Part shown: positions 1-64,000 of the stretch, piece after piece
Layout of the letters: every line of letters begins with the position of its first letter
How positions within the stretch are numbered: position 1 is the first letter of the stretch
Assembly (NCBI RefSeq): GCF_031458255.1
Contig: NZ_JAVDYC010000001.1
Coordinates: forward strand, 5,899,001-5,963,000
From: Catenuloplanes niger
GTDB taxonomy: Bacteria; Actinomycetota; Actinomycetes; Mycobacteriales; Micromonosporaceae
DNA length: 64,000 nucleotides
Reading direction: 5' to 3'
Notes under the pieces: model-generated
Database searches by the model: none
Seen by the model: the letters and a program-made list of their open reading frames with translations, nothing else
What the model was told of the DNA's origin: nothing
Translations under genes and position numbers: made by a program

Positions 1-129
1 GGCCAGACCGCGACGCCGCCCGCGGCGGCCGCGCCGACCGAGAACCAGGCGCACGTGGCCCGGCTGGACGAGATCCGCGCCAGCATGGCCCGGGACAAGA
101 AGACCGGCGACGCGAGCGCCGCGGGCTGA
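1..129 (+). CDS. C-terminal fragment of a PspA/IM30-type protein (5' end outside window)
   Basis: An open frame enters from the left edge and stops with TGA at 127-129, giving 42 residues ending in a charged helix (HVARLDEIRASMARDKK) and a short Ala/Gly tail. A PspA (phage-shock, membrane-binding coiled coil) identity is inferred mainly from the next gene, which looks like PspM and normally follows pspA in actinobacteria; the visible tail fits PspA C-termini but is too short to prove it. Only 5 nt separate it from the next start, so the two are probably one operon. Confidence 0.5.
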   Translation, partial: GQTATPPAAAAPTENQAHVARLDEIRASMARDKKTGDASAAG

Positions 130-134
130 TCGAG

Positions 135-941
135 ATGGCGGCGGACGAGCGGTCTCGGTACCTGCGGCAGTCGCGCAAACTGCGCGGTGCCGCTCGCCGG
201 TGGAGCGTGCTCGGTGGCACGCTCACCGGCGCGGCGGCGATCCTCACGCCGTACGCGGGTCTCGGCCTGCCGGACGCCGCCTGGGCCGCGGCGGCCGGTG
301 GCTCGGCCGTGCTCGCCGCCTGGCGGTGGGCGGACCTCCGCCGGCACGACGCCGAGCCGCTCCCGCCCGCGCCCACCCCGGCCGCGATCGCGTCGGCGCG
401 GCAGGCCCGGCTCACCGCGATGGTCGAGCAGTTCCCGGTCGGCCGCACCGCGCTGCAGGAGCTCCGCCGGCAGCGGGCCCGTGCGGAGCTGAAGGGCTCG
501 GCCGCGGTCGACCCGTGGTTGCGCCTGGACCGCGCGGCGGGCACGCTCGCCGGTCTCGCGCCGCGGCTGACCGGCCACGGCGCCGCGGTGCTGCCCGAGG
601 CCGCGTCCGCGGAGGCGTCGCTGCGGGACCTCGCGCACCGGCTGGCCGGGGTGGAGCGCGCGCTGCGCTTCGCGCCGGCGGACGGCCGCACGGGTCTGCA
701 GGAGGCGCACCACACGCTGCTGGTCCAGCTGACCGAGGGCGTCACCGCCTACGAGACGCTGGTCGCGGCCGCGGCCGGTTACGTCGCGGAGGACGCGCGG
801 GCCGGTGCCCACCTCGGCGACGCCGGCACCGCGAGCCGGCTGACCGAGGCCGCCGACCTGCTGCGCGGCGTCACCGACGCGCTGACCGAGCTGCGTCCGC
901 CGGGCCCGGCCCCGGCTGGCAGCGGGGGCACCAGTAGGTGA
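135..941 (+). CDS. pspM: PspM-like phage-shock envelope-stress membrane protein
   Basis: A 268-aa protein with a basic N-terminus (residues 1-22), two hydrophobic segments at about 25-45 and 48-64 that make a short membrane hairpin, then a mostly helical Ala/Leu/Arg-rich soluble domain to the end. This topology and the position right after a PspA-like gene match actinobacterial PspM, thought to link PspA to the membrane during envelope stress. The last 71 nt overlap antisense with the 3' end of the convergent nei2 gene, so the C-terminal residues (PPGPAPAGSGGTSR) lie opposite nei2 codons. Identity rests on context and topology more than on signature motifs. Confidence 0.6.
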   Translation: MAADERSRYLRQSRKLRGAARRWSVLGGTLTGAAAILTPYAGLGLPDAAWAAAAGGSAVLAAWRWADLRRHDAEPLPPAPTPAAIASARQARLTAMVEQFPVGRTALQELRRQRARAELKGSAAVDPWLRLDRAAGTLAGLAPRLTGHGAAVLPEAASAEASLRDLAHRLAGVERALRFAPADGRTGLQEAHHTLLVQLTEGVTAYETLVAAAAGYVAEDARAGAHLGDAGTASRLTEAADLLRGVTDALTELRPPGPAPAGSGGTSR

Positions 942-1710
942 TGCGTTCCGCCGCGGTCTCGCCGTCCGGCGCGTGCTTCGCGATCGCGGTGCCGCACCGG
1001 CGGCACGGCTGGGCGCGCCGGCCGTAGACGTAGTTGGCCTCGTTCTTGCGCAGCGAACCGGTGGTGGTCTGCAGCCACCGGCCCCGGTTCGACGCGAGCA
1101 GGCGATGCGCCAGGTCGGCCATGCCGGGCAGATCCGGCACGTCCCGCACCGGCGTCCACGGGTCCACGCCGCGCAGGAACAGCAGCTCGCACTTGTAGAG
1201 GTTGCCGATCCCGGCCAGGTTGCGCTGATCGAGCAGCGCCTCGCCGATCTCCCGGTCCGGTGCCGCCTCGATCCGGCGGACCGCCTCGGCCGGGTCCCAG
1301 CCGGGCCCGAGCAGGTCCGGGCCGAGGTGACCGACCAGGTCGTCCTCCTGATCGGTCGGGATCAGCGTCAGCTCGTGCAGGTGGTAGCCGACCGCGACGC
1401 TCTCCGCGGTGCGCAGCACCACCCGGATCAGGTGCGCGGGCCGGCCGGCCCAGCGCTCGCCGGTCGCGTAGACCCGCCAGGCGCCGTCCATCCGCAGGTG
1501 CGAGTGGAGCGTCAGCGCGCGGCCGTCCGCCGCCTCCCGCATGCGCAGCAGCAGGTGTTTGCCGCGGGCGGCGGACTCGGTCACGGTCCAGCCGGCCAGC
1601 GACTCGGTGGCGAGCGCGGGGACCCGGAAGTCCGAGGCGGTGAGCCGGCGGCCCGCGAGAGCGCGGTTGAGCACGCGGGCGGTGTTCCACACGGTGTCGC
1701 CTTCGGGCAT
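871..1710 (-). CDS. nei2: Endonuclease VIII / Fpg-Nei family DNA glycosylase (Nei2)
   Basis: A 279-aa DNA glycosylase/AP lyase for oxidised bases. The start is the ATG whose product begins MPEGDTVW, because Fpg/Nei enzymes need Pro2 as nucleophile and Glu3 as catalytic residue at the processed N-terminus. Lys51 in RGKHLLLR is the conserved beta-sheet lysine. The helix-two-turn-helix region carries NLAGIGNLYKCELLF with Asn170. The C-terminus has a four-Cys zinc finger (Cys236, 239, 261, 264). The MPEGDTVW opening is more like Nei2 than MutM. It converges on pspM and overlaps its 3' end by 71 nt. Confidence 0.9.
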   Translation of the reverse strand: MPEGDTVWNTARVLNRALAGRRLTASDFRVPALATESLAGWTVTESAARGKHLLLRMREAADGRALTLHSHLRMDGAWRVYATGERWAGRPAHLIRVVLRTAESVAVGYHLHELTLIPTDQEDDLVGHLGPDLLGPGWDPAEAVRRIEAAPDREIGEALLDQRNLAGIGNLYKCELLFLRGVDPWTPVRDVPDLPGMADLAHRLLASNRGRWLQTTTGSLRKNEANYVYGRRAQPCRRCGTAIAKHAPDGETAAERITYWCPRCQPGPGPADAARSARR

Positions 1711-1831
1711 TACCTCATTGTCCCGCATCCCCCGGCCGGGTCGCGCACGCGGCACCGCCCGGTGATCCGGGCGTCCCACCGTGCCGTTCCGGCGACCCGG
1801 CTGAGGCGGGGGAGCGGCGGGCGGTTGGTCA

Positions 1832-1882
1832 GGCGTGGGCGGTGGTCGGGCGTGGGCGGTGGCCGGGCGTGGGCGGTGGTCA
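1832..1882. repeat. 17-bp tandem repeat, about 3 copies
   Basis: Three near-identical copies of GGCGTGGGCGGTGGTCG start at 1832, 1849 and 1866, just 3' of the SAM-hydroxide adenosyltransferase stop codon (minus strand). The last copy reaches the final codon. No function is evident. Confidence 0.7.
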
Positions 1883-2656
1883 GGCGCGCGCCACCCGGAC
1901 GAGATCGCCGGGGACCACCGAGAGCACCACCGCGGCCCGCCCGCCGTGCACCGCGACCGCGACCCGGCCGGCGGAGTCGACGTAGACCACCAGACCGCCG
2001 CGCGGCGCGTCCGAGATGGTGGTGCCGCGCACCGCCCGGACGCCGCCGACCAGCAGCCGGTCCGCCAGCGAGCCGATCGCGTCCGCGCCCGCGGCCAGCT
2101 GGACGTTGCCGAACCGGTCGATCGTGGTCACCTCCGCCTCCAGCCAGCCGTCGCCGCTGGCGACCACCGGGTCCGGCAGCCGGGCCAGGTCCGCGAGCGG
2201 GATCTCCGGTCCGGCGTCGGTGAGCGGCGCACCGGCCGCGATCCGCGCGGCGACCGGCGCGTAGACGTCGCGGCCGGGCAGCGTGCCGGAGACCGAGGGC
2301 AGGAACCAGTCCGTGTTCGTCAGCGCCACCGCGGTCCCGGCGCCGCCGAGCGCGTCCGCGGCCCAGGGCAGCAGGCCGTTGTCCGGGCCGACCAGCACGC
2401 CGCCCGGGGTGCGCAGGCCGATCGGGCGCAGCGTGCCCGGCCCGGTCACCGCCACGTGCACGGCCGGCGGCAGGTGCGGCACGGTCTGGGCCAGCACGGA
2501 CGCGGCCCGCGTGACGTCGCCGGGCGCCACCGCGTGTGTGACGTCGATGACCCGGACCGCCGGCGCGATCCGGGCGATCACGCCGTGGCACGAGGCGACG
2601 AAGCCGTCCGAGAGTCCGTAATCGGTGGTGAGGCTGATCCAGTCATAGCCGCCCAT
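1880..2656 (-). CDS. SAM hydroxide adenosyltransferase (DUF62 / fluorinase-like family)
   Basis: A 258-aa protein beginning MGGYDWISLTTDYGLSDGFV. The TDYG.SDGFVA N-terminus, the THAVAPGDVTRAA segment, PDNGLL and the C-terminal DRFGNVQL motif belong to the DUF62 family, whose prokaryotic members hydrolyse S-adenosylmethionine to adenosine and methionine and which is homologous to fluorinase and chlorinase. Length is that of stand-alone hydroxide adenosyltransferases. The fluorinase-specific extra loop is not obvious, so a halogenase role is unlikely. The gene is transcribed away from the divergent LLM oxidoreductase, with 93 nt between the start codons. Confidence 0.8.
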   Translation of the reverse strand: MGGYDWISLTTDYGLSDGFVASCHGVIARIAPAVRVIDVTHAVAPGDVTRAASVLAQTVPHLPPAVHVAVTGPGTLRPIGLRTPGGVLVGPDNGLLPWAADALGGAGTAVALTNTDWFLPSVSGTLPGRDVYAPVAARIAAGAPLTDAGPEIPLADLARLPDPVVASGDGWLEAEVTTIDRFGNVQLAAGADAIGSLADRLLVGGVRAVRGTTISDAPRGGLVVYVDSAGRVAVAVHGGRAAVVLSVVPGDLVRVARA

Positions 2657-2749
2657 GCATGGCACCGTAATCCCGCGCCGGGCCTTCCGCACAGGACGCG
2701 GACCCCGATGCAGGGCCGGGCCGACGATCCGGATGGCAGAGTAAGGCCC

Positions 2750-3673
2750 ATGAGGCTCTGTATCTTCACCGAACCGCAGCAGGGCGCCAGCTTCGCGGAC
2801 CAGCTGCGCGTGGCCCAGCGCACCGAGGAGAACGGGTTCGACGCGTTCTTCCGCTCCGACCACTACCTCTCGATGGGCGGCACCGGCCTGCCCGGACCCA
2901 CCGATTCGTGGGTGACGCTGGGCGGGATCGCGCTGCAGACGTCCCGGATCCGGCTCGGCACGCTCGTCACGTCCGCCACGTTCCGGCTGCCGGCGCCGCT
3001 GGCGGTCAGCGTCGCCCAGGTGGACGAGATGAGCGGCGGCCGGGTCGAGTTCGGCCTGGGCAGTGGCTGGTTCGAGGCGGAGCACACCGCGTACGGCATC
3101 CCGTTCCCGCCGGTCGGCGAGCGCTTCGACAGGTACGAGGAGCAGCTGGAGATCATCACCGGGCTGTGGGGGACGCCGGCCGGCGAGACGTACTCGTTCT
3201 CCGGCAAGCACTACCGACTGATCGACTCGCCCGCGCTGCCGAAGCCGGTCCAGTCGCCGGTGCCGGTGATCATCGGTGGCAGCGGGAAGAGGCGGACGCC
3301 GGCGCTGGCCGCGAAGTACGCGGCCGAGTACAACGTGGCGTTCGTCAAGGTCCCGGACGCCGGCCGGGCCTTCGACCGGGTCCGCGCGGCCTGCGCCGAG
3401 GCGGGCCGGGCCGAGCTGCCGACGCTCTCCGCCGCCGTGGTGCTCTGCGTCGGCAAGAACGACGCGGAGGTGCGCCGCCGGGCCGCCGCGATCGGCCGGG
3501 ACGTCGACGAGATGCGCGGCAACGGCGGCGCGGCCGGCACGCCGGACCAGGTCATCGAGCGCATCCAGGAGTACAAGGCGCTCGGTGCGAGCCGGATGTT
3601 CCTGCAGATGCTGGACCTGTCCGACCTGGACCACCTGGACCTGGTGGCGTCAGAGATCGCTCCGCACGTCTGA
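2750..3673 (+). CDS. LLM-class (probably F420-dependent) oxidoreductase
   Basis: A 307-aa TIM-barrel protein of the luciferase-like monooxygenase superfamily. Visible signatures are MRLCIFTEPQQGASFADQLRVAQ at the N-terminus, the substrate/cofactor-side FFRSDHY, the GLGSGWFEAEH loop and PVIIGGSGKR in the C-terminal half. In actinomycetes this subgroup mostly uses coenzyme F420 rather than FMN; the substrate cannot be predicted. The ATG at 2750 gives the conventional family N-terminus. Its 3' end overlaps the convergent membrane-protein gene by 24 nt. Confidence 0.8.
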   Translation: MRLCIFTEPQQGASFADQLRVAQRTEENGFDAFFRSDHYLSMGGTGLPGPTDSWVTLGGIALQTSRIRLGTLVTSATFRLPAPLAVSVAQVDEMSGGRVEFGLGSGWFEAEHTAYGIPFPPVGERFDRYEEQLEIITGLWGTPAGETYSFSGKHYRLIDSPALPKPVQSPVPVIIGGSGKRRTPALAAKYAAEYNVAFVKVPDAGRAFDRVRAACAEAGRAELPTLSAAVVLCVGKNDAEVRRRAAAIGRDVDEMRGNGGAAGTPDQVIERIQEYKALGASRMFLQMLDLSDLDHLDLVASEIAPHV

Positions 3674-5050
3674 GGCCGGCTGGATCTCCGGGCTCGCCGG
3701 CTGTCTCGGCGGGCCCGGCTTCGTGTCCGGCGCGGGTTTCGCGTCCGATGCCGGCTCGGTGTCCGGCGCCGGCCTCGCGCCCGGTGCCGGTGCCGGGGCC
3801 GGGTCCGCGCTTCCGGGCGGGGTGGCTCTGGGGAGCACGATGTCGCGGACCGTGAGGTAGACCGCGCGCACCGCGAGCGTGCGCTCCACCTCGTCCAGGA
3901 TCGGTGCGAAGAACTGGCGGCGGTGCTCGGTGTCGCTCATCGAGGTGACCGCGAAGTACATGCTGCCGAACGCGGCCAGCAGCAGAGCGTTGCGCAGCAG
4001 CGCGACCGGCACACCGAACGACGCCGCGGACGTGCGCGGCGGCGCGCCGATCCACTGCTCCGCGGTCTCCGGCAGCACCACGAGCAGGCCGAGCGTGAGG
4101 AAGAAGGTGAACAGCCCGACGCCCACCACGGTCGCCTGGATCAGCTGCCGGGTGGCCAGCATCAGCAGCAGGTTGCCGATCTGCTGCCCGGTGAGCGGGG
4201 CCGGCCGCAGCGCGCCGTTCGGCGCGATCTCCTCCATCGGCAGTTCGGCCAGCGGCGTACGGCGGCATTCCTTGCTCAGCCGCGCCGGGTGCAGCTCCTG
4301 CTCCACCCGGCCGATCTCGTCGCGCAGCCGCGCGGCCGTGGCCAGCACGGTCACGGCCGCGAACAGCAGCACCACGGCCCAGACCCGCGCCCAGGGCAGC
4401 CGGTCCATCGCCTGCCACAGCTCGCCGGTGAAGAAGAAGAACAGCGTGACGAAGAGCAGCGTGGGCAGCGCCCGGCCCTGGATCCGCACGCTGTTGCGCA
4501 TGTCGTGCACCGCGTGCCGCAGCCCACGCCGGATCAGCGGCACCACGCCGTACGACGTGGCCAGCCAGGCGGCCGCGAACACCACCGCGAAGATGCCCAG
4601 GAACGCGGCCACCGCCCCGGCGAACGTCGTGCTGTGCGCGCCGATCCGCTCGCCCACGCCGACGTCCGGCGACGAGTTCGACTTCGAGATCAAGAACTCC
4701 AGCGACGGTACGACCAGCGGCATCACGGCGTAGCACACCAGGATCGCGCCGGCCGTCCGGCGGGAGAACCGGGGCAGGCGCCGGCCGAACGCGGTCAGCC
4801 CGGTCCACACCGCCACGCCGACGGCCAGCGTGCCGGCCAGCACCCACCACCAGTACGCCTGGTCGGCCCACTGCCGCACCAGCCAGAGCAGGCTGGTCAC
4901 CGAGACGAACGCCAGGAACGGCAGCATGCGGGGGAGCACATGCCGCCGGAAGTCGTAGTCCTCGATCATGAACGGGACGCCCCGGCGCACGAACCAGCGC
5001 TCGGTCTGCCGGACCAGTGCCCGCGATGCCGTCAAAGCCACGCCGCGCAT
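3650..5050 (-). CDS. Multi-pass membrane protein of unknown function
   Basis: A 466-aa protein with about eight hydrophobic segments: a cluster at roughly 40-150, another around 170-250, and a last group at 310-375. The cytoplasmic-looking loops are rich in Arg and Glu. The C-terminal 60 residues are a Pro/Ala/Asp/Lys low-complexity tail (units like PAPDTKPG, ASDAKPAP). No family signature was recognised. The ATG at 5050 is preferred because a longer in-frame extension upstream is uncharged junk-like sequence. It lies just downstream, on the same strand, of the DUF397 gene. Confidence 0.7.
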   Translation of the reverse strand: MRGVALTASRALVRQTERWFVRRGVPFMIEDYDFRRHVLPRMLPFLAFVSVTSLLWLVRQWADQAYWWWVLAGTLAVGVAVWTGLTAFGRRLPRFSRRTAGAILVCYAVMPLVVPSLEFLISKSNSSPDVGVGERIGAHSTTFAGAVAAFLGIFAVVFAAAWLATSYGVVPLIRRGLRHAVHDMRNSVRIQGRALPTLLFVTLFFFFTGELWQAMDRLPWARVWAVVLLFAAVTVLATAARLRDEIGRVEQELHPARLSKECRRTPLAELPMEEIAPNGALRPAPLTGQQIGNLLLMLATRQLIQATVVGVGLFTFFLTLGLLVVLPETAEQWIGAPPRTSAASFGVPVALLRNALLLAAFGSMYFAVTSMSDTEHRRQFFAPILDEVERTLAVRAVYLTVRDIVLPRATPPGSADPAPAPAPGARPAPDTEPASDAKPAPDTKPGPPRQPASPEIQPASDVRSDL

Positions 5051-5077
5051 CCTTCCAGACCGGCGGCGTGCGAGCGG

Positions 5078-5278
5078 TCAGCCGAACGTGTCCCCGCACA
5101 CGCCGGCCACGAATGCCCGCCACCCGGCCGGGGAGCAGAGCAGTATCGCCCCGGACGGCCGGCGGCTGTGCCGGATCGCGGCCCGCCCGTCCGCCGCCCG
5201 GCCGACCTCGACGCAGTTACCGCCCGCGCCCTGGCTCCGGCTGCTGGTGTGCCATCCGGTGATCTCGTTCCCACGCAT
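5078..5278 (-). CDS. DUF397 domain small protein
   Basis: A 66-aa protein with the DUF397 hallmarks: GWHTSSRSQGAGGNCVEV near the N-terminus, then the (R)HSRRPSGAIL stretch and a final W-x-AF-x-A-G-V segment. DUF397 proteins of streptomycetes and relatives are almost always paired with an upstream XRE-type DUF5753 regulator (WhiJ/AbaA-like systems, some affecting development and antibiotic production). That partner lies 35 nt upstream on the same strand, so this is a two-gene regulatory operon. Its role as modulator of the partner is inferred from family. Confidence 0.85.
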   Translation of the reverse strand: MRGNEITGWHTSSRSQGAGGNCVEVGRAADGRAAIRHSRRPSGAILLCSPAGWRAFVAGVCGDTFG

Positions 5279-5313
5279 GTGTGCGCGCCTCTTTCGTACC
5301 CTCGTGGTGGTGG

Positions 5314-6189
5314 TCAGCTCTTGAACTCGTCCGCTATGTCCGCGATGAGGCGGGTGGAGTCGGCCGGTTCCAGTGCCGCCTCCCGCAGCGTGCGGTATGC
5401 GGACGCGAACCGGTCCGTCCGCGGCCCCTCCTGGAACACGCGGCCGGCGATCGTCTCCGTGTAGGCCACGTCCGGGAACGGATCCGGCATCTCGAACAGC
5501 AGGAACGAGCCGTCCAGGCCCGGGTGCGCCCCCACCCCCGCCGGGAGCACGCTGATCTCGATGTGCCGGCGCCGGGCCAGCCGACCCAGGTGCATCAGCT
5601 GCTCGCGCATCACCTCCGGCCCGCCGACCGGGTTCCGCAGCACGGACTCCGCCACTATCGCCGCGACCCGGGTGGGCTTGGGGCCCTCGATCGCGCGCTG
5701 CCGGCGCAGCCGCAACTGCACCCACCGTGCTATCCGGTCGTCGTCCGCGCCCGGCCCCTCGACCGTGCGGATCATCGCCTCCGCGTACGCCGGGGTCTGC
5801 AGCAGGCCGAGCACGTACAACGCGTCGTAACTACCGACCCGCTTCGCCCGTTGCTCCAGCCAGACCAGATCGCAGAATGTTGGGTCGTAAATCACATCGG
5901 AGAATTCGTCGATCCAGTCGTCCCGGCGCCACACCTCCTCGCTCAGCCGGGTCAGCCGGGTCCGTTCCCGTCGTTCGGAGACGCCGTACAGATCGAGAAG
6001 CATCTGCACGTCGTGTCGCGGAATCGGCCATTCCGCGTTCTCGAACCTGCTCAGTGCGGAGAAGTTCCGTTTCAGGTGCTCGGCGACCTGACGAAGCGTC
6101 AGGTTCCGCCGTTCGCGCAGGTCGCGTAGCTCCCGGCCGAGCCACTGCGCGCGTAACGTGGGCACTTTACGGCCCTTCGAGTCGAGCAT
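5314..6189 (-). CDS. XRE-family HTH regulator with DUF5753 domain
   Basis: A 291-aa protein with an N-terminal Cro/XRE helix-turn-helix at about 10-65 (LGRELRDLRERRNLTLRQVAEHLKRNFSALSRFENAEWPIP) and a C-terminal DUF5753 ligand/partner domain at about 90-275 (IVWLEQRA-like start, then LLQTPAYAEA and HIEISVLPAG.GAHPGLDGSFLLFE). The start at 6189 is chosen for its GGGGGG Shine-Dalgarno a few bases upstream; an in-frame ATG at 6240 would add 17 residues without a good ribosome site. It is the partner of the DUF397 gene downstream. Confidence 0.85.
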   Translation of the reverse strand: MLDSKGRKVPTLRAQWLGRELRDLRERRNLTLRQVAEHLKRNFSALSRFENAEWPIPRHDVQMLLDLYGVSERRERTRLTRLSEEVWRRDDWIDEFSDVIYDPTFCDLVWLEQRAKRVGSYDALYVLGLLQTPAYAEAMIRTVEGPGADDDRIARWVQLRLRRQRAIEGPKPTRVAAIVAESVLRNPVGGPEVMREQLMHLGRLARRRHIEISVLPAGVGAHPGLDGSFLLFEMPDPFPDVAYTETIAGRVFQEGPRTDRFASAYRTLREAALEPADSTRLIADIADEFKS

Positions 6190-6445
6190 CGCCCCCCCAG
6201 GTCGGACGAAAAAGTGTGATGCCCCTTCATTTCCCTCCATCGATCGGTGGGAGAAGTCGGCCGCGACGTAGACAAAGCATCACGGACCACGGCATCGATC
6301 GGCGCCAACGCGACACCGTACCGGATGATCGGTAAGCGATCCAGCACGCATTGCCACCAAACCCCTGTCAGGCAGGCCTTACGGCATGGGTCAGTCTGGT
6401 GTGGATGGTGCCGATTTTGCGCTTTAGCGACTGATTCCCCGCGGG

Positions 6446-6817
6446 TCAGAACACGCTGCGTGCACTCTGGACCGGTCCACTGTGCTGCGTGGGCACGTCC
6501 GCGGTGACGATCAGGTCGGCGCGGCCGAGGTGCTGCGCGGTCTCGTTGATGACGCGCTGGTCGGCCGCGAGCGAGCGGACCGGCAGGCGGTCGTAGCGGG
6601 CGTCCCGGCGCAGCACGAAGTAGTGCACGGCCGCGCGCACCCGGGCCCGATCGGCCGCGCAGGCGTGCGTGGTGGCGCGCAGCAGGTGGCGGAGGCTGGC
6701 GGCGAGCCGCTCGGCGAGCGCGAGGTCGTGCCGCCCGCGTGCGGTGCGCAGCGTGGCGAGGTGGCCGTCCACCTGGCGGATCAGGACCTCCGTGTCGTGC
6801 TCCAGGCCACGCTGCAC
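6446..6817 (-). CDS. Conserved-looking hypothetical protein, 123 aa
   Basis: A mostly alpha-helical, Arg/Ala/Leu-rich protein from a GTG start with a GGAAGGGG ribosome site, reading VQRGLEHDTEVLIRQVDGHL. Segments such as LAERLAASLRHLLRATTHAC and AAVHYFVLRRDARYDRLPVRSL have normal amino-acid use and codon bias. The flanking AT-rich stretch at 6841-6880 suits a promoter. No family recognised. It is divergent from the lhr gene. Alternatives are a shadow ORF, which is less likely given the ribosome site and composition. Confidence 0.5.
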   Translation of the reverse strand: MQRGLEHDTEVLIRQVDGHLATLRTARGRHDLALAERLAASLRHLLRATTHACAADRARVRAAVHYFVLRRDARYDRLPVRSLAADQRVINETAQHLGRADLIVTADVPTQHSGPVQSARSVF

Positions 6818-6981
6818 CTCGACCCCTTCCGCGACTTTGCCTGAAAATTACTTTATTAACGCTTTTTGCCGCAATTTAGCGACGCCGGGCCGTCCGCGAC
6901 CGCCGACCGGGGTCGGCGCCGTTACCGGGCTCACCGGCCGGCTCCGGGAAAATGTCGGACCCGGCGGGCAGGATGGTGGGC

Positions 6982-12549
<5,568 letters not shown>

Positions 12550-13496
12550 GCCACCCCACCGCCGAGCGGGCCGCCGTCCCAACGCTGGGCCCGGCAGCCC
12601 GAAGCCCGCCGCCGGCGCAGGGAACCCTGGACCGATGCGAGGCCGGATAGTCCAGAGATCTCTGTCGGCTCAGGGGCCTGGGTCGACGGGAGGCGGGTGC
12701 CCCGGAGACGGCCGCCGGCTCGAGAAGTCCCAGTCGACGGGAGACGGGTGACCCTGAGACGGCCGCCGGCTCGAGAAGGCCGGGCCGACGGGCAGCGGGT
12801 AGTCCGGAGACCCGCCGCCGACGTAGGGACCCCGGACCGACGCGAAGCGGACAGTCCAGAGATCCCTGCCGGCGCAGGGGACCCGGGCCGACGGGTGGCG
12901 GGCAGTGCGGAGGCCGCCGCCGGAGCGGGAACAGGACGGTGAGGACCGGGGCGTTCGGCAGCCGATGGATGTCCAGAGATCGCCGCGAGCCCGGGGGCCC
13001 GAAGATGACGTGAGGCAAGGGTCCGGAGATCGCGGCGCCAGGCTGGGGGACCGGGGACCCGGGACCGGGGCCCGGAGATCGAGGCGTCAGGCGTGGCGCG
13101 CCGGCGGTGCGACGGACGCCCGTCCCGGTTGCCGTGAGTGCCGCACCGGGGGCATGTCCGGGGGGAATCTGACGGCGAGTGGCCTTCGAATCGGGTGTGG
13201 TGCGGCGGTGGTGGGACGGAAGCGGACGGCGCGGGTGGAACGCGATCCGGTGACAGGTGCGGATCGGGATGATGTCCGGCAGTTGACCCGGTGCGGGAAA
13301 GTGCTGGTAGCGGCCGTAGGGCTGGCTTATTCCGTACCGGCGGGGGATTTGATCTTGAATTTGTCTCACAGCGCGAGCCCAGCATGCGCTGATAGGGTGC
13401 CTGCATGATCGACCCCAGCCCAGAGGGCTGTAGTCCCCAGCCGGGAGAGCCCCGGCCTTCGCATCGAAGCCCCGCCCGCGCCGAGGGTGACTCGTC
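12550..13496. other. 947-bp intergenic region between lhr and the CNNM genes, with degenerate repeats
   Basis: No convincing gene. From about 12600 to 12950 the sequence is a decayed tandem array of roughly 60-bp units sharing GTCCAGAGATC, GACGGGNGGCGGGT and GGCCGCCGGCTCGAGAA blocks. A CAGCCC-AGA-GGGCTG hairpin at about 13416-13430 and a CTTCG-CAT-CGAAG hairpin at about 13458-13468 sit in the leader just before the GTG at 13497, so a structured 5' UTR is possible. I could not match it to a known riboswitch class. Confidence 0.6.
12610..12950. repeat. Degenerate ~60-bp tandem repeat downstream of lhr
   Basis: Recurring blocks 'ccggagacggccgccggctc', 'agtccagagatc' and 'gacgggaggcggg' appear in the same order several times between 12630 and 12920, with spacing of about 55-65 bp. 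Divergence is high, as in an old minisatellite. Confidence 0.6.
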
Positions 13497-14813
13497 GTGC
13501 TGATCGCGCTGGGGCTTCTGCTGATTCTCGTGGTGACCGCCGCTACCGGGTACTTCGTGGCCCAGGAGTTCGGTTACGTCGCCGTCGACCGTGGCAAGTT
13601 GCGCCAGGAGGCGGAGGCGGGCGACGCCGCCGCCGCGCGGGCGCTCAAGGTCACGGAGCGACTCTCGTTCATGCTCTCCGGCGCGCAACTGGGCATCACC
13701 GTGACCGCGCTGCTGGTCGGCTACGTCGCGGAACCGTTCCTCGGTGGCGGCCTGACCGAGCTGCTCGGCGTGGCGGGTGTGCCCGCGGCGGTCAGCTTCC
13801 CGATCTCGATGGGTCTGGCGCTGGCGTTCGCGACCGTCGTGCAGATGATCTTCGGTGAGCTGGCTCCCAAGAACCTCGCGATCGCGCGGCCGGAGGCGTT
13901 GGCCAAGGCGCTGAGCCGGTCCACGCTGATCTATCTCACCGTGTTCGGTCCGGTGATCAAGCTGTTCGACCTCGCGGCCAGCCGCCTGCTGCGCAGCATC
14001 GGCATCGAGCCGGTCGAGGAACTGCCGGAGGGCGCGACCGCGGAGGACCTGACCCAGATCATCGCGGAGGCGCAGAAGGAGGGTCACCTCGACGCCGAGA
14101 CCTCCGCGCTGCTCGACCGCGGCCTCGACTTCCGCCGGCTGACCGCCGGTGAGGTGATGGTGCCACGGGTGGACGTGGAGAGCGTGAGCGCCGACGACCC
14201 GGTCAGCCGGCTGGTCGAGCGGATGGCGTCCGGCCACTCCCGGTTCCCGGTGCGCGGCGCCGACGGCGTCGACGACGTGATCGGCGTGGTCGGCATCAAC
14301 GACGTGCTGGCGATCCCGCCGGCGCGGCGCTCCGAGGTGCCGGTCCGCGAGATCACCTCGCCGCCGCTGATGGTGCCGGAGTCGCTGCCGGTGCCGGCCG
14401 TGCTGGACCGGCTGCGCACCGGTCACCGGCAGCTCGCCATCGTGGTCGACGAGTACGGCGGTTTCGCCGGCGTGATCACGCTGGAGGACATCGCGGAGGA
14501 GCTGGTCGGCCCGATCCGCGACGAGGTCGACCTGCCCGAGGCGTCCCCGGTCAAGCAGGACGACGGGTCCTGGCTGGTCCCGGCGCGCTGGCGGATCGAC
14601 GAGGTCGCGGACGCCACCGGCATCGCGCTGCCCGAGGCCGACGAGTACGACACGGTCTCCGGCCTGATCATGCGCCAGCTCGGCCGCGTCCCCGAGGTCG
14701 GCGACGCGCTGGAGCTGACGCTCCCGGGCGCCGACGCGGAGGAACGGGCCCTGGTGAGCGTGGTCTCGATCGACCGGCACGTGCCGGGCACCGTCCGGGT
14801 GGAGGTGCAATGA
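13497..14813 (+). CDS. CNNM/CorC-type (hemolysin-family) transmembrane protein with CBS pair
   Basis: A 438-aa protein. The N-terminal CNNM/DUF21 domain at about 1-190 has four hydrophobic segments and the family signatures SGAQLGIT and FGELAPKN. A tandem CBS pair follows at about 210-330 (VMVPRVDVESV; IVVDEYGGFAGVITLEDI), then the CorC/HlyC C-terminal domain (GSWLVPARWRIDEVADATG; GLIMRQLGRVPEVGD) at about 350-430. Such proteins are linked to Mg2+ or other divalent-cation homeostasis; direct transport is not established here. GTG start at 13497. Its stop overlaps the start of the small repeat ORF (ATGA), so translation is coupled. Confidence 0.9.
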   Translation: MLIALGLLLILVVTAATGYFVAQEFGYVAVDRGKLRQEAEAGDAAAARALKVTERLSFMLSGAQLGITVTALLVGYVAEPFLGGGLTELLGVAGVPAAVSFPISMGLALAFATVVQMIFGELAPKNLAIARPEALAKALSRSTLIYLTVFGPVIKLFDLAASRLLRSIGIEPVEELPEGATAEDLTQIIAEAQKEGHLDAETSALLDRGLDFRRLTAGEVMVPRVDVESVSADDPVSRLVERMASGHSRFPVRGADGVDDVIGVVGINDVLAIPPARRSEVPVREITSPPLMVPESLPVPAVLDRLRTGHRQLAIVVDEYGGFAGVITLEDIAEELVGPIRDEVDLPEASPVKQDDGSWLVPARWRIDEVADATGIALPEADEYDTVSGLIMRQLGRVPEVGDALELTLPGADAEERALVSVVSIDRHVPGTVRVEVQ

Positions 14814-15022
14814 ACGAGCTTGCGAGTGAATCATCGGCTCAGCGCCGCCTGTCGCGTCACCGCAGCTTGCCGGTGGAGTCCGGCACCCATGAGCTTGCGA
14901 GTGAATCGTCGGCTCGGCGCCGCCTGTCGCGTTACCGCAGCTTGCCGACTGAGTCCGGCACCCGTGAGCTTGCGAGTGAATCGTCGGCTCGGCGCCGCGT
15001 GGAGCGGGCGGTGGCGTCGTGA
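14810..15022 (+). CDS. 70-aa repeat ORF bridging two CNNM genes
   Basis: The protein is 2.7 copies of a 25-aa unit (ELASESSA[QR]RRLSR[HY]RSLP, then a variable five-residue joint), ending RRVERAVAS. The start ATG overlaps the previous stop as ATGA at 14810-14813, and its own TGA overlaps the next gene's GTG as GTGA at 15019-15022. No domain recognised. Either a translated small protein or a repeat insertion that happens to keep the three-gene reading chain open. The GAGCTTGCGAGTGAATC core resembles gene-start repeats I recall from Micromonospora-type genomes. Moderate doubt that the product has a function. Confidence 0.5.
   Translation: MNELASESSAQRRLSRHRSLPVESGTHELASESSARRRLSRYRSLPTESGTRELASESSARRRVERAVAS
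14816..14998 (+). repeat. 75-bp tandem repeat (2.4 copies) in the CNNM operon junction
   Basis: Copies begin with gagcttgcgagtgaatc at 14816, 14891 and 14966, exactly 75 bp apart, with a few substitutions. The third copy is cut short. The period is a multiple of three, so the frame stays open through all copies. Confidence 0.95.
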
Positions 15023-16080
15023 GTACGGGGTGGGCGATAGCCGTCGCTCTGCTGCTGCTGGCCGGTAACGCGTTCTTCGTGGCCGCGGAGTTCGCGCTGA
15101 TCGCCAGCAAGCGGTACCGGCTGGAGCATGCCGCGGCCGGTGGCACCGCCGCCGACCGCGCCGCGCTGGCCGGCAGCCGTGAGCTGACCGTCATGCTGGC
15201 CGGTGCGCAGCTCGGCATCACGCTGTGTTCGCTGGGTCTGGGCGCGCTCGCCGAGCCGGCGATCGAGCACCTGGTCAGCCCGTTGCTGCACCGGATCGGA
15301 CTGCCGGACGCGCCGAGTCACGTGATCGCGTTCCTGTTCGCGCTGCTGCTGGTCACGTTCCTGCACCTGGTGCTGGGCGAGATGATGCCGAAGTCCTGGG
15401 CGATCAGTCACCCGGAGGATTCGGCCCGGCTGCTGGCGCTGCCGTTCCGCGGGTTCGCCCGCGCGGTGCGCCCGCTGCTGACCGCGCTGAACAGTGCCGC
15501 GAACGCGATCCTGCGGCTGTTCAGGATCGAGCCGCAGAACGAGCTCGCGCAGGTGCACGATCCGGAGGAGCTGCGCATGCTGCTGGAGCAGTCGCGGCAG
15601 CACGGCACGCTCCCGTTGGATCAGCACGCGCTGCTGACCAGCATGCTCGCGTTGCAGCGGACCACGGTGGCGGAGATCGCCACGCCGGCCACGCGGATGG
15701 TGAGCGTGGCGCCGGGTGACACGGCGTTCCGGATCGAGGAGGTCTCGCACGCGACCGGCCGGTCCCGTCTCGCGGTGATCGACCCGGCCGAGCCCGGCGT
15801 GCTCGGCATGGTGCACGTGCGGGACGCGGTGCGCGCCACCGCCGGCGCGAAGGACGGCGCGACCGCGGCCGACCTGATGTCGCCGCCGTTCACGCTGCGC
15901 GCGGACGAGACGCTGATGCAGGCCGTGGGCCGGATGCGGGCCGAGCGGGCGCAGTTGGCGCTGGTGTCGGACGCGGGTTCGACGGTCGGTTTCGTCGCGC
16001 TGGAGGATCTCCTGGAGGAGGTCATCGGCGAGTTCGACGACGAGACCGACGCCGTGCCGCGCGGCCGCCGCCTGCGCTGA
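15019..16080 (+). CDS. Second CNNM/CBS hemolysin-family membrane protein (short form)
   Basis: A 353-aa paralogue of the gene at 13497. The CNNM domain at about 1-190 has LLLLAGNAFFVAAEFALIASKRYRLE, LAGAQLGIT and LGEMMPKSWAIS. A degenerate CBS pair occupies about 205-340 and ends VGFVALEDLLEEVIGEFDDETD. The CorC/HlyC C-terminal domain seen in the first copy is missing, as in many second members of such pairs, which suggests the two act as a heteromer. Starts at the GTG that overlaps the repeat ORF's stop. Confidence 0.9.
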   Translation: MSTGWAIAVALLLLAGNAFFVAAEFALIASKRYRLEHAAAGGTAADRAALAGSRELTVMLAGAQLGITLCSLGLGALAEPAIEHLVSPLLHRIGLPDAPSHVIAFLFALLLVTFLHLVLGEMMPKSWAISHPEDSARLLALPFRGFARAVRPLLTALNSAANAILRLFRIEPQNELAQVHDPEELRMLLEQSRQHGTLPLDQHALLTSMLALQRTTVAEIATPATRMVSVAPGDTAFRIEEVSHATGRSRLAVIDPAEPGVLGMVHVRDAVRATAGAKDGATAADLMSPPFTLRADETLMQAVGRMRAERAQLALVSDAGSTVGFVALEDLLEEVIGEFDDETDAVPRGRRLR

Positions 16081-16149
16081 GCCGCCACACAGGTAACGCC
16101 CAGATTCGTACGGATATAACGGACTTTTCGTATAAGGAGGTCGAGGCTC

Positions 16150-17241
16150 ATGGTCTTCAAGAAGATGCTCAGCGCCCTCGGCGTCGGCGGCCCGTCCGTC
16201 GACACCGTGCTCGCGAACCCGAACACCCGTCCCGGGCTCATGCTCGACGGCCAGGTCAACATCGTCGGCGGTACCACCGCGGTGGACATCGAGCACGTCG
16301 CGCTCGGCCTGGTCACCCGCGTCGAGGTCGAGGGCCACGACACCGAGTGGGACTCGGTCATGGAGTTCCACCGCGTGGTCGTGGCCGGCGCGTTCCGCCT
16401 GGAGGCGAACGAGCAGCGCCAGCTGCCGGTCCGCTTCCCGATCCCGTGGGAGACGCCGGTCACCGACGTCTACGGCCAGCGGCTGCGCGGGATGACCATG
16501 GGCCTGCGCACCGAGCTGTCGGTCGCGCGTGCCGTGGACAAGGGCGATCTCGACCCGATCTACGTGCACCCGCTGCCGATCCAGGAGAAGATCCTGGACG
16601 CGTTCCTGCGGCTCGGCTTCCACTTCAAGACCGCGGACCTGGAGCGCGGCCGGATCACCGGCGTCAACCAGCAGCTGCCGTTCTACCAGGAGATCGAGTT
16701 CTACCCGCCCGCGCAGTACCAGGGCACGATCAACGAGGTCGAGCTGACCTTCGTGACGAACCCGCAGGGCATGGACATCGTGCTCGAGTTCGACAAGCGC
16801 GGCGGCTTCTTCACCGAGGGCCGCGACACGTTCGGTCGCTACCAGGTCTCGCACGCGCAGGCCGACAGCACCGACTGGGTGCAGGTCGTCGACGGCTGGA
16901 TGCAGCAGGCCGCCGGCAGCTACTCGTCCCTGCGCGGCGGCCACGGCGGTTACGGCGCCCCCGGCCACGGCGCTCCCGGTTACGGCGCTCCCGGTTACGG
17001 CGCCCCGGGCGGTTACCCGCCGCCCGGCTACCCGGCCCCCGGCGGCTACGGCCACGGCGCACCCGGTTACGGCCACGGCGCTCCGGGCCACGGCGGCGGC
17101 TACCACGGCCACTACCGTCGCGGTCACGGCGGCGGCATGGGCGGCGTGGTCGCGGGCGCGGCCGGTGGTCTCCTCGGCGGCATGATCCTCGGCGAGGCGA
17201 TGGAGGACATGTTCGAGGGCGGCGAGGGCGAAGAGGGCTGA
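16150..17241 (+). CDS. Spo0M (SpoOM) family protein with Gly/Pro/Tyr-rich tail
   Basis: A 363-aa protein. The arrestin-like Spo0M domain covers about 1-250 (MVFKKMLSALGVGGPSVDTVL; WDSVMEFHRVVVAGAFRLEANE; LPVRFPIPWETPVT; LDPIYVHPLPIQEKIL). Spo0M is a sporulation-control and cell-cycle-associated protein in Bacillus, and the family is widespread in actinomycetes. The tail at about 255-330 is made of GYGAPGHGAPG units, followed by a glycine-zipper-like segment (GGVVAGAAGGLLGGMILGEAM) and an acidic end. An unusually strong Shine-Dalgarno, TAAGGAGGT, lies 9 nt before the ATG. Confidence 0.88.
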   Translation: MVFKKMLSALGVGGPSVDTVLANPNTRPGLMLDGQVNIVGGTTAVDIEHVALGLVTRVEVEGHDTEWDSVMEFHRVVVAGAFRLEANEQRQLPVRFPIPWETPVTDVYGQRLRGMTMGLRTELSVARAVDKGDLDPIYVHPLPIQEKILDAFLRLGFHFKTADLERGRITGVNQQLPFYQEIEFYPPAQYQGTINEVELTFVTNPQGMDIVLEFDKRGGFFTEGRDTFGRYQVSHAQADSTDWVQVVDGWMQQAAGSYSSLRGGHGGYGAPGHGAPGYGAPGYGAPGGYPPPGYPAPGGYGHGAPGYGHGAPGHGGGYHGHYRRGHGGGMGGVVAGAAGGLLGGMILGEAMEDMFEGGEGEEG

Positions 17242-17252
17242 CCGGCCATCGT

Positions 17253-17284
17253 CTCGGGGCGCGGGGTTCTCCTCGCGCCCCGAG
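17253..17284 (+). terminator. Hairpin 3' of spo0M
   Basis: Perfect 11-bp stem CTCGGGGCGCG / CGCGCCCCGAG with a 10-nt loop, 11 nt after the spo0M stop. There is no long T tract, typical of actinobacterial terminators. Confidence 0.7.
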
Positions 17285-17314
17285 TCGTTCCCGGCCGCGC
17301 ACCCCGAGGACACA

Positions 17315-17420
17315 GAAGCGGATATTCCCGCTTCCGGCGTGGTCGCGCCGGGCATGCTCCCGCGGGTACCGGTCGGCCGCGGGCGGCCTCCCTGCACGTT
17401 CCGCACCCGGTCACCACGAC
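17315..17420 (+). repeat. 3'-end element, copy A (downstream of spo0M)
   Basis: One of five copies in this window. Conserved blocks in order: GATATTCCCGCTTCCGGC, TGCTCCCGCGGGTACCGGTCG, GGCCGCGGGCGGCCTCCCTG, then a weaker block ending GGTCACCACGA. It reads in the same direction as spo0M. Copy A is of the GGCCGCGGGCGGCC subtype and can fold CCCGCGG with CCGCGGG. Together with copy B it forms a large inverted repeat between two convergent genes. Confidence 0.85.
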
Positions 17421-17499
17421 CCCGCACCGCTCGCCGGCCCGGTCGTCGACGGGTGGCCCGCCAACGGCTTTCCTGGTGACCGGGTGCCGGGGTGACCGG

Positions 17500-17610
17500 G
17501 TTTCGTGGTGAGTGGTGCGGGACGTGCAGGGAGGAGCGCCAGCGACGACCGGTGCCCGCGGGAGCACTCGGGAAGTGCCCCCGCCGGAAGCGGGAATGTC
17601 TGCTTCTACA
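17500..17610 (-). repeat. 3'-end element, copy B (downstream of the LysE-type gene)
   Basis: Same element on the minus strand. On that strand its similarity to copy A begins at the LysE-type gene's own stop codon (TAG-AAGCAGACATTCCCGC), then GTGCTCCCGCGGGCACCGGT, a TCGCTGGCGCTCCTCCCTGC subtype block, and CGCACCACTCACCACGAA. It differs from copy A mainly in the third block. Confidence 0.85.
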
Positions 17611-18289
17611 GGGTTGCGGTGGCGAGTTTGGCGCCGAAGGTGACGAAGAGCGCGCCGATCGCGGTGGTGCCGGCGCGGGCCAGCACGTGGCGGCGGCGGA
17701 ACTGGGCGGCGAGGTAGCTGCCGGAGAGGATCAGCGCGGTCAGGTAGAGCGCGCTGCAGATCTGCACGATTGCGCCGAGCAGCAGGAACGACAGCTCCGG
17801 GTAGGCGTAGCCGGGGTCGACGAACTGGATGAAGAACGAGACGAAGAACAGGATCGCCTTCGGGTTCATCAGGCTGATCAGCAGCGCCTTGCGGAACGGC
17901 TGCGACACCGGCGGCTGGGCGGCCGGCGGCTGGGCGGCCGGCGGCTGCGAGGCCGGCGCCTCGGCGGCCGTCTCCGGTGAACGGCGGCGGCGCCACGCGG
18001 CGCGCAGCATGGACACGCCGACCCAGCAGAGGTAGGCGGCGCCCGCGTACTTGATCACCAGGAACAGCGGGGGATGGGCGCGGAGCAGCGAGGCGACGCC
18101 GGCGGCGGACAGCAGCATGAGCACGGCGTCGCCGAGGAAGACGCCGCACGCGGCCCGATAGCCGGTGGCGATGCCGCGACGGGCCGCGACGGAGAGCACG
18201 AACAGCGAGTTCGGTCCCGGCAGCAGGACGATCGCCACCGTGCCGAGCACGTAGGTCCAGAGGTCGGTCACTCCCAGCACGTCGTGCAT
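17606..18289 (-). CDS. LysE/RhtB-family amino-acid exporter (LeuE-like)
   Basis: A 227-aa inner-membrane exporter with about six hydrophobic segments. Family signatures are VAIVLLPGPNSLFVLSVAARRGIATGYRAACGVFLGD near the N-terminus and KALLISLMNPKAILFFVSFFIQFVDP in the middle. The cytoplasmic loop between them (about 115-140) carries an ASQPPAAQPPAAQPPVSQP repeat coded by a 15-bp tandem repeat, absent from typical members. The second of two adjacent ATGs is used, because GGAGGG lies at proper spacing. The start overlaps the upstream gene's TGA, so it is co-translated with the PNPOx-GNAT gene. Confidence 0.87.
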   Translation of the reverse strand: MHDVLGVTDLWTYVLGTVAIVLLPGPNSLFVLSVAARRGIATGYRAACGVFLGDAVLMLLSAAGVASLLRAHPPLFLVIKYAGAAYLCWVGVSMLRAAWRRRRSPETAAEAPASQPPAAQPPAAQPPVSQPFRKALLISLMNPKAILFFVSFFIQFVDPGYAYPELSFLLLGAIVQICSALYLTALILSGSYLAAQFRRRHVLARAGTTAIGALFVTFGAKLATATL

Positions 18290-19536
18290 CATGCGCCCTC
18301 CGGGCGGTGCGCCCGAAGCCGGTCCCGCAGTGCGGCACGTGCGCTCGGCCACTCCTCGTCGGTCATCGAGTAGATCACGGTGTCCCGCCAGGTGCCGTCC
18401 GCGCGCTGTTTGTGCCGGCGCAGCACGCCCTCCCGGGTCGCGCCGAGGCGCTCGATCGCGCGTTGTGACCGTACGTTCAGGTTGTCGGTCTCCCACGCCA
18501 CCCGGACCGCGCCCAGTTCCTCGAACGCGCGGGTGAGCAGCAGCAGTTTCGACTCGGTGTTCGCGCCGGTGCGCCAGTGGCTCTTCGCGAAGTACGTGTG
18601 CCCGATCGCCACCGTGCGGTGCCGTTCCTCGATGTCGTAGTACGACGTGGTGCCGATGACCGCGCCGGTCCGCGCGTCACGCTGCAACCACGGCACGGTC
18701 GGCGTCGCGGCCAGCCGGTTGCGCAGGTAGGCGCGCATCTCGTCGAGCGTGCGCGGCGCGCGGACCGGCAGGTGCTCCCAGATCTCCGGGTCGCCGCACG
18801 CCTCCAGGAGGTCGGCCGCGTGCACCAGGTCCAGCGGCTCCAGAACCACGTGCTCGCCGCGCAGCGTCACCGGCGTCTCCCACGCGCCGCGTGCCGGGCG
18901 CAGGTAGTCCGGCACCGGTACGGTCAGCGCCTCGTCCGGCTCCGGCAGGCCCCGGACCCGGTGCAGCGGCAGCACGCCGGCCCAGTGCGGCAACGTCTCG
19001 TCGCCCGGCTCCTCCTCGCCGACGCCGTGCGCGCGGATCTTGGCGGACACCTCGGTCAGCGGCAGGGCCAGCACGGTGGTCTGGCTCAGCTCCTTCTTCG
19101 TGCCGGGCCGGCTGTCCGCGGCCCGGCCCGCGGCCACCTTCTCGACCAGCGCGGTGAGCGCGCGTTCCTTCTCCGCCACGTCGGTGACCAGGACGGCGGT
19201 GCCGTGCGCGATCACCGACCGGTAGTTCGCGCTGTGGTTGAACTGCGAGCGCGCCAGCACCAGCGCGTCCAGCACCGTGACCTCGACACAGACGGCCAGG
19301 CCGGTGCCGCGGGCGGCCAGCATCGGGCGGCTGCCGGTGGAGCCGTGCAGGTAGAGCGTGTCGTCGACGCGGACGGCCAGCTGGGGAAGCACGCGCGGTT
19401 CGCCGTCGACGACGAACGCCATGTGCGCCTCGAAGGACTCGTCGAAGATCTGGTACGCCAGCTCCCGGTCGTAGCGAATCCGCCCCTTGTCGCGCAGCGC
19501 CGTGGTGCGATGAGTGGGTGAGAAGTCGTCCCCCAT
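18289..19536 (-). CDS. Fusion of a pyridoxamine-5'-phosphate-oxidase-like flavoprotein and a GNAT acetyltransferase
   Basis: A 415-aa protein. Residues about 10-195 are a PNPOx-like split-barrel flavoprotein domain (RIRYDRELAYQIFDESFEAHMAFVVDGEPRVLPQLAVRVDDTLYLHGS, then SQFNHSANYRSVIAHGTAVLV). Residues about 225-400 are a GNAT domain of the RimJ/RimL type (VTLRGEHVVLEPLDLVHAADLLEA; TNTESKLLLLTRAFEELGAVRVAWETDNLNVRSQRAIERLGATREGVLR). ATG at 19536 with GGAGG 9 nt upstream. It is divergent from a MocR regulator across a short region with a perfect palindrome, and followed with overlap by an amino-acid exporter; a MocR-controlled detoxification or export unit is inferred. Confidence 0.85.
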   Translation of the reverse strand: MGDDFSPTHRTTALRDKGRIRYDRELAYQIFDESFEAHMAFVVDGEPRVLPQLAVRVDDTLYLHGSTGSRPMLAARGTGLAVCVEVTVLDALVLARSQFNHSANYRSVIAHGTAVLVTDVAEKERALTALVEKVAAGRAADSRPGTKKELSQTTVLALPLTEVSAKIRAHGVGEEEPGDETLPHWAGVLPLHRVRGLPEPDEALTVPVPDYLRPARGAWETPVTLRGEHVVLEPLDLVHAADLLEACGDPEIWEHLPVRAPRTLDEMRAYLRNRLAATPTVPWLQRDARTGAVIGTTSYYDIEERHRTVAIGHTYFAKSHWRTGANTESKLLLLTRAFEELGAVRVAWETDNLNVRSQRAIERLGATREGVLRRHKQRADGTWRDTVIYSMTDEEWPSARAALRDRLRAHRPEGA

Positions 19537-19537
19537 G

Positions 19538-19566
19538 TTGGCAGACCTCCTTTGTACTAGTACAGT
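19538..19566 (+). promoter_or_regulatory. Promoter of the MocR gene with a 12-bp palindromic operator
   Basis: TTGGCA (19538-19543), 17-bp spacer, TACAGT (19561-19566). The perfect palindrome TGTACTAGTACA (19553-19564) overlaps the spacer and -10 box and also sits in the leader or promoter of the divergent PNPOx-GNAT gene. GntR-type regulators bind such TTGTACTAGTACAA-like sites, so autoregulation is likely. The predicted start site is within a few bases of the GTG at 19576, which suggests a leaderless mRNA. Confidence 0.65.
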
Positions 19567-19575
19567 AGGAAAACT

Positions 19576-20940
19576 GTGGCAGAACATTATCAGATCACCG
19601 GGTCCACGGCGGCCGAGATTTCCGGCAGCGTGGAGGCCGGCGTGCGCTCCGGCGACCTCGGGCCGGGCGCCGCGCTGCCGCCCGTCCGCTCGCTCGCCAA
19701 GGCGCTGAGCTGCAGCCCGGCGACCGTGGCCAAGGCCTACCAGACGCTGCGGCAGCGCGGCCTGATCGAGACCGCGGGGCGCAACGGCACCCGGGTGCGC
19801 GAGCGGCCGCCGATCGCCACGTCCGGCCGGTCCGCGCTGCGGCTGCCCACGCCGCCCGGCGCGCTCGACCTCTCCACCGGCGAGCCGGACCTCGCGTTGA
19901 TGCCCGCGCTCGGCCCGCGCCTGGCCCGGCTCGCGGCCGCGGAGTTCTCGCCGACCAACTACACGGACGCGGGCGCGCTCCCCGAGCTGGTCGAGCTGGC
20001 CCGGGTCCGGTTCGCCGGCGACGGCATCCCGGTCGACGACGCGGAGATCACCGTCACCAGCGGCGCGCTCGACGCGATGGAGCGGCTGCTCGCCGCGCAC
20101 CTGCGGCCCGGCGACAAGGTCGCGGTCGAGGACCCCGGCTGGGCCAACGCGCTCGACCTGATCGCGGCGCTCGGCCTGACCGCGGTGCCGATGCCGGTCG
20201 ACGACGAGGGCCCGACGGCGGACGGCCTGCGTGCCGCGCTCGCGTCCGGCGCCGGTGCGGCCATCGTCACGACCCGCGCGCAGAACCCGACCGGTGCCGC
20301 GGTCAGCTCCTACCGCGCGGCCGAGCTGCGATCGGTGCTGGCCGAGTTCCCGTCCGTGCTGCTGATCGAGGACGATCACGCGGCCGAGCTGGCACCGGTG
20401 ACGCTGCACGCACTGGCCGGTGCGACCGGATCGTGGGCGTTCGTCCGGTCGGTCTCCAAGCCGTACGGGCCGGACCTGCGCCTCGCCGTGGTGGCCGGCG
20501 ACGAGGCCACGATCGCGCGCGTGGCCGGCCGCATGCGGGTCGGCGCCGGGTGGGTGTCCACGCTGCTCCAGCACGTGGTGCTCTATCTGTGGCGGGACGA
20601 CGAGGTGATCAACGGGGTGATCCGGGCGCGGGACAGCTACGTCACCCGCCGTCTCGCGCTGCGCGCCGCGCTCAAGGCGCACGGGCTGGACGCGCGCGGG
20701 CGCACCGGGCTCAACGTGTGGGTCAGCGTGCCGGACGAGACGCGCGCGGTGGCGGCACTGCGGGACGCGGGGTACGTGGTGGCGCCCGGCTCGCTGTTCC
20801 GGCTCGCGTCGCCGCCCGCGATCCGGATCACGATCAGCCCGCTGGCCGAGGACGACATCCAGCCGCTGGCGGACGCGGTGGCCGCGGCGGCCGCGCTCGA
20901 CCCGGTGCCGGCCCGCTCGTCGATGGCGCTGACCGCGTGA
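19576..20940 (+). CDS. MocR-type regulator: GntR winged helix fused to a PLP aminotransferase-like domain
   Basis: A 454-aa protein. The winged-helix GntR domain is at about 5-70 (LPPVRSLAKALSCSPATVAKAYQTLRQRGLIET). A fold-type I aminotransferase domain extends from about 95 to 450. It contains ITVTSGALDAMERLLAAHLRPGDKVAVEDPGW, the TTRAQNPTGAAVS segment, the IEDDHAAEL Asp, and SVSKPYGPDLRLAVV with the PLP-binding lysine. MocR proteins use PLP or amino compounds as effectors. No separate ribosome site; GTG start next to the promoter. Likely regulates itself and the divergent fusion gene and exporter. Confidence 0.9.
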   Translation: MAEHYQITGSTAAEISGSVEAGVRSGDLGPGAALPPVRSLAKALSCSPATVAKAYQTLRQRGLIETAGRNGTRVRERPPIATSGRSALRLPTPPGALDLSTGEPDLALMPALGPRLARLAAAEFSPTNYTDAGALPELVELARVRFAGDGIPVDDAEITVTSGALDAMERLLAAHLRPGDKVAVEDPGWANALDLIAALGLTAVPMPVDDEGPTADGLRAALASGAGAAIVTTRAQNPTGAAVSSYRAAELRSVLAEFPSVLLIEDDHAAELAPVTLHALAGATGSWAFVRSVSKPYGPDLRLAVVAGDEATIARVAGRMRVGAGWVSTLLQHVVLYLWRDDEVINGVIRARDSYVTRRLALRAALKAHGLDARGRTGLNVWVSVPDETRAVAALRDAGYVVAPGSLFRLASPPAIRITISPLAEDDIQPLADAVAAAAALDPVPARSSMALTA

Positions 20941-20976
20941 CGAAATCTGTCGTACCGGTGGGGTAGACACTCCGGT

Positions 20977-21624
20977 ATGCAGACGGCTGCCCCTTTCGTT
21001 CCCGCGTCCGCGTCGAGCATCGCGGAGCTGCGCGCCGCCGCCCCCGGCTGCCGGGGCTGTGAGCTGTGGGAACCGGCCACCCAGGTGGTCTTCGGCCGCG
21101 GTGACGAACACGCCAAGGTGATCTTCGTGGGCGAGCAGCCCGGTGACGTCGAGGACCAGAAGGGCCTGCCGTTCGTCGGCCCGGCCGGCCACCTGCTCCG
21201 GCGCGCGGTCGACGACGCCGGCCTGCCGGTCTCCGACCTCTACATCACGAACTCGGTGAAGCACTTCCGGTTCGAGCGGCGCGGTGCGCGGCGCATCCAC
21301 AAGACGCCGGACCAGCAGCACATCACCGCCTGCCACCCGTGGCTGGTCAGCGAGTTCGCGCAGCTCCGGCCGTCGCTGGTGGTGCTCCTGGGCGCGACCG
21401 CGGCCAAGGCGGTGCTCGGCCCGTCGTTCCGGGTCACCCGGTCGCGCGGCCAACTGCTGCCGTGGCCGGCGTCCGCGCAGCACCCGGAGGACTTCCCGAG
21501 CGACCACGAGGCGACGGCGCTGGCCACCATCCACCCGTCGGCCGTGCTGCGGGCCGACGACCGGGAGGCGGCGTACAACGGCCTGGTCGCGGACCTGAGG
21601 GTGGCGGCGGGCGCGCTGACATGA
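20977..21624 (+). CDS. udgX: UdgX-type uracil-DNA-binding glycosylase
   Basis: A 215-aa member of the uracil-DNA glycosylase superfamily. Motif A is GEQPGDVEDQKGLPFVGPAG (residues 52-71). The diagnostic UdgX insertion, RRGARRIHKTP, follows at 101-111. In mycobacterial UdgX the histidine of this loop (here His108) attacks the sugar and leaves the protein covalently bound to the abasic site. Motif B is ATIHPSAVLR. Fe-S ligand candidates are Cys25, Cys28 and Cys119. The fourth position holds His96 (NSVKHF) where family 4 enzymes have Cys. A role in marking or sheltering uracil lesions is inferred from family. Confidence 0.9.
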   Translation: MQTAAPFVPASASSIAELRAAAPGCRGCELWEPATQVVFGRGDEHAKVIFVGEQPGDVEDQKGLPFVGPAGHLLRRAVDDAGLPVSDLYITNSVKHFRFERRGARRIHKTPDQQHITACHPWLVSEFAQLRPSLVVLLGATAAKAVLGPSFRVTRSRGQLLPWPASAQHPEDFPSDHEATALATIHPSAVLRADDREAAYNGLVADLRVAAGALT

Positions 21625-21636
21625 TCTCGTGAGGCG

Positions 21637-22893
21637 ATGAGCGTGACTGTGTCCGTCGGCGGGGTGCAGCGGCGCACGCTCGCGCTCCTGGTCGCCACGC
21701 AGATAATCGGCGGGATCGGGGTGGCGATCGGCATCACGGTCGGCGCGCTGCTCTCCGCGCGCATGGCCGGCGTGGGCCTGTCCGGCCTGCCCGGCAGCGG
21801 CGCGGTGATCGGCGGCGCGCTGCTCGCGATCCCGGTCACCCGGCTCGTGCAGGCGCGCGGGCGGCGGCCGGGCATGGCGCTGGCGTACCTGGTGGGCGCG
21901 CTCGGCGCGGTGCTCGTCGTGCTCGCGGCCGTGGCGGACTCCGTACCGCTGCTGTTCCTGGGCATGTTCCTGTTCGGCGGCGGCACGGCGGCGAACCTGC
22001 AGGCGCGGTACGTGGCGGTGGACCTCGCCGCGCCCGCGCGCCGCGGACGGGACCTGTCGCTGGTGGTGTGGTCGGCCACGATCGGGTCGGTGGCCGCGCC
22101 GAACCTGGCCGCCCTCGCGGACCGGGCCGTGACCGGGCTGCACCTGCCCACGCTGAGCGGTGCGTTCGTGGTCAGCGGCGTGGCGTTCGCGCTGGCGGCG
22201 CTGCTGTTGACCGGTCTTCTCCGACCGGATCCGCTGCTGCTCGCCCGCACCCTCGACGGCTCCGCGGCTCCCGATCCCCGCCGGCCCGCCGGTGTGCGGG
22301 CCGGCGCGCGCGTGATGGCCCGGCTCCCCGACGCCCGGCTGGCGGTCGCGGCCGTCGCCACCGGTCACCTGGTGATGGTCGCCGTGATGTCGATGACACC
22401 GGTCCACCTGGGCGAGGGGCACGCCGACGCGGACCTGCTGCGCATCGTCGGCATCGTGCTCAGCGTGCACATCGCCGGCATGTACGGCCTGTCCCCGGTC
22501 ACCGGCTGGCTCGCCGACCGGTACGGCCGCCGGCCCGTGATCATCGGTGGGCTGGTGTTGCTCATCACGGCATGCGCGGTCGCCGGTACGGCCGGGCACG
22601 ACACCCCGCGGCTGACGCTCGGCCTGGCGCTGCTCGGACTGGGCTGGTCGGGCACGATGGTGGGTGGCTCGACGCTGCTCTCCGAGTCCGTCCCGGCGAC
22701 CGGCCGGCCCGCGGTCCAGGGCCTGTCCGACCTGGTCATGGGCGTTGCCGGCGCGGGCGCGGGCGCACTCAGCGGCGCGGTCGTGGCGCTGGCCGGATAT
22801 GGCACGCTGACGGTGCTGGCCGCGATGGCCGCGCTGCCGGTGCTGGCGCTAGCGTTGCGGGCCAGGAACGCTGCTTCATCCAAGGAGACGTGA
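21637..22893 (+). CDS. MFS transporter
   Basis: A 418-aa protein with about twelve hydrophobic segments, an arginine-rich loop between TM2 and TM3 (VTRLVQARGRRPGM) and a second such loop in the C-terminal half (GWLADRYGRRPVIIGG), both typical of major facilitator superfamily carriers. The start ATG lies 12 nt after the udgX stop. The ACG-TGA end is followed directly by the DUF3046 GTG, so the three genes probably form one transcript. Substrate unknown; drug or metabolite efflux is likely by general resemblance only. Confidence 0.85.
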   Translation: MSVTVSVGGVQRRTLALLVATQIIGGIGVAIGITVGALLSARMAGVGLSGLPGSGAVIGGALLAIPVTRLVQARGRRPGMALAYLVGALGAVLVVLAAVADSVPLLFLGMFLFGGGTAANLQARYVAVDLAAPARRGRDLSLVVWSATIGSVAAPNLAALADRAVTGLHLPTLSGAFVVSGVAFALAALLLTGLLRPDPLLLARTLDGSAAPDPRRPAGVRAGARVMARLPDARLAVAAVATGHLVMVAVMSMTPVHLGEGHADADLLRIVGIVLSVHIAGMYGLSPVTGWLADRYGRRPVIIGGLVLLITACAVAGTAGHDTPRLTLGLALLGLGWSGTMVGGSTLLSESVPATGRPAVQGLSDLVMGVAGAGAGALSGAVVALAGYGTLTVLAAMAALPVLALALRARNAASSKET

Positions 22894-23094
22894 GTGCGGC
22901 TGACAGATTTCTGGCAGCGGATGGACGAGGTTTTCGGCGCGGGCTACGCGCCGAGCCTCGCGAGTGATCAGGTGCTGACCACGCTGGGTGGCCGGACCGT
23001 GCGGGAGGCGCTCGACTCGGGCGTGGCCACCGTCGTGGTCTGGCGGGCCGTTTGTGCTGCTTATCCCGATCGGGTGCCCGCGAAGCTGCGCTGA
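22894..23094 (+). CDS. DUF3046 protein
   Basis: A 66-aa protein, (M)RLTDFWQRMDEVFG.GYAPSLASDQVLTTLGGRTVREALDSGV..VVWRAVC..YPDRVP, which is the complete DUF3046 pattern. This small actinobacterial family of unknown function is found just upstream of recA in many genomes, as here. GTG start immediately after the MFS stop, with CAAGGAGA about 5 nt before it. Confidence 0.9.
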   Translation: MRLTDFWQRMDEVFGAGYAPSLASDQVLTTLGGRTVREALDSGVATVVVWRAVCAAYPDRVPAKLR

Positions 23095-23095
23095 A

Positions 23096-23143
23096 TAGAA
23101 CACCCGTTCGGGCGTGTCGTGTGGATCTCGTACATGTGTTCGG
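23096..23143 (+). promoter_or_regulatory. Two LexA (SOS) box candidates upstream of recA
   Basis: GAAC-ACCC-GTTC at 23098-23109 keeps both half-sites of the actinobacterial SOS box TCGAAC-N4-GTTCGA. A weaker GTAC-ATGT-GTTC lies at 23130-23141, exactly 32 bp (three helical turns) downstream. recA of actinobacteria is normally LexA-controlled at such a site. Confidence 0.75.
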
Positions 23144-23284
23144 CTATCGTGCGTTCCCGGGTAAGGGTTCGGCATCGGCGGCCCCCGGAGGCTGTTTTTG
23201 TCATACCCAGCGCCTAGCGTGTTGCGCGTGACGAAAGGTTCTTCGAAGACGCCCGCGAAGTCGGCGAATGTAGGGGTGGGGTCA

Positions 23285-24331
23285 ATGGCGGCAGGTCCTG
23301 ACCGCGAGAAGGCGCTCGAGCTTGCTCTGGCGCAGATCGACAAGCAGTTCGGCAAGGGTTCCGTGATGCGGCTGGGCGAGAAGCCGGTCACGCAGATGGC
23401 GGTCATCCCGACCGGTTCCATCGCGCTCGACGTGGCACTCGGCGTGGGCGGTCTGCCGCGCGGCCGGGTCGTCGAGGTCTACGGTCCGGAGTCCTCCGGT
23501 AAGACCACGGTGGCACTGCACGCGGTGGCCAACACGCAGCGGGCCGGCGGCATCGCCGCGTTCATCGACGCGGAGCACGCGCTCGACCCGGAGTACGCGA
23601 AGGCGCTCGGCGTCGACACCGACGCGCTGCTGGTCTCCCAGCCCGACACGGGTGAGCAGGCGCTCGAGATCGTCGACATGCTGGTCCGCTCCGGCGCGCT
23701 CGACATCATCGTCATCGACTCCGTGGCGGCCCTGGTGCCCCGCGCCGAGATCGAGGGCGAGATGGGCGACAGCCACGTGGGTCTGCAGGCCCGCCTGATG
23801 AGCCAGGCGCTCCGCAAGATCACCGGTATTCTGAACAACTCGAACACCACGGCGATCTTCATCAACCAGCTCCGCGAGAAGATCGGCGTCATGTTCGGAT
23901 CGCCGGAGACCACGACCGGTGGCCGCGCGCTGAAGTTCTACGCCTCGGTCCGGCTCGACGTGCGCCGCATCGAGAGCCTGAAGGACGGCACCGACGTGGT
24001 GGGTAACCGCACCCGCGTCAAGGTCGTGAAGAACAAGGTCGCGGCGCCGTTCAAGCAGGCCGAGTTCGACATCATGTACGGCAAGGGCATCTCCCGCGAG
24101 GGCTCGCTGATCGACGTCGGCGTGGAGCAGAGCATCATTCGCAAGTCCGGTGCGTGGTACACGTACGACGGCGACCAGCTCGGCCAGGGCAAGGAGAAGG
24201 CGCGCGAGTTCCTCAAGGAGAACCCGGACGTCGCCGCCGAGATCGAGAAGAAGATCCTGGAGAAGCTCGGCGTGGGCCAGACCAGCGGCGACGCCGCGGG
24301 CGGCCCGGAGCTGCCGCCGGTCGACTTCTGA
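23285..24331 (+). CDS. recA: RecA recombinase
   Basis: A 348-aa ATP-dependent strand-exchange protein and LexA coprotease. Walker A is GPESSGKT (residues 67-74); Walker B region is [24 protein letters not shown]; also DNA-binding loops and the [25 protein letters not shown]-terminal region. The start is the ATG before [24 protein letters not shown], matching the usual actinobacterial N-terminus. An in-frame extension back to 23198 exists but is atypical in sequence. No intein. recX follows after 15 nt. Confidence 0.97.
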
Positions 24332-24346
24332 TAGCGAGCCGACGCG

Positions 24347-25543
24347 ATGGCAGGCCGACGCGGAGCGCGTTCGGGGCGGGGCTGGGATGCCGCACCGCCC
24401 CGGGCGCGCCGATCGTCCACCCGTTCCGCCGAACCTGAGTACCAGGTGTTCGGCTCGGACAGCTCCGCCGACGACTCGGCGTCGCCGGACCTCTCCGCCG
24501 ATGCCGAGCCGGCCGCACCCGACGTCGGCGGCACCGATACCGCCGACGGCTTCGGCCGCTCCGCTTCCGGCGGCGGTGGTTTTGGCCGGACGGGTTCCGG
24601 CGGCGGTGGTTTTGGCCGCGCGGGTTCCGGCGGTTCCGGCACTGGTGGTTCTGATGGCTCGGGTTCCGGCGGGTCGGGTTCCGATGGGTTCGGGCGTTCG
24701 GGTTCCGGCGGGTCGGGTTCCGATGGGTTCGGGCGCTCCGGTTCCGGTGGCTTCGGTTCCGGCGGCTCTGGTCGCGGTGGTTCGGGTTCCGGCGGCTCTG
24801 ATGTCGGGCGCTCGGGGCTTGGTGGCTCGGGGTTTGGTGGCTCGGGCTCCGGCGATTCGGGTTCCGGTGGCTTCGGTCGTGGCGGGCGCCGGCAGCGCCG
24901 GGGTGCGGCGGCGGCCGGGTTCGGGTCCGCGGAGGAGTTCCTGTCCGACGTCCCGGCGGAGAAACCGGCACCGAAGCCGCGCGACGAGGCCGAGGTCGCT
25001 CGGGAGATCTGCCTGCGCCAGCTGGCCACCCGGCCGCGCACCCGTGCGGAGCTCGCCGCCGCCCTCACCAAGCGGGAGATCTCCGCGGAGGTGATCGAGT
25101 CGGTCCTCGCCCGCTACGACGAGGTCGGCATGATCAACGACGCGGCCTTCGCCCGGGAGTGGGTCACCACCCGGCACCGAGGCCGTGGACTGGCCAAACG
25201 CGCCCTCGCCGACGAGTTGCGCCGTCGCGGCGTCGACTCGGAGACGGCCGGTGCCGCGCTCGACGAGCTCGACCCGGAGACGGAGGAGGCGACGGCGTTC
25301 GCGCTGGCCGAGCGCAAGGTGCGCACCGCCCGCGGCGAGCCGGACGCGGTATTCCGCCGCGTCGTCGGCATGCTGGCCCGCAAGGGCTACCCGGCCGGTC
25401 TGGCGATCCGCGCGGTCAAGGCCGCGATGGAGGCCCAGGCTGCCGAGGCCGAGGAACTCGACGACGGCTACGCCGAACTGGTCGACCAGATCGACCCGGA
25501 CGCACTCGCGGACGCGGCCAGGGGCGACTCGGACCCGATCTGA
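24347..25543 (+). CDS. recX: RecX regulator of RecA with a long Gly/Ser-rich N-terminal extension
   Basis: A 398-aa protein. The RecX three-helix-repeat domain lies at about 215-385 (AEVAREICLRQLATRPRTRAELAAALTKREIS; VLARYDEVGMINDAAFAREWV; RGLAKRALADELRRRGVD). RecX binds RecA filaments and modulates them. Typical RecX proteins are about 170-200 aa. Here roughly the first 200 residues are low complexity, with GSGGSGSDGFGRSGSGG-type repeats about half glycine. The repeats keep the reading frame, so the extension is probably translated and disordered. Confidence 0.93.
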   Translation: MAGRRGARSGRGWDAAPPRARRSSTRSAEPEYQVFGSDSSADDSASPDLSADAEPAAPDVGGTDTADGFGRSASGGGGFGRTGSGGGGFGRAGSGGSGTGGSDGSGSGGSGSDGFGRSGSGGSGSDGFGRSGSGGFGSGGSGRGGSGSGGSDVGRSGLGGSGFGGSGSGDSGSGGFGRGGRRQRRGAAAAGFGSAEEFLSDVPAEKPAPKPRDEAEVAREICLRQLATRPRTRAELAAALTKREISAEVIESVLARYDEVGMINDAAFAREWVTTRHRGRGLAKRALADELRRRGVDSETAGAALDELDPETEEATAFALAERKVRTARGEPDAVFRRVVGMLARKGYPAGLAIRAVKAAMEAQAAEAEELDDGYAELVDQIDPDALADAARGDSDPI

Positions 25544-25869
25544 GCCGGCAGCCCACCACCACCCGGCGCCACCGACGCGACAGCGGCATTCCCGGTGCCG
25601 CAGCGCTCATACCGCGGCCTCGTGCGTCACAGCTGCACTACGCAGCCGATAGCTCTGTTGCTGTCTATGTCGACTGCGCCGGCGCCTTGCGCGGCCACGC
25701 TGCCCGAACAAGCTTCGCCACCGCAGGCGACCTCATGTCCGCCACGCTGGCACTGTGTCTGGGCTGCGCTGACGGGATCAGTCGGGTCGGTGAACCGGAC
25801 GGATGGGCCAGCGCAACGCCCCGGCTTCCTGCCTGCCCCGTCTGTCCGCGCCTACCGTCCTGCGGCCTT

Positions 25870-26060
25870 GCCGCGCCGACCGCGCCGACCGCGCCGACCG
25901 CGCCGGGTGGCGCTGACTGTGCTGAACCGCGCCGGCCACGCCGGGTGGCGCTGACTGTGCTGAACCGCGCCGGCCGCGCCGGCCACGCCGGCCACGCCGG
26001 CCACGCCGGGTGGCGCCGGCCACGCCGGGTGGCGCCGGCCACGCCGGGCCGCGCTGGTGT
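25870..26060. repeat. 9-bp and 38-bp tandem repeats
   Basis: The 9-mers GCGCCGACC and GCCGGCCAC recur in blocks. A 38-bp unit beginning GCGCTGACTGTGCTGAACCG occurs at 25910 and 25948. Mutually similar GC-only units suggest slippage-driven expansion. Confidence 0.8.
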
Positions 26061-26197
26061 GCGCTGGTTGCGCGCGCTGACCACGCCGGGCGTCGCTGGT
26101 CGGCTGAAACCGCGATGAACGCGCTGGTTGTTGGGCTTGCGGCACTGGTCGCGACGGGCGGTGCCGGTTGCGCTGAACCGCGTTGGGCGCGCTGGTG

Positions 26198-26335
26198 GCG
26201 CTGACCGCGCCGGGCCTGCTTACCGCACCAGCCCGCCCTGGTTGCGCTGACCACGCCGGGCCTGCTTACCGCACCAGCCCGCCCTGGTTGCGCTGACCGC
26301 GCCGGGCCTGCTTACCGCACCAGCCCGCCCTGGTT
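26198..26335. repeat. 46-bp tandem repeat, three near-perfect copies
   Basis: Copies begin GCGCTGACC[GA]CGCCGGGCCT at 26198, 26244 and 26290, with only one or two differences. Each contains GCTTACCGCACCAGCCC. No spacers between copies, so not a CRISPR. Confidence 0.9.
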
Positions 26336-26593
26336 GCGTTGGCCGGGCCGACCGCCCCGGGCACCTCATCGCCTGCCGTGCCTTCGCGGCGTCGACGAGG
26401 CCCGCGCCGCCGGTGGCGTGGCGCGATCAACTCGCGTGCGGGGAGCCGCCGTTGCCCGGCCGATTCAGGTCGGCCGATTTGTCCATGATCGGCGGAAACC
26501 CCCCATGCGTGACGCCGCTAACCCCTGGGTAGTATGAGCTGGGCGTGAGCACACGTGTGCCGTGTGTCCCACCTGCTTCCGGATGAGGTCTTC

Positions 26594-26623
26594 TTGACCG
26601 AACGGCCCTCTGCGACCTAGCCT
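26594..26623 (+). promoter_or_regulatory. Candidate promoter for rny
   Basis: TTGACC (26594-26599), 18-bp spacer, TAGCCT (26618-26623), in a locally less GC-rich stretch about 350 bp upstream of rny. Sequence match only. Confidence 0.4.
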
Positions 26624-26795
26624 CGCGTACAAAGAGGATTGCCCGACCATCGCAGGCTAAGCGCACAACATAGATCGCGTAACAACACGGCATCATTTCA
26701 GGGCTGCGGTCCTGTCTTGACGCCTTCCACCGCCGGCCCGGCCGCGCCGACGGTGGCCTGACATACCTCGGCCTGCCGGAGCGTGCCCGAAAGGG

Positions 26796-26903
26796 ATGCG
26801 CACGGTGGGTCGTACCCACGGCCAGCCGCCCCGGTCGGGCAAGTCCGTGAGCCGCAAGACGGCGCATGAGCCGCTGCAGAGCGTCCATGCGGGCGAACGG
26901 TGA
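26796..26903 (+). CDS. 35-aa short ORF upstream of rny
   Basis: ATG at 26796, product begins MRTVGRTHGQPPRSGKSVSR and ends HAGER; basic and soluble. The AAAGGG before the ATG is too close for a good ribosome site. It may be a leader peptide or chance. Confidence 0.3.
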   Translation: MRTVGRTHGQPPRSGKSVSRKTAHEPLQSVHAGER

Positions 26904-26915
26904 GGGGAGGCGGCG

Positions 26916-26978
26916 GTGACGATCGAAACGCACGCCGGAGAGGGCGCCGACGGGCCCGGGAAGCTGGCCTGGCGATGA
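26916..26978 (+). CDS. 20-aa leader-type ORF coupled to rny
   Basis: GTG at 26916 behind a strong GAGGGGAGG site. The product is VTIETHAGEGADGPGKLAWR. Its TGA (26976-26978) overlaps the rny ATG (26975) as ATGA. rny itself has no evident Shine-Dalgarno, so translation of this ORF could feed rny by coupling. Confidence 0.45.
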   Translation: MTIETHAGEGADGPGKLAWR

Positions 26979-28753
26979 CCGCGCTGGACGTGGCGCTGCT
27001 CAGCGCCGTTCTCTTACTGTGCGTGCTGGTGGGAGGCGTTGTCGCGTACGGTGTCCGCGTCCTGCGCCGCCTGCAACCGGTCACCCCCGCGCGTCCCGCC
27101 GAGGACGACCCCGCGTTCCTCGCCCAGAAGGACAAGCAGGAACGCTCGCTCGCCAAGCTGCAGACCGCCGCCGCCGAGGCCACCTCCGCGGTCGAGGAGG
27201 CGAAGAACGAGACCGCCGCCGCGCGTACGGATGCCGCGGCCGCCCGCGCCGAGGCCAGCTCGGCCCGCGCCGAGGCACGCCGCGTGCTGGACGCCGCGCA
27301 CGCGGAGGCGGACACGATCCTGGACCGCGCGCACCGCCAGGCCGAGGCCGACGCGGAGCAGGTCCGCGCCGCGGCCCGGCGCAGCGGTGAGCGCGAGGTC
27401 GCGCTGCTCAACGCGACCGTCAAGGAGCAGGCCGCCGAGGTCGAGCGCCGCGCCGCCCGGATCGACGAGCGGGAGCGGCAGCACACCGAGGAACTGGACC
27501 GGCTGATCGAGCGCGAGCGCCGGCTCGCCGACCGGGAGAGCGATCTCACCGCCCGGGAGAACTCGCTCGCCGAGCGGGAGGCCGCGGTCGCGGCCGCCGA
27601 GGAGGTGCGCCAGCGCGAGCTGGAGCGCGTCGCCGGCCTCACCGCGGACGCGGCCAAGACCGAGGTCGTCGAGTCGATCGAGGCCCAGGCCAAGCGCGAG
27701 GCCGCGATCCTGATCCGGGACATCGAGAACGACGCCCGCAACACCGCCGAGGACCGCGCCCGGCACCTGGTCGTCGACGCGATCCAGCGGGTGGCCAGCG
27801 AGCAGACCGCGGAGAGCGTGGTCAGCGTGCTGCACCTGCCGAGCGACGAGATGAAGGGCCGGATCATCGGCCGCGAGGGCCGCAACATCCGCGCGTTCGA
27901 GTCGGTCACCGGCGTCAACCTGATCATCGACGACACCCCCGAGGCCGTGCTGCTCTCCTGCTTCGACCCGGTCCGCCGGGAGATCGGCCGGCTCACGCTG
28001 GACAAGCTGGTGCTGGACGGCCGGATCCACCCGCACCGGATCGAGGAGGTGTTCGAGACCGCGAAGGACGAGGTCGAACGCCTCTGCCTGCGGGCGGCCG
28101 AGGACGCGCTGGTCGAGGTCGGCATCACGGACATCCACCCGGAGCTGGTCACCTACCTGGGGCGCCTGCGGTACCGGACCAGCTACGGGCAGAACGTGCT
28201 CAAGCACCTGGTCGAGACCGCGCACATCGCCGGCGTGATGGCCGCGGAACTGAGGCTGGACGTGCCGACGATCAAGCGGTGCGCGTTCCTGCACGACATC
28301 GGCAAGGCGCTCACCCACGAGGTCGAGGGCAGTCACGCGCTGATCGGCGCGGACCTGGCGCGCAAGTACGGCGAGTCCGAGGACGTGGTGCACGCGATCG
28401 AGGCGCACCACAACGAGGTCGCGCCGCAGACCATCGAGGCGGTGTTGACCCAGGCCTCGGACGCGTGCTCCGGCGGCCGGCCGGGCGCCCGCCGGGAGAG
28501 CCTGGAGGCGTACGTCAAGCGCCTGGAGCGGATCGAGGAGATCGCGGGCGGCAAGGGCGGCGTCGACAAGGTCTTCGCCATGCAGGCCGGCCGGGAGATC
28601 CGGGTCATGGTCCGTCCCGAGGACATCGACGACATCGCGGCCGCGGTCCTGGCCCGCGACGTGGCCAAGCAGATCGAGGAGGAGCTGACCTACCCCGGTC
28701 AGATCCGCGTCACGGTCGTCCGCGAGTCCCGGGTCACCGAGATCGCCCGCTGA
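26975..28753 (+). CDS. rny: Ribonuclease Y
   Basis: A 592-aa membrane-anchored endoribonuclease for mRNA turnover. An N-terminal transmembrane segment (DVALLSAVLLLCVLVGGVVAYGV, about 3-26) precedes a long Ala/Glu/Arg coiled coil (about 50-250). A KH domain carries GRIIGREGRNIRAFESVTGVNLIIDDTPEAV, and an HD domain carries FLHDIGKALTHEVEGSHALIGADLARKYGE. The C-terminal Rny domain ends GQIRVTVVRESRV. Position after recA-recX is conserved in several actinobacteria. The ATG overlaps a 20-aa leader ORF. Confidence 0.95.
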   Translation: MTALDVALLSAVLLLCVLVGGVVAYGVRVLRRLQPVTPARPAEDDPAFLAQKDKQERSLAKLQTAAAEATSAVEEAKNETAAARTDAAAARAEASSARAEARRVLDAAHAEADTILDRAHRQAEADAEQVRAAARRSGEREVALLNATVKEQAAEVERRAARIDERERQHTEELDRLIERERRLADRESDLTARENSLAEREAAVAAAEEVRQRELERVAGLTADAAKTEVVESIEAQAKREAAILIRDIENDARNTAEDRARHLVVDAIQRVASEQTAESVVSVLHLPSDEMKGRIIGREGRNIRAFESVTGVNLIIDDTPEAVLLSCFDPVRREIGRLTLDKLVLDGRIHPHRIEEVFETAKDEVERLCLRAAEDALVEVGITDIHPELVTYLGRLRYRTSYGQNVLKHLVETAHIAGVMAAELRLDVPTIKRCAFLHDIGKALTHEVEGSHALIGADLARKYGESEDVVHAIEAHHNEVAPQTIEAVLTQASDACSGGRPGARRESLEAYVKRLERIEEIAGGKGGVDKVFAMQAGREIRVMVRPEDIDDIAAAVLARDVAKQIEEELTYPGQIRVTVVRESRVTEIAR

Positions 28754-28755
28754 CA

Positions 28756-28853
28756 AAATCGATATTCCCGCTTCCGGCGGGTCCGGTCCCGCATGCTCCC
28801 GCGGGCACCGGTCGGCCGCGGGCGGCCTCCCTGTCAGCCGGGTGGGTGGTCAC
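28756..28853 (+). repeat. 3'-end element, copy C (immediately after rny)
   Basis: Begins 3 nt after the rny stop with AAATCGATATTCCCGCTTCC, then CATGCTCCCGCGGGCACCGG, TCGGCCGCGGGCGGCCTCCC, and ends GGGTGGGTGGTCACC. Same strand as rny. The CCCGC-TTCCG-GCGGG hairpin is intact in this copy. Confidence 0.85.
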
Positions 28854-29070
28854 CCCCGCGATGTCCGCGCCGGCCCTGGCCGGTGGCGCGGCCGGCGGAT
28901 GGCGGGCGCAGGGACTGGTCGCCGCACGCGGCCTCGTTGCCAGCCGGGTGGGGTCGATGTCCGCGCCCGGCCTGGCCGGGTGGCGCAGTCGGCGGATGGC
29001 GGGCGCAGGCACTGGTCGCCGCACGCGGCCTTACTGCCGGTCGGGTGGGTGGTCACTCCGGCGATTCTCG
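28835..29070. repeat. ~95-bp degenerate tandem repeat after rny
   Basis: Two and a half imperfect copies of a unit running from CAGCCGGGTGGG through GATGTCCGCGCC and GGCGGATGGCGGGCGCAGG to ACTGGTCGCCGCACGCGGCC. The unit's start coincides with the tail block of element copy C, so the array may have grown from the element's end. The rest of this 517-bp gap holds no gene. Confidence 0.75.
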
Positions 29071-29201
29071 CGGTGCTTCACCGTAGCCGACGCGGTGCCC
29101 CACCGCAGCCGACGCGGTCGGCGGATCGTGGGCACCGGCCGGCTCGGACGTCAGTCAGTAGGCCTGGCCATTCCCGCGGTCGCCGGCCCGGCGGTAAGCA
29201 G

Positions 29202-29227
29202 AAAGGGCGCCCCGAGGGGCGCCCTTT
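29202..29227. terminator. Bidirectional hairpin terminator between rny and gluD
   Basis: AAAGGGCGCCCC-GA-GGGGCGCCCTTT, a near-perfect inverted repeat with A and T runs on the two sides, so it can end transcripts from either direction. It lies 44 nt past the gluD stop. Confidence 0.85.
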
Positions 29228-29270
29228 GCCGGTGAATCGTCGACGGTGTACCGGCCGTCGGTGCTCGGTG

Positions 29271-30185
29271 CTATGCGCCGGTGGCGCCGCCTCCGCCGCC
29301 CATGCCGGCCGGCATCGCGACGTTCTGTGCGGCCGTGTGCACCGGGTTGACCGCGTTACGCGGGACCCGGATGCCGCGGCGGCGGGTGCGGCGCTCGATG
29401 AAGCCCGCGAGCGAGGTGAGGAGGAAGTTGATGAAGATGTAGATGGCGGCGGCCACGAGGGCGGCGGCGACGATGTTGGCGCGGTTGGCGCCGAGGTCGT
29501 TGACGCCACGCTGCATTAGTTCGGGGAACGCCACGATGTAACCGAGCGCGGTGTCCTTCACCAGGACGACGAGCTGGCTGACGATCACCGGGAGCATCGC
29601 GCGGGCGGCCTGCGGGATCAGGATGTACCGCATGACCTGGTTCTTGCGCATGCCGATGCCGTACGCGGCCTCGCCCTGGCCGGCCGGCACCGAGCGGACG
29701 CCGGCCCGGAACGCCTCCGCGAGCACGGAGCCGTTGTAGAGCGTGAGGCCGATGACCACGGCCCAGAACGCCGGGACCGGGACACCGCCGTTGATGTACG
29801 GCAGGCCGAAGAACAGGAAGAAGATCATCATCAGCAGCGGTACGGCCCGGAAGAACTCGACGACCGCGCCGGCCGGCAGCCGGATCCACCAGTGGTCGGA
29901 GAGCCGCCCGACCGCGAAGATGAGACCGAACGTCAGCGACAGCACCATCGCGACCAGTGCGGCACTGAGCGTCTGCTGCAGGCCCGGGATGATGAAGTTG
30001 ACCCAGGTGTTCGCCTCGAGGAACGGCTTCCAGAGCTCGGCCGCCCACTGGTTCTTCTCGTCGAACTTGAGGTAGATCCAGTACAGCAGGGCCAGCAGCC
30101 CGGCGCCGAAGACGACCGTGAGGACCAGGTTGCGGATCTTGGCGCGGGGGCCCGGGTGGTCGTAGAGGACCGCGTCGGTACTCAT
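29271..30185 (-). CDS. gluD: Glutamate-type ABC transporter permease (GluD)
   Basis: A 304-aa HisM/GlnP-class permease with a leading TM (about 18-40) and a five-TM permease core at about 65-285. The ABC-ATPase contact loop is EAFRAGVRSVPAGQGEAAYGIGMRKNQVMRYILIPQA. An Ala/Gly/Met tail (MPAGMGGGGGATGA) ends the protein. Start ATG lies 1 nt past the gluC stop. Fourth gene of the gluABCD operon. Confidence 0.92.
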   Translation of the reverse strand: MSTDAVLYDHPGPRAKIRNLVLTVVFGAGLLALLYWIYLKFDEKNQWAAELWKPFLEANTWVNFIIPGLQQTLSAALVAMVLSLTFGLIFAVGRLSDHWWIRLPAGAVVEFFRAVPLLMMIFFLFFGLPYINGGVPVPAFWAVVIGLTLYNGSVLAEAFRAGVRSVPAGQGEAAYGIGMRKNQVMRYILIPQAARAMLPVIVSQLVVLVKDTALGYIVAFPELMQRGVNDLGANRANIVAAALVAAAIYIFINFLLTSLAGFIERRTRRRGIRVPRNAVNPVHTAAQNVAMPAGMGGGGGATGA

Positions 30186-30186
30186 G

Positions 30187-30861
30187 TCAGCGCTTCACCG
30201 CCAGTCGGTTCGCCAGCCAGCCGAAGAGGTAGCCGGTAGGGATCAGGACCGCCGCGAACGTACCGGCGAAGATCAGGAAGATCAGGATGGTCTGGCTGCC
30301 GTAGTCGTTGATCAGCGTCTTCATCGCGTTCGACGACTCGGCGAGGCCGATCGTGCCGACGATCGTGGAGTTCTTCGCGAGCGCGATGAAGATGCTGCCC
30401 AGCGGCGCGATCACGGCGCGGCCGGCCTGCGGCAGCACGATCATGCGCAGCACCTGGAAGAACGACAGTCCGATCGCGCGGGCCGCCTCGGCCTGGCCGG
30501 CCGGCACCGTGTTGATGCCGGAGCGGATCGCCTCGCAGACGAACGCGGCCGTGTAGACGGAGAGGCCGACCACGCCCAGCCAGAAGTTGTTGAGGTCGAT
30601 CTCCTCGGCGAGCGACAGGCCCAGCGTGGAGAACAGACCGAAGTAACAGAAGAAGATGATCAGGGTCAGCGGGGTGTTGCGGAAGATGTTGACCCAGGCG
30701 GCACCGAAGCCGCGCAGCACCGGGATGGGGGAGACCCTGAAACCGGCCAGGATCACGCCGAGCACGAGTGCGCCGAGCGCACCGGCGCCGGTAAGACGCA
30801 GGATCCAGCTGAAACCGGTGAGATAGAGGTCCAGATTGTCGGGATCGCTCAGAAGATCCAT
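30187..30861 (-). CDS. gluC: Glutamate-type ABC transporter permease (GluC)
   Basis: A 224-aa HisM/GlnP-class permease with five hydrophobic segments. The conserved EAA-type loop is EAIRSGINTVPAGQAEAARAIGLSFFQVLRMIVLPQA. FRNTPLTLIIFF is typical of polar amino-acid importers. Pairs with GluD as the membrane heterodimer. The 75-nt gap to gluB may carry a processing site for differential expression of the binding protein; none is evident. Confidence 0.92.
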   Translation of the reverse strand: MDLLSDPDNLDLYLTGFSWILRLTGAGALGALVLGVILAGFRVSPIPVLRGFGAAWVNIFRNTPLTLIIFFCYFGLFSTLGLSLAEEIDLNNFWLGVVGLSVYTAAFVCEAIRSGINTVPAGQAEAARAIGLSFFQVLRMIVLPQAGRAVIAPLGSIFIALAKNSTIVGTIGLAESSNAMKTLINDYGSQTILIFLIFAGTFAAVLIPTGYLFGWLANRLAVKR

Positions 30862-30936
30862 GACTCGCTTCCTAGCCGGGGTACGACGCGGGGCCGGCCA
30901 GGAAGAGGGCCGGCCCCGCGGATGGTGTGCGGATTG

Positions 30937-31800
30937 TCAGGCAGGGCAGTTGGACATCTTGGAGGCGTCGAAGGTCGGCGCGGGCGTGCCACCCTTGCCG
31001 AGCGTCGCGTCCCACGCGGCCTTGTAGGTGCCGTCGTCCACCGCGGCCTTGAGGATCTCGTTGATCTTGGTGCAGCCCGCGGTGTCGGTCTTCTTCAGGC
31101 CGATGCCGTACGGCTCCTCGCTGAACGGCTCGCCGACGACCTTGAACTTGCCCGCGTACTCCGCCTGCGCCGCGTAGCCGGCGAGGATGATGTCGTCCGT
31201 GGTGACCGCGTCCACCTGGCCACCGCCGAGCGCCGTCACGCACTTGGAGTACGAGTCGAACTCCTGCAGCGCGACCTTCGGGTACTCCTCCTTGATCCGC
31301 TTGGCCGGCGTGGAGCCCGCGACCGAGCAGACCTTCTTGCCGTCCAGGGCCGCCGGCCCGGTGATCGTGGAGTCGGTCGTGACCAGCAGGTCCTGGCCGG
31401 CCACGTAGTACGGCCCGGCGAACGCGACCTTCTTCTTCCGGTCGTCGTTGATCGTGTAGGTGGCGATCACGAGGTCGACCTGGCCCTGCTCGATGAACGG
31501 CTCACGGTTCGCGGAGACCGTCGTCTTCCACTCGACCTTCGCCGGGTCCAGGCCGAGGCCCTTCGCGACGATCTTGCCGATCTCGATGTCGAAGCCCTCG
31601 TACGTGGTGCCCGTCTGCAGGCCCAGGCCCGGCTGGTCGGACTTGACGCCGATGATCAGCTTGCCGGCCGCAGCCTTGCCGATCACGCCGTCGCCGGAGC
31701 CCCCGCCGCCGCTGCCGGCGTCGTCCCCGCCACCGCAGGCGGCGACGGACAGGGCCATGACCGCGGCCGTGGCGACCGCCGCCATCCGCGAAACACGCAT
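30937..31800 (-). CDS. gluB: Glutamate-binding lipoprotein (GluB)
   Basis: A 287-aa type 3 solute-binding protein. The lipoprotein signal peptide MRVSRMAAVATAAVMALSVAAC has its lipobox Cys at 22. A Gly/Ser linker follows, then the SBP_bac_3 domain (GKLIIGVKSDQPGLG; YEGFDIEIGKIVAKGLG; QVDLVIATYTINDDRKKKVAFAGPYY; SKCVTALGGGQVDAVTTDDIILAGYA). Excellent AAAGGAG ribosome site 7 nt before ATG. Glutamate as ligand is inferred from operon architecture. Confidence 0.92.
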   Translation of the reverse strand: MRVSRMAAVATAAVMALSVAACGGGDDAGSGGGGSGDGVIGKAAAGKLIIGVKSDQPGLGLQTGTTYEGFDIEIGKIVAKGLGLDPAKVEWKTTVSANREPFIEQGQVDLVIATYTINDDRKKKVAFAGPYYVAGQDLLVTTDSTITGPAALDGKKVCSVAGSTPAKRIKEEYPKVALQEFDSYSKCVTALGGGQVDAVTTDDIILAGYAAQAEYAGKFKVVGEPFSEEPYGIGLKKTDTAGCTKINEILKAAVDDGTYKAAWDATLGKGGTPAPTFDASKMSNCPA

Positions 31801-31871
31801 CTGATTCTCCTTTGTGGTTGCGGACGTGCCGGGTGACGGCGCCTCCGCAGTGGACGTACGGTGAACGATTC

Positions 31872-32627
31872 TCAGTGGGTCAGGATCTTCGAGAGGAAGT
31901 CCTTGGCGCGGTCGCTCGTCGGGTTCGCGAAGAACTCGGTCGGCGCGGCCTGCTCGACCAGCTGGCCGTCCGCCATGAACACGACCCGGTTCGCCGCGTG
32001 CCGGGCGAAACCCATCTCGTGGGTGACCACGACCATGGTCATGCCCTCCTTGGCGAGCGACGTCATCACGTCCAGCACCTCGCCGACCATCTCCGGGTCC
32101 AGCGCGCTGGTCGGCTCGTCGAAGAGCATCGCCTTCGGGCGCATGGCCAGCGCCCGGGCGATCGCGGCCCGCTGCTGCTGACCGCCGGAGAGCATCGCCG
32201 GGTACTTGTCCGCCTGGTTCGCGATGCCGACGCGGTCGAGCAGCGCCATCGCGCGCTCCTTCGCCTCCGCCGGCTTCTCCTTGCGGACCTTGATCGGCCC
32301 GAGGGTCACGTTCTCCAGGATCGTCTTGTGTGCGAAGAGGTTGAACGACTGGAACACCATGCCCACGTCGCTGCGGAGCCGGGCCAGCGCCCGCCCCTCC
32401 GCCGGGAGCGGCTGCCCGTCGAACGTGATGGTGCCACCGCTGATCGGCTCCAGCCGGTTGATCGAGCGGCACAGCGTCGACTTGCCGGAGCCCGACGGGC
32501 CGATCACCACGACCACCTCGCCCCGGTCGATCGAGAGGCTGACGTCTCGCAACACGTGCAAGGGCCCGAAGTGCTTGTTCACCCGGTCCAGCACGATGAG
32601 CGGCTCGCCCTCTGCCACGCTTGTCAC
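31872..32627 (-). CDS. gluA: Glutamate-type ABC transporter ATPase (GluA)
   Basis: A 251-aa ABC ATPase of the polar amino-acid class: Walker [11 protein letters not shown]-loop [18 protein letters not shown], signature [15 protein letters not shown], Walker [16 protein letters not shown] and H-loop [15 protein letters not shown] start with CGAGGGGGACG upstream. First gene of gluABCD, read away from miaB. Confidence 0.95.
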
Positions 32628-32834
32628 CGTCCCCCTCGTACCTCTGATCGCTTCTGACCTGTGGGCAAAACCTTAAGGGTGCCCTTGTGTCAGGAAGCAG
32701 CCTTGTTGGTCACGGAGAGGCAACACTTGACCGCATCTCCGCGGAAGCGGCACCGATCGTAGCCACCCTCCGCACACGGCGAGGGCGGGCCGGATTCACC
32801 GGCCGGAGGGTTCGCCGGATACGCTGGTCATGCC

Positions 32835-34340
32835 ATGACTACCGCAGCCCTTCCCGCGCCGTCCGAGGCCCGCACCTACGAGGTGCGCACCTACGGCTGC
32901 CAGATGAACGTGCACGACTCCGAGCGCATATCCGGCCTGCTCGAGGCGGCCGGTTACGTGCGCGCACCGCAGGACGGCGACCCGGACGTGGTCGTCTTCA
33001 ACACCTGCGCCGTCCGGGAGAACGCGGACAACCGCCTCTACGGAAACCTCGGCCACCTCCGCCCGGTCAAGGACTCACGCCCCGGCATGCAGATCGCGGT
33101 CGGCGGCTGCCTGGCGCAGAAGGACCGCGGCGACATCGTGGCGAAGGCGCCCTGGGTCGACGTCGTGTTCGGCACGCACAACATCGGCTCGCTGCCCGCG
33201 CTGCTGGAGCGCGCCCGGCACAACGCCGACGCCGAGGTGGAGATCCTGGAGTCGCTGGAGGTCTTCCCCTCCACGCTGCCGACCCGCCGCGAGTCGACGT
33301 ACGCCGGCTGGGTCTCGATCTCGGTGGGCTGCAACAACACCTGCACGTTCTGCATCGTGCCGTCGCTGCGCGGCAAGGAGAAGGACCGCCGCCCCGGCGA
33401 CGTGCTCTCCGAGGTGCGCGCGCTGGTCGCGGAGGGCGTGCTGGAGGTGACGCTGCTCGGGCAGAACGTCAACTCCTACGGCGTCGAGTTCGGCGACCGC
33501 TACGCGTTCGGCAAGCTGCTGCGCGCGACCGGTGAGATCGAGGGCCTGGAGCGGGTCCGGTTCACCAGCCCGCACCCGAAGGACTTCACCGACGACGTGA
33601 TCGCCGCGATGGCCGAGACGCCGAACGTGTGCCACTCGCTGCACATGCCGCTGCAGTCCGGCTCCGACAGCATGCTCAAGGCGATGCGCCGCTCGTACCG
33701 GCAGGAGCGCTACCTCGGCATCATCGAGAAGGTGCGCGCCGCGATGCCGGACGCCGCGATCACCACGGACATCATCGTCGGCTTCCCCGGCGAGACCGAG
33801 GCCGACTTCCAGTCCACGCTGGACGTGGTCCGCGAGGCCCGGTTCTCCAGCGCGTTCACGTTCCAGTACTCCAAGCGCCCCGGCACCCCCGCCGCCACCA
33901 TGGACTCCCAGGTGCCGAAAGAGGTGGTCAAGGAGCGCTACGGCCGCCTGATGGAGGTCGTCGAGGAGATCACCTGGGCGGAGAACCGGCGCCAGGTCGG
34001 CCGCGAGGTCGAGCTGCTGGTCGCGGTCGGCGAGGGCCGCAAGGACGAGCGCACCGGCCGGATGTCCGGCCGCGCCCGCGACGGCCGCCTGGTCCACTTC
34101 AACACCGGCGACCTCGGCGCCGCGATCCGCCCCGGCGACATCGTGCACACCGAGATCACCTACGCCGCGCCGCACCACCTCAACGCGGACGGCGCGCCGA
34201 TCAGCCACCGCACCACCCGCGCGGGCGACGCCTGGGCCGCCGGCCGCACCCCGCGCACACCCGGCGTCAACCTCGGCCTCCCGACGATCGGCGTCCCGGC
34301 GCCGCTCCCGGTCCAGGCCTCCGCCTGCCAAACCCATTAA
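32835..34340 (+). CDS. miaB: tRNA-2-methylthio-N6-dimethylallyladenosine synthase MiaB
   Basis: A 501-aa radical-SAM methylthiotransferase that finishes A37 modification begun by MiaA. The UPF0004 domain has Cys22, Cys58 and Cys92 for one 4Fe-4S cluster. The radical-SAM motif C166-NNT-C170-TF-C173 binds the second. PLQSGSD and [16 protein letters not shown] are further family blocks, and a TRAM domain lies near 390-450. The last 50 residues are a Pro-rich tail. The ATG gives a normal MiaB N-terminus ([16 protein letters not shown]). Confidence 0.95.
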
Positions 34341-34342
34341 CG

Positions 34343-34430
34343 GCTGATATACCCGCTTCCGGCCGATCCGGTCCCGCACGCTCCCGCGGGCACCGGTCGT
34401 CGCCTGCGCTCCTCCCTGCGGGAACCGTGG
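34343..34430 (+). repeat. 3'-end element, copy D (immediately after miaB)
   Basis: Begins 2 nt after the miaB stop: GGCTGATATACCCGCTTCCG, then CGCTCCCGCGGGCACCGGTC, GTCGCCTGCGCTCCTCCCTG. Same strand as miaB. It belongs to the CGCTCCTCCCTGC subtype with copy B. Confidence 0.85.
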
Positions 34431-34951
34431 CCGCAAGACCACAACGCCGGCGCGAGCCCCGCTCACGCGGGGCTCGCCCCGCTCAGCCGACCACGCACGC
34501 CGGGCTTCCGGAGCCGCCCGGTTCCGGGACTGCCCGATCTTCGGGGCGGCCTAGTCGCCGGCCGCCCAGTCACCGGCCGCCTGGTCGCCGGAACCGTCCA
34601 GTCGCCGGGCTGCCCAATCTCCGGAGCCGTCCAGTCCTCGGGCCGCCGGTCGTCGGGCCGCCGGTCGTCGGGCCGCCGGTCGTCGGGCCGCCGGTCGTCG
34701 GGCCGCCGGTCGTCGGGCCGCCGGTCGTCGGGCCGCCGGTCGTCGGGCCGCTGGTCGGCTTGGTCGCCGGGCCGCCGGTCGTCGGGTCGCTGGTCGCCGG
34801 GCCGCCGGTCGGCTGGTCGTCGGACCGGATGGTCGCCGGACCGGATGGTCGCGGAGGCCGTTGCCGGCGCGGCGCAGGGTGGACGGGAGCGGGGCGAAAT
34901 TTCGGCTTATGGCGCCATCGGGTGCGCCGGGGCCGTGGACGGGCCATGAAA
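34431..34951. other. Repeat-filled intergenic gap between miaB and DUF349
   Basis: No gene seen. Apart from the 15-bp array it consists of GTCGCCGGGCCGCCGGTCG-like variants that look like decayed copies of the same unit. Confidence 0.6.
34636..34758. repeat. 15-bp tandem repeat, 8 copies
   Basis: CGGGCCGCCGGTCGT repeats head-to-tail from 34639 with no variation until the eighth copy at 34744. A perfect microsatellite-like array with no spacers. Strand-slippage is the obvious origin. Confidence 0.95.
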
Positions 34952-34995
34952 ACGCCTTCGGGGGTGCGCCGCGCACGGCGTACCCCCGAAGGCGG
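34952..34995 (-). terminator. Strong intrinsic terminator of the DUF349 gene
   Basis: A 13-bp perfect stem (CGCCTTCGGGGGT / ACCCCCGAAGGCG) continues into a 6-bp inner stem closed by a CGCA tetraloop. On the minus strand it is followed by TTTTC. It lies 13 nt past the DUF349 stop. Confidence 0.9.
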
Positions 34996-35007
34996 TTGAT
35001 CTGGCTG

Positions 35008-36216
35008 TCAGCCGGCCTGCTCGGCGAGCTTGAGGAACTGCTGCTTGCTCTCCAGCGCCTTCTCCGCCTCACGGATGCGCTTGGCGTCACCGGCGGCCTT
35101 CGCCCGCTCCAGGCGCTGCTCGGCCTCGGCGACCTGGTCGCGCATCTGGGCGAGCAGCGGGTTGGCGGACGGCTCGGTGCGGCGCCACGCGGAGTCCATC
35201 GCCTGGCGGAGCTTGTCCTCGATCGCGCGCATGCGGCGGTCGAGACTCGCCATGTTCTCCCGGGGGACGCGGCCGATGTCGTGCCACTGGCCCTGGATCT
35301 CGCGAAGCTTGTTCTGCGCGCCCTTCGGGTCGGCGTCGACGTCGACCGCCTCGGCCTCGGCCAGCAGCGCCTGCTTGCGCTCCAGGTTGCCCTTGAGCTC
35401 GGCGTCGCGGGCGGAGAAGACCTCGCTCCGGCGCGAGAAGAACGCGTCCTGCGCGGCCCGGAACCGGTCCCACAGCCGCTGCTCCGCCTCCTTCGAGGCG
35501 CGGGGTGCGGCCTTCCACTGGGTCATCAGGTCCTTCAGCCGGGCGGCGGTGTCGGCCCAGTCCTCCGACGAGGAGAGCGCCTCCGCCTCCTTGACCAGGT
35601 CCTCCTTCGCGCCCTGGGCCTGCTTGCGCTGGCCGTCGAGCGTCGCGAAGTGCGCGCCACGGCGGCGGGTGAACCCGTCCCGCGCGGCCGCGAACCGCTT
35701 CCACAGCTCACCGTCGGTCTTCTTGTCGATCCCGCGAATGGTCTTCCACTCGTCGAGGATCTCCTTGAGGCGGTCACCCGCGGCCTTCCACCCGGTCGAC
35801 TCGGCGGCGATCTTCTCCGCCTCCTCGACCAGCGCGACCTTGCGGGCCTGCGCCTCGGTCCGGGCGGTCTCCTTCGCGGCCTTGGCCGCGGCCGCGCTCT
35901 CCTCGGCCTGCGCGGTCAGCCGGTCGAGGCGGGCCGCGAGCCCGTCGACGTCGCCGACCACGTGCGCCTCGGCCAGCTCGGCCCGCAGCCGCTTCACGCT
36001 GGCCAGCGAGTGTGCCGCGTCGGCCGCACCGGACTTCAGCCGCGCCTCGATGAGGTCGACCTCGGTAACCTTGTCCGCAAAGCGGCGCGCGAAGTGGGCG
36101 AGGCCCTCCTCGGGCGTTCCCGCCTGCCAGGACCCGACCACGCGCTCGCCATCGGCGGTCTTGCAGTAGACCGTGCCGTCGGCGTCCACCCGACCGTAGG
36201 CGGTCCAGTCGCTCAT
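35008..36216 (-). CDS. DUF349 repeat protein
   Basis: A 402-aa all-helical, highly charged protein. An N-terminal beta segment (WTAYGRVDADGTVYCKTADGERVVGSWQAG) is followed by repeats of the DUF349 type, each with a W-K or W-x-x-I/A-G/P core (LKEILDEWKTIRGIDKKTDGELWKRFAAARDGF; LKDLMTQWKAAPRASKEAEQRLWDRFRAAQDAF; LREIQGQWHDIGRVPRENM). Function is not established; members are cytoplasmic and conserved across actinobacteria, and often adjacent to miaB/miaA as here. Long coiled coil from 90 to 130 and 350 to 400. Confidence 0.9.
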   Translation of the reverse strand: MSDWTAYGRVDADGTVYCKTADGERVVGSWQAGTPEEGLAHFARRFADKVTEVDLIEARLKSGAADAAHSLASVKRLRAELAEAHVVGDVDGLAARLDRLTAQAEESAAAAKAAKETARTEAQARKVALVEEAEKIAAESTGWKAAGDRLKEILDEWKTIRGIDKKTDGELWKRFAAARDGFTRRRGAHFATLDGQRKQAQGAKEDLVKEAEALSSSEDWADTAARLKDLMTQWKAAPRASKEAEQRLWDRFRAAQDAFFSRRSEVFSARDAELKGNLERKQALLAEAEAVDVDADPKGAQNKLREIQGQWHDIGRVPRENMASLDRRMRAIEDKLRQAMDSAWRRTEPSANPLLAQMRDQVAEAEQRLERAKAAGDAKRIREAEKALESKQQFLKLAEQAG

Positions 36217-36426
36217 CTGCCCATCCTCGTTCTTCCCGGCGCCGGAGGGAAAGCCAGTTTTCCTCCGGTCACCGCCACCGCGCAGTAGGTTGCCTATGAA
36301 CTTCTCCCGGCATTGTCACAGGTTCGCCCCCGTGTCCGTCGAGTGCCTGTTGACGACCGTGACCATACGGTGTTCTAGGTCGGCCGTGCGGCGGTTCCGC
36401 ACGCCCGTGCAGTTACCGTAGGTCGC

Positions 36427-37380
36427 GTGTCGTCACCCCCCGCATCCAGGGTCTTCCCCCGCAAGGGTCGTGTCGTGGCCGTGCTCGGCCCGACCGCGAC
36501 CGGAAAGTCGGATCTCAGCATCGCGCTGGCCGAGGCGCTCGGGGGAGAGGTGGTAAACGCCGACTCCATGCAGCTCTACCGGGGCATGGACATCGGCACG
36601 GCCAAGCTCACCGTGGCCGAGCGGCGCGGCGTGCCGCACCACGTGCTGGACATCTGGGACGTCGCCCAGCCCGCCGCGGTCGCCGAGTATCAGGCGCTCG
36701 CCCGCGCCGCGATCGACGACGTCCTGGCCCGCGGCCGGGTGCCGCTGCTGGTCGGCGGCTCCGGCCTCTACGTCCAGGCGGTTCTGGAGGAATTCGCCTT
36801 TCCGGGTACGTCGCCGGAACTGCGCGCGTCGCTGGAGGCGGAGCTGGCCGAGGTCGGGCCCGCGTCCCTGCACGACCGGCTGCGTGGGCTCGACCCGGTG
36901 GCGGCCGACGCGATCCTGCCCAGCAACGGCCGCCGGATAGTCCGGGCGCTGGAGGTCATCGCGCTGACCGGGAAGCCGTTCACCGCCTCGCTGCCCGACT
37001 CGCCCCGGCCGTACTACGACAGCGTGCGGATCGGCGTGGACCGGGACACCGCGGAACTCGACGCGCGGATCGCCCGCCGGGTGGACCTGATGTGGGAGCG
37101 GGGCCTGGTCGCCGAGGTCGCCGCGCTGCTGCCGGACGGCCTGCGCGAGGGCCGGACCGCGGGCCGCGCGCTCGGCTACCAGCAGGCGATCGACCAGCTC
37201 GACGGCGTCTGCACGGAGGCCGTGGCGCGGGAGCGGACCACGGCCGCGACCCGCCGGTTCGTCCGCCGGCAGCGCTCCTGGTTCCGCCGGGACGCGTCCG
37301 TGCACTGGCTGGACGGCGGGTCGGCCGATCTCGTGGATTCCGCGCTGCGGTTGGTGGATGTCCCGGTGGGTGCGGAATGA
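36427..37380 (+). CDS. miaA: tRNA dimethylallyltransferase MiaA
   Basis: A 317-aa enzyme that adds the isopentenyl group to A37 of tRNAs reading U-starting codons. P-loop GPTATGKS at 21-28. Also NADSMQLYRGMDIGTAK, HHVLDIWD, LVGGSGLYVQAV, RRIVRALEV and the C-terminal RQRSWFRRD. GTG start. Only 7 nt separate it from dapF. It supplies the substrate for MiaB. Confidence 0.95.
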   Translation: MSSPPASRVFPRKGRVVAVLGPTATGKSDLSIALAEALGGEVVNADSMQLYRGMDIGTAKLTVAERRGVPHHVLDIWDVAQPAAVAEYQALARAAIDDVLARGRVPLLVGGSGLYVQAVLEEFAFPGTSPELRASLEAELAEVGPASLHDRLRGLDPVAADAILPSNGRRIVRALEVIALTGKPFTASLPDSPRPYYDSVRIGVDRDTAELDARIARRVDLMWERGLVAEVAALLPDGLREGRTAGRALGYQQAIDQLDGVCTEAVARERTTAATRRFVRRQRSWFRRDASVHWLDGGSADLVDSALRLVDVPVGAE

Positions 37381-37387
37381 TGGTCCG

Positions 37388-38233
37388 GTGCAGTTCACCA
37401 AGGGCCACGGCGCCGGCAACGACTTCGTCATCCTCGAGGACCCGGACGGGCAGCTCCCGCTGACGCCGTCGCTGGTCGCGGCGCTCTGCGACCGGCACCG
37501 GGGCATCGGCGGCGACGGCGTGCTCCGGGTGGTCCGGACCGCGAAGCACCCGGAGGCGGTGGACCACGCGACCGACGCGGAGTGGTTCATGGACTACTGG
37601 AACGCGGACGGCTCGATCGCCGAGATGTGCGGCAACGGCGTGCGCGTCTTCGCCCGCTACCTGGCCACCTCCCGGCTGGTCGAGGGCGCGTCGTTCCCGA
37701 TCCTCACCCGCGCCGGGCTGGTCCGCGCCGCGATCGACGGCGACACCATCGCGGTGGACATGCCCACTCCGCGCCTCGGCGCCGCCGGTGCGGCCACGAT
37801 CGTGCCGCTGACGTTCCCCGGCACCGCGGTCGACGTCGGCAACCCGCACCTGGTCAGCGTGCTGCCGGACGGCGTCGGCCTGGACTCGCTGGACCTCACC
37901 CGGCCGCCCGGCTTCGACCCGGCGCTCTTCCCGGCCGGCGTCAACGTCGAGTTCGTGACGCCGGAGCCGCCGCTCGACGGCTTCGACCTGCACGTGCGCA
38001 TGCGCGTCTACGAGCGCGGCTCCGGCGAGACGCTGGCCTGCGGCTCCGGCGCGCTGGCGGTCGCGGCGGTCGCACTGCACGGCGCCGGCCTGGAGACCGG
38101 CACGGTCGCGGTCGAGCTGCTCGGCGGCCGCCTGACCGCCACCCGCACCGACGCGGGCTGGACGCTGGCGGGCCCGGCCGTCCTGGTCGCGACCGGCGAG
38201 GTCGACCCGCACGCGCTCACCCCGCTCGCCTGA
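37388..38233 (+). CDS. dapF: Diaminopimelate epimerase
   Basis: A 281-aa PLP-independent racemase converting LL- to meso-diaminopimelate for peptidoglycan and lysine. The two catalytic cysteines are Cys81 in EMCGNGVRVFA and Cys218 in ETLACGSGALA. The GTG at 37388 gives the family N-terminus VQFTKGHGAGNDFV; a longer frame from 37358 would overlap miaA by 23 nt and is not favoured. Confidence 0.95.
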   Translation: MQFTKGHGAGNDFVILEDPDGQLPLTPSLVAALCDRHRGIGGDGVLRVVRTAKHPEAVDHATDAEWFMDYWNADGSIAEMCGNGVRVFARYLATSRLVEGASFPILTRAGLVRAAIDGDTIAVDMPTPRLGAAGAATIVPLTFPGTAVDVGNPHLVSVLPDGVGLDSLDLTRPPGFDPALFPAGVNVEFVTPEPPLDGFDLHVRMRVYERGSGETLACGSGALAVAAVALHGAGLETGTVAVELLGGRLTATRTDAGWTLAGPAVLVATGEVDPHALTPLA

Positions 38234-38642
38234 GTCGACGCGATCAGGGCCGGCTCGCCGGGGCCGCGTTGCGCGGGGCTGGCCCGCTGGGCGCCGGGTC
38301 GTGCGGGGCTGGCCGGCTGGGCGCCGGCCTGCGCGGGGTTGGCTTGCCGGCGCCGGCGTGAGCCGGGGTGGCTTGCCGGGCGCGGACCGGCCTGCTGCTG
38401 GGGGTGAACCCGGCCCGGACCCGCGCGCAGACCGCCGCCGTGCTCGCCGAGATCACCGCCCGTGACCTCGCGCCGCGGGCGCTGCCGCAGAGCTTCGGCG
38501 AGAACGTGCTCCGCGACGCCCGTGACCTGGCCCCGGCCGCGCTCCGGCTCGGCCCCCGCCCGGGCGGCACGAGCGTCGAACCCGGGCGGCACGAGCGTCG
38601 AACCCGGGCGGCCACCGCCCGGCAGCCGGCCGGCGGGCCGCC
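38234..38642. other. Gap between dapF and the AraC gene, with a coding-like remnant
   Basis: The first 130 bp are GGCTGGC/GCGCCGG repeats. From about 38390 to 38560 a plus-strand frame reads TGLLLGVNPARTRAQTAAVL and continues as a plausible helical segment (ITARDLAPRALPQSFGENVLRDARDLAP), but it has no proper start and runs into Arg-rich repeat sequence. It may be the relic of a gene; not identified. Confidence 0.45.
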
Positions 38643-39551
38643 TCAGCCGCGGGCGGCCGCCCGGTAGCGGCCGGGGGCGGTGCCGTGGGCGCGGGTGAAG
38701 GCGCGGCTGAACGCGGGCACCGAGTGGTAGCCGACGCCGGCCGCGATCGCCTCGACCGACTGGTCCGTGGCGTGCAGGCGGGCGGCCGCCAGGTCCATCC
38801 GCCACTGCGTCAGGTAGGTGCCGGGACTCTGCCCGATGGCGGCCGGGAAGCGCCGGCTGAGCGTGGCCCGGGAGACCGCGGTCGCGGCCGCGAGCGTCCC
38901 GGTGGTCCAGTCCCGGGCCGGGTCGGCGTGGATGTGCTCCAGTGCCCGGCGGACGACCGGGTCGCCGAGCATGCCGAACCAGCTGCCGCGGTGGGCGGCC
39001 GCCCGGGTGGGCAGCCAGGCACGCAGCAACTGGATCAGCATGATGTCGACGAGGCTGTTCAGCACCGCGGTGGTGGCGATCTGCGGGCGGGACAGCTCCC
39101 GGCCGAGCATGCGGACGGTGTCGTCGCACTCGGACCCGGCGGGGACGTGCACGAGTTCGGGAAGCGCGAAGAGCAGCTGGGTCCGTACCGTGTGGTCGCA
39201 GTCGTAGACGATCGTGACGATCCGGACGTCGCCGGGCGCGGTGCCGACCCGGAGCGGCTCACCGGTCCGCTGGGACTGTGCGGTCGCCGCGCGGTCGCAG
39301 CCACCGCCGCGGGTGTCCGGCGAGTCGGCCAGCACGTGCGGGACCCGCGACGCGACCAGCACGACGTCCCCCGCGGCCAGCCGGACCGGCGGGTGCCCGT
39401 CGCGGATCAGCCACGCGTCGCCGGCGGTGACCGCGTGCAGTGCGGAGCCCGGCTCGTCGATGCCGACGGCCCAGTGCCCGCCCGCCTCCATCCGCGCGCC
39501 GAGCGAGCCGCGGACACCGGATACCTGCAGCACATCCGTCACCACGTCCAT
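38643..39551 (-). CDS. AraC-family transcriptional regulator with cupin sensor domain
   Basis: A 302-aa protein: an N-terminal cupin-like domain of the AraC_binding_6 style (SLGARMEAGGHWAVGIDEP; GDAWLIRDGHPPVRLAAGDVVLV) and a C-terminal double HTH at about 195-298 (WTTGTLAAATAVSRATLSRRFPAAIGQSPGTYLTQWRMDLAAARL; VEAIAAGVGYHSVPAFSRAFTRAHGTAPGRYR). It is divergent from the MDR oxidoreductase gene with 62 nt between them, so it likely controls that gene. Start uncertain; an in-frame start 48 nt upstream exists. Confidence 0.88.
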   Translation of the reverse strand: MDVVTDVLQVSGVRGSLGARMEAGGHWAVGIDEPGSALHAVTAGDAWLIRDGHPPVRLAAGDVVLVASRVPHVLADSPDTRGGGCDRAATAQSQRTGEPLRVGTAPGDVRIVTIVYDCDHTVRTQLLFALPELVHVPAGSECDDTVRMLGRELSRPQIATTAVLNSLVDIMLIQLLRAWLPTRAAAHRGSWFGMLGDPVVRRALEHIHADPARDWTTGTLAAATAVSRATLSRRFPAAIGQSPGTYLTQWRMDLAAARLHATDQSVEAIAAGVGYHSVPAFSRAFTRAHGTAPGRYRAAARG

Positions 39552-39613
39552 GAGGCAGAAGGATAACTTCCTGCGTCCGTTGAGCATCGACTGCCGCATG
39601 CGGGCTTCGTAGC

Positions 39614-40627
39614 GTGAACGACATGAACGACCACACGATGCGGGCGCTCGTCGCCACCGGGTACGGGGAGCCGGAGCGGCTCACGATCGCCGACCTGCCG
39701 GTCCCGCGCCCCGGACCGGGCCAGATCCAGGTGCGGATCGCCGCCGCGACCGTCAACCCGCCGGACCTGCACGCGATCTCGGGAGCGTTCGGCGACGCGC
39801 TGCCGCTGGCGTTCCCGTACGTTCCCGGCACCGAGTTCGCCGGCACCGTCACCGAGACCGGGGCGGGCGTGACCGCGTACCGCGTGGGTGACGAGGTGTT
39901 CGGCTCCGCGCTGCCCCGGCCGTTCGCACCGATCCTCGCGCATGTGCCGCGCCCGTCGCTGAGCACCGGCGCGCTGGCCGAGTACACGGTGTGCGAGGCG
40001 GACACCCCGTTGCTGGCGCACCGCCCGGCCGGCGTGCCCGCGGAGCAGGCGGCGGCGCTGGCGATCGCCGGTTCGACCGCGCAGGCGCTGCTGGACGTCA
40101 CGGAGGTGAAGCCCGGCGAGACCGTGCTGGTGATCGGCGCGACCGGCGCGGTCGGCACCACCGTGCTGCCGCTGCTGGTCGCCGCGGGCGCCCGGATCGT
40201 GGCGACCGCGGCCCGGGAGGCCGGCGCGACGCTGCTGCGCCGGCTCGGTGCCCACGAGATCATCGGGCACGACCCGGCGGAGTACCCGGCCGGTGTGGAC
40301 GTGGTGTTCAACCTGGTGCTCGAGGCCGGCCGGCTGCCGGACGCGGCCCGCGCGCTGCGGCCCGGCGGCCGGCTGGTGTCGATCGTCTATCCGGAGCCGA
40401 CCCCGGAGCAGGCCGGCCGCGACGACGTGCGGCTGCACTTCGTGTGGGACGTGGCCGGCGAGCACGGCGGCATGCGGCGCGTCGCGGAGGCGGCGGCCGC
40501 CGGCGAGCTGACGGCCGTGATCGCGGGCCGGTACCCCCTCACCGACGCGGTACGGGCGGTCGTCGACTACGCCCGTACGCACCCGCTCGGGAAGATCGTC
40601 GTGACCGGGACGGAGACCTCCGCGTGA
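39614..40627 (+). CDS. Zinc-independent MDR alcohol dehydrogenase / quinone oxidoreductase
   Basis: A 337-aa medium-chain dehydrogenase/reductase. GroES-like N-terminal half (LPVPRPGPGQIQVRIAAATVNPPDLHAISG; PYVPGTEFAGTVTETGAGV) and a Rossmann half with the NADP-binding VLVIGATGAVGTTVLPLLVAAGARIVATA. The catalytic and structural zinc cysteine clusters are absent, as in QOR-type enzymes. Ends with GTGA overlap into the enoyl-CoA hydratase gene. ATG alternatives at 39623 and 39638. Confidence 0.88.
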   Translation: MNDMNDHTMRALVATGYGEPERLTIADLPVPRPGPGQIQVRIAAATVNPPDLHAISGAFGDALPLAFPYVPGTEFAGTVTETGAGVTAYRVGDEVFGSALPRPFAPILAHVPRPSLSTGALAEYTVCEADTPLLAHRPAGVPAEQAAALAIAGSTAQALLDVTEVKPGETVLVIGATGAVGTTVLPLLVAAGARIVATAAREAGATLLRRLGAHEIIGHDPAEYPAGVDVVFNLVLEAGRLPDAARALRPGGRLVSIVYPEPTPEQAGRDDVRLHFVWDVAGEHGGMRRVAEAAAAGELTAVIAGRYPLTDAVRAVVDYARTHPLGKIVVTGTETSA

Positions 40628-41562
40628 GCACCCTCGGCGTGACCCGGGACCGTGGTGTCGTCACGGTCGTCATCGACAACCCGCCGGTCAACGTGCTCAG
40701 CCTGCCGATGATGACCGAGCTGAGGACGCTCTTCGGCGCGCTGCGCGACGACGACACCGCCCGGGTCGTGGTGTTCGAGAGCGCGGACCCGGAGTTCTTC
40801 CTCGCCCACGTCGACATGACCCTGGCCGACGACCCGGATCTGGTCGCGGCCGCGATCGCCGGCGCGCCCGCGGGCCTCAACCTGTTCCAGGCGGTCGGTG
40901 AGGCGCTGCGCACGCTGCCGCAGGTCTCGATCGTCAAGCTCGCCGGGCTGGCGCGCGGCGGCGGCGCCGAGTTCGTCGCGGCCGCCGATATGACCTTCGC
41001 GGCGATCGGCCGGGCCGGGCTCGGCCAGCTCGAGGCGCTGGGCGGCATCGTCCCCGGTGGCGGCGGTACGCAGTACCTGCTGCACCGGACCGGCCGCAAC
41101 CGCGCGCTGGAGATCGTCCTCGGCGCGGACCTGTTCGACGCGGAGACCGCCGAGCGGTACGGCTGGGTCAACCGCGCGCTGCCGGCCGGCGAGCTGGACG
41201 CGTTCGTCGACCGGCTCGCCCGCAACATCGCCGACCTGCCGGAGGGCACGATCACCGCGATCAAGCACGCGCTCCCGCCGCATGACCTGGCCGCCGGCAT
41301 GCTGCGCGAGCACGAGGCGTGGGCCGGCCAGTTCGCCCGGCCCGCCGCCGACCGGCTGTTCCGTGCCGTCCTCGCGGCCGGGGCCCAGACCCGGGACGGC
41401 GAGCGGCACATCGAGGACCTGATGCGCGGTCTGGCGGAGCCGACCGCCGGTCAGCCGGAAGGCAGCCCGGCCGCCGGTCAGCCGGAAGGCAGCCCGGCCG
41501 CCGGTCAGCCGGAAGGCAGCCCGACCGCCGGTCAGCCGGAAGGCAGCCCGACCGCCGGATAG
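40624..41562 (+). CDS. Enoyl-CoA hydratase/isomerase-family protein with repeat-expanded C-terminus
   Basis: A 312-aa crotonase-fold protein: GVVTVVIDNPPVNVLSLPMMTEL, oxyanion-hole segment VKLAGLARGGGAEFVAAADMTFAA, and LEALGGIVPGGGGTQYLLHRTGRNRALEIVLGADLFDAETAERYGWVNRALP. The core ends near residue 273. The last 38 residues are four copies of AGQPEGSP[AT], coded by a 27-bp tandem repeat. Substrate unknown. Start GTG overlaps the MDR stop, so the pair is co-translated. Confidence 0.88.
   Translation: MSTLGVTRDRGVVTVVIDNPPVNVLSLPMMTELRTLFGALRDDDTARVVVFESADPEFFLAHVDMTLADDPDLVAAAIAGAPAGLNLFQAVGEALRTLPQVSIVKLAGLARGGGAEFVAAADMTFAAIGRAGLGQLEALGGIVPGGGGTQYLLHRTGRNRALEIVLGADLFDAETAERYGWVNRALPAGELDAFVDRLARNIADLPEGTITAIKHALPPHDLAAGMLREHEAWAGQFARPAADRLFRAVLAAGAQTRDGERHIEDLMRGLAEPTAGQPEGSPAAGQPEGSPAAGQPEGSPTAGQPEGSPTAG
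41446..41558 (+). repeat. 27-bp tandem repeat in the 3' end of the enoyl-CoA hydratase gene
   Basis: Four copies beginning GCCGGTCAGCCGGAAGGCAG at 41446, 41473, 41500 and 41527. Related but decayed GCCGGTCGCCGGACAG units continue past the stop codon to about 41720, so coding and non-coding parts look like one array. Confidence 0.95.
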
Positions 41563-41750
41563 CGAGCGGGAAACCGGTCGCCGGACGGCGAGAGAAGCCG
41601 GGTCGACCGGACAGCGGGAGGGGCCGGTCGCCGGACAGTGAGCCGGGAGCCCGGCCGCCGAGGAGCGTGACGGGCCGTCGCCGGGCAGCGAGAAGCGAGT
41701 CCGACCGCCGGACAGCGGGACGAGAGCGCCCCCTCGGGGTTCGTGGTGAC
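41563..41750. other. Decayed GC repeats downstream of the enoyl-CoA hydratase gene
   Basis: Variants of CCGGTCGCCGGACAGCGAG recur with irregular spacing. No gene seen in the 332-bp gap to the malic enzyme gene, which also holds element copy E. Confidence 0.55.
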
Positions 41751-41850
41751 CACCCGCTGACCGGCAGGGAGGCCGCCCGCGGCCGACCGGTGCCCGCGGG
41801 AGCACTCGGAACGCGATCACGCCGGAAGCGGGAAAATCTGGTTCGGCACG
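41750..41850 (-). repeat. 3'-end element, copy E (downstream of the malic enzyme gene)
   Basis: Minus-strand copy, reading in the same direction as the malic enzyme gene and starting about 45 nt after its stop: CCAGATTTTCCCGCTTCCGG, then GTGCTCCCGCGGGCACCGGT, CGGCCGCGGGCGGCCTCCCT, and a tail ending GGTGGTCACCACGAA like copy A. Confidence 0.85.
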
Positions 41851-41894
41851 GGTGGGCGCGGCCGCGGACGATTTCGCGGTCGCGCCCGGATCCG

Positions 41895-43355
<1,461 letters not shown>

Positions 43356-43516
43356 CGGTCCTCCCAGGTTGTACGGCGATGTACCGCTCCTGATTCTTGT
43401 CCTCTACCCGAACGGGATCGTTTCGGGGTCGTACCGACGGGTAGACGCGCGGGGGCGATTTATGAGTGCACTGAGCCGGGGAGCGTGCAACCATCGAGGT
43501 CTGAGGAGGGAATTAC

Positions 43517-44980
43517 TTGCCTAACAACCGCACAGCGTCAACCTCTGAGCCCGACTTCGACGAGATCGACCTGTGGGACGACGAGGATCAGAACACCGAC
43601 GACGACGTGACGACCGGTGAGCTGGAGCTGGAGGACAGGCACGCCCTGCGCCGCGTGGCGGGTCTCAGCACCGAGCTCACCGACGTCACCGAGGTCGAGT
43701 ACCGCCAGCTCCGCCTGGAGCGGGTTGTGCTGATCGGCGTCTGGACCGGCAGTTCCGTCACCGAGGCGGAGAACTCGCTCACCGAGCTTGCCGCGCTGGC
43801 CGAGACCGCCGGGTCGCAGATCCTGGAGGGGCTGATCCAGCGGCGCAGCCGGCCGGACCCGGCCACGTTCATCGGCCGCGGAAAGGTCGAGGAGCTGGGT
43901 GCGGTCGTCCGGGAGACCGGTGCCGACACCGTCATCTGCGACGGTGAGCTGTCCCCGTCCCAGCTGCGCAACCTGGAGCAGCAGGTCAAGGTCAAGGTCG
44001 TCGACCGGACGGCGCTGATCCTGGACATCTTCGCCCAGCACGCCAAGAGCAAGGAGGGCAAGGCGCAGGTCGAGCTGGCGCAGCTCGAGTACCTGGTGCC
44101 GCGCCTCCGGGGCTGGGGTGAGTCGCTGTCCCGCCAGGCCGGTGGTGCCGGTGGTGGCGCGAGCGGCGGCGGCGTCGGCCTGCGCGGTCCCGGTGAGACG
44201 AAGCTGGAGATCGACCGGCGGCGCATCCGGACCCGCATCGCCCGCCTGCGGCGGGAGATCAAGGCGATGAAGACGGTACGGGAGACCAAGCGTGCCCGGC
44301 GCACGCGGCGCTCGGTGCCCGCGGTCGCCATCGCCGGCTACACCAACGCCGGCAAGTCCAGCCTGCTGAACAAGCTGACCAACGCGGGCGTGCTGGTGGA
44401 GAACGCGCTGTTCGCCACGCTCGACCCGACCACCCGCCGGGCGTACGCGTCGGACGGCCGGGTCTACACGCTGTCCGACACGGTCGGCTTCGTCCGGCAC
44501 CTGCCGCACCAGATCGTGGAGGCGTTCCGCTCCACGCTCGAGGAGGTCGCGGAGGCGGACGTGGTGGTGCACGTGGTGGACGGCTCGCATCCGGACCCGG
44601 AGGAGCAGCTGCGCGCGGTGCGTGAGGTGCTGGCCGAGGTGGGCGCGGACCGGCTGCCGGAGCTGCTGGTGGTCAACAAGACCGACGCGGCCGACGAGGA
44701 GACGCTGCTCCGCCTCAAGCGCGAGTGGCCGGACGCGATCTTCGTGTCCGCGCACACCGGCCGCGGCATCGACGAGCTGCGGTCCGCGATCGAGGGACGC
44801 CTGCCGCGCCCGGCCGTGGAGATCCGCGTCACGGTGCCGTACGACCGGGGTGACCTGGTCGCGCAGGTACATCGCCGCGGCGAGGTGCTCAGCACCGCGC
44901 ACACCGGCGAGGGTACGGAGATGCACGTTCGGGTCGATGAGGCGCTCGCCGCCGAGCTGTCACGGTGGGTAACCGGCTGA
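43517..44980 (+). CDS. hflX: Ribosome-associated GTPase HflX
   Basis: A 487-aa GTPase that splits stalled ribosomes. The HflX N-terminal domain (ERVVLIGVWTGSSVTEAENSLTELAALAETAG; RPDPATFIGRGKVEEL) and glycine-rich linker (GGAGGGASGGGVGLRGPGETKLEIDRRRIR) precede the G domain: G1 GYTNAGKSS, G3 DTVGFVRHLPHQIVEAF, G4 NKTD. TTG start with GAGGAGG 7-8 nt upstream. An acidic N-terminal extension (DFDEIDLWDDEDQNTDDD) is usual in actinobacteria. Confidence 0.95.
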   Translation: MPNNRTASTSEPDFDEIDLWDDEDQNTDDDVTTGELELEDRHALRRVAGLSTELTDVTEVEYRQLRLERVVLIGVWTGSSVTEAENSLTELAALAETAGSQILEGLIQRRSRPDPATFIGRGKVEELGAVVRETGADTVICDGELSPSQLRNLEQQVKVKVVDRTALILDIFAQHAKSKEGKAQVELAQLEYLVPRLRGWGESLSRQAGGAGGGASGGGVGLRGPGETKLEIDRRRIRTRIARLRREIKAMKTVRETKRARRTRRSVPAVAIAGYTNAGKSSLLNKLTNAGVLVENALFATLDPTTRRAYASDGRVYTLSDTVGFVRHLPHQIVEAFRSTLEEVAEADVVVHVVDGSHPDPEEQLRAVREVLAEVGADRLPELLVVNKTDAADEETLLRLKREWPDAIFVSAHTGRGIDELRSAIEGRLPRPAVEIRVTVPYDRGDLVAQVHRRGEVLSTAHTGEGTEMHVRVDEALAAELSRWVTG

Positions 44981-45013
44981 CGTTTCTTATTGTCCGGGTT
45001 TGTAGTTGTCTGT

Positions 45014-45049
45014 GGGTGCGATGCGGCGCGTGAGGGCGGCATCGCACCC
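45014..45049 (+). terminator. Hairpin 3' of hflX
   Basis: Perfect 11-bp stem GGGTGCGATGC / GCATCGCACCC with a 14-nt loop, 33 nt after the hflX stop. No T tract. Confidence 0.7.
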
Positions 45050-45116
45050 GGTGTGTGTCAGTCGGCTTTGATCGGCGTGTAACCAAGGTTCGAGGATGGC
45101 GTGCGAGACTAGCCGG

Positions 45117-47771
45117 ATGCGGCGTGCGGTTTCATCGATTGTTGTGGCGTTCGGGCTGGTCGCTGCCATGCCGTCGAACGCGCTCGCGGCGGCGGTCGCG
45201 GCGCCCGCGAAGGGCCAGGAGGTGTGCAAGCTCTCCGACCAGGTGCTGGCCGAGCTCTCCGGCCTCGCCGCCTACGAGGACGGCTACTTCGTCATCAACG
45301 ACGGCTCCGACAACCCCGCCGAGGCCACCAAGGTCTTCTACCTGGACGGCAAGTGCAAGCTCCAGGGCAATCGGACCATCGAGTACCCCGGCGAGCCCGC
45401 GGACACCGAGGACATGGTGCTCTCGCCGGACAGCAAGACGCTGTGGGTCGGCGACGTCGGTGACAACGAGGGCAAGCGCCCCACGATCGGGCTCTTCAAG
45501 ATCGATCTGACCGCGGAGGACCCGAAGCCGGTCTACTACCCGGTGCGCTATCCCGGTGACAACGCGCCGAACGCCGAGGCCCTGCTGGTCAACGGCGACG
45601 GCACGCCGATCGTGGTGACCAAGGAAGCGGCGGTCGCCCACTTCTGGATCCCGTCCGCGCCGCTCGAGAAGACCCCGGACGGCATCGAGCTCAAGCAGGC
45701 CGGCGAGTGGAAGATCCCGCTGACCGAGACGAGCACCTGGCTCGGCGTGCCGGGCCGGCTCGCGGTCACCGGCGGCGCGGTCGCACCCGGCGGCGCGAAG
45801 GTGGCGCTCCGGACGTACGCGGACGCCTTCGAGTGGGACGTGCAGAACGGCGACGTCATCGCGGCCGTGACCGGCGGCGAACCGCGGATCACCGGGCTGC
45901 CCGACGAGTCGTTCGGTGAGGCGATCACCTACACCGCGGACGGCGCCTCGTACGTCACGGTCTCCGAGGTGTCACCCGGCCAGACGTTCGCCAAGGACAC
46001 GCCCAAGCTGCTGAAGTACGCGCCGATCGACAACTCGGTCCAGGCCGCGACCAGCGAGAACGGCGGCCAGGGCGACGACCGCGCGCTGTGGGAGAAGCTG
46101 TCGCTCGGCCAGATCACCGCCGTGGTCGTGTCCGTCGGTGTCGTGGGCCTGCTCATGCTGGTCGGCGGCATCGCCGGCATCGTGCTGTTCCGGCGCCGCC
46201 ACCCGGCCCCGGACGAGGAGGAGTCGCCGGCCAAGGCCGCGTCCGACGCCGGTTCCGGCGACGGTGACTCGCCGGAGCTGAGCGGCGGCTTCGGACCGGA
46301 CTCCTCGGGCGCGAACCGGCGCGAGCCGGCGGCCGCGGGCGCGGTGTACGGCGCGGGCGGCGCCGCCCGGTCCGGTGGCGTCTACGGCGGCGGCCCGGCC
46401 GGCCTGAACGGTGGCGGTTCCGGCGCGGTCTACGGCGGCGCCGGGAGCGGCAACGGCTCCGGCGGCGGAGCGGCGCGCAGCGGCGGTGGCGTGTACGGCG
46501 GCGGCCCGGCCGGCCTGAACGGCGGCGGTTCCGGCGCGGTCTACGGCGCGGGCGCGGGCCCGGTCGACGGCGGCGGTAAGGCCGGCGCGGGCAAGGCCGG
46601 CGGCGGTGTCTACGGCGGCGGTCCCGCCGGTATGAACGGTGGCGGTTCCGGCGCGGTCTACGGCGCCGGCGGCGGTGACGGTCGCGGCCCCGCGCAGCCG
46701 GGTGGCCCCGCTCAGGGCCCGCGCGGCGGCGGCCCGGCCGGCGGACCCGGTGGCGGCCCACGCGGTGGTCGCGGTCCGCAGGATCCGCAGCAGAGCGGCG
46801 GCGTCTACGGCGGCGGCCCGGCCGGGATGAACGGCGGTGGCTCCGGCGCGGTCTACGGCGCGGGCGGAGGCGGCGGTCAGGGCGGCGGCGGTCCGGTCGG
46901 TGGTCCGGTCGGTGGTCCGGGCGGTGGTCGTGGGCCCGGCGGCGGTCGTGGGCCCGGCGGTCCGGTCGGCGGCCCCCGCGGTGGTGCTCAAGGCGGTCCG
47001 GGTGGTCCCCGTGGCGCCGCTCCGGGCGGTCCGGGCGCTGGTCCGGGCGGTCCGGTCGTCGCGCCGGGCGGTCCCGGCGGCGGTCCGGGCGGTCCCGGCG
47101 GTGGTCCGCGTGGTGGCGGCGGTGGCCCGCGTGGTGGCGGCCCGGCCGGTCCCGGTGGTCCTGCCGGTCCCGGTGGTCCTGCCGGTCCCGGTGGTCCTAC
47201 CGGTCCCGGTGGTCCGCGAGGCGCGGCTCCGGGCGGAGCCGGTCCCCGTGGCGGTTCGGCCGGTCCGCGAGGCCCGCAGCAGAGCGGCGGAAATCCGCTG
47301 CAGAGCGGTGCCATCCCGCCGGCCGGGCGCGGCCCGCAGCAGGGCGGTGGAAACCCGCCGGCCGGGCGTGGCCCGCGGCAGGGCGGTGGCGTGCCGCCGG
47401 CCGGGCGTGGTCCGCAGCAGAGCGGCGGAAATCCGCAGCAGAGCGGCGGCATCCCCCAGGCCGGACGCGGTCCGCAGCAGGGCGGTCGTGGTCCGCAGCA
47501 GGGCGCGCGCGGCCCCCAGCAGGGCGGTGGCCCGCAGCAGGGTGGTCGTGGCCCGCAGCAGCCGGGCGGGCGCGGTCCGCAGCAGGGCGGTGGCCGTCCG
47601 CCGCGCCAGGGCGGCGGCAGCGGTGTCTACGGCGGCGGTCCGGCCGGCATGAACGGCGGTGGCTCCGGCGCCGTCTACGGCGCCGACGGTGAGCGGAGCG
47701 GTGGCCACGACCGCGACGACCAGCGCGGCGGTTACCCGCAGAACCCGCCCTACGACGACCGCCGGCGCTGA
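45117..47771 (+). CDS. Single-pass membrane protein: extracellular propeller-like domain plus giant Gly/Pro/Tyr repeat tail
   Basis: An 884-aa protein of unknown function. A signal peptide (MRRAVSSIVVAFGLVAAMPSNALA) is followed by an extracytoplasmic domain to about residue 330 with WD/NHL-like strands (FVINDGSDNPAEATKVFYLDG; MVLSPDSKTLWVGDVGDNEGKRPTIGLFKI). A TM helix lies at about 332-360 (ITAVVVSVGVVGLLMLVGGIAGIVLF), followed by RRRH stop-transfer. The cytosolic tail of about 520 aa has five copies of GVYGGGPAG[LM]NGGGSGAVYG separated by GGP and RGPQQGG runs. An alternative ATG at 45096 adds 7 residues. Confidence 0.8.
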   Translation: MRRAVSSIVVAFGLVAAMPSNALAAAVAAPAKGQEVCKLSDQVLAELSGLAAYEDGYFVINDGSDNPAEATKVFYLDGKCKLQGNRTIEYPGEPADTEDMVLSPDSKTLWVGDVGDNEGKRPTIGLFKIDLTAEDPKPVYYPVRYPGDNAPNAEALLVNGDGTPIVVTKEAAVAHFWIPSAPLEKTPDGIELKQAGEWKIPLTETSTWLGVPGRLAVTGGAVAPGGAKVALRTYADAFEWDVQNGDVIAAVTGGEPRITGLPDESFGEAITYTADGASYVTVSEVSPGQTFAKDTPKLLKYAPIDNSVQAATSENGGQGDDRALWEKLSLGQITAVVVSVGVVGLLMLVGGIAGIVLFRRRHPAPDEEESPAKAASDAGSGDGDSPELSGGFGPDSSGANRREPAAAGAVYGAGGAARSGGVYGGGPAGLNGGGSGAVYGGAGSGNGSGGGAARSGGGVYGGGPAGLNGGGSGAVYGAGAGPVDGGGKAGAGKAGGGVYGGGPAGMNGGGSGAVYGAGGGDGRGPAQPGGPAQGPRGGGPAGGPGGGPRGGRGPQDPQQSGGVYGGGPAGMNGGGSGAVYGAGGGGGQGGGGPVGGPVGGPGGGRGPGGGRGPGGPVGGPRGGAQGGPGGPRGAAPGGPGAGPGGPVVAPGGPGGGPGGPGGGPRGGGGGPRGGGPAGPGGPAGPGGPAGPGGPTGPGGPRGAAPGGAGPRGGSAGPRGPQQSGGNPLQSGAIPPAGRGPQQGGGNPPAGRGPRQGGGVPPAGRGPQQSGGNPQQSGGIPQAGRGPQQGGRGPQQGARGPQQGGGPQQGGRGPQQPGGRGPQQGGGRPPRQGGGSGVYGGGPAGMNGGGSGAVYGADGERSGGHDRDDQRGGYPQNPPYDDRRR
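46375..47690 (+). repeat. Repeat tract coding the VYGGGP/GGP/PQQGG tail
   Basis: A unit coding GVYGGGPAGxNGGGSGAVYG begins near 46378, 46488, 46605, 46798 and 47620. Between the last two, shorter GGTCCGGGCGG and CGTGGTCCGCAGCAG repeats dominate. Frame is kept throughout. Confidence 0.9.
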
Positions 47772-48227
47772 GCTGACCCGCCCTGCGAGGGCTGATCCGT
47801 CCCGCGGGAGCTGATCCGTCCCGCAGGAGCCGACCCGCCCCGCGGGGATGCGGCCGGCGGAGCTACGGGAAACCGATGTCCCGGGTGCGGCCTCCACGGC
47901 CAACGGAGCCCACACCCCGGACGTTCGTCACCGGGCTTGGGATTCGTGATCGGTCCCGGCGTTCGTGGCGGGTGCCGGCGTTCATCGCCGGTCCCAGATT
48001 TCGTCGCCGGTCCCGGCGTGGGGCGCGGTCCGGGCGTGTGCGCGGTCCCGGTGTGGGCGCGGTCCCGGTGTGTGCGGCCCCGGCGCGGCGTCGCCGGTGT
48101 GCGCGGCCCCGGCGCGGCGTCGCCGGTGCGCGCCCGGCCCGATGGTTCGCTACGGCGCCGCCGGCTGGTGTGCGGCGCCGTGCCTCAGCTTGTCGTGTCT
48201 CAGCTGCCGTGACGCAGCTGTGGGGAC
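47772..48227. other. 456-bp gap with GGTCCCGG/GTGCGCGG repeats before lexA
   Basis: Convergent end of the repeat-tail gene and lexA. From about 47950 to 48130 the sequence is variants of GGTCCCGGCGTGNGCGC, partly a 44-bp duplication (GTGTGCGGCCCCGGCGCGGC). No gene or clear terminator seen. Confidence 0.6.
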
Positions 48228-49007
48228 TCAGATCCGGCGGAGCACGGCCACGACGCGGCCGATGATGGACGCGTCGTCGCCCGGGATCGGGTCGAACGCC
48301 GGATTCGCCGGCATCAGCCAGACGTGCCCGTCGCGGCGGCGGTAGGTCTTCACCGTGGCCTCGCCGTCCAGCATCGCGGCGACGATCTCGCCGGAGTCCG
48401 CGTTCGGCTGCTGGCGCACCACGACCCAGTCGCCGTCGCAGATCGCGGCGTCGATCATCGAGTCGCCCTTGACCTTCAGCATGAAGACCTCGCCCTCGCC
48501 GACCAGCTCGCGCGGCAGCGGGAAGACCTCCTCCACCGCCTGCTCGGCCAGGATCGGGCCACCGGCAGCGATCCGGCCCAGCATCGGCACGAACGCCGGC
48601 GTGGGCCGCTGGGCGCGGGCCGCCTCGTCGTCGATCATGTCGGCCGGCGGCCGGACGTCGACGGCGCGCGGCCGGTTCGGGTCGCGGCGCAGGAAGCCCT
48701 TCCGCTCCAGCTCCTTCAGCTGGTACGCGACGGAGGACGGCGAGACGAGGCCGACCGCCTCGCCGATCTCCCGGACGCTCGGCGGGTACCCGTACTTCTC
48801 CACCCATTCGCGGATGAACTCGAGGATCTTGCGCTGGCGCGCCGTGAGGTCCGCGGAGACCAGGTCGGGGAAGCTGCTGACCGGCTGCACCGGCCGCAGG
48901 TGCGGGGCCGCGGCCCGTTGCCGCCCGGCGCCGCGCTTGCCCGCGGCGGGCGCGCTCTTGCCCTGCTGCTCCTGCTCCGGATGCTTGCTCCGGTCGTCGG
49001 TTGACAC
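48228..49007 (-). CDS. lexA: SOS repressor LexA
   Basis: A 259-aa autocleaving repressor. Winged HTH at about 50-115 ([56 protein letters not shown]). The cleavage site is Ala148-Gly149 in [10 protein letters not shown], and the catalytic dyad is Ser183 (VKGDSMIDA) with Lys220 (GEATVKTY). The N-terminal 45 residues are a basic, Gln/Ala-rich extension common in this lineage. GTG start with AGGGAGGA upstream. Divergent from the LysM gene across three LexA-box-like sites. Confidence 0.96.
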
Positions 49008-49287
49008 GTCCGTCCTCCCTGGTCGGTGAGTGCCTGGTGCGGCACCTGGTCGCGGATGCGCGGTGGGGAAGTGCGCAAGAGCGACCGATAAGTTCGGGAG
49101 TTCGCCCTACGGGCCGCGGCCGCCGGGCGCCGATGTCGCGTCCGGTGGTGCGGCCCCGCCGAGCCGAGTGGGGAAGTCCGGTTCGGCGTGGTGACCCCTC
49201 TGTGCGCAAACGGTAATGGTGAAATCCCACTTCTTCAAACATCTGTACGAGATTTGGGCGGCGTGTCGTGCTTTCGAGTCTCGACAT

Positions 49288-49343
49288 CCGTACGCATGTT
49301 CTGGTAGACCTTCGTACGTCCGTTCTATCGAACCCTTGTTCGA
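49288..49343. promoter_or_regulatory. One perfect and two degenerate LexA boxes between lexA and the LysM gene
   Basis: TCGAACCCTTGTTCGA at 49328-49343 is a perfect palindromic actinobacterial SOS box. Directly abutting it is CGTAC-GTCC-GTTC (core 49314-49325), and 24 bp further left GTAC-GCAT-GTTC (49290-49301). The perfect site lies 29 bp before the LysM GTG; all three can serve both divergent genes. Confidence 0.85.
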
Positions 49344-49371
49344 GTAAGATCATTATTACTGGGGGGGTCCC

Positions 49372-49767
49372 GTGGCTGGGACGGCAACGACGACGGCGTT
49401 CTCCGCATCCGCGGTGAGCGCCCCCACCAGGGCGGCGATCGGTTGGGGGACCGATCGCACGGCCCATCCGGCGAAGCGGCCGCTGCGCCTCACCCGGCGC
49501 GGCCGGATCGTCCGCATGGTCGCGCTGATCGCGTTGGCCTGGGTCGCGGTCGGCCTGCTCGCCGCCACCGCCTCACACGCGGAGCGGGACGCCGGCCCGC
49601 TGCCCACCGCGGTGGTGCAGAAGCACGACACGCTCTGGGACATCGCGGCGCGATACCGTCCCAGCGACGACCCGTTCGCCATGGTCGAGGAGATCCGCGC
49701 GCTGAACGATCTGCCCGGCTACACGATCCATCCCGGCCAGGAGTTGCGGCTGCCGCGCGGGCGGTGA
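49372..49767 (+). CDS. LysM-domain membrane protein, probably the SOS-induced division inhibitor
   Basis: A 131-aa protein with a basic N-terminus, one TM segment at about 48-66 (MVALIALAWVAVGLLAATA) and an extracytoplasmic LysM domain at about 80-128 (VVQKHDTLWDIAARYRPSDDPFAMVEEIRALNDLPGYTIHPGQELRLP). Divergent from lexA with a perfect LexA box ahead. In Corynebacterium (DivS), Mycobacterium (ChiZ) and Bacillus (YneA), membrane proteins at this lexA-adjacent locus block division after DNA damage; the same role is inferred. GTG start, CTGGGGGG ribosome site. Confidence 0.85.
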   Translation: MAGTATTTAFSASAVSAPTRAAIGWGTDRTAHPAKRPLRLTRRGRIVRMVALIALAWVAVGLLAATASHAERDAGPLPTAVVQKHDTLWDIAARYRPSDDPFAMVEEIRALNDLPGYTIHPGQELRLPRGR

Positions 49768-49916
49768 GATCGCTCCACGGGTGCCGAAACCCGGGCAAAA
49801 ACAACGACTTCCGCGCCGCCGGTAACCACCGTCCCACGACGCGTGTTGAGACCGCAGGCACAGTTGTGACCGATGCGGCGGGTGAGCTTGCACCGGTGGC
49901 GTGCGGGGCCTAGGGT

Positions 49917-49933
49917 CACAACATCTAGTAGTG
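49917..49933 (+). promoter_or_regulatory. Candidate NrdR box
   Basis: CACAACATCTAGTAGTG has the CACnA...T-AGTnGTG dyad symmetry of NrdR operators, and lies about 170 bp upstream of nrdR. Autoregulation of nrdRJ by NrdR is known in streptomycetes. Confidence 0.5.
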
Positions 49934-50002
49934 ACACGGGTGTAAGTCATCAACTGGTAGGGGTCCTCGCCCTCACCTTCCCAGCCTGTTCACCACAGCG
50001 GC

Positions 50003-50025
50003 CGCCCGGCGCAACCGGGCGTTTT
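50003..50025 (+). terminator. Terminator-like hairpin in the nrdR leader (possible attenuator)
   Basis: CGCCCGG-CGCAA-CCGGGCG followed by TTTT, 77 nt before the nrdR ATG and downstream of the candidate NrdR box. Either ends LysM-gene read-through or attenuates nrdRJ. Confidence 0.6.
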
Positions 50026-50101
50026 CGCTGCGGTTCGGCGTGCGCGGGGCAAGGCTGGAGGGGGAGAGCCGGCCCAGCCGCGGGGGAAGGGGACGCTCGA
50101 C

Positions 50102-50632
50102 ATGCGCTGTCCGTATTGCCGGCACGCCGACTCCCGGGTGGTCGACTCGCGCGAGGCGGACGACGGGCAGCTGATCCGCCGGCGGCGGTCCTGCCCCGAG
50201 TGCGGCAAGCGGTTCACGACGGTCGAGGAGGCGGTCCTCGCGGTGGTGAAGCGCAGTGGCGTCACCGAGCCGTTCAGCCGGACGAAGATCGCCAACGGCG
50301 TGCGCAAGGCCTGCCAGGGCCGCCCGGTCACCGAGGACGCACTGGCTCTGCTCGCGCAGCGGGTGGAGGACGCGGTCCGGTCGCGGGGCGCGGCGGAGAT
50401 CCCCAGCAACGAGGTCGGTCTCGCGATCCTCGGCCCGCTGCGGGAGCTTGACGTCGTGGCCTACCTGCGGTTCGCCAGCGTCTACCGGTCGTTCGACACG
50501 CTGGGGGACTTCGAACGGGAGATCGAGGCGTTGCGCGCGGAGGCACTGGCGCGTGAGGCCGCGATCGAGCAGGGCGCGGACGGGTCCGGCGCGGCAGCCG
50601 TACCGTCGGATCGCCCTGGGGTTCTGCACTGA
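50102..50632 (+). CDS. nrdR: Transcriptional repressor NrdR
   Basis: A 176-aa repressor of ribonucleotide reductase genes. The N-terminal zinc ribbon uses Cys3, Cys6, Cys31 and Cys34 ([17 protein letters not shown]) and the [16 protein letters not shown] strand. An ATP-cone domain lies at about 47-140 ([34 protein letters not shown]). It senses ATP/dATP and oligomerises on NrdR boxes. It lies 65 nt upstream of nrdJ, as in other actinobacteria. Confidence 0.96.
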
Positions 50633-50697
50633 ACTGAGCAACAACGGATGTGAGAGTCGCGGCGACATGGCGCCGCGCTGATCGAGGGGGAAGCACA

Positions 50698-53628
50698 TTG
50701 GCCGGGGACAACGCGTCCACGAGCAACGCGACGACGGGTAAGGGGCGGATCCGGGCGACGCAGAGCAACGGCTCGGCTCCGAAGGAGTCGAAGGAGCTCA
50801 AGGGCCTTGCCGTCGAGCGGGTCTGGACGACCGAGGGCGTCCACCCGTACGACGAGGTCGAGTGGGAACGCCGCGACGTCGTCATGACGAACTGGCGGGA
50901 CGGCTCGATCAACTTCGAGCAGCGCGGTGTGGAGTACCCGACGTCGTGGAGCGTCAACGCGGCGAACATCGTGACCACGAAGTACTTCCGGGGTGCGGTG
51001 GGGACCCCGCAGCGTGAGTGGTCGCTGAAGCAGCTGATCGACCGGGTCGCGAAGACGTATCGCGCCGCGGGCGAAAAGTACGGCTATTTCGCGACGACGA
51101 CCGATGCCGAGATCTTCGAGCACGAGCTGACCTGGATGCTGCTGCACCAGGTGTTCAGCTTCAACTCGCCGGTCTGGTTCAACGTCGGCACCGCGTCGCC
51201 GCAGCAGGTCAGCGCGTGCTTCATCCTCTCCGTCGACGACTCGATGGACTCCATCCTGGACTGGTACAAGGAGGAGGGGCTGATCTTCAAGGGCGGTTCC
51301 GGCTCCGGCGTGAACCTGTCCCGGATTCGCTCCTCCAAGGAGCTGCTCTCCAGCGGCGGCACCGCCTCCGGCCCGGTGAGCTTCATGCGCGGCGCGGACG
51401 CGTCCGCCGGCACCATCAAGTCGGGCGGCGCCACCCGCCGCGCGGCCAAGATGGTCATCCTCGACATCGACCACCCGGACATCGAGGAGTTCGTCGAGAC
51501 CAAGGCGCGCGAGGAGGACAAGATCCGCGCGCTGCGGGACGCCGGCTTCGACATGGACCTGGGCGGCGCCGACATCGTCTCCGTGCAGTACCAGAACGCG
51601 AACAACTCGGTCCGCGTCTCGGACGAGTTCATGACCGCGGTCGAGAACGGCACCGAGTTCGGCCTGCGCAGCCGCCTGGACGGCAGCGTCATCGAGACGA
51701 TCGACGCCAAGAACCTGTTCCGCAAGGTCGCGCTCGCCGCGTGGGAGTGCGCCGACCCGGGCATCCAGTACGACGACATCATCAACGACTGGCACACGAA
51801 CCCGGAGACCGGGCGGATCACCGCCTCGAACCCGTGCTCGGAGTACATGTCGCTGGACGACTCGTCCTGCAACCTGGCCTCGCTGAACCTGATGAAGTTC
51901 CTCAAGGACGACGGCGGCTTCGAGATCGAGAAGTTCGTCAAGTCCGTCGAGTTCATCATCACCGCGATGGACATCTCGATCTGCTTCGCGGACTTCCCGA
52001 CCGAGCGGATCGGCGCCACCACCCGGGCGTACCGTCAGCTCGGCATCGGCTACGCGAACATCGGCGCGCTGCTGATGGCGTCCGGCCTGCCCTACGACTC
52101 GGACGGCGGCCGCACCGTGGCCGCGTCGATCACCTCGCTGATGACCGGTACGGCGTACCGTCGCTCGGCCGAGCTGGCCGGCATCGTCGGCGCGTACGAC
52201 GGCTACGCCCGCAATGCCAAGGCGCACCAGCGCGTCATGCGCAAGCACGCCGCGGCGAACGACGACATAAGGGCGTTCAGCACGGTCTCCGACGCGATCC
52301 GCGAGGCGGCCGGCGAGCAGTGGGCGCTCGGTAACAAGATCGGCGAGACGAACGGCTGGCGCAACGCGCAGGCCTCCGTGCTCGCGCCGACCGGCACCAT
52401 CGGCCTGATGATGGACTGCGACACCACCGGCATCGAGCCGGACCTGGCGCTCGTCAAGTTCAAGAAGCTGGTCGGCGGCGGCTCGATGCAGATCGTCAAC
52501 CAGACGGTCCCGCGCGCGCTGCGCAGCATCGGCTACCAGGAGGAGCAGATCGAGGCGATCGTCGAGCACATCGGCGAGCACGGCCACGTGATCGACGCTC
52601 CCGGCCTGAAGAGCGAGCACTACTCGATCTTCGACTGCGCGATGGGCGCCCGGTCCATCTCCCCGATGGGCCACGTGCGGATGATGGCGGCCGTCCAGCC
52701 GTTCATCTCCGGCGCCATCTCCAAGACCGTCAACATGCCGGAGGACGCGACGGTCGAGGAGGTCGAGGAGGTCTACTTCCAGGGCTGGAAGCTCGGCCTC
52801 AAGGCGCTCGCGATCTACCGCGACAACTGCAAGGTCGGTCAGCCGCTCTCCGCGATGAAGAAGGAGACCCCGGCCGAGGAGCCCAAGGCCGAGGTCGAGA
52901 AGGTCGTCGAGAAGGTCATCGAGTACCGCCCGGTCCGCAAGCGCCTCCCGAAGAAGCGCTCCTCGCAGACCGTGTCGTTCTCGGTCGCCGGCGCCGAGGG
53001 CTACCTCACCGCCTCCGGCTACCCGGACGGCGGCCTCGGCGAGGTCTTCCTGAAGATGTCGAAGCAGGGCTCGACGCTCGCCGGCGTGATGGACGCCTTC
53101 TCGGTGGCCATCTCGATAGGGCTTCAGCACGGCGTCCCGCTGGAGACGTTCGTCAGCAAGTTCACCAACATGCGCTTCGAGCCGGCCGGCATGACCGACG
53201 ACTCGGACATCCGCATGGCGTCCTCGGTGATGGACTACATCTTCCGTCGCCTGGCGCTGGACTACCTGGACTTCGAGACCCGCTCCGAGCTGGGCATCCT
53301 GACCGCGCGTGAGCGCGCGGCCCAGGTCGCGGCCGAGCAGGAGGCCGCGGTCGACCTGGCCGGCATGGCCGCGTCCGCCCCGGTGCCCACCAAGGCCCCG
53401 GAGCCGGTCGCCACCGCGCCGGTCGCCGAGCCGGCCAAGCCGGCCGAGGCCAAGGTCCCGGCCCAGCCCGCGCCGCCGGTCCAGGCCCGCACCTCGACCG
53501 AGCTCCTCGAGCTGGTCCAGGGCCGTTCCGCCGACGCGCCGCTCTGCTTCACCTGCGGCACCAAGATGCGCCCGGCCGGCAGCTGCTACGTCTGCGAGGG
53601 CTGCGGCAGCACCTCCGGCTGCAGCTGA
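50698..53628 (+). CDS. nrdJ: Adenosylcobalamin-dependent (class II) ribonucleotide reductase NrdJ
   Basis: A 976-aa enzyme reducing ribonucleotides with coenzyme B12, independent of oxygen. Catalytic barrel signatures: FNSPVWFNVGTASPQQVSACFILSVDDSMDSIL, FKGGSGSGVNLSRIRSSKE, ITASNPCSEYMSLDDSSCNLASLNL and APTGTIGLMMDCDTTGIEPD. A Pro/Ala/Glu linker leads to a C-terminal Cys module (CFTCGTKMRPAGSCYVCEGCGSTSGC) that re-reduces the active site. The start is the TTG at 50698 behind GAGGGGGAA; an in-frame ATG at 50650 has no ribosome site. No cobalamin riboswitch was recognised upstream. Confidence 0.95.
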   Translation: MAGDNASTSNATTGKGRIRATQSNGSAPKESKELKGLAVERVWTTEGVHPYDEVEWERRDVVMTNWRDGSINFEQRGVEYPTSWSVNAANIVTTKYFRGAVGTPQREWSLKQLIDRVAKTYRAAGEKYGYFATTTDAEIFEHELTWMLLHQVFSFNSPVWFNVGTASPQQVSACFILSVDDSMDSILDWYKEEGLIFKGGSGSGVNLSRIRSSKELLSSGGTASGPVSFMRGADASAGTIKSGGATRRAAKMVILDIDHPDIEEFVETKAREEDKIRALRDAGFDMDLGGADIVSVQYQNANNSVRVSDEFMTAVENGTEFGLRSRLDGSVIETIDAKNLFRKVALAAWECADPGIQYDDIINDWHTNPETGRITASNPCSEYMSLDDSSCNLASLNLMKFLKDDGGFEIEKFVKSVEFIITAMDISICFADFPTERIGATTRAYRQLGIGYANIGALLMASGLPYDSDGGRTVAASITSLMTGTAYRRSAELAGIVGAYDGYARNAKAHQRVMRKHAAANDDIRAFSTVSDAIREAAGEQWALGNKIGETNGWRNAQASVLAPTGTIGLMMDCDTTGIEPDLALVKFKKLVGGGSMQIVNQTVPRALRSIGYQEEQIEAIVEHIGEHGHVIDAPGLKSEHYSIFDCAMGARSISPMGHVRMMAAVQPFISGAISKTVNMPEDATVEEVEEVYFQGWKLGLKALAIYRDNCKVGQPLSAMKKETPAEEPKAEVEKVVEKVIEYRPVRKRLPKKRSSQTVSFSVAGAEGYLTASGYPDGGLGEVFLKMSKQGSTLAGVMDAFSVAISIGLQHGVPLETFVSKFTNMRFEPAGMTDDSDIRMASSVMDYIFRRLALDYLDFETRSELGILTARERAAQVAAEQEAAVDLAGMAASAPVPTKAPEPVATAPVAEPAKPAEAKVPAQPAPPVQARTSTELLELVQGRSADAPLCFTCGTKMRPAGSCYVCEGCGSTSGCS

Positions 53629-53711
53629 ATCCGGGAAGTTTGTGCATGTCTCCCGTGAGACCTTCCTAAGAGGAATCGCTGGTTGACATCGCTCCTGGTG
53701 TAGGCCTACAA

Positions 53712-53753
53712 CAGATGCCTCCCATCCGATTGCGGGTGGGAGGCATCTGCTTT
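53712..53753 (+). terminator. Intrinsic terminator of nrdRJ
   Basis: 13-bp perfect stem CAGATGCCTCCCA / TGGGAGGCATCTG, 12-nt loop, then CTTT. It lies 83 nt past the nrdJ stop and marks the edge between core and accessory DNA. Confidence 0.88.
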
Positions 53754-54064
53754 GGGAGTACGAGAGGAGCGCGGTAACCGTGTCGGTGAGTGTCGTTCCT
53801 CCGCGTCCCATCGATCACGACCTGCTCGGTCAGATGCTCGGCGAGCCGGCGCTGCGGGTCGAGCACGTGGACAGCCCGTCCATCCTCGTCGACGGTCGCT
53901 ATCACACGGCAGCGTCGCACTGGCTGCGCCGTAAGCACCAGCGGCGGCCGGTGATGGATACGAACGTTGCCCACGCACGTCGCCTTGCGGCCTGGAGGGT
54001 CTGCTGCACGCATAGGTGACATCTGAGATGGCTTGCCGTGACGGTGAGCTGGAAGGATGTTGCT

Positions 54065-54373
54065 GTGCCCAGGCCCTACCCTCGTGAGTTCCGCGATGAC
54101 GTCGTGCGGGTCGCTCGTGACCGTGATCCCGGTGTGACGGTCGAGCAGATCGCCAAGGACTTCGGGGTCCATCCGATGACGTTGTTCAAGTGGCTGCGCC
54201 AGGCCGACATCGACGCCGGCGCCGCGCCCGGCGTGAGCCGCAACGACTCCGCCGAGTTGCGTGAGGCCCGTAAGCGGATCAAGCTTTTGGAGCAGGAGAA
54301 CGAGGTCTTGTGCCGGGCCGCGGCGTATCTGTCGCAGGCGAACCTGCCGGGAAAAGGCTCTACCCGCTCGTGA
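54065..54373 (+). CDS. IS3-family transposase OrfA
   Basis: A 102-aa HTH protein, VPRPYPREFRDDVVRVARDRDP, then VTVEQIAKDFGVHPMTLFKWLRQAD and a leucine zipper (ELREARKRIKLLEQENEVLCRAAAYLSQ). GTG at 54065 follows a GAAGGA site. Overlaps OrfB by 64 nt. Confidence 0.9.
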   Translation: MPRPYPREFRDDVVRVARDRDPGVTVEQIAKDFGVHPMTLFKWLRQADIDAGAAPGVSRNDSAELREARKRIKLLEQENEVLCRAAAYLSQANLPGKGSTRS

Positions 54374-55233
54374 ACGAGCTCGTCGTCGACGGGATACCCG
54401 TCGCGGTGACGTGCCGGGTGCTGAACCTTGCTCGTCAGCCCTACTACCGGTGGCTTGCCCGTCCGGTCACCGACGCCGCTCTGGCCGAGGCGTACCGGGC
54501 GGACGCGCTGTTCAGCGCCCATCGTGACGATCCGGGGTTCGGCTACCGGTTCCTGGCCGACGAGGTCCGTGCGGCCGGACAGTCGATGGTCGAGCGCACC
54601 GCGTGGAAGATCTGCTCTGGTATGGGCTGGTGGAGCACGGTCAGCCGCAAGCGGCGCCGGGGCAAGGGCGGCAGGCCGGGTCCGCCGGTGCACGACGACC
54701 TCGTCAAACGGGACTTCACCGCCGGCGGGCCGAACCGGTTGTGGCTGGCCGACATCACCGAGCACCGCACCGGTGAGGGCAAGTTGTACCTGTGCGCGAT
54801 CAAGGACGTGTGGTCGAACCGGATCGTCGGCTACTCCATCGACTCACGGATGAAGTCGCGGCTGGCCGTCAACGCCCTGCACAACGCCGTGGCCCGGCGC
54901 GGTGACGTGGCCGGCTGCGTGCTGCACACCGACCGAGGATCGCAGTTCCGCAGCCGAAAATTCGTCCGTGCCCTGCATCATCACCAGATGCTCGGATCGA
55001 TGGGCAGAGTCGGTGCCGCCGGCGACAACGCCGCGATGGAGTCGTTCTTCGGCCTGCTGCAGAACAACGTCCTCGACCGCCGGACCTGGACCACCCGCCA
55101 GGCATTGAGGACCGCGATCGTGACCTGGATCGAACGGACCTACCACCGCCGCCGACGCCAACGCCGCCTGTCCCGGTTGACCCCTATCGAGTACGAGACC
55201 ATCATGACCCCACCGGCCAGTCAGGCCGCGTGA
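54310..55233 (+). CDS. IS3-family transposase OrfB (DDE integrase domain)
   Basis: A 307-aa frame with an HTH_21 segment (HRDDPGFGYRFLADEVRAAG) and an rve integrase core: first Asp in LWLADITEH, second in HTDRGSQF, Glu in NAAMESFFGLLQ with the usual spacing of about 35. It is normally made as an OrfAB fusion by -1 frameshifting; a slippery A-AAA-G lies at 54352-54356 within the overlap, so the independent start at 54310 may not be used. The frame is intact, so the element is potentially active. Confidence 0.9.
   Translation: MPGRGVSVAGEPAGKRLYPLVNELVVDGIPVAVTCRVLNLARQPYYRWLARPVTDAALAEAYRADALFSAHRDDPGFGYRFLADEVRAAGQSMVERTAWKICSGMGWWSTVSRKRRRGKGGRPGPPVHDDLVKRDFTAGGPNRLWLADITEHRTGEGKLYLCAIKDVWSNRIVGYSIDSRMKSRLAVNALHNAVARRGDVAGCVLHTDRGSQFRSRKFVRALHHHQMLGSMGRVGAAGDNAAMESFFGLLQNNVLDRRTWTTRQALRTAIVTWIERTYHRRRRQRRLSRLTPIEYETIMTPPASQAA
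54352..54356 (+). promoter_or_regulatory. Programmed -1 frameshift site of the IS3 element
   Basis: A-AAA-G in the orfA/orfB overlap. Slipping back one base moves from GGA-AAA-GGC (orfA) to GGG-AAA-AGG (orfB), joining SQANLPGK to RLYPLVNE. Confidence 0.7.
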
Positions 55234-55517
55234 CTTGAACTGTCACCTATCGGTGCAGCAGACCCCTCTGCCAGGTCGCAGGTGTGTCCCGCGGATCCAC
55301 CTACAACCACCACAAGGAGGCGATGGTGAGTATCCGGGAGAACATTCCAGTTCTCGTCCGGGCGCAACTCGCCGTCCTCGGCGAGACACCGAGCGCCGCA
55401 GAGCTGTTCGACCAGGTTCACGAGCGGGACGAGACCATCCGCGAACTCCGAGCCGAGATCAAGGCTGCCCGCCGAGAACGCAACACGGCTCTCGCCTACG
55501 CTCGCGACCTGCACGAA

Positions 55518-56891
55518 GGGAGTGTCAAGTTAACGGCTGATCTTGGTTGTTGAGGTGGTCAGTTGTCGGCCGGGGTGAGCCGGCCTTCGAAGGCGATCTG
55601 GAAGGCGTTCAGGGGTGCCTTCCAGCGCATGGTCCAGCGCCTTCGGCCCGCGCCGGTGGGGTCGAGGCTCATCAAGGCCATGTAGACGCACTTGAGCGCG
55701 GCCTGCTCATTCGGGAAGTGGCCGCGAGCTCGCACGGCCTTGCGGATACGGGCGTTGACCGACTCGATCGCGTTCGTGGAGCAGATGACCTTGCGGATCT
55801 CGGCGTCGAAGGCGAGGAACGGCACGAACTCGGCCCAGGCGTTTTCCCACAGCTTCACGATCGCCGGATACTTACGGCCCCACGCCTCGGCGAACTCGAG
55901 GAACCGCTCGGCCGCGGCGTCCTCGGTCGGTGCGGTGTAGACCGGCCGCAGCGCCTTGGCGATCTTGTCCCAGTCCTGGCGCGCGGCGTAGCGGAACGAG
56001 TTGCGCAGCAGGTGCACCACACACGTCTGCACGATCGTGCGAGGCCAGACGGTCTCGACCGCCTCCGGCAGGCCCTTGAGCCCGTCGCAGACGAGCATCA
56101 GCACGTCGGCGACGCCGCGGTTCTTCAGCTCGGTCAGCACGTGCAGCCAGTGCTTGGCGCCCTCACCGCCGTCACCGGCCCAGATGCCAAGGATGTCGCG
56201 GTGCCCGTCGACGGTGACCGCCATGGCGAGGTAGATCGGCCGGTTCGCGACCTGCCCATCGCGGATCTTGACGTTGATGGCATCGATGAACACGACCGGG
56301 TAGACCCGGTCCAGAGGCCGGTTCTGCCACTCCGCCATGCCGTCCATGACCTTGTCGGTGATGGTGGAGATGGTCTGCTTGGACACCTCAGCGCCGTAGA
56401 CCTCGGCCAGGTGCGCGGCGATCTCGCCGTGGGTCAACCCCTTGGCCGACAACGACAACACCATGTCGTCGACGCCGGTCAGCCGCCGCTGCCGCTTACG
56501 CACGATCTGCGGCTCGAACGTGCCCGCGGCATCGCGTGGGACTCGCACCTCGACCGGCCCGACGTCGGTGAGCACGGTCTTGGTTCGGCTGCCGTTACGG
56601 GTGTTCCCGCTGCCACGACCTGCCGGGTCGTGCTTGTCGTAGCCGACGTGGTCGGTGATCTCACCGTCCAGCGCTGACTCCAGCACCCGCTTGGTCAGCT
56701 GCTGCAGCAGCCCACCCTCACCGGTCAGCTTCAGCCCGTCACCACGAGCCCGATCGACCAGCATCGCGATCAACTGCTCATCCGTGACCGCATCCGCCGG
56801 CCTGGCGGCCGGCTCCTGCCCCGAGGTGATCTCGGTCGTCATCTGGCGTCTCTCCCTTGATCGGTCGATCAGCCGTTATTTGTACAGTCCC
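55518..56891 (-). mobile_element. IS256-family insertion sequence, 1,374 bp
   Basis: Flanked by a perfect 8-bp target duplication TGCACGAA (55510-55517 and 56892-56899). Inverted ends match at 20 of 25 positions, with a perfect inner block TAACGGCTGATC. One transposase gene fills the element. The clean duplication and intact ORF indicate a recent insertion. Confidence 0.93.
55559..56842 (-). CDS. IS256-family (mutator-type) transposase
   Basis: A 427-aa DDE transposase with Asp187 (VVFIDAINVKIRDG), Asp253 (LMLVCDGLKGLPEAV) and Glu360 (STNAIESVNARIRKAVRARG). Also GGSGNTRNG-like DNA-binding region and CVVHLLRNSFRYAARQDW, all family hallmarks. Full length with no frameshifts. ATG start at 56842 with GGGAGAGACGCC upstream. 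Confidence 0.95.
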   Translation of the reverse strand: MTTEITSGQEPAARPADAVTDEQLIAMLVDRARGDGLKLTGEGGLLQQLTKRVLESALDGEITDHVGYDKHDPAGRGSGNTRNGSRTKTVLTDVGPVEVRVPRDAAGTFEPQIVRKRQRRLTGVDDMVLSLSAKGLTHGEIAAHLAEVYGAEVSKQTISTITDKVMDGMAEWQNRPLDRVYPVVFIDAINVKIRDGQVANRPIYLAMAVTVDGHRDILGIWAGDGGEGAKHWLHVLTELKNRGVADVLMLVCDGLKGLPEAVETVWPRTIVQTCVVHLLRNSFRYAARQDWDKIAKALRPVYTAPTEDAAAERFLEFAEAWGRKYPAIVKLWENAWAEFVPFLAFDAEIRKVICSTNAIESVNARIRKAVRARGHFPNEQAALKCVYMALMSLDPTGAGRRRWTMRWKAPLNAFQIAFEGRLTPADN

Positions 56892-56991
56892 TGCACGAAC
56901 GGTTACGCCCGGAGTTCGAGGCGATAGCCCGCGAGAAGCAGGAGAAGGTCCGCTACCTCAGGCCTCTTCCCGACGCGGTGGAGGCTGACGA

Positions 56992-57369
56992 ATGATCAAC
57001 GCGGACGACCCGATGCAGTGGCAAACCGACAAGCTGAGCGCTCTCCGCCTCGGCCGTCGGCTGGTGACCGAGGTCTCATCCTCCGGGCAGGGAAGAAGGG
57101 CCTTCGTCGACATCCGCCCCATTCGAGCTGATGCCGATCATGTCGCCAGCCGAGAGGGCTGGGTTCGGCCCGACCGCGATCGCACCTTCAAGGTGGAGCA
57201 CTGGGATTACGACGCCGACCAGTTGGACGGCTTCGATTACGACGTCGGTGCGGCACTCGTCCGTGCCGCGACCGTCACAGGCGAGGCGGAACTCGCTGCC
57301 ATCCTCCAGGCCTGGGACCTTCTGCCTGGACAGTTTCGCCACCCCTGGGATACCGACGACCCGAGGTAG
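56992..57369 (+). CDS. Hypothetical protein, 125 aa
   Basis: Begins MINADDPMQWQTDKLSALRL and has a compact mixed alpha/beta look (RRAFVDIRPIRADADHVASREGWVRPDRDRTFKVEHWDYDADQLDGFDYDVGAALVRA). Acidic C-terminus. No family recognised. Its ATG overlaps the stop of the disrupted gene, so before the insertions the two were co-translated. It may now depend on an IS-borne or internal promoter. Confidence 0.65.
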   Translation: MINADDPMQWQTDKLSALRLGRRLVTEVSSSGQGRRAFVDIRPIRADADHVASREGWVRPDRDRTFKVEHWDYDADQLDGFDYDVGAALVRAATVTGEAELAAILQAWDLLPGQFRHPWDTDDPR

Positions 57370-57377
57370 TCGGCGGG

Positions 57378-57668
57378 ATGCGGCACACACTGGTCATGAA
57401 CGAGATCTCACTTTCGGTCCCGCCGTACGACCCGGCGGTCGGCGTTGTCGCTCCCGCCGAAGGTGGATCGGTCACCGTCGAGATTGTCGATGATTCAGTC
57501 GAGATCTTCGGTGATCCTGCCGGCCTCCGCGATCTCGCTCGGATGCTGCTCGCGTTGTCGGACGTGCGAGCGCCGAAGGGCGCCAACATCCATCTCGATG
57601 CCGGCATCAACCCACTCGACCTCGGCTCCGCCTCTCTCATGCTGGCGAGTGATCCACGTGCCCGGTGA
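57378..57668 (+). CDS. Probable Imm32-type immunity protein
   Basis: A 96-aa protein with the core VTVEIVDDSVEIFGDPAGLRDLARMLLALSDVRAPKGANIHLDAG, which resembles the immunity protein 32 family (strands, then GDP.GL..LA..LLALA and H.HLD). Such proteins protect from polymorphic toxins. Start uncertain: ATG at 57378 or 57396. Stop overlaps the GTG of the next gene (GTGA). Confidence 0.55.
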   Translation: MRHTLVMNEISLSVPPYDPAVGVVAPAEGGSVTVEIVDDSVEIFGDPAGLRDLARMLLALSDVRAPKGANIHLDAGINPLDLGSASLMLASDPRAR

Positions 57669-58501
57669 AGAGACGAGTCTGCAGGACAAGCGGATGGCAC
57701 TGGGGCGAAGACGTACCGCTCCGCTGGCTGTTGATCGATGAATCCGCCATGGGAGAGGCAGACGCCGCGATCGCGGCGTGCGCTGATATCGAAGGGCTAT
57801 TCGTCGATTTGCCGTCCACGGTGCGCGGGACGACGCTTCTCGGGTGCATGCCTCACCCACCGCTGCGCCGTGCTCTGGACGCGCTGGCCAAGGGGGCGGG
57901 CAACCCAGGCGGTGCGCTGCATCGTCGGTCGATCGACGCGACCCTCTACAGCGTGGACCACAACGGTGTGGTCAACCGCATGATCGGCTCCCATCTGCGA
58001 GCATCAGTGACCGAAGTTCGTCCCTCAGTCCTCGCCGCTGACCTCGTCGATGTCGACTTGGACAGCGCGATCTCTGAGCCGATGCCGAGTTCGGCGCGAC
58101 CAATCTGGAACTTGTGGCACGCCGGTGGCCCGACCGAACCGAACCTTTGGGCAGGCTACGGCCGGGAGCTTCGGCATCTCTGGTCTGGAGCGGCCTTGGC
58201 TCACCACCGGGCCGAGGCGCCTGACAAGCCAGCCGACAGCACCTACCAGCTCGACGGGTGCCACGTCACCGACATCGAAGGCTTCTACTGCGCCATCGGC
58301 GAGGCCATCAACGGCCCTGGCGGCTATTTCGGCTGGAACGGTGACGCGCTCCACGACTGTGTGACGGGCGGGTGGGGCGCCGAGTGGCCGTTCCGCCTGA
58401 CCTGGCACCACGCCGAGGTGGCTCATAGCCATTTGACTGCCAAGTTCGACCAAATCCTTCAATGGCTTGCCGAGGATCAGATCGAGGTCGAGTTGCGCTG
58501 A
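57665..58501 (+). CDS. Barstar-domain protein with N-terminal extension
   Basis: A 278-aa protein. The last 90 residues are a barstar (barnase-inhibitor) fold: LDGCHVTDIEGFYCAIGEAINGPGGYFGWNGDALHDCVTGGWGAEWPFRLTWHHAEVAHSHL. The Asp/Glu pattern, YFGWN.DAL.DC and the L.W.H element match family consensus. Residues 1-185 have no recognised domain (PLRWLLIDESAMGEADAAIA; LLGCMPHPPLRRALDALAKG). GTG start coupled to the Imm32-like gene. Barstar proteins bind and block RNases; no barnase-type toxin is visible in this window. Confidence 0.78.
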   Translation: MKRRVCRTSGWHWGEDVPLRWLLIDESAMGEADAAIAACADIEGLFVDLPSTVRGTTLLGCMPHPPLRRALDALAKGAGNPGGALHRRSIDATLYSVDHNGVVNRMIGSHLRASVTEVRPSVLAADLVDVDLDSAISEPMPSSARPIWNLWHAGGPTEPNLWAGYGRELRHLWSGAALAHHRAEAPDKPADSTYQLDGCHVTDIEGFYCAIGEAINGPGGYFGWNGDALHDCVTGGWGAEWPFRLTWHHAEVAHSHLTAKFDQILQWLAEDQIEVELR

Positions 58502-58522
58502 TCGGTGGTTGCAGCCGGGGAG

Positions 58523-58543
58523 TCCTCCCACTTCTTGGGAGGA
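58523..58543 (+). terminator. Short hairpin after the barstar gene
   Basis: TCCTCCCA-CTTCT-TGGGAGGA, 22 nt past the stop. Weak on its own; a stronger hairpin follows at 58675. Confidence 0.5.
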
Positions 58544-58674
58544 AGGCCGGTCAATCCGGCGACGCTGCGGAGACAGCTGCAGTGGGGAGACAGCCCCCGA
58601 CTTCCCAGGAACAGCTGACACCCGCCGCCACCCGCGTCGGACGCGACGGCGGGGAGCGGTGAAACAGCTGGAAG

Positions 58675-58708
58675 AAGGGCGGTCCCGGAGTCATCCGGGG
58701 CCGCCCTT
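58675..58708. terminator. Bidirectional hairpin between the barstar and HxlR genes
   Basis: AAGGGCGG-T-CCCGG / CCGGG-G-CCGCCCTT around a 6-nt loop. Two convergent genes end on either side. The rest of this 346-bp gap has no ORF of note. Confidence 0.8.
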
Positions 58709-58847
58709 CGGGCTGTCCCGCCGGGAGTGACCGATGGTCGCCGGTCGAGCGCACGCGCCCCATTCGGGCCTCGGGCGCGTGCGACGCCTGTTCGTACTCG
58801 AACGGGCCGGTCGCGGAACGCCGCCGCACCGGGTCTGCGGCGGTGAC

Positions 58848-59264
58848 TCAGCCGTCGTACGCAGCGCGGTGGGCCAGCACCTCGTCCATGTGGTCCTGGG
58901 CCCAGAGCTTGAGGCCGCGCATCATCGCGTGCAGCGAGAGTCCGAGCGGGGTCAGTTCGTAGGTGACCGTGACCGGCACCGTCGGTTCCACGGTGCGGGA
59001 GATCAGGCCGTCGCGTTCCAGGGCGCGCAGCGTCTGGGTGAGCATCTTCTGGCTGACGCTGGCCAGTAGCCGGGACAGTTCCGAGTACCGCATCGGGCGG
59101 GGATCGCCGGCGCAGTCCGGGCCGCTGCCGAGCGCGGCCAGGATCAGTGTGACCCACTTGTCGGAGATCCGGTCCAGCAGTTTGCGACTGGGGCAGGCGG
59201 CGAGGAACGCGTCGTACTCCATCTTGGCCCGCGCCCGCTGCTGAGCCGCCGTCGTCGTCGCCAT
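58848..59264 (-). CDS. HxlR-family transcriptional regulator
   Basis: A 138-aa winged-helix protein: [76 protein letters not shown], the complete HxlR signature. The N-terminal Cys (Cys24) is at the position used for redox or electrophile sensing in some members. No regulated partner is adjacent on the same strand; the divergent lipoprotein gene is the only candidate. Confidence 0.9.
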
Positions 59265-59443
59265 CGCCCGCTCCTTCGCCGCCGTACGCCACCCGAGCTG
59301 TACTTCCCGACAGAAAGTTACCCCACCAGCATGAAGGGAACGCGCCGGTCACGAGATGTGACCGCGGTCGTGGGGGTTGCGCGCCTGGTCTAGCCTGTGC
59401 CGGAGTTGATCTGGACTGCTTGCAGCTACGGGGAGTTACCTAC

Positions 59444-60244
59444 GTGAAGGCTTTGAAGACCACCGTCGTCGCCATGTCCGCGGTTGCCGTGCTGGGGGTC
59501 GCGGCCGGCTGCGGCGAGACCGGGACCGGCGGCGGGACGAGCGCGCCCGCGGGTGGCACGAGCGCGGCCGCGCCCGCGGCGACGCCGGCGGACCCGAAGG
59601 AGGCGTTCCTCCAGGCCTTCACGGCGATCGAGGCGCGGCACTACGCGTACTCGATGAGCGTGGACGGCACCGAGGCGTCCGGGGTGGTCTACGCGCCGGG
59701 GAAGTCGTCGAGCAACTCGACCTCCGGTGAGCTGGAGGGCACGAAGTTCAGCACCGAGACCGTGTACGCGGACGGCAAGGCGTTCGTGAAGATGGACTTC
59801 GGGTCCGGCAACAGCAGCCTCGGGATCGACGCCGACACCTGGTACGAGCTGGACCTGAACGTCGCGAAGCAGCTCGACTACACGTTCGAGCAGCAGGCGC
59901 CGCTCCAGCCGGCGTTCACGACGTCGATCGCCTCGGTGGAGCGGGACGGCGACGCCGGGTTCACCGGTGTGTTCGACTTCGCGGCCGCGTCCGCGGGCAA
60001 CCCGAACCCGCAGACCGCGACGCTGCTGAAGGCGCTGGGCGACGCGGCGAAGACGGCCACGTTCGCGGCGAAGCTGGACGACGCCGGCAACGTCACCACG
60101 CTGGTCCTCACGATCGCGAAGACGGACAAGACGCCGGAGATCACGCAGTCGCTGACGTACACCGAGTTCGGCACCGCGCAGGCCCCGGCGGCGCCGGCCG
60201 ACGCGCAGCCGGCTCCGGCCTCGCTGAACGACCTCTACAAGTGA
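59444..60244 (+). CDS. Secreted lipoprotein of unknown function
   Basis: A 266-aa protein with signal peptide VKALKTTVVAMSAVAVLGVAAGC (lipobox Cys at 23), a Gly/Thr/Ser/Ala linker, then a beta-rich domain (HYAYSMSVDGTEASGVVYAPG; TKFSTETVYADGKAFVKMDFG; WYELDLNVAKQLDYTF) that resembles LolA/LprG-style folds in strand pattern only. Ends in a Pro/Ala stretch. GTG start chosen for the GGGGAG site; a frame from 59420 would spoil the signal peptide. Confidence 0.8.
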   Translation: MKALKTTVVAMSAVAVLGVAAGCGETGTGGGTSAPAGGTSAAAPAATPADPKEAFLQAFTAIEARHYAYSMSVDGTEASGVVYAPGKSSSNSTSGELEGTKFSTETVYADGKAFVKMDFGSGNSSLGIDADTWYELDLNVAKQLDYTFEQQAPLQPAFTTSIASVERDGDAGFTGVFDFAAASAGNPNPQTATLLKALGDAAKTATFAAKLDDAGNVTTLVLTIAKTDKTPEITQSLTYTEFGTAQAPAAPADAQPAPASLNDLYK

Positions 60245-60250
60245 GTGCGC

Positions 60251-60282
60251 GGTGACGGAGGCCGGGCACGGTCTCCGTCACC
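60251..60282 (+). terminator. Terminator of the lipoprotein gene
   Basis: Perfect 10-bp stem GGTGACGGAG / CTCCGTCACC with a 12-nt loop, 6 nt after the stop codon. Confidence 0.8.
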
Positions 60283-60545
60283 TCAAAGTTGGATAAAGAC
60301 TTGATCACGCGCCACGGGCAGCGAATGGGGCTATTCGCTCCATAGCGGTCGGTGCGAATCATTCGCAGTCACGTACCGATTACGGGCTGTGGAGTACCAG
60401 TGCTGTCGTGCATCGGAGCCCGTCGACCGCGGCGGTTACCCTCGTGCGCAGCCGCGCGCGTGCGTCGAGGCAGGCCAGCCGCCTGACGATGTCGCGCGGT
60501 CATATCGGCGGGCCATACGGGGGCCCCCGCTCGGTAAGGGTGACC

Positions 60546-62099
60546 ATGCAGAACAGTGATCAGGACACCGTTCTTCTGCCGAAGATACGGTTTCCGGACC
60601 TCGACGAGGGCGACGACGCGCCGCGCGACGCCTGGTCGGAGACGGACTACGGAGCGGAGACGCACCGCGGCCGGGTGCGCGCGCTGACCACGATCGCGTG
60701 GCTGCTGCCGGCGCTCGCCATGGCCGCGCTCGGCATGGTCCGCCTGACCTGGAGCAGCCTCTCCGCGGACGAGCTGGGCTACTGGGCGTTCGTGACCACG
60801 CCGTGGGACGACGCGCTCGGGCTGCTCGGTGAACTCGACTCCGGCACCGTGCCGTACCACGTGGCGCTCAAAGCGTACGCGGAGCTGGCCGGCTCCTCGG
60901 ATCTGGCGCTGCGCGCGCCGTCGCTGCTGTTCATGGCGCTCGCCGCCGGGCTGGTGGCGGGCCTCGGCGCGCGCCTGACCCGGCCGCGCACCGGCTTCAC
61001 CGCGGGCATCCTGTTCGTGATCGTGCCGGGCGTCACCCGCTTCGGCCAGGAGATCGGCCCGACCGCGGCCGCGATGTGCCTGACCGCGCTGAGCACGTTG
61101 CTGCTGGTCGTGGTGCTGGACCGGGGCACCGGCCGGCGATACACCGGCTACGCGGTGACCGTGCTGCTGCTCGGCCTGACGCTGCCGGTCGCGCTGCTGG
61201 TGCTGGTCGGCCACGGTTTCGCGGTGCTGATGATGCGCCGCGGCGCGCTGCTCGGCTGGCTGCTCGCCACCGTGCTCGGCGTGCTGCCGGCACTCGGCTC
61301 GGTCGTCTACTTCGGACTGCCGACGGTCCGGATCGGGCTGGACACCTCCACCACGCTGCTGGACGTGACCACGGTCGCGGGCGCGCTGTTCGGCACCGCG
61401 CTGGTGGCCGGCGCGCTGGTCGGGCTCGGCCTGATCAGCGTCTCGTTCCGCAAGCCGTCCGTCATCTACAGCTGTTGGTCGGTGATCCCGGTGGTGCTGC
61501 TCTACGCGCTGAGCCGGATCGGGCTGAGCTGGGAGGCGCCGGCGCTGGCGTTCACGCTGGGCGGCTGGGCGCTGCTCGGCGCGCAGGCGCTGCACCAGGC
61601 GCCGGCCGTGCGCGGTGTGACGGCCGGGCTGATCCTGGCCGCGTTCTGCGTGCCGAGCCAGATCGAGGTCCGCCAGCGCGACGGGCACGGTCTGGCCAGC
61701 GCGGAGCTCGGCGCGATCATCAAGGGTCAGGCGCTGCAGGGTGACGTCGCGGTCTACGGCCCGGGCCCGAAGAGCGGCGCGGTCGGCCGGGACGTGGTCG
61801 CCCGGTACGTACCGGCGGAGATCCGGCCGGCGGACGTGCTCGCGCTGACGCCGCCGCGCACCGGCGGCCGGATCGTGGTCGACGAGTGCGCCGAGGTCGA
61901 GGCGTGCCTGAACGGCGCGCTGCGGGTCTGGCTGATCCGCGCGGACCGCGCCGAGTCGCCGCTGACCGGCCTGCCCGCGGCGAAGGCGAACCCGCTCGGC
62001 GACCTGTACGACGTGGACCGGACCTGGTACCTGTCCGGGCTGATGCTGGTGCGCCTCACGCTCAAGCCGGCCGGGCCGGACCAGGTGCGGGTCGGCTGA
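60546..62099 (+). CDS. GT39/ArnT-like integral membrane glycosyltransferase
   Basis: A 517-aa protein with an acidic cytoplasmic N-terminus, about ten hydrophobic segments and, after TM1, the LSADELGYW motif whose Asp-Glu pair is characteristic of polyprenyl-phosphate-sugar-dependent PMT/ArnT enzymes. Further features are PYHVALKAYAELAGSSDLALRAPSLLFM and a soluble C-terminal domain (DVLALTPPRTGGRIVVDECAEVEACL). AAGGGTGACC precedes the ATG at 60546. It lies 2 nt before the GT2 gene and is inferred to act with it in a surface polysaccharide pathway. Confidence 0.78.
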   Translation: MQNSDQDTVLLPKIRFPDLDEGDDAPRDAWSETDYGAETHRGRVRALTTIAWLLPALAMAALGMVRLTWSSLSADELGYWAFVTTPWDDALGLLGELDSGTVPYHVALKAYAELAGSSDLALRAPSLLFMALAAGLVAGLGARLTRPRTGFTAGILFVIVPGVTRFGQEIGPTAAAMCLTALSTLLLVVVLDRGTGRRYTGYAVTVLLLGLTLPVALLVLVGHGFAVLMMRRGALLGWLLATVLGVLPALGSVVYFGLPTVRIGLDTSTTLLDVTTVAGALFGTALVAGALVGLGLISVSFRKPSVIYSCWSVIPVVLLYALSRIGLSWEAPALAFTLGGWALLGAQALHQAPAVRGVTAGLILAAFCVPSQIEVRQRDGHGLASAELGAIIKGQALQGDVAVYGPGPKSGAVGRDVVARYVPAEIRPADVLALTPPRTGGRIVVDECAEVEACLNGALRVWLIRADRAESPLTGLPAAKANPLGDLYDVDRTWYLSGLMLVRLTLKPAGPDQVRVG

Positions 62100-62101
62100 C
62101 C

Positions 62102-63421
62102 ATGCTCGCGTTCCTGCTCCAGCTCAACGCGTGGGCCACGACGGGTCAGCTGTACCTGTTCGCGCTCTTCATGATCATGATCTGGTCGCTCTGGCTGCTG
62201 CGCGTCACGCTGGCGCGCTACTACCGGCCCTGGACCCGGCCGTACGAGACGAGCACCTCGGTGATCATCCCGGTGGTGGACGAGCCGGAGGAGCTGTTCC
62301 GGTCCGTGCTGGAACGGATCATCGAGCAGCGGCCCACCGAGATCATCGTGGTGATCAACGGGCCGCGGAACGAGACGCTGGAGAAGCTCTGCGGCGCGCT
62401 GGAGGTGCGCTGGGCGTGGACCGAGACGCCCGGCAAGCGGAACGCGCTGCAGATCGGCGTCGGCTTGATGACCTCGGACATCGCGGTCCTGGTCGACTCC
62501 GACACGGTCTGGACCAGGGACACGCTGGCCGAGCTGATCAAGCCGTTCGCGGACCCGCGGGTCGGCGGCGTGACCACCCGCCAGCGCATCCTGGAGCCGG
62601 ACCGGACCGTGCTGACCCGCTGGGCGGACTGGCTGGAGAACGTGCGCAACGAGTACTCGATGCCGGGCATGAGCGTGCTCGGCACCATCGGCTGCCTGCC
62701 CGGCCGGACCATCGCGTTCCGCCGCTCGATCCTGGTGCGGTCGATGGAGAAGTTCCTGACCGAGAAGTTCCTGGGCGTGTTCCTGGAGGTCAGCGACGAC
62801 CGTACGCTGACGAACTACACGCTGAGGGCCGGCTTCCGGACCGTCTACCAGTCCACCTCGCTGGTCTACACGGACGCGCCGCTGCGGCTCGGCAAGCTGG
62901 CGAAGCAGCAGTACCGGTGGGCGCGCGGCTCGCAGTACAACACGCTGCGCATGCTGCCGTGGATGCTGCAGCACACGCCGCTGCTGGCGGTCTTCTACCT
63001 GGCCGACATCGTGGTGCCGTTCGTGCTGGTCGGCTCGTTCGTCTCGTGGGGCGTCACGCTGGTCACCGGGCGGCAGGCGGAGCTCTACGACGCGCTGCCG
63101 CTGCCCACCGCGCCGTGGGCCGCGCTCGGCCTGATCCTGCTGCTCAGCGGCGTGCTCACCACGCTGTCCCTGGCGTTGCGGTTCGGGCGGCACTTCGCGT
63201 ACCGGCCGATCGATCTGCGGCATCTGCCGGCGTTCATGCTGATCAACACGTTCCTGCTGATGCCGGTCCGGGTGCTCGGCTTCTTCCGGATGGCGCACAA
63301 TGCCGGCTGGGGCACCCGTGCCGGTGGCTTCGCCGGCGAGAAGGAGCGCAACCCGTTGCTGATCGTCCCGTACCTGCTGGGGGCCCTGATGCTCGGGGTG
63401 TCGGTGATGATCGGTGTCTGA
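62102..63421 (+). CDS. Processive family 2 glycosyltransferase (polysaccharide synthase)
   Basis: A 439-aa membrane synthase like hyaluronan, chitin or cellulose synthases: two N-terminal hydrophobic segments, a GT-A domain with VIIPVVDEPEELF, DSDT (DxD motif: AVLVDSDTVWT), SDDRTLTNYTL (TED-like) and the processivity motif QQYRW, then C-terminal TM segments. The substrate is not predictable from motifs. It overlaps the GH26 gene by 8 nt. Confidence 0.88.
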   Translation: MLAFLLQLNAWATTGQLYLFALFMIMIWSLWLLRVTLARYYRPWTRPYETSTSVIIPVVDEPEELFRSVLERIIEQRPTEIIVVINGPRNETLEKLCGALEVRWAWTETPGKRNALQIGVGLMTSDIAVLVDSDTVWTRDTLAELIKPFADPRVGGVTTRQRILEPDRTVLTRWADWLENVRNEYSMPGMSVLGTIGCLPGRTIAFRRSILVRSMEKFLTEKFLGVFLEVSDDRTLTNYTLRAGFRTVYQSTSLVYTDAPLRLGKLAKQQYRWARGSQYNTLRMLPWMLQHTPLLAVFYLADIVVPFVLVGSFVSWGVTLVTGRQAELYDALPLPTAPWAALGLILLLSGVLTTLSLALRFGRHFAYRPIDLRHLPAFMLINTFLLMPVRVLGFFRMAHNAGWGTRAGGFAGEKERNPLLIVPYLLGALMLGVSVMIGV

Positions 63422-64000
63422 CGAGGGCACGTTCACGCTGTCCGAGCTGTCCAAGGTGGCCCGGGACGAGCGCAACGGCCGGCTGCGCTTCCGGGTCTGG
63501 ACGACCGTGAACGCGGTCGCGCTGCTGGTGCTGGCCGGGTGGGTGCTGATGCCGGACTCGACCGGTTCGGACATGAAGCCGATCGACGGCCGGGCCGCGG
63601 CCGCGGCCGCGATGGACGTGGCGGCACCGCCCACCAAGGCGGAGATCCTCGCGATCGAGGGCGTCCGGTTCGGGCTGAGCGCGCCGCAGGTGCCGTACTC
63701 CACCACGGAACTCGACCGGATCGGCACCGCCGCCGGCACGCTGCCCACGCTGCTGCAGTACTTCGTGAAGTGGTCGGAGGAGCTGCGCCCGGAGAGCATC
63801 GAGCTGTCCTACGCGCAGAACGCGGTTCCGGTCGTCTCCTGGGAGCCGTGGGCCGGTTCGGAGGCCGGCGAGGACCAGCCGGAGTACGCGCTGGCCCGGA
63901 TCGCGTCCGGCGCGCACGACGACTACGTCCGGGAGTTCGCCACCACGATCCGGGACGCGCGCTACCCGGTCGCGCTGCGCTTCGCGCACGAGATGAACGG
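63414..64000 (+). CDS. GH26-family glycoside hydrolase, membrane-anchored (3' end outside window)
   Basis: 195 codons visible. A short cytoplasmic part (VSDEGTFTLSELSKVARDERNGRLRF), one TM segment (VNAVALLVLAGWVLMP), then an extracytoplasmic domain beginning at about residue 70: VRFGLSAPQVPYS, VVSWEPWAGSEAG, and RYPVALRFAHEMNG, where the Glu of HEMNG is the GH26 acid/base. GH26 enzymes cleave beta-mannan or mixed beta-glucans; next to a processive synthase, a trimming role is inferred. The nucleophile lies beyond the edge. Confidence 0.8.
   Translation, partial: MSDEGTFTLSELSKVARDERNGRLRFRVWTTVNAVALLVLAGWVLMPDSTGSDMKPIDGRAAAAAAMDVAAPPTKAEILAIEGVRFGLSAPQVPYSTTELDRIGTAAGTLPTLLQYFVKWSEELRPESIELSYAQNAVPVVSWEPWAGSEAGEDQPEYALARIASGAHDDYVREFATTIRDARYPVALRFAHEMN

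Follow-up and report, generated by a model that had tools for sequence, protein, structure and literature searches.

A dispersed, hairpin-forming repeat placed with polarity at gene ends in Catenuloplanes

Results

We analysed a 64-kb stretch of a Catenuloplanes genome (the window), in which five copies of a short repeat lie between positions 17315 and 41850. The genes that precede the copies encode, by Pfam, Spo0M, LysE, RNase Y, a radical-SAM/UPF0004 protein (miaB type) and malic enzyme. Copy 1 (17315-17430, plus strand; nhmmer score 103 bits) follows spo0M, whose stop codon is placed at 17241 by the gene call and Pfam. Its head (17325-17338) and core (17356-17375) lead into hairpin arms at 17375-17379 and 17384-17388, the sequence CCCTGC at 17390-17395 and the tail GGTCACCACGA. 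A separate hairpin (17250-17287, plus strand; inverted repeat I4) lies between the spo0M stop and this copy; it resembles an intrinsic terminator with no clear T run, and a counterpart is present in genomes G098 and G096. Copy 2 (17485-17606, minus strand; head 17583-17596, core 17546-17565; 98 bits) follows the LysE gene and faces copy 1 tail to tail, the two forming a 92-nt inverted repeat that is 77% complementary. Copy 3 (28755-28870, plus strand; head 28765-28778, core 28795-28814; 96 bits) follows rny, a gene end that carries a copy or an altered copy in all five Catenuloplanes compared. Copy 4 (34343-34430, plus strand; head 34350-34363, core 34380-34399; 85 bits) follows the miaB-type gene, has a tail of the GTGGCCGCAAGACC type and has a terminator-like hairpin on its 3' side (34448-34481, plus strand; inverted repeat I2, 15-nt arms). 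Copy 5 (41735-41845, minus strand; head 41821-41834, core 41784-41803; 110 bits) follows the malic enzyme gene and has the tail GGTCACCACGAA. Judged by eye, a hairpin-like stretch lies between the malic enzyme stop and this copy.

The first-pass annotation had described five copies with ordered blocks, and all are present at those positions with the blocks in that order. The head motif TTCCCGCTTCCGGC matches the window eight times at up to two mismatches (1.14 expected), five of these being the copies (four exact, one with a single mismatch), and the core motif GCTCCCGCGGGCACCGGTCG matches five times at up to three mismatches (0.22 expected). Heads begin about 9-11 nt from the stop at LysE, rny and miaB, about 60 nt at malic enzyme and 83 nt at spo0M. 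Starts within 3 nt of the stop are therefore obtained only when the less conserved leader is counted. The five copies occupy four convergent gaps, the spo0M and LysE copies sharing one. Their orientation alone proves nothing, because in a convergent gap either orientation follows some gene; that each follows the upstream gene is correct for these five, but trivially so.

The element is a dispersed, hairpin-forming repeat of about 105 nt that comprises, from 5' to 3', an A-rich leader, a head (CCCGCTTCCGGC), a near-invariant core (GCTCCCGCGGGCACCGG), a hairpin, CCCTGCC and a variable tail. The A-richness of the leader is confined to one strand. Among C. japonicus copies, 28 of 66 have GATCAA within about 65 nt upstream, compared with 8 of 641 post-stop controls; for other genera the figures are 14 of 52 copies and 3 of 160 controls (counts that include the C. 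japonicus copy after rny twice, G097 being C. japonicus). On the 3' side of the hairpin the consensus reads CTCCCTGCC, with no T run, and the element contains the palindromes GCATGC, CCCGCGGG and ACCGGT. Recognised copies keep a nearly constant core and diverge in their spacers and tails. The source genome was sampled over 864 kb (two 400-kb stretches plus the window) and at 22 further loci chosen by exact core. Within the 864 kb, 40 of 47 headed copies have at most two core mismatches and seven carry four to six; relaxing the search to E 10 brought in no weak copies beyond the 48 already recovered at 1e-3. There is a genuine subtype B, which combines the head with GGGCAAACC and with a long arm that pairs. 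A 'subtype C' of the head scan consisted mostly of chance matches, except for three copies in G098, and was left out of the counts.

The source genome has 233 cores and four sister genomes have 137-289. Homologues occur in at least 49 of 354 genomes and at least 16 of 44 genera of the family, which we infer from Catenuloplanes to be Micromonosporaceae, with the best 10 candidates per genome scored. In an order-wide sample of 249 genomes, some from the same family, matches appeared only in two Catenuloplanes (best 14 candidates at most scored per genome). The element is multi-copy in several genera, and several gene ends have broken or lost copies in sister species. Rfam 15 gave no match at gathering score in the 64-kb window, in keeping with the earlier failure to recognise the element, and, for the stretch with copies 1 and 2, searched to E 10, only low-scoring matches that fall far short of their gathering scores. 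A T-box resemblance of the reverse strand was dropped, as neither strand has an Rfam match.

We compared placement across genomes using gene positions from our own codon-usage caller rather than annotation. Both neighbouring genes were called for 154 distinct Catenuloplanes copies; 108 of these lie in convergent gaps, which make up 132 of 704 gaps. Copies fall inside called genes in 0 of 127 Catenuloplanes cases and 1 of 52 from other genera. Orientation is less strict than first described: among the 154, 135 share the sense of the upstream gene, 17 are antisense to both neighbours, some perhaps through missed genes, and 2 lie in divergent gaps, so the rule does not 'always' hold genome-wide.

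The polarity of the element at scale is real, and it exceeds the trivial effect of convergent gaps; the strong 3' placement originally proposed is also supported. Of 84 single convergent copies, 67 have the head closer to a stop than the tail (p = 3e-8). Where a convergent gap has more than 150 nt to spare, this holds for 31 of the 32 full-length copies (and for 41 of 43 once partial copies are included), and 25 heads against no tails lie within 60 nt of a stop. The head is likewise nearer in 12 of 12 roomy convergent copies from other genera (17 of 25 over all their convergent copies). In tight gaps polarity is weak: 25 of 39 full copies have the head closer to a stop. These final counts omit the C. 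japonicus rny copy that had been counted twice; the C. japonicus loci were found by exact pattern, which favours well-kept copies.

Co-directional gaps hold 25 sense and 23 antisense copies, a count that covers single Catenuloplanes copies and all copies from other genera, leaves out Catenuloplanes inverted pairs (9 sense, 9 antisense) and includes those of other genera unseparated. Orientation is therefore not always set by the upstream gene, contrary to the first-pass annotation. Other genera alone lean antisense (7 sense, 15 antisense), and this lean together with the even overall orientation counts against a pure 3'-UTR element. Position remains polar: 21 of 25 sense copies have the head within 60 nt of their own stop, against 4 of 23 antisense copies whose tail comes equally close to the facing stop (p = 7e-6). 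Free orientation in these gaps, like the covarying hairpin described below, would suit a family of small-RNA genes with their own promoters, independent of the upstream gene. We consider such a family very improbable, since no -35-like sequence is conserved (alignment columns 5-42 before the head each hold less than 0.6 bit) and the head lies less than 30 nt from the stop in 88 of 147 same-sense copies, in a tally with one C. japonicus copy entered twice.

The hairpin is the part of the element for which pairing has comparative support. Its arms vary with compensation, giving 25 compensated cells against 8.3 in shuffled data for a plain MAFFT alignment (A3). A second alignment fitted to the model (A4) has 52 rows, 16 of them genomic copies also used to build model R2. 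In the 36 copies outside model building, 166 of 172 arm cells are paired and 44 are compensated, against 12.2 when shuffled. Covariation exceeds both shuffled and slid controls in the plain alignment, in the model-fitted alignment and in its 36 held-out rows. A fold of the whole element was rejected: the copies share no minimum-energy structure, and the middle hairpin alone was retained, on the strength of its covariation across genera. The folding energy of the whole element is not below that of shuffled sequence (mean z about -0.3, 26 copies), and the five window copies aligned alone give a weak fold. The hairpin variant in 66 of 102 Catenuloplanes copies was judged to pair poorly, and mutual information over those 102 copies was set aside as pairing evidence because two hairpin haplotypes dominate it. 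Wobble-pair cells (19 G-U, 29 A-C) have no strand preference and do not separate RNA from single-stranded DNA.

These results bear on a reading at the level of DNA, in which the element marks transcription-unit ends much as BIMEs serve gyrase or nucleoid proteins, its palindromes being bound by protein and supercoiling between convergent genes being relieved or bounded. The strong preference for convergent gaps, the palindromic, near-invariant core, the poor folding of the whole element and the strand-neutral wobble pairs are all consistent with such a site. Its asymmetry and polar placement are not, nor is a leader that is A-rich on one strand only, and compensated variation in the hairpin arms would be needless for a double-stranded site. 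We regard this reading as distinctly unlikely.

We then compared copies with one another for signs of mobility. When recognised copies from different species occupy one and the same gene end, their average similarity barely exceeds that of unrelated copies, and their cores are about 99% identical (34 copies at 13 gene ends, each with up to three mismatches in head and in core; broken or lost copies excluded). In C. japonicus (39 copies) there are pairs that are 97-98% identical over the whole element. The source genome (63 copies) has a mean identity of 76%, a maximum of 91% and no near-identical recent pairs. Inverted pairs are tail to tail in 23 of 23 cases, 30-1419 nt apart, and 9 of the 23 lie in co-directional gaps. 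Placement had been used as an argument against a mobile repeat; that argument is not supported, given the C. japonicus pairs and the low resemblance of copies at shared gene ends.

A search for Y1_Tnp (PF01797) found none in five Catenuloplanes genomes and was positive in 5 of 14 control genomes. The 331 proteins encoded beside copies were clustered, and inspection of the 14 largest clusters by eye showed no transposase. The largest cluster resembles ABC-transporter ATPases by eye, and most of the others, apart from one cluster of six proteins, are orthologues across sisters.

A selfish REP- or MITE-like repeat without function would account for much of this. Its transposase would target gene ends, or copies would survive only there as the least harmful place, and the hairpin and core would be the signals recognised when the repeat moves, possibly in the form of single-stranded DNA. 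The near-identical C. japonicus copies, the divergence at shared gene ends, the even orientation in co-directional gaps and the tail-to-tail pairs, which resemble the ends of a composite unit, all point this way, as does a copy number of 3 to at least 149 among 15 genomes (up to 150 candidates scored per genome). Set against it are the absence of a Y1 transposase from the five genomes, the lack of a transposase by eye in the 14 clusters, the much greater tendency of heads than of tails to adjoin stops, and the core itself: the 63 source-genome copies compared are only 76% alike on average, yet 40 of 47 headed copies in the 864 kb have at most two core mismatches, which would be unexpected of drifting dead copies. 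We judge this reading possible but somewhat doubtful.

Discussion

The element shares features with several known systems. REP sequences and BIMEs are found between genes, at their 3' ends, in hundreds of short copies that form hairpins, occur as inverted pairs and combine variable stems with fixed signals; the REP unit is a short imperfect palindrome of 20-40 nt with a 5' tetranucleotide signature. The element resembles the REP/BIME-RAYT system in its hundreds of intergenic hairpin copies at gene 3' ends and its inverted pairs, but it is about 105 nt long and asymmetric, with a conserved core and a head that faces the stop. Its column table contains no REP-type palindrome with a 5' tetranucleotide, and REP/RAYT identity was rejected on the absence of Y1_Tnp from the five Catenuloplanes genomes. 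Like MITEs and other non-autonomous IS derivatives, it is non-coding and multi-copy, with recent expansion in one species and heads-outward inverted pairs. Unlike them, it mostly shows no terminal inverted repeats on each unit: by the model used, which some second ends may escape, 125 of 169 distinct copies are single and 44 are paired. Integron attC sites lie directly 3' of a stop in the orientation of the gene, with fixed boxes (RYYYAAC/GTTRRRY) around a variable hairpin. The element has comparable placement and architecture, but its consensus lacks those boxes, and its copies are scattered next to core genes (rny, for example) rather than grouped in cassette arrays. Candidate structured RNAs from comparative genomics reportedly combine conserved sequence with a covarying hairpin, as do Rfam structured families and the element. 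A literature search lying mostly outside subscription papers found no such element described and no match to five core-derived strings.

Intrinsic terminators offer a further comparison. Like them, the element places a GC-rich hairpin just 3' of a stop, mostly between convergent genes; unlike them, it has no T run, its core is conserved in sequence, and some gene ends have a further terminator-like hairpin, either ahead of the element or behind it. At 31 of 40 element-bearing convergent gene ends there is no strong hairpin between stop and head, many of these intervals being too short for one, and at the other 9 the copy lies behind an existing terminator-like hairpin. This comparison, made over windows of differing length, is at most suggestive of the element replacing terminators.

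We read the element as a once mobile, non-autonomous repeat that is retained at transcript ends, where it would probably be a 3'-UTR structural element. The two ideas first offered as alternatives, a function in the 3' UTR and a mobile sequence that targets gene ends, are mutually compatible. We tentatively favour a reading, to which we give a little less than an even chance, in which a dispersed structured repeat spread as a non-autonomous mobile element, is kept at transcript ends and acts there. It would have spread, in C. japonicus apparently recently, and copies would be kept where the upstream transcript includes them as its 3' end. The hairpin and core may then end transcription as a U-less terminator, stabilise the 3' end or bind a protein, and such a transcript-end element would insulate neighbouring convergent genes. 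In favour of this reading are the placement and polarity of the copies, the covarying hairpin, the leader and the constrained core. Against it stand the orientation in co-directional gaps, the weak polarity in tight gaps, the copies behind existing terminator-like hairpins, the missing T run, the unremarkable folding energy of the whole element, the poorly pairing hairpin variant, the strand-neutral wobble pairs and the broken or lost copies in sister species. A related but unlikely reading has RAYT-independent machinery recognising 3' ends with fixed polarity, by the stop codon or the nascent 3' end, before the copy serves as a host 3'-UTR signal; corresponding gene ends would be refitted with fresh copies in each species.

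A repeat with a covarying hairpin, present in at least 16 of 44 genera of the family and without an Rfam match in the window, marks gene ends with measurable polarity. If it is mobile, it would be a case of polar gene-end placement without a Y1 transposase. If its copies act in the transcript, they would provide a handle on how mRNAs end and are protected in GC-rich actinobacteria, where few hairpins are followed by a T run (by a simple criterion, 14 of the 194 convergent gene ends here that lack a copy).

Anatomy of the repeat

Five copies of the ~105-nt element were read directly from the window sequence and then aligned, and head and core each occur in the window far above chance expectation. 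The flanking genes encode Spo0M, LysE, RNase Y, a UPF0004/radical-SAM protein and malic enzyme. All copies (5/5) lie in convergent gaps: those after spo0M and LysE share one gap, and those after rny, miaB and the malic enzyme gene face a transport-permease gene, a DUF349 gene and an enoyl-CoA-hydratase gene, respectively. The miaB and rny copies have tandem arrays of 15-nt and 97-nt units, respectively, on their tail sides (window 34631-34834 and 28870-29072), and sequence resembling the rny copy's hairpin portion is seen again at window 28921 and 29018.

The anatomy of the Catenuloplanes type was determined from 102 full-length copies. The conserved order is TTCCCGCTTCCGGCG, a spacer of ~17 nt, TGCTCCCGCGGGCACCGGTCG, a hairpin segment of 12-14 nt, CTCCCTGC, and a tail that fades near AAACCC; across genera the head is approximately CGTCCG. 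A second Catenuloplanes subtype has its middle exchanged for GGGCAAACC, a long paired arm and GGAGCCGG. The element is preceded by a strand-specific A-rich leader, frequently GATCAAGATC. GATCAA is found within ~65 nt upstream of 28/66 C. japonicus copies, 14/52 other-genus copies, 6/70 copies in the genome containing the window (G000) and 3/34 in its other sister genomes, against 8/641 and 3/160 post-stop controls. The reverse motif TTGATC accompanies 0/170 Catenuloplanes copies (one copy counted twice) but 4/52 from other genera. On the tail side, the 11-mer CCCGAAATTTC of a palindrome, CCCGAAATTTCGGGC, is present in 15/127 Catenuloplanes copies versus 2/780 background strands; the palindrome may be a second part of a larger unit.

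Copy number and distribution

The genome- and family-wide search called for by the first-pass annotation revealed a large repeat family. G000, a single contig of 9.74 Mb, holds 233 core matches at up to 2 mismatches (3 in a reversed-sequence control). At up to 1 mismatch there are 221 in G000, 137, 154, 144 and 289 in the other four Catenuloplanes genomes, and 1-3 in 18 of the 349 remaining family genomes, some of them true homologues. A sequence model built from 19 copies (R1) matched at least 49/354 family genomes in at least 16/44 genera. A second model that takes in the hairpin (R2), run on 15 chosen genomes, gave between 3 matches (G132) and at least 149 (G000), with at least 64, 46, 42 and 32 in G033, G080, G082 and G319. 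An order-wide sample of 249 genomes, searched with stricter filters, yielded no matches outside two Catenuloplanes. Named database loci with head and core came from C. japonicus only, a set from which records very close to G000 may have been left out. Sister genome G097 has one copy identical to a C. japonicus copy. Exact cores in G000 look unevenly distributed, with loci L001-L014 spanning the first 1.31 Mb and L020-L030 (11 copies) packed into 0.2 Mb at ~1.8-2.0 Mb.

Covariation in the hairpin

The hairpin arms are wholly changed between genera yet retain complementarity. In a plain alignment of 25 copies (A3), compared with shuffled and slid controls, 25 cells changed on both sides versus 8.3 shuffled, and the covariation score was 0.230 versus 0.103 shuffled and at most 0.07 slid; two of five measures were not clearly above the shuffles (both-side-changed pairs, 6 versus 4.3; further pair types, 15 versus 12.5). 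In a model-fitted alignment of 52 copies (A4), 68 cells changed on both sides versus 20.9 shuffled, with compensation at 5/5 variable-arm pairs. The 36 A4 rows distinct from A3 copies have 166/172 arm cells paired (shuffled 110) and 44 compensated cells versus 12.2 shuffled (shuffle maximum 22). The outer GGCA/TGCC pairs beside the core are unsupported in A4, two of them having 21/51 and 20/51 cells unpaired. One common hairpin variant contains mismatches, the element as a whole folds poorly, and wobble pairs give no signal for which strand folds.

Conservation and divergence

In two syntenic stretches compared across five genomes, 13/14 G000 copies are matched, fully or partly, after the corresponding gene in at least two sisters, where some copies are broken or truncated. 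The C. japonicus spo0M-LysE gap, only 53 nt long, lacks a copy and contains a palindromic hairpin. Identities were compared for 34 type-A copies, recognised by having no more than 3 mismatches in the head and no more than 3 in the core. The 33 pairs at the same gene end are 98.9% identical in the core, 96% in the head, 64% in the spacer and 63% in the tail; 391 different-site pairs give 98.4%, 96.7%, 61.6% and 57.4%. Fourfold-degenerate sites in the same genomes are 74-85% identical. Judged by these identities, recognised copies that share a gene end resemble each other little more than unrelated copies do. Exceptions exist: in G000 and its sister genome G096 the rny copies show a single spacer difference and look inherited. 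The low same-site likeness would be expected equally if new copies had replaced older ones, after gene conversion, or from rapid spacer change under a fixed core. The core appears truly kept beyond this identity pattern, since a profile search to E 10 over 864 kb of G000 added no weak copies to the 48 found at 1e-3, and cores of the 47 headed copies there are mostly intact (35 perfect, 5 with 1-2 mismatches, 7 with 4-6). The most similar pairs in C. japonicus reach 97-98% over the whole element; none in G000 exceeds 91%.

In sister genome G098, the three copies behind spo0M, rny and the malic enzyme gene (L154-L155) have altered cores; from one shared position onward, each gives way to a common foreign sequence (CCAATGCCACTCAGC...), which would fit a second mobile sequence favouring the repeat as its target. 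An insert of ~60 nt (GTTCACTCC...) occurs in the G098 LysE copy, the G096 miaB copy and locus L042, inside the hairpin of two and between head and core of the third. At L063:13455-13530, the ~75 nt immediately 3' of a stop codon show almost complete identity across 5/5 Catenuloplanes, far above other 3' regions compared, and may be a separate 3'-UTR element or a wrongly called gene end.

Placement and polarity

None of 127 Catenuloplanes copies lies inside a called gene. Both neighbours were called for 154 of 169 distinct headed copies: 108 lie in convergent gaps, 27 run sense and 17 antisense in co-directional gaps, and 2 are in divergent gaps. Among background gaps, convergent and divergent ones number 132 each and co-directional ones 440. 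The head is the end closer to a stop codon in 67/84 single convergent copies. Distance and orientation to stops, a check proposed at first pass, showed a strong polarity in roomy gaps: with more than 150 nt spare, the head of full-length single convergent copies is closer in 31/32 (within 60 nt of the stop, 25 heads and 0 tails), compared with just 25/39 in tight gaps. Inverted pairs are tail to tail in 23/23, and 3 adjacent pairs share orientation. Of the 52 other-genus copies, 25 lie in convergent gaps, 15 run antisense and 7 sense in co-directional gaps, 3 fall in divergent gaps, 1 sits at an edge and 1 within a called gene; the head is closer in 12/12 convergent copies with more than 150 nt spare and in 17/25 of all convergent copies.

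The first-pass annotation had also claimed that copies always follow the orientation of the preceding gene. This holds for all five window copies and is uninformative there, because either orientation runs with some gene in a convergent gap. Co-directional gaps hold 25 sense and 23 antisense copies in this count, of which 18 and 8, respectively, are single copies from Catenuloplanes and 7 and 15 come from other genera. The head lies within 60 nt of its stop in 21/25 sense copies, and the tail within 60 nt of the stop it faces in 4/23 antisense copies. The element head therefore belongs beside a stop codon, and sense orientation is no rule where genes are co-directional.

Relation to known elements and proposed function

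An Rfam search of the window matched no family, and our literature search found no description of the element in its result listings. The five Catenuloplanes genomes contain no Y1 transposase, and no transposase was noticed beside copies among the 14 largest clusters of neighbouring proteins, judged by eye. Unlike intrinsic terminators, which feature a T run, the element has none in its consensus. A strong hairpin lies between stop and head at 9/40 element-bearing convergent ends; in element-free gaps one lies within 150 nt at 103/194 ends, versus 51/194 after shuffling.

We read the element as a non-autonomous repeat, probably mobile in C. japonicus until recent times at the least, that would be retained where transcription units end. 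Its head, core and hairpin would meet the arriving polymerase and become 3' UTR, where they may act by termination, stabilisation or protein binding. Several results count against this reading: sense and antisense copies are even in co-directional gaps, polarity is weak where gaps are tight, the element folds poorly overall, a common hairpin variant carries mismatches, and wobble pairs give no strand signal.
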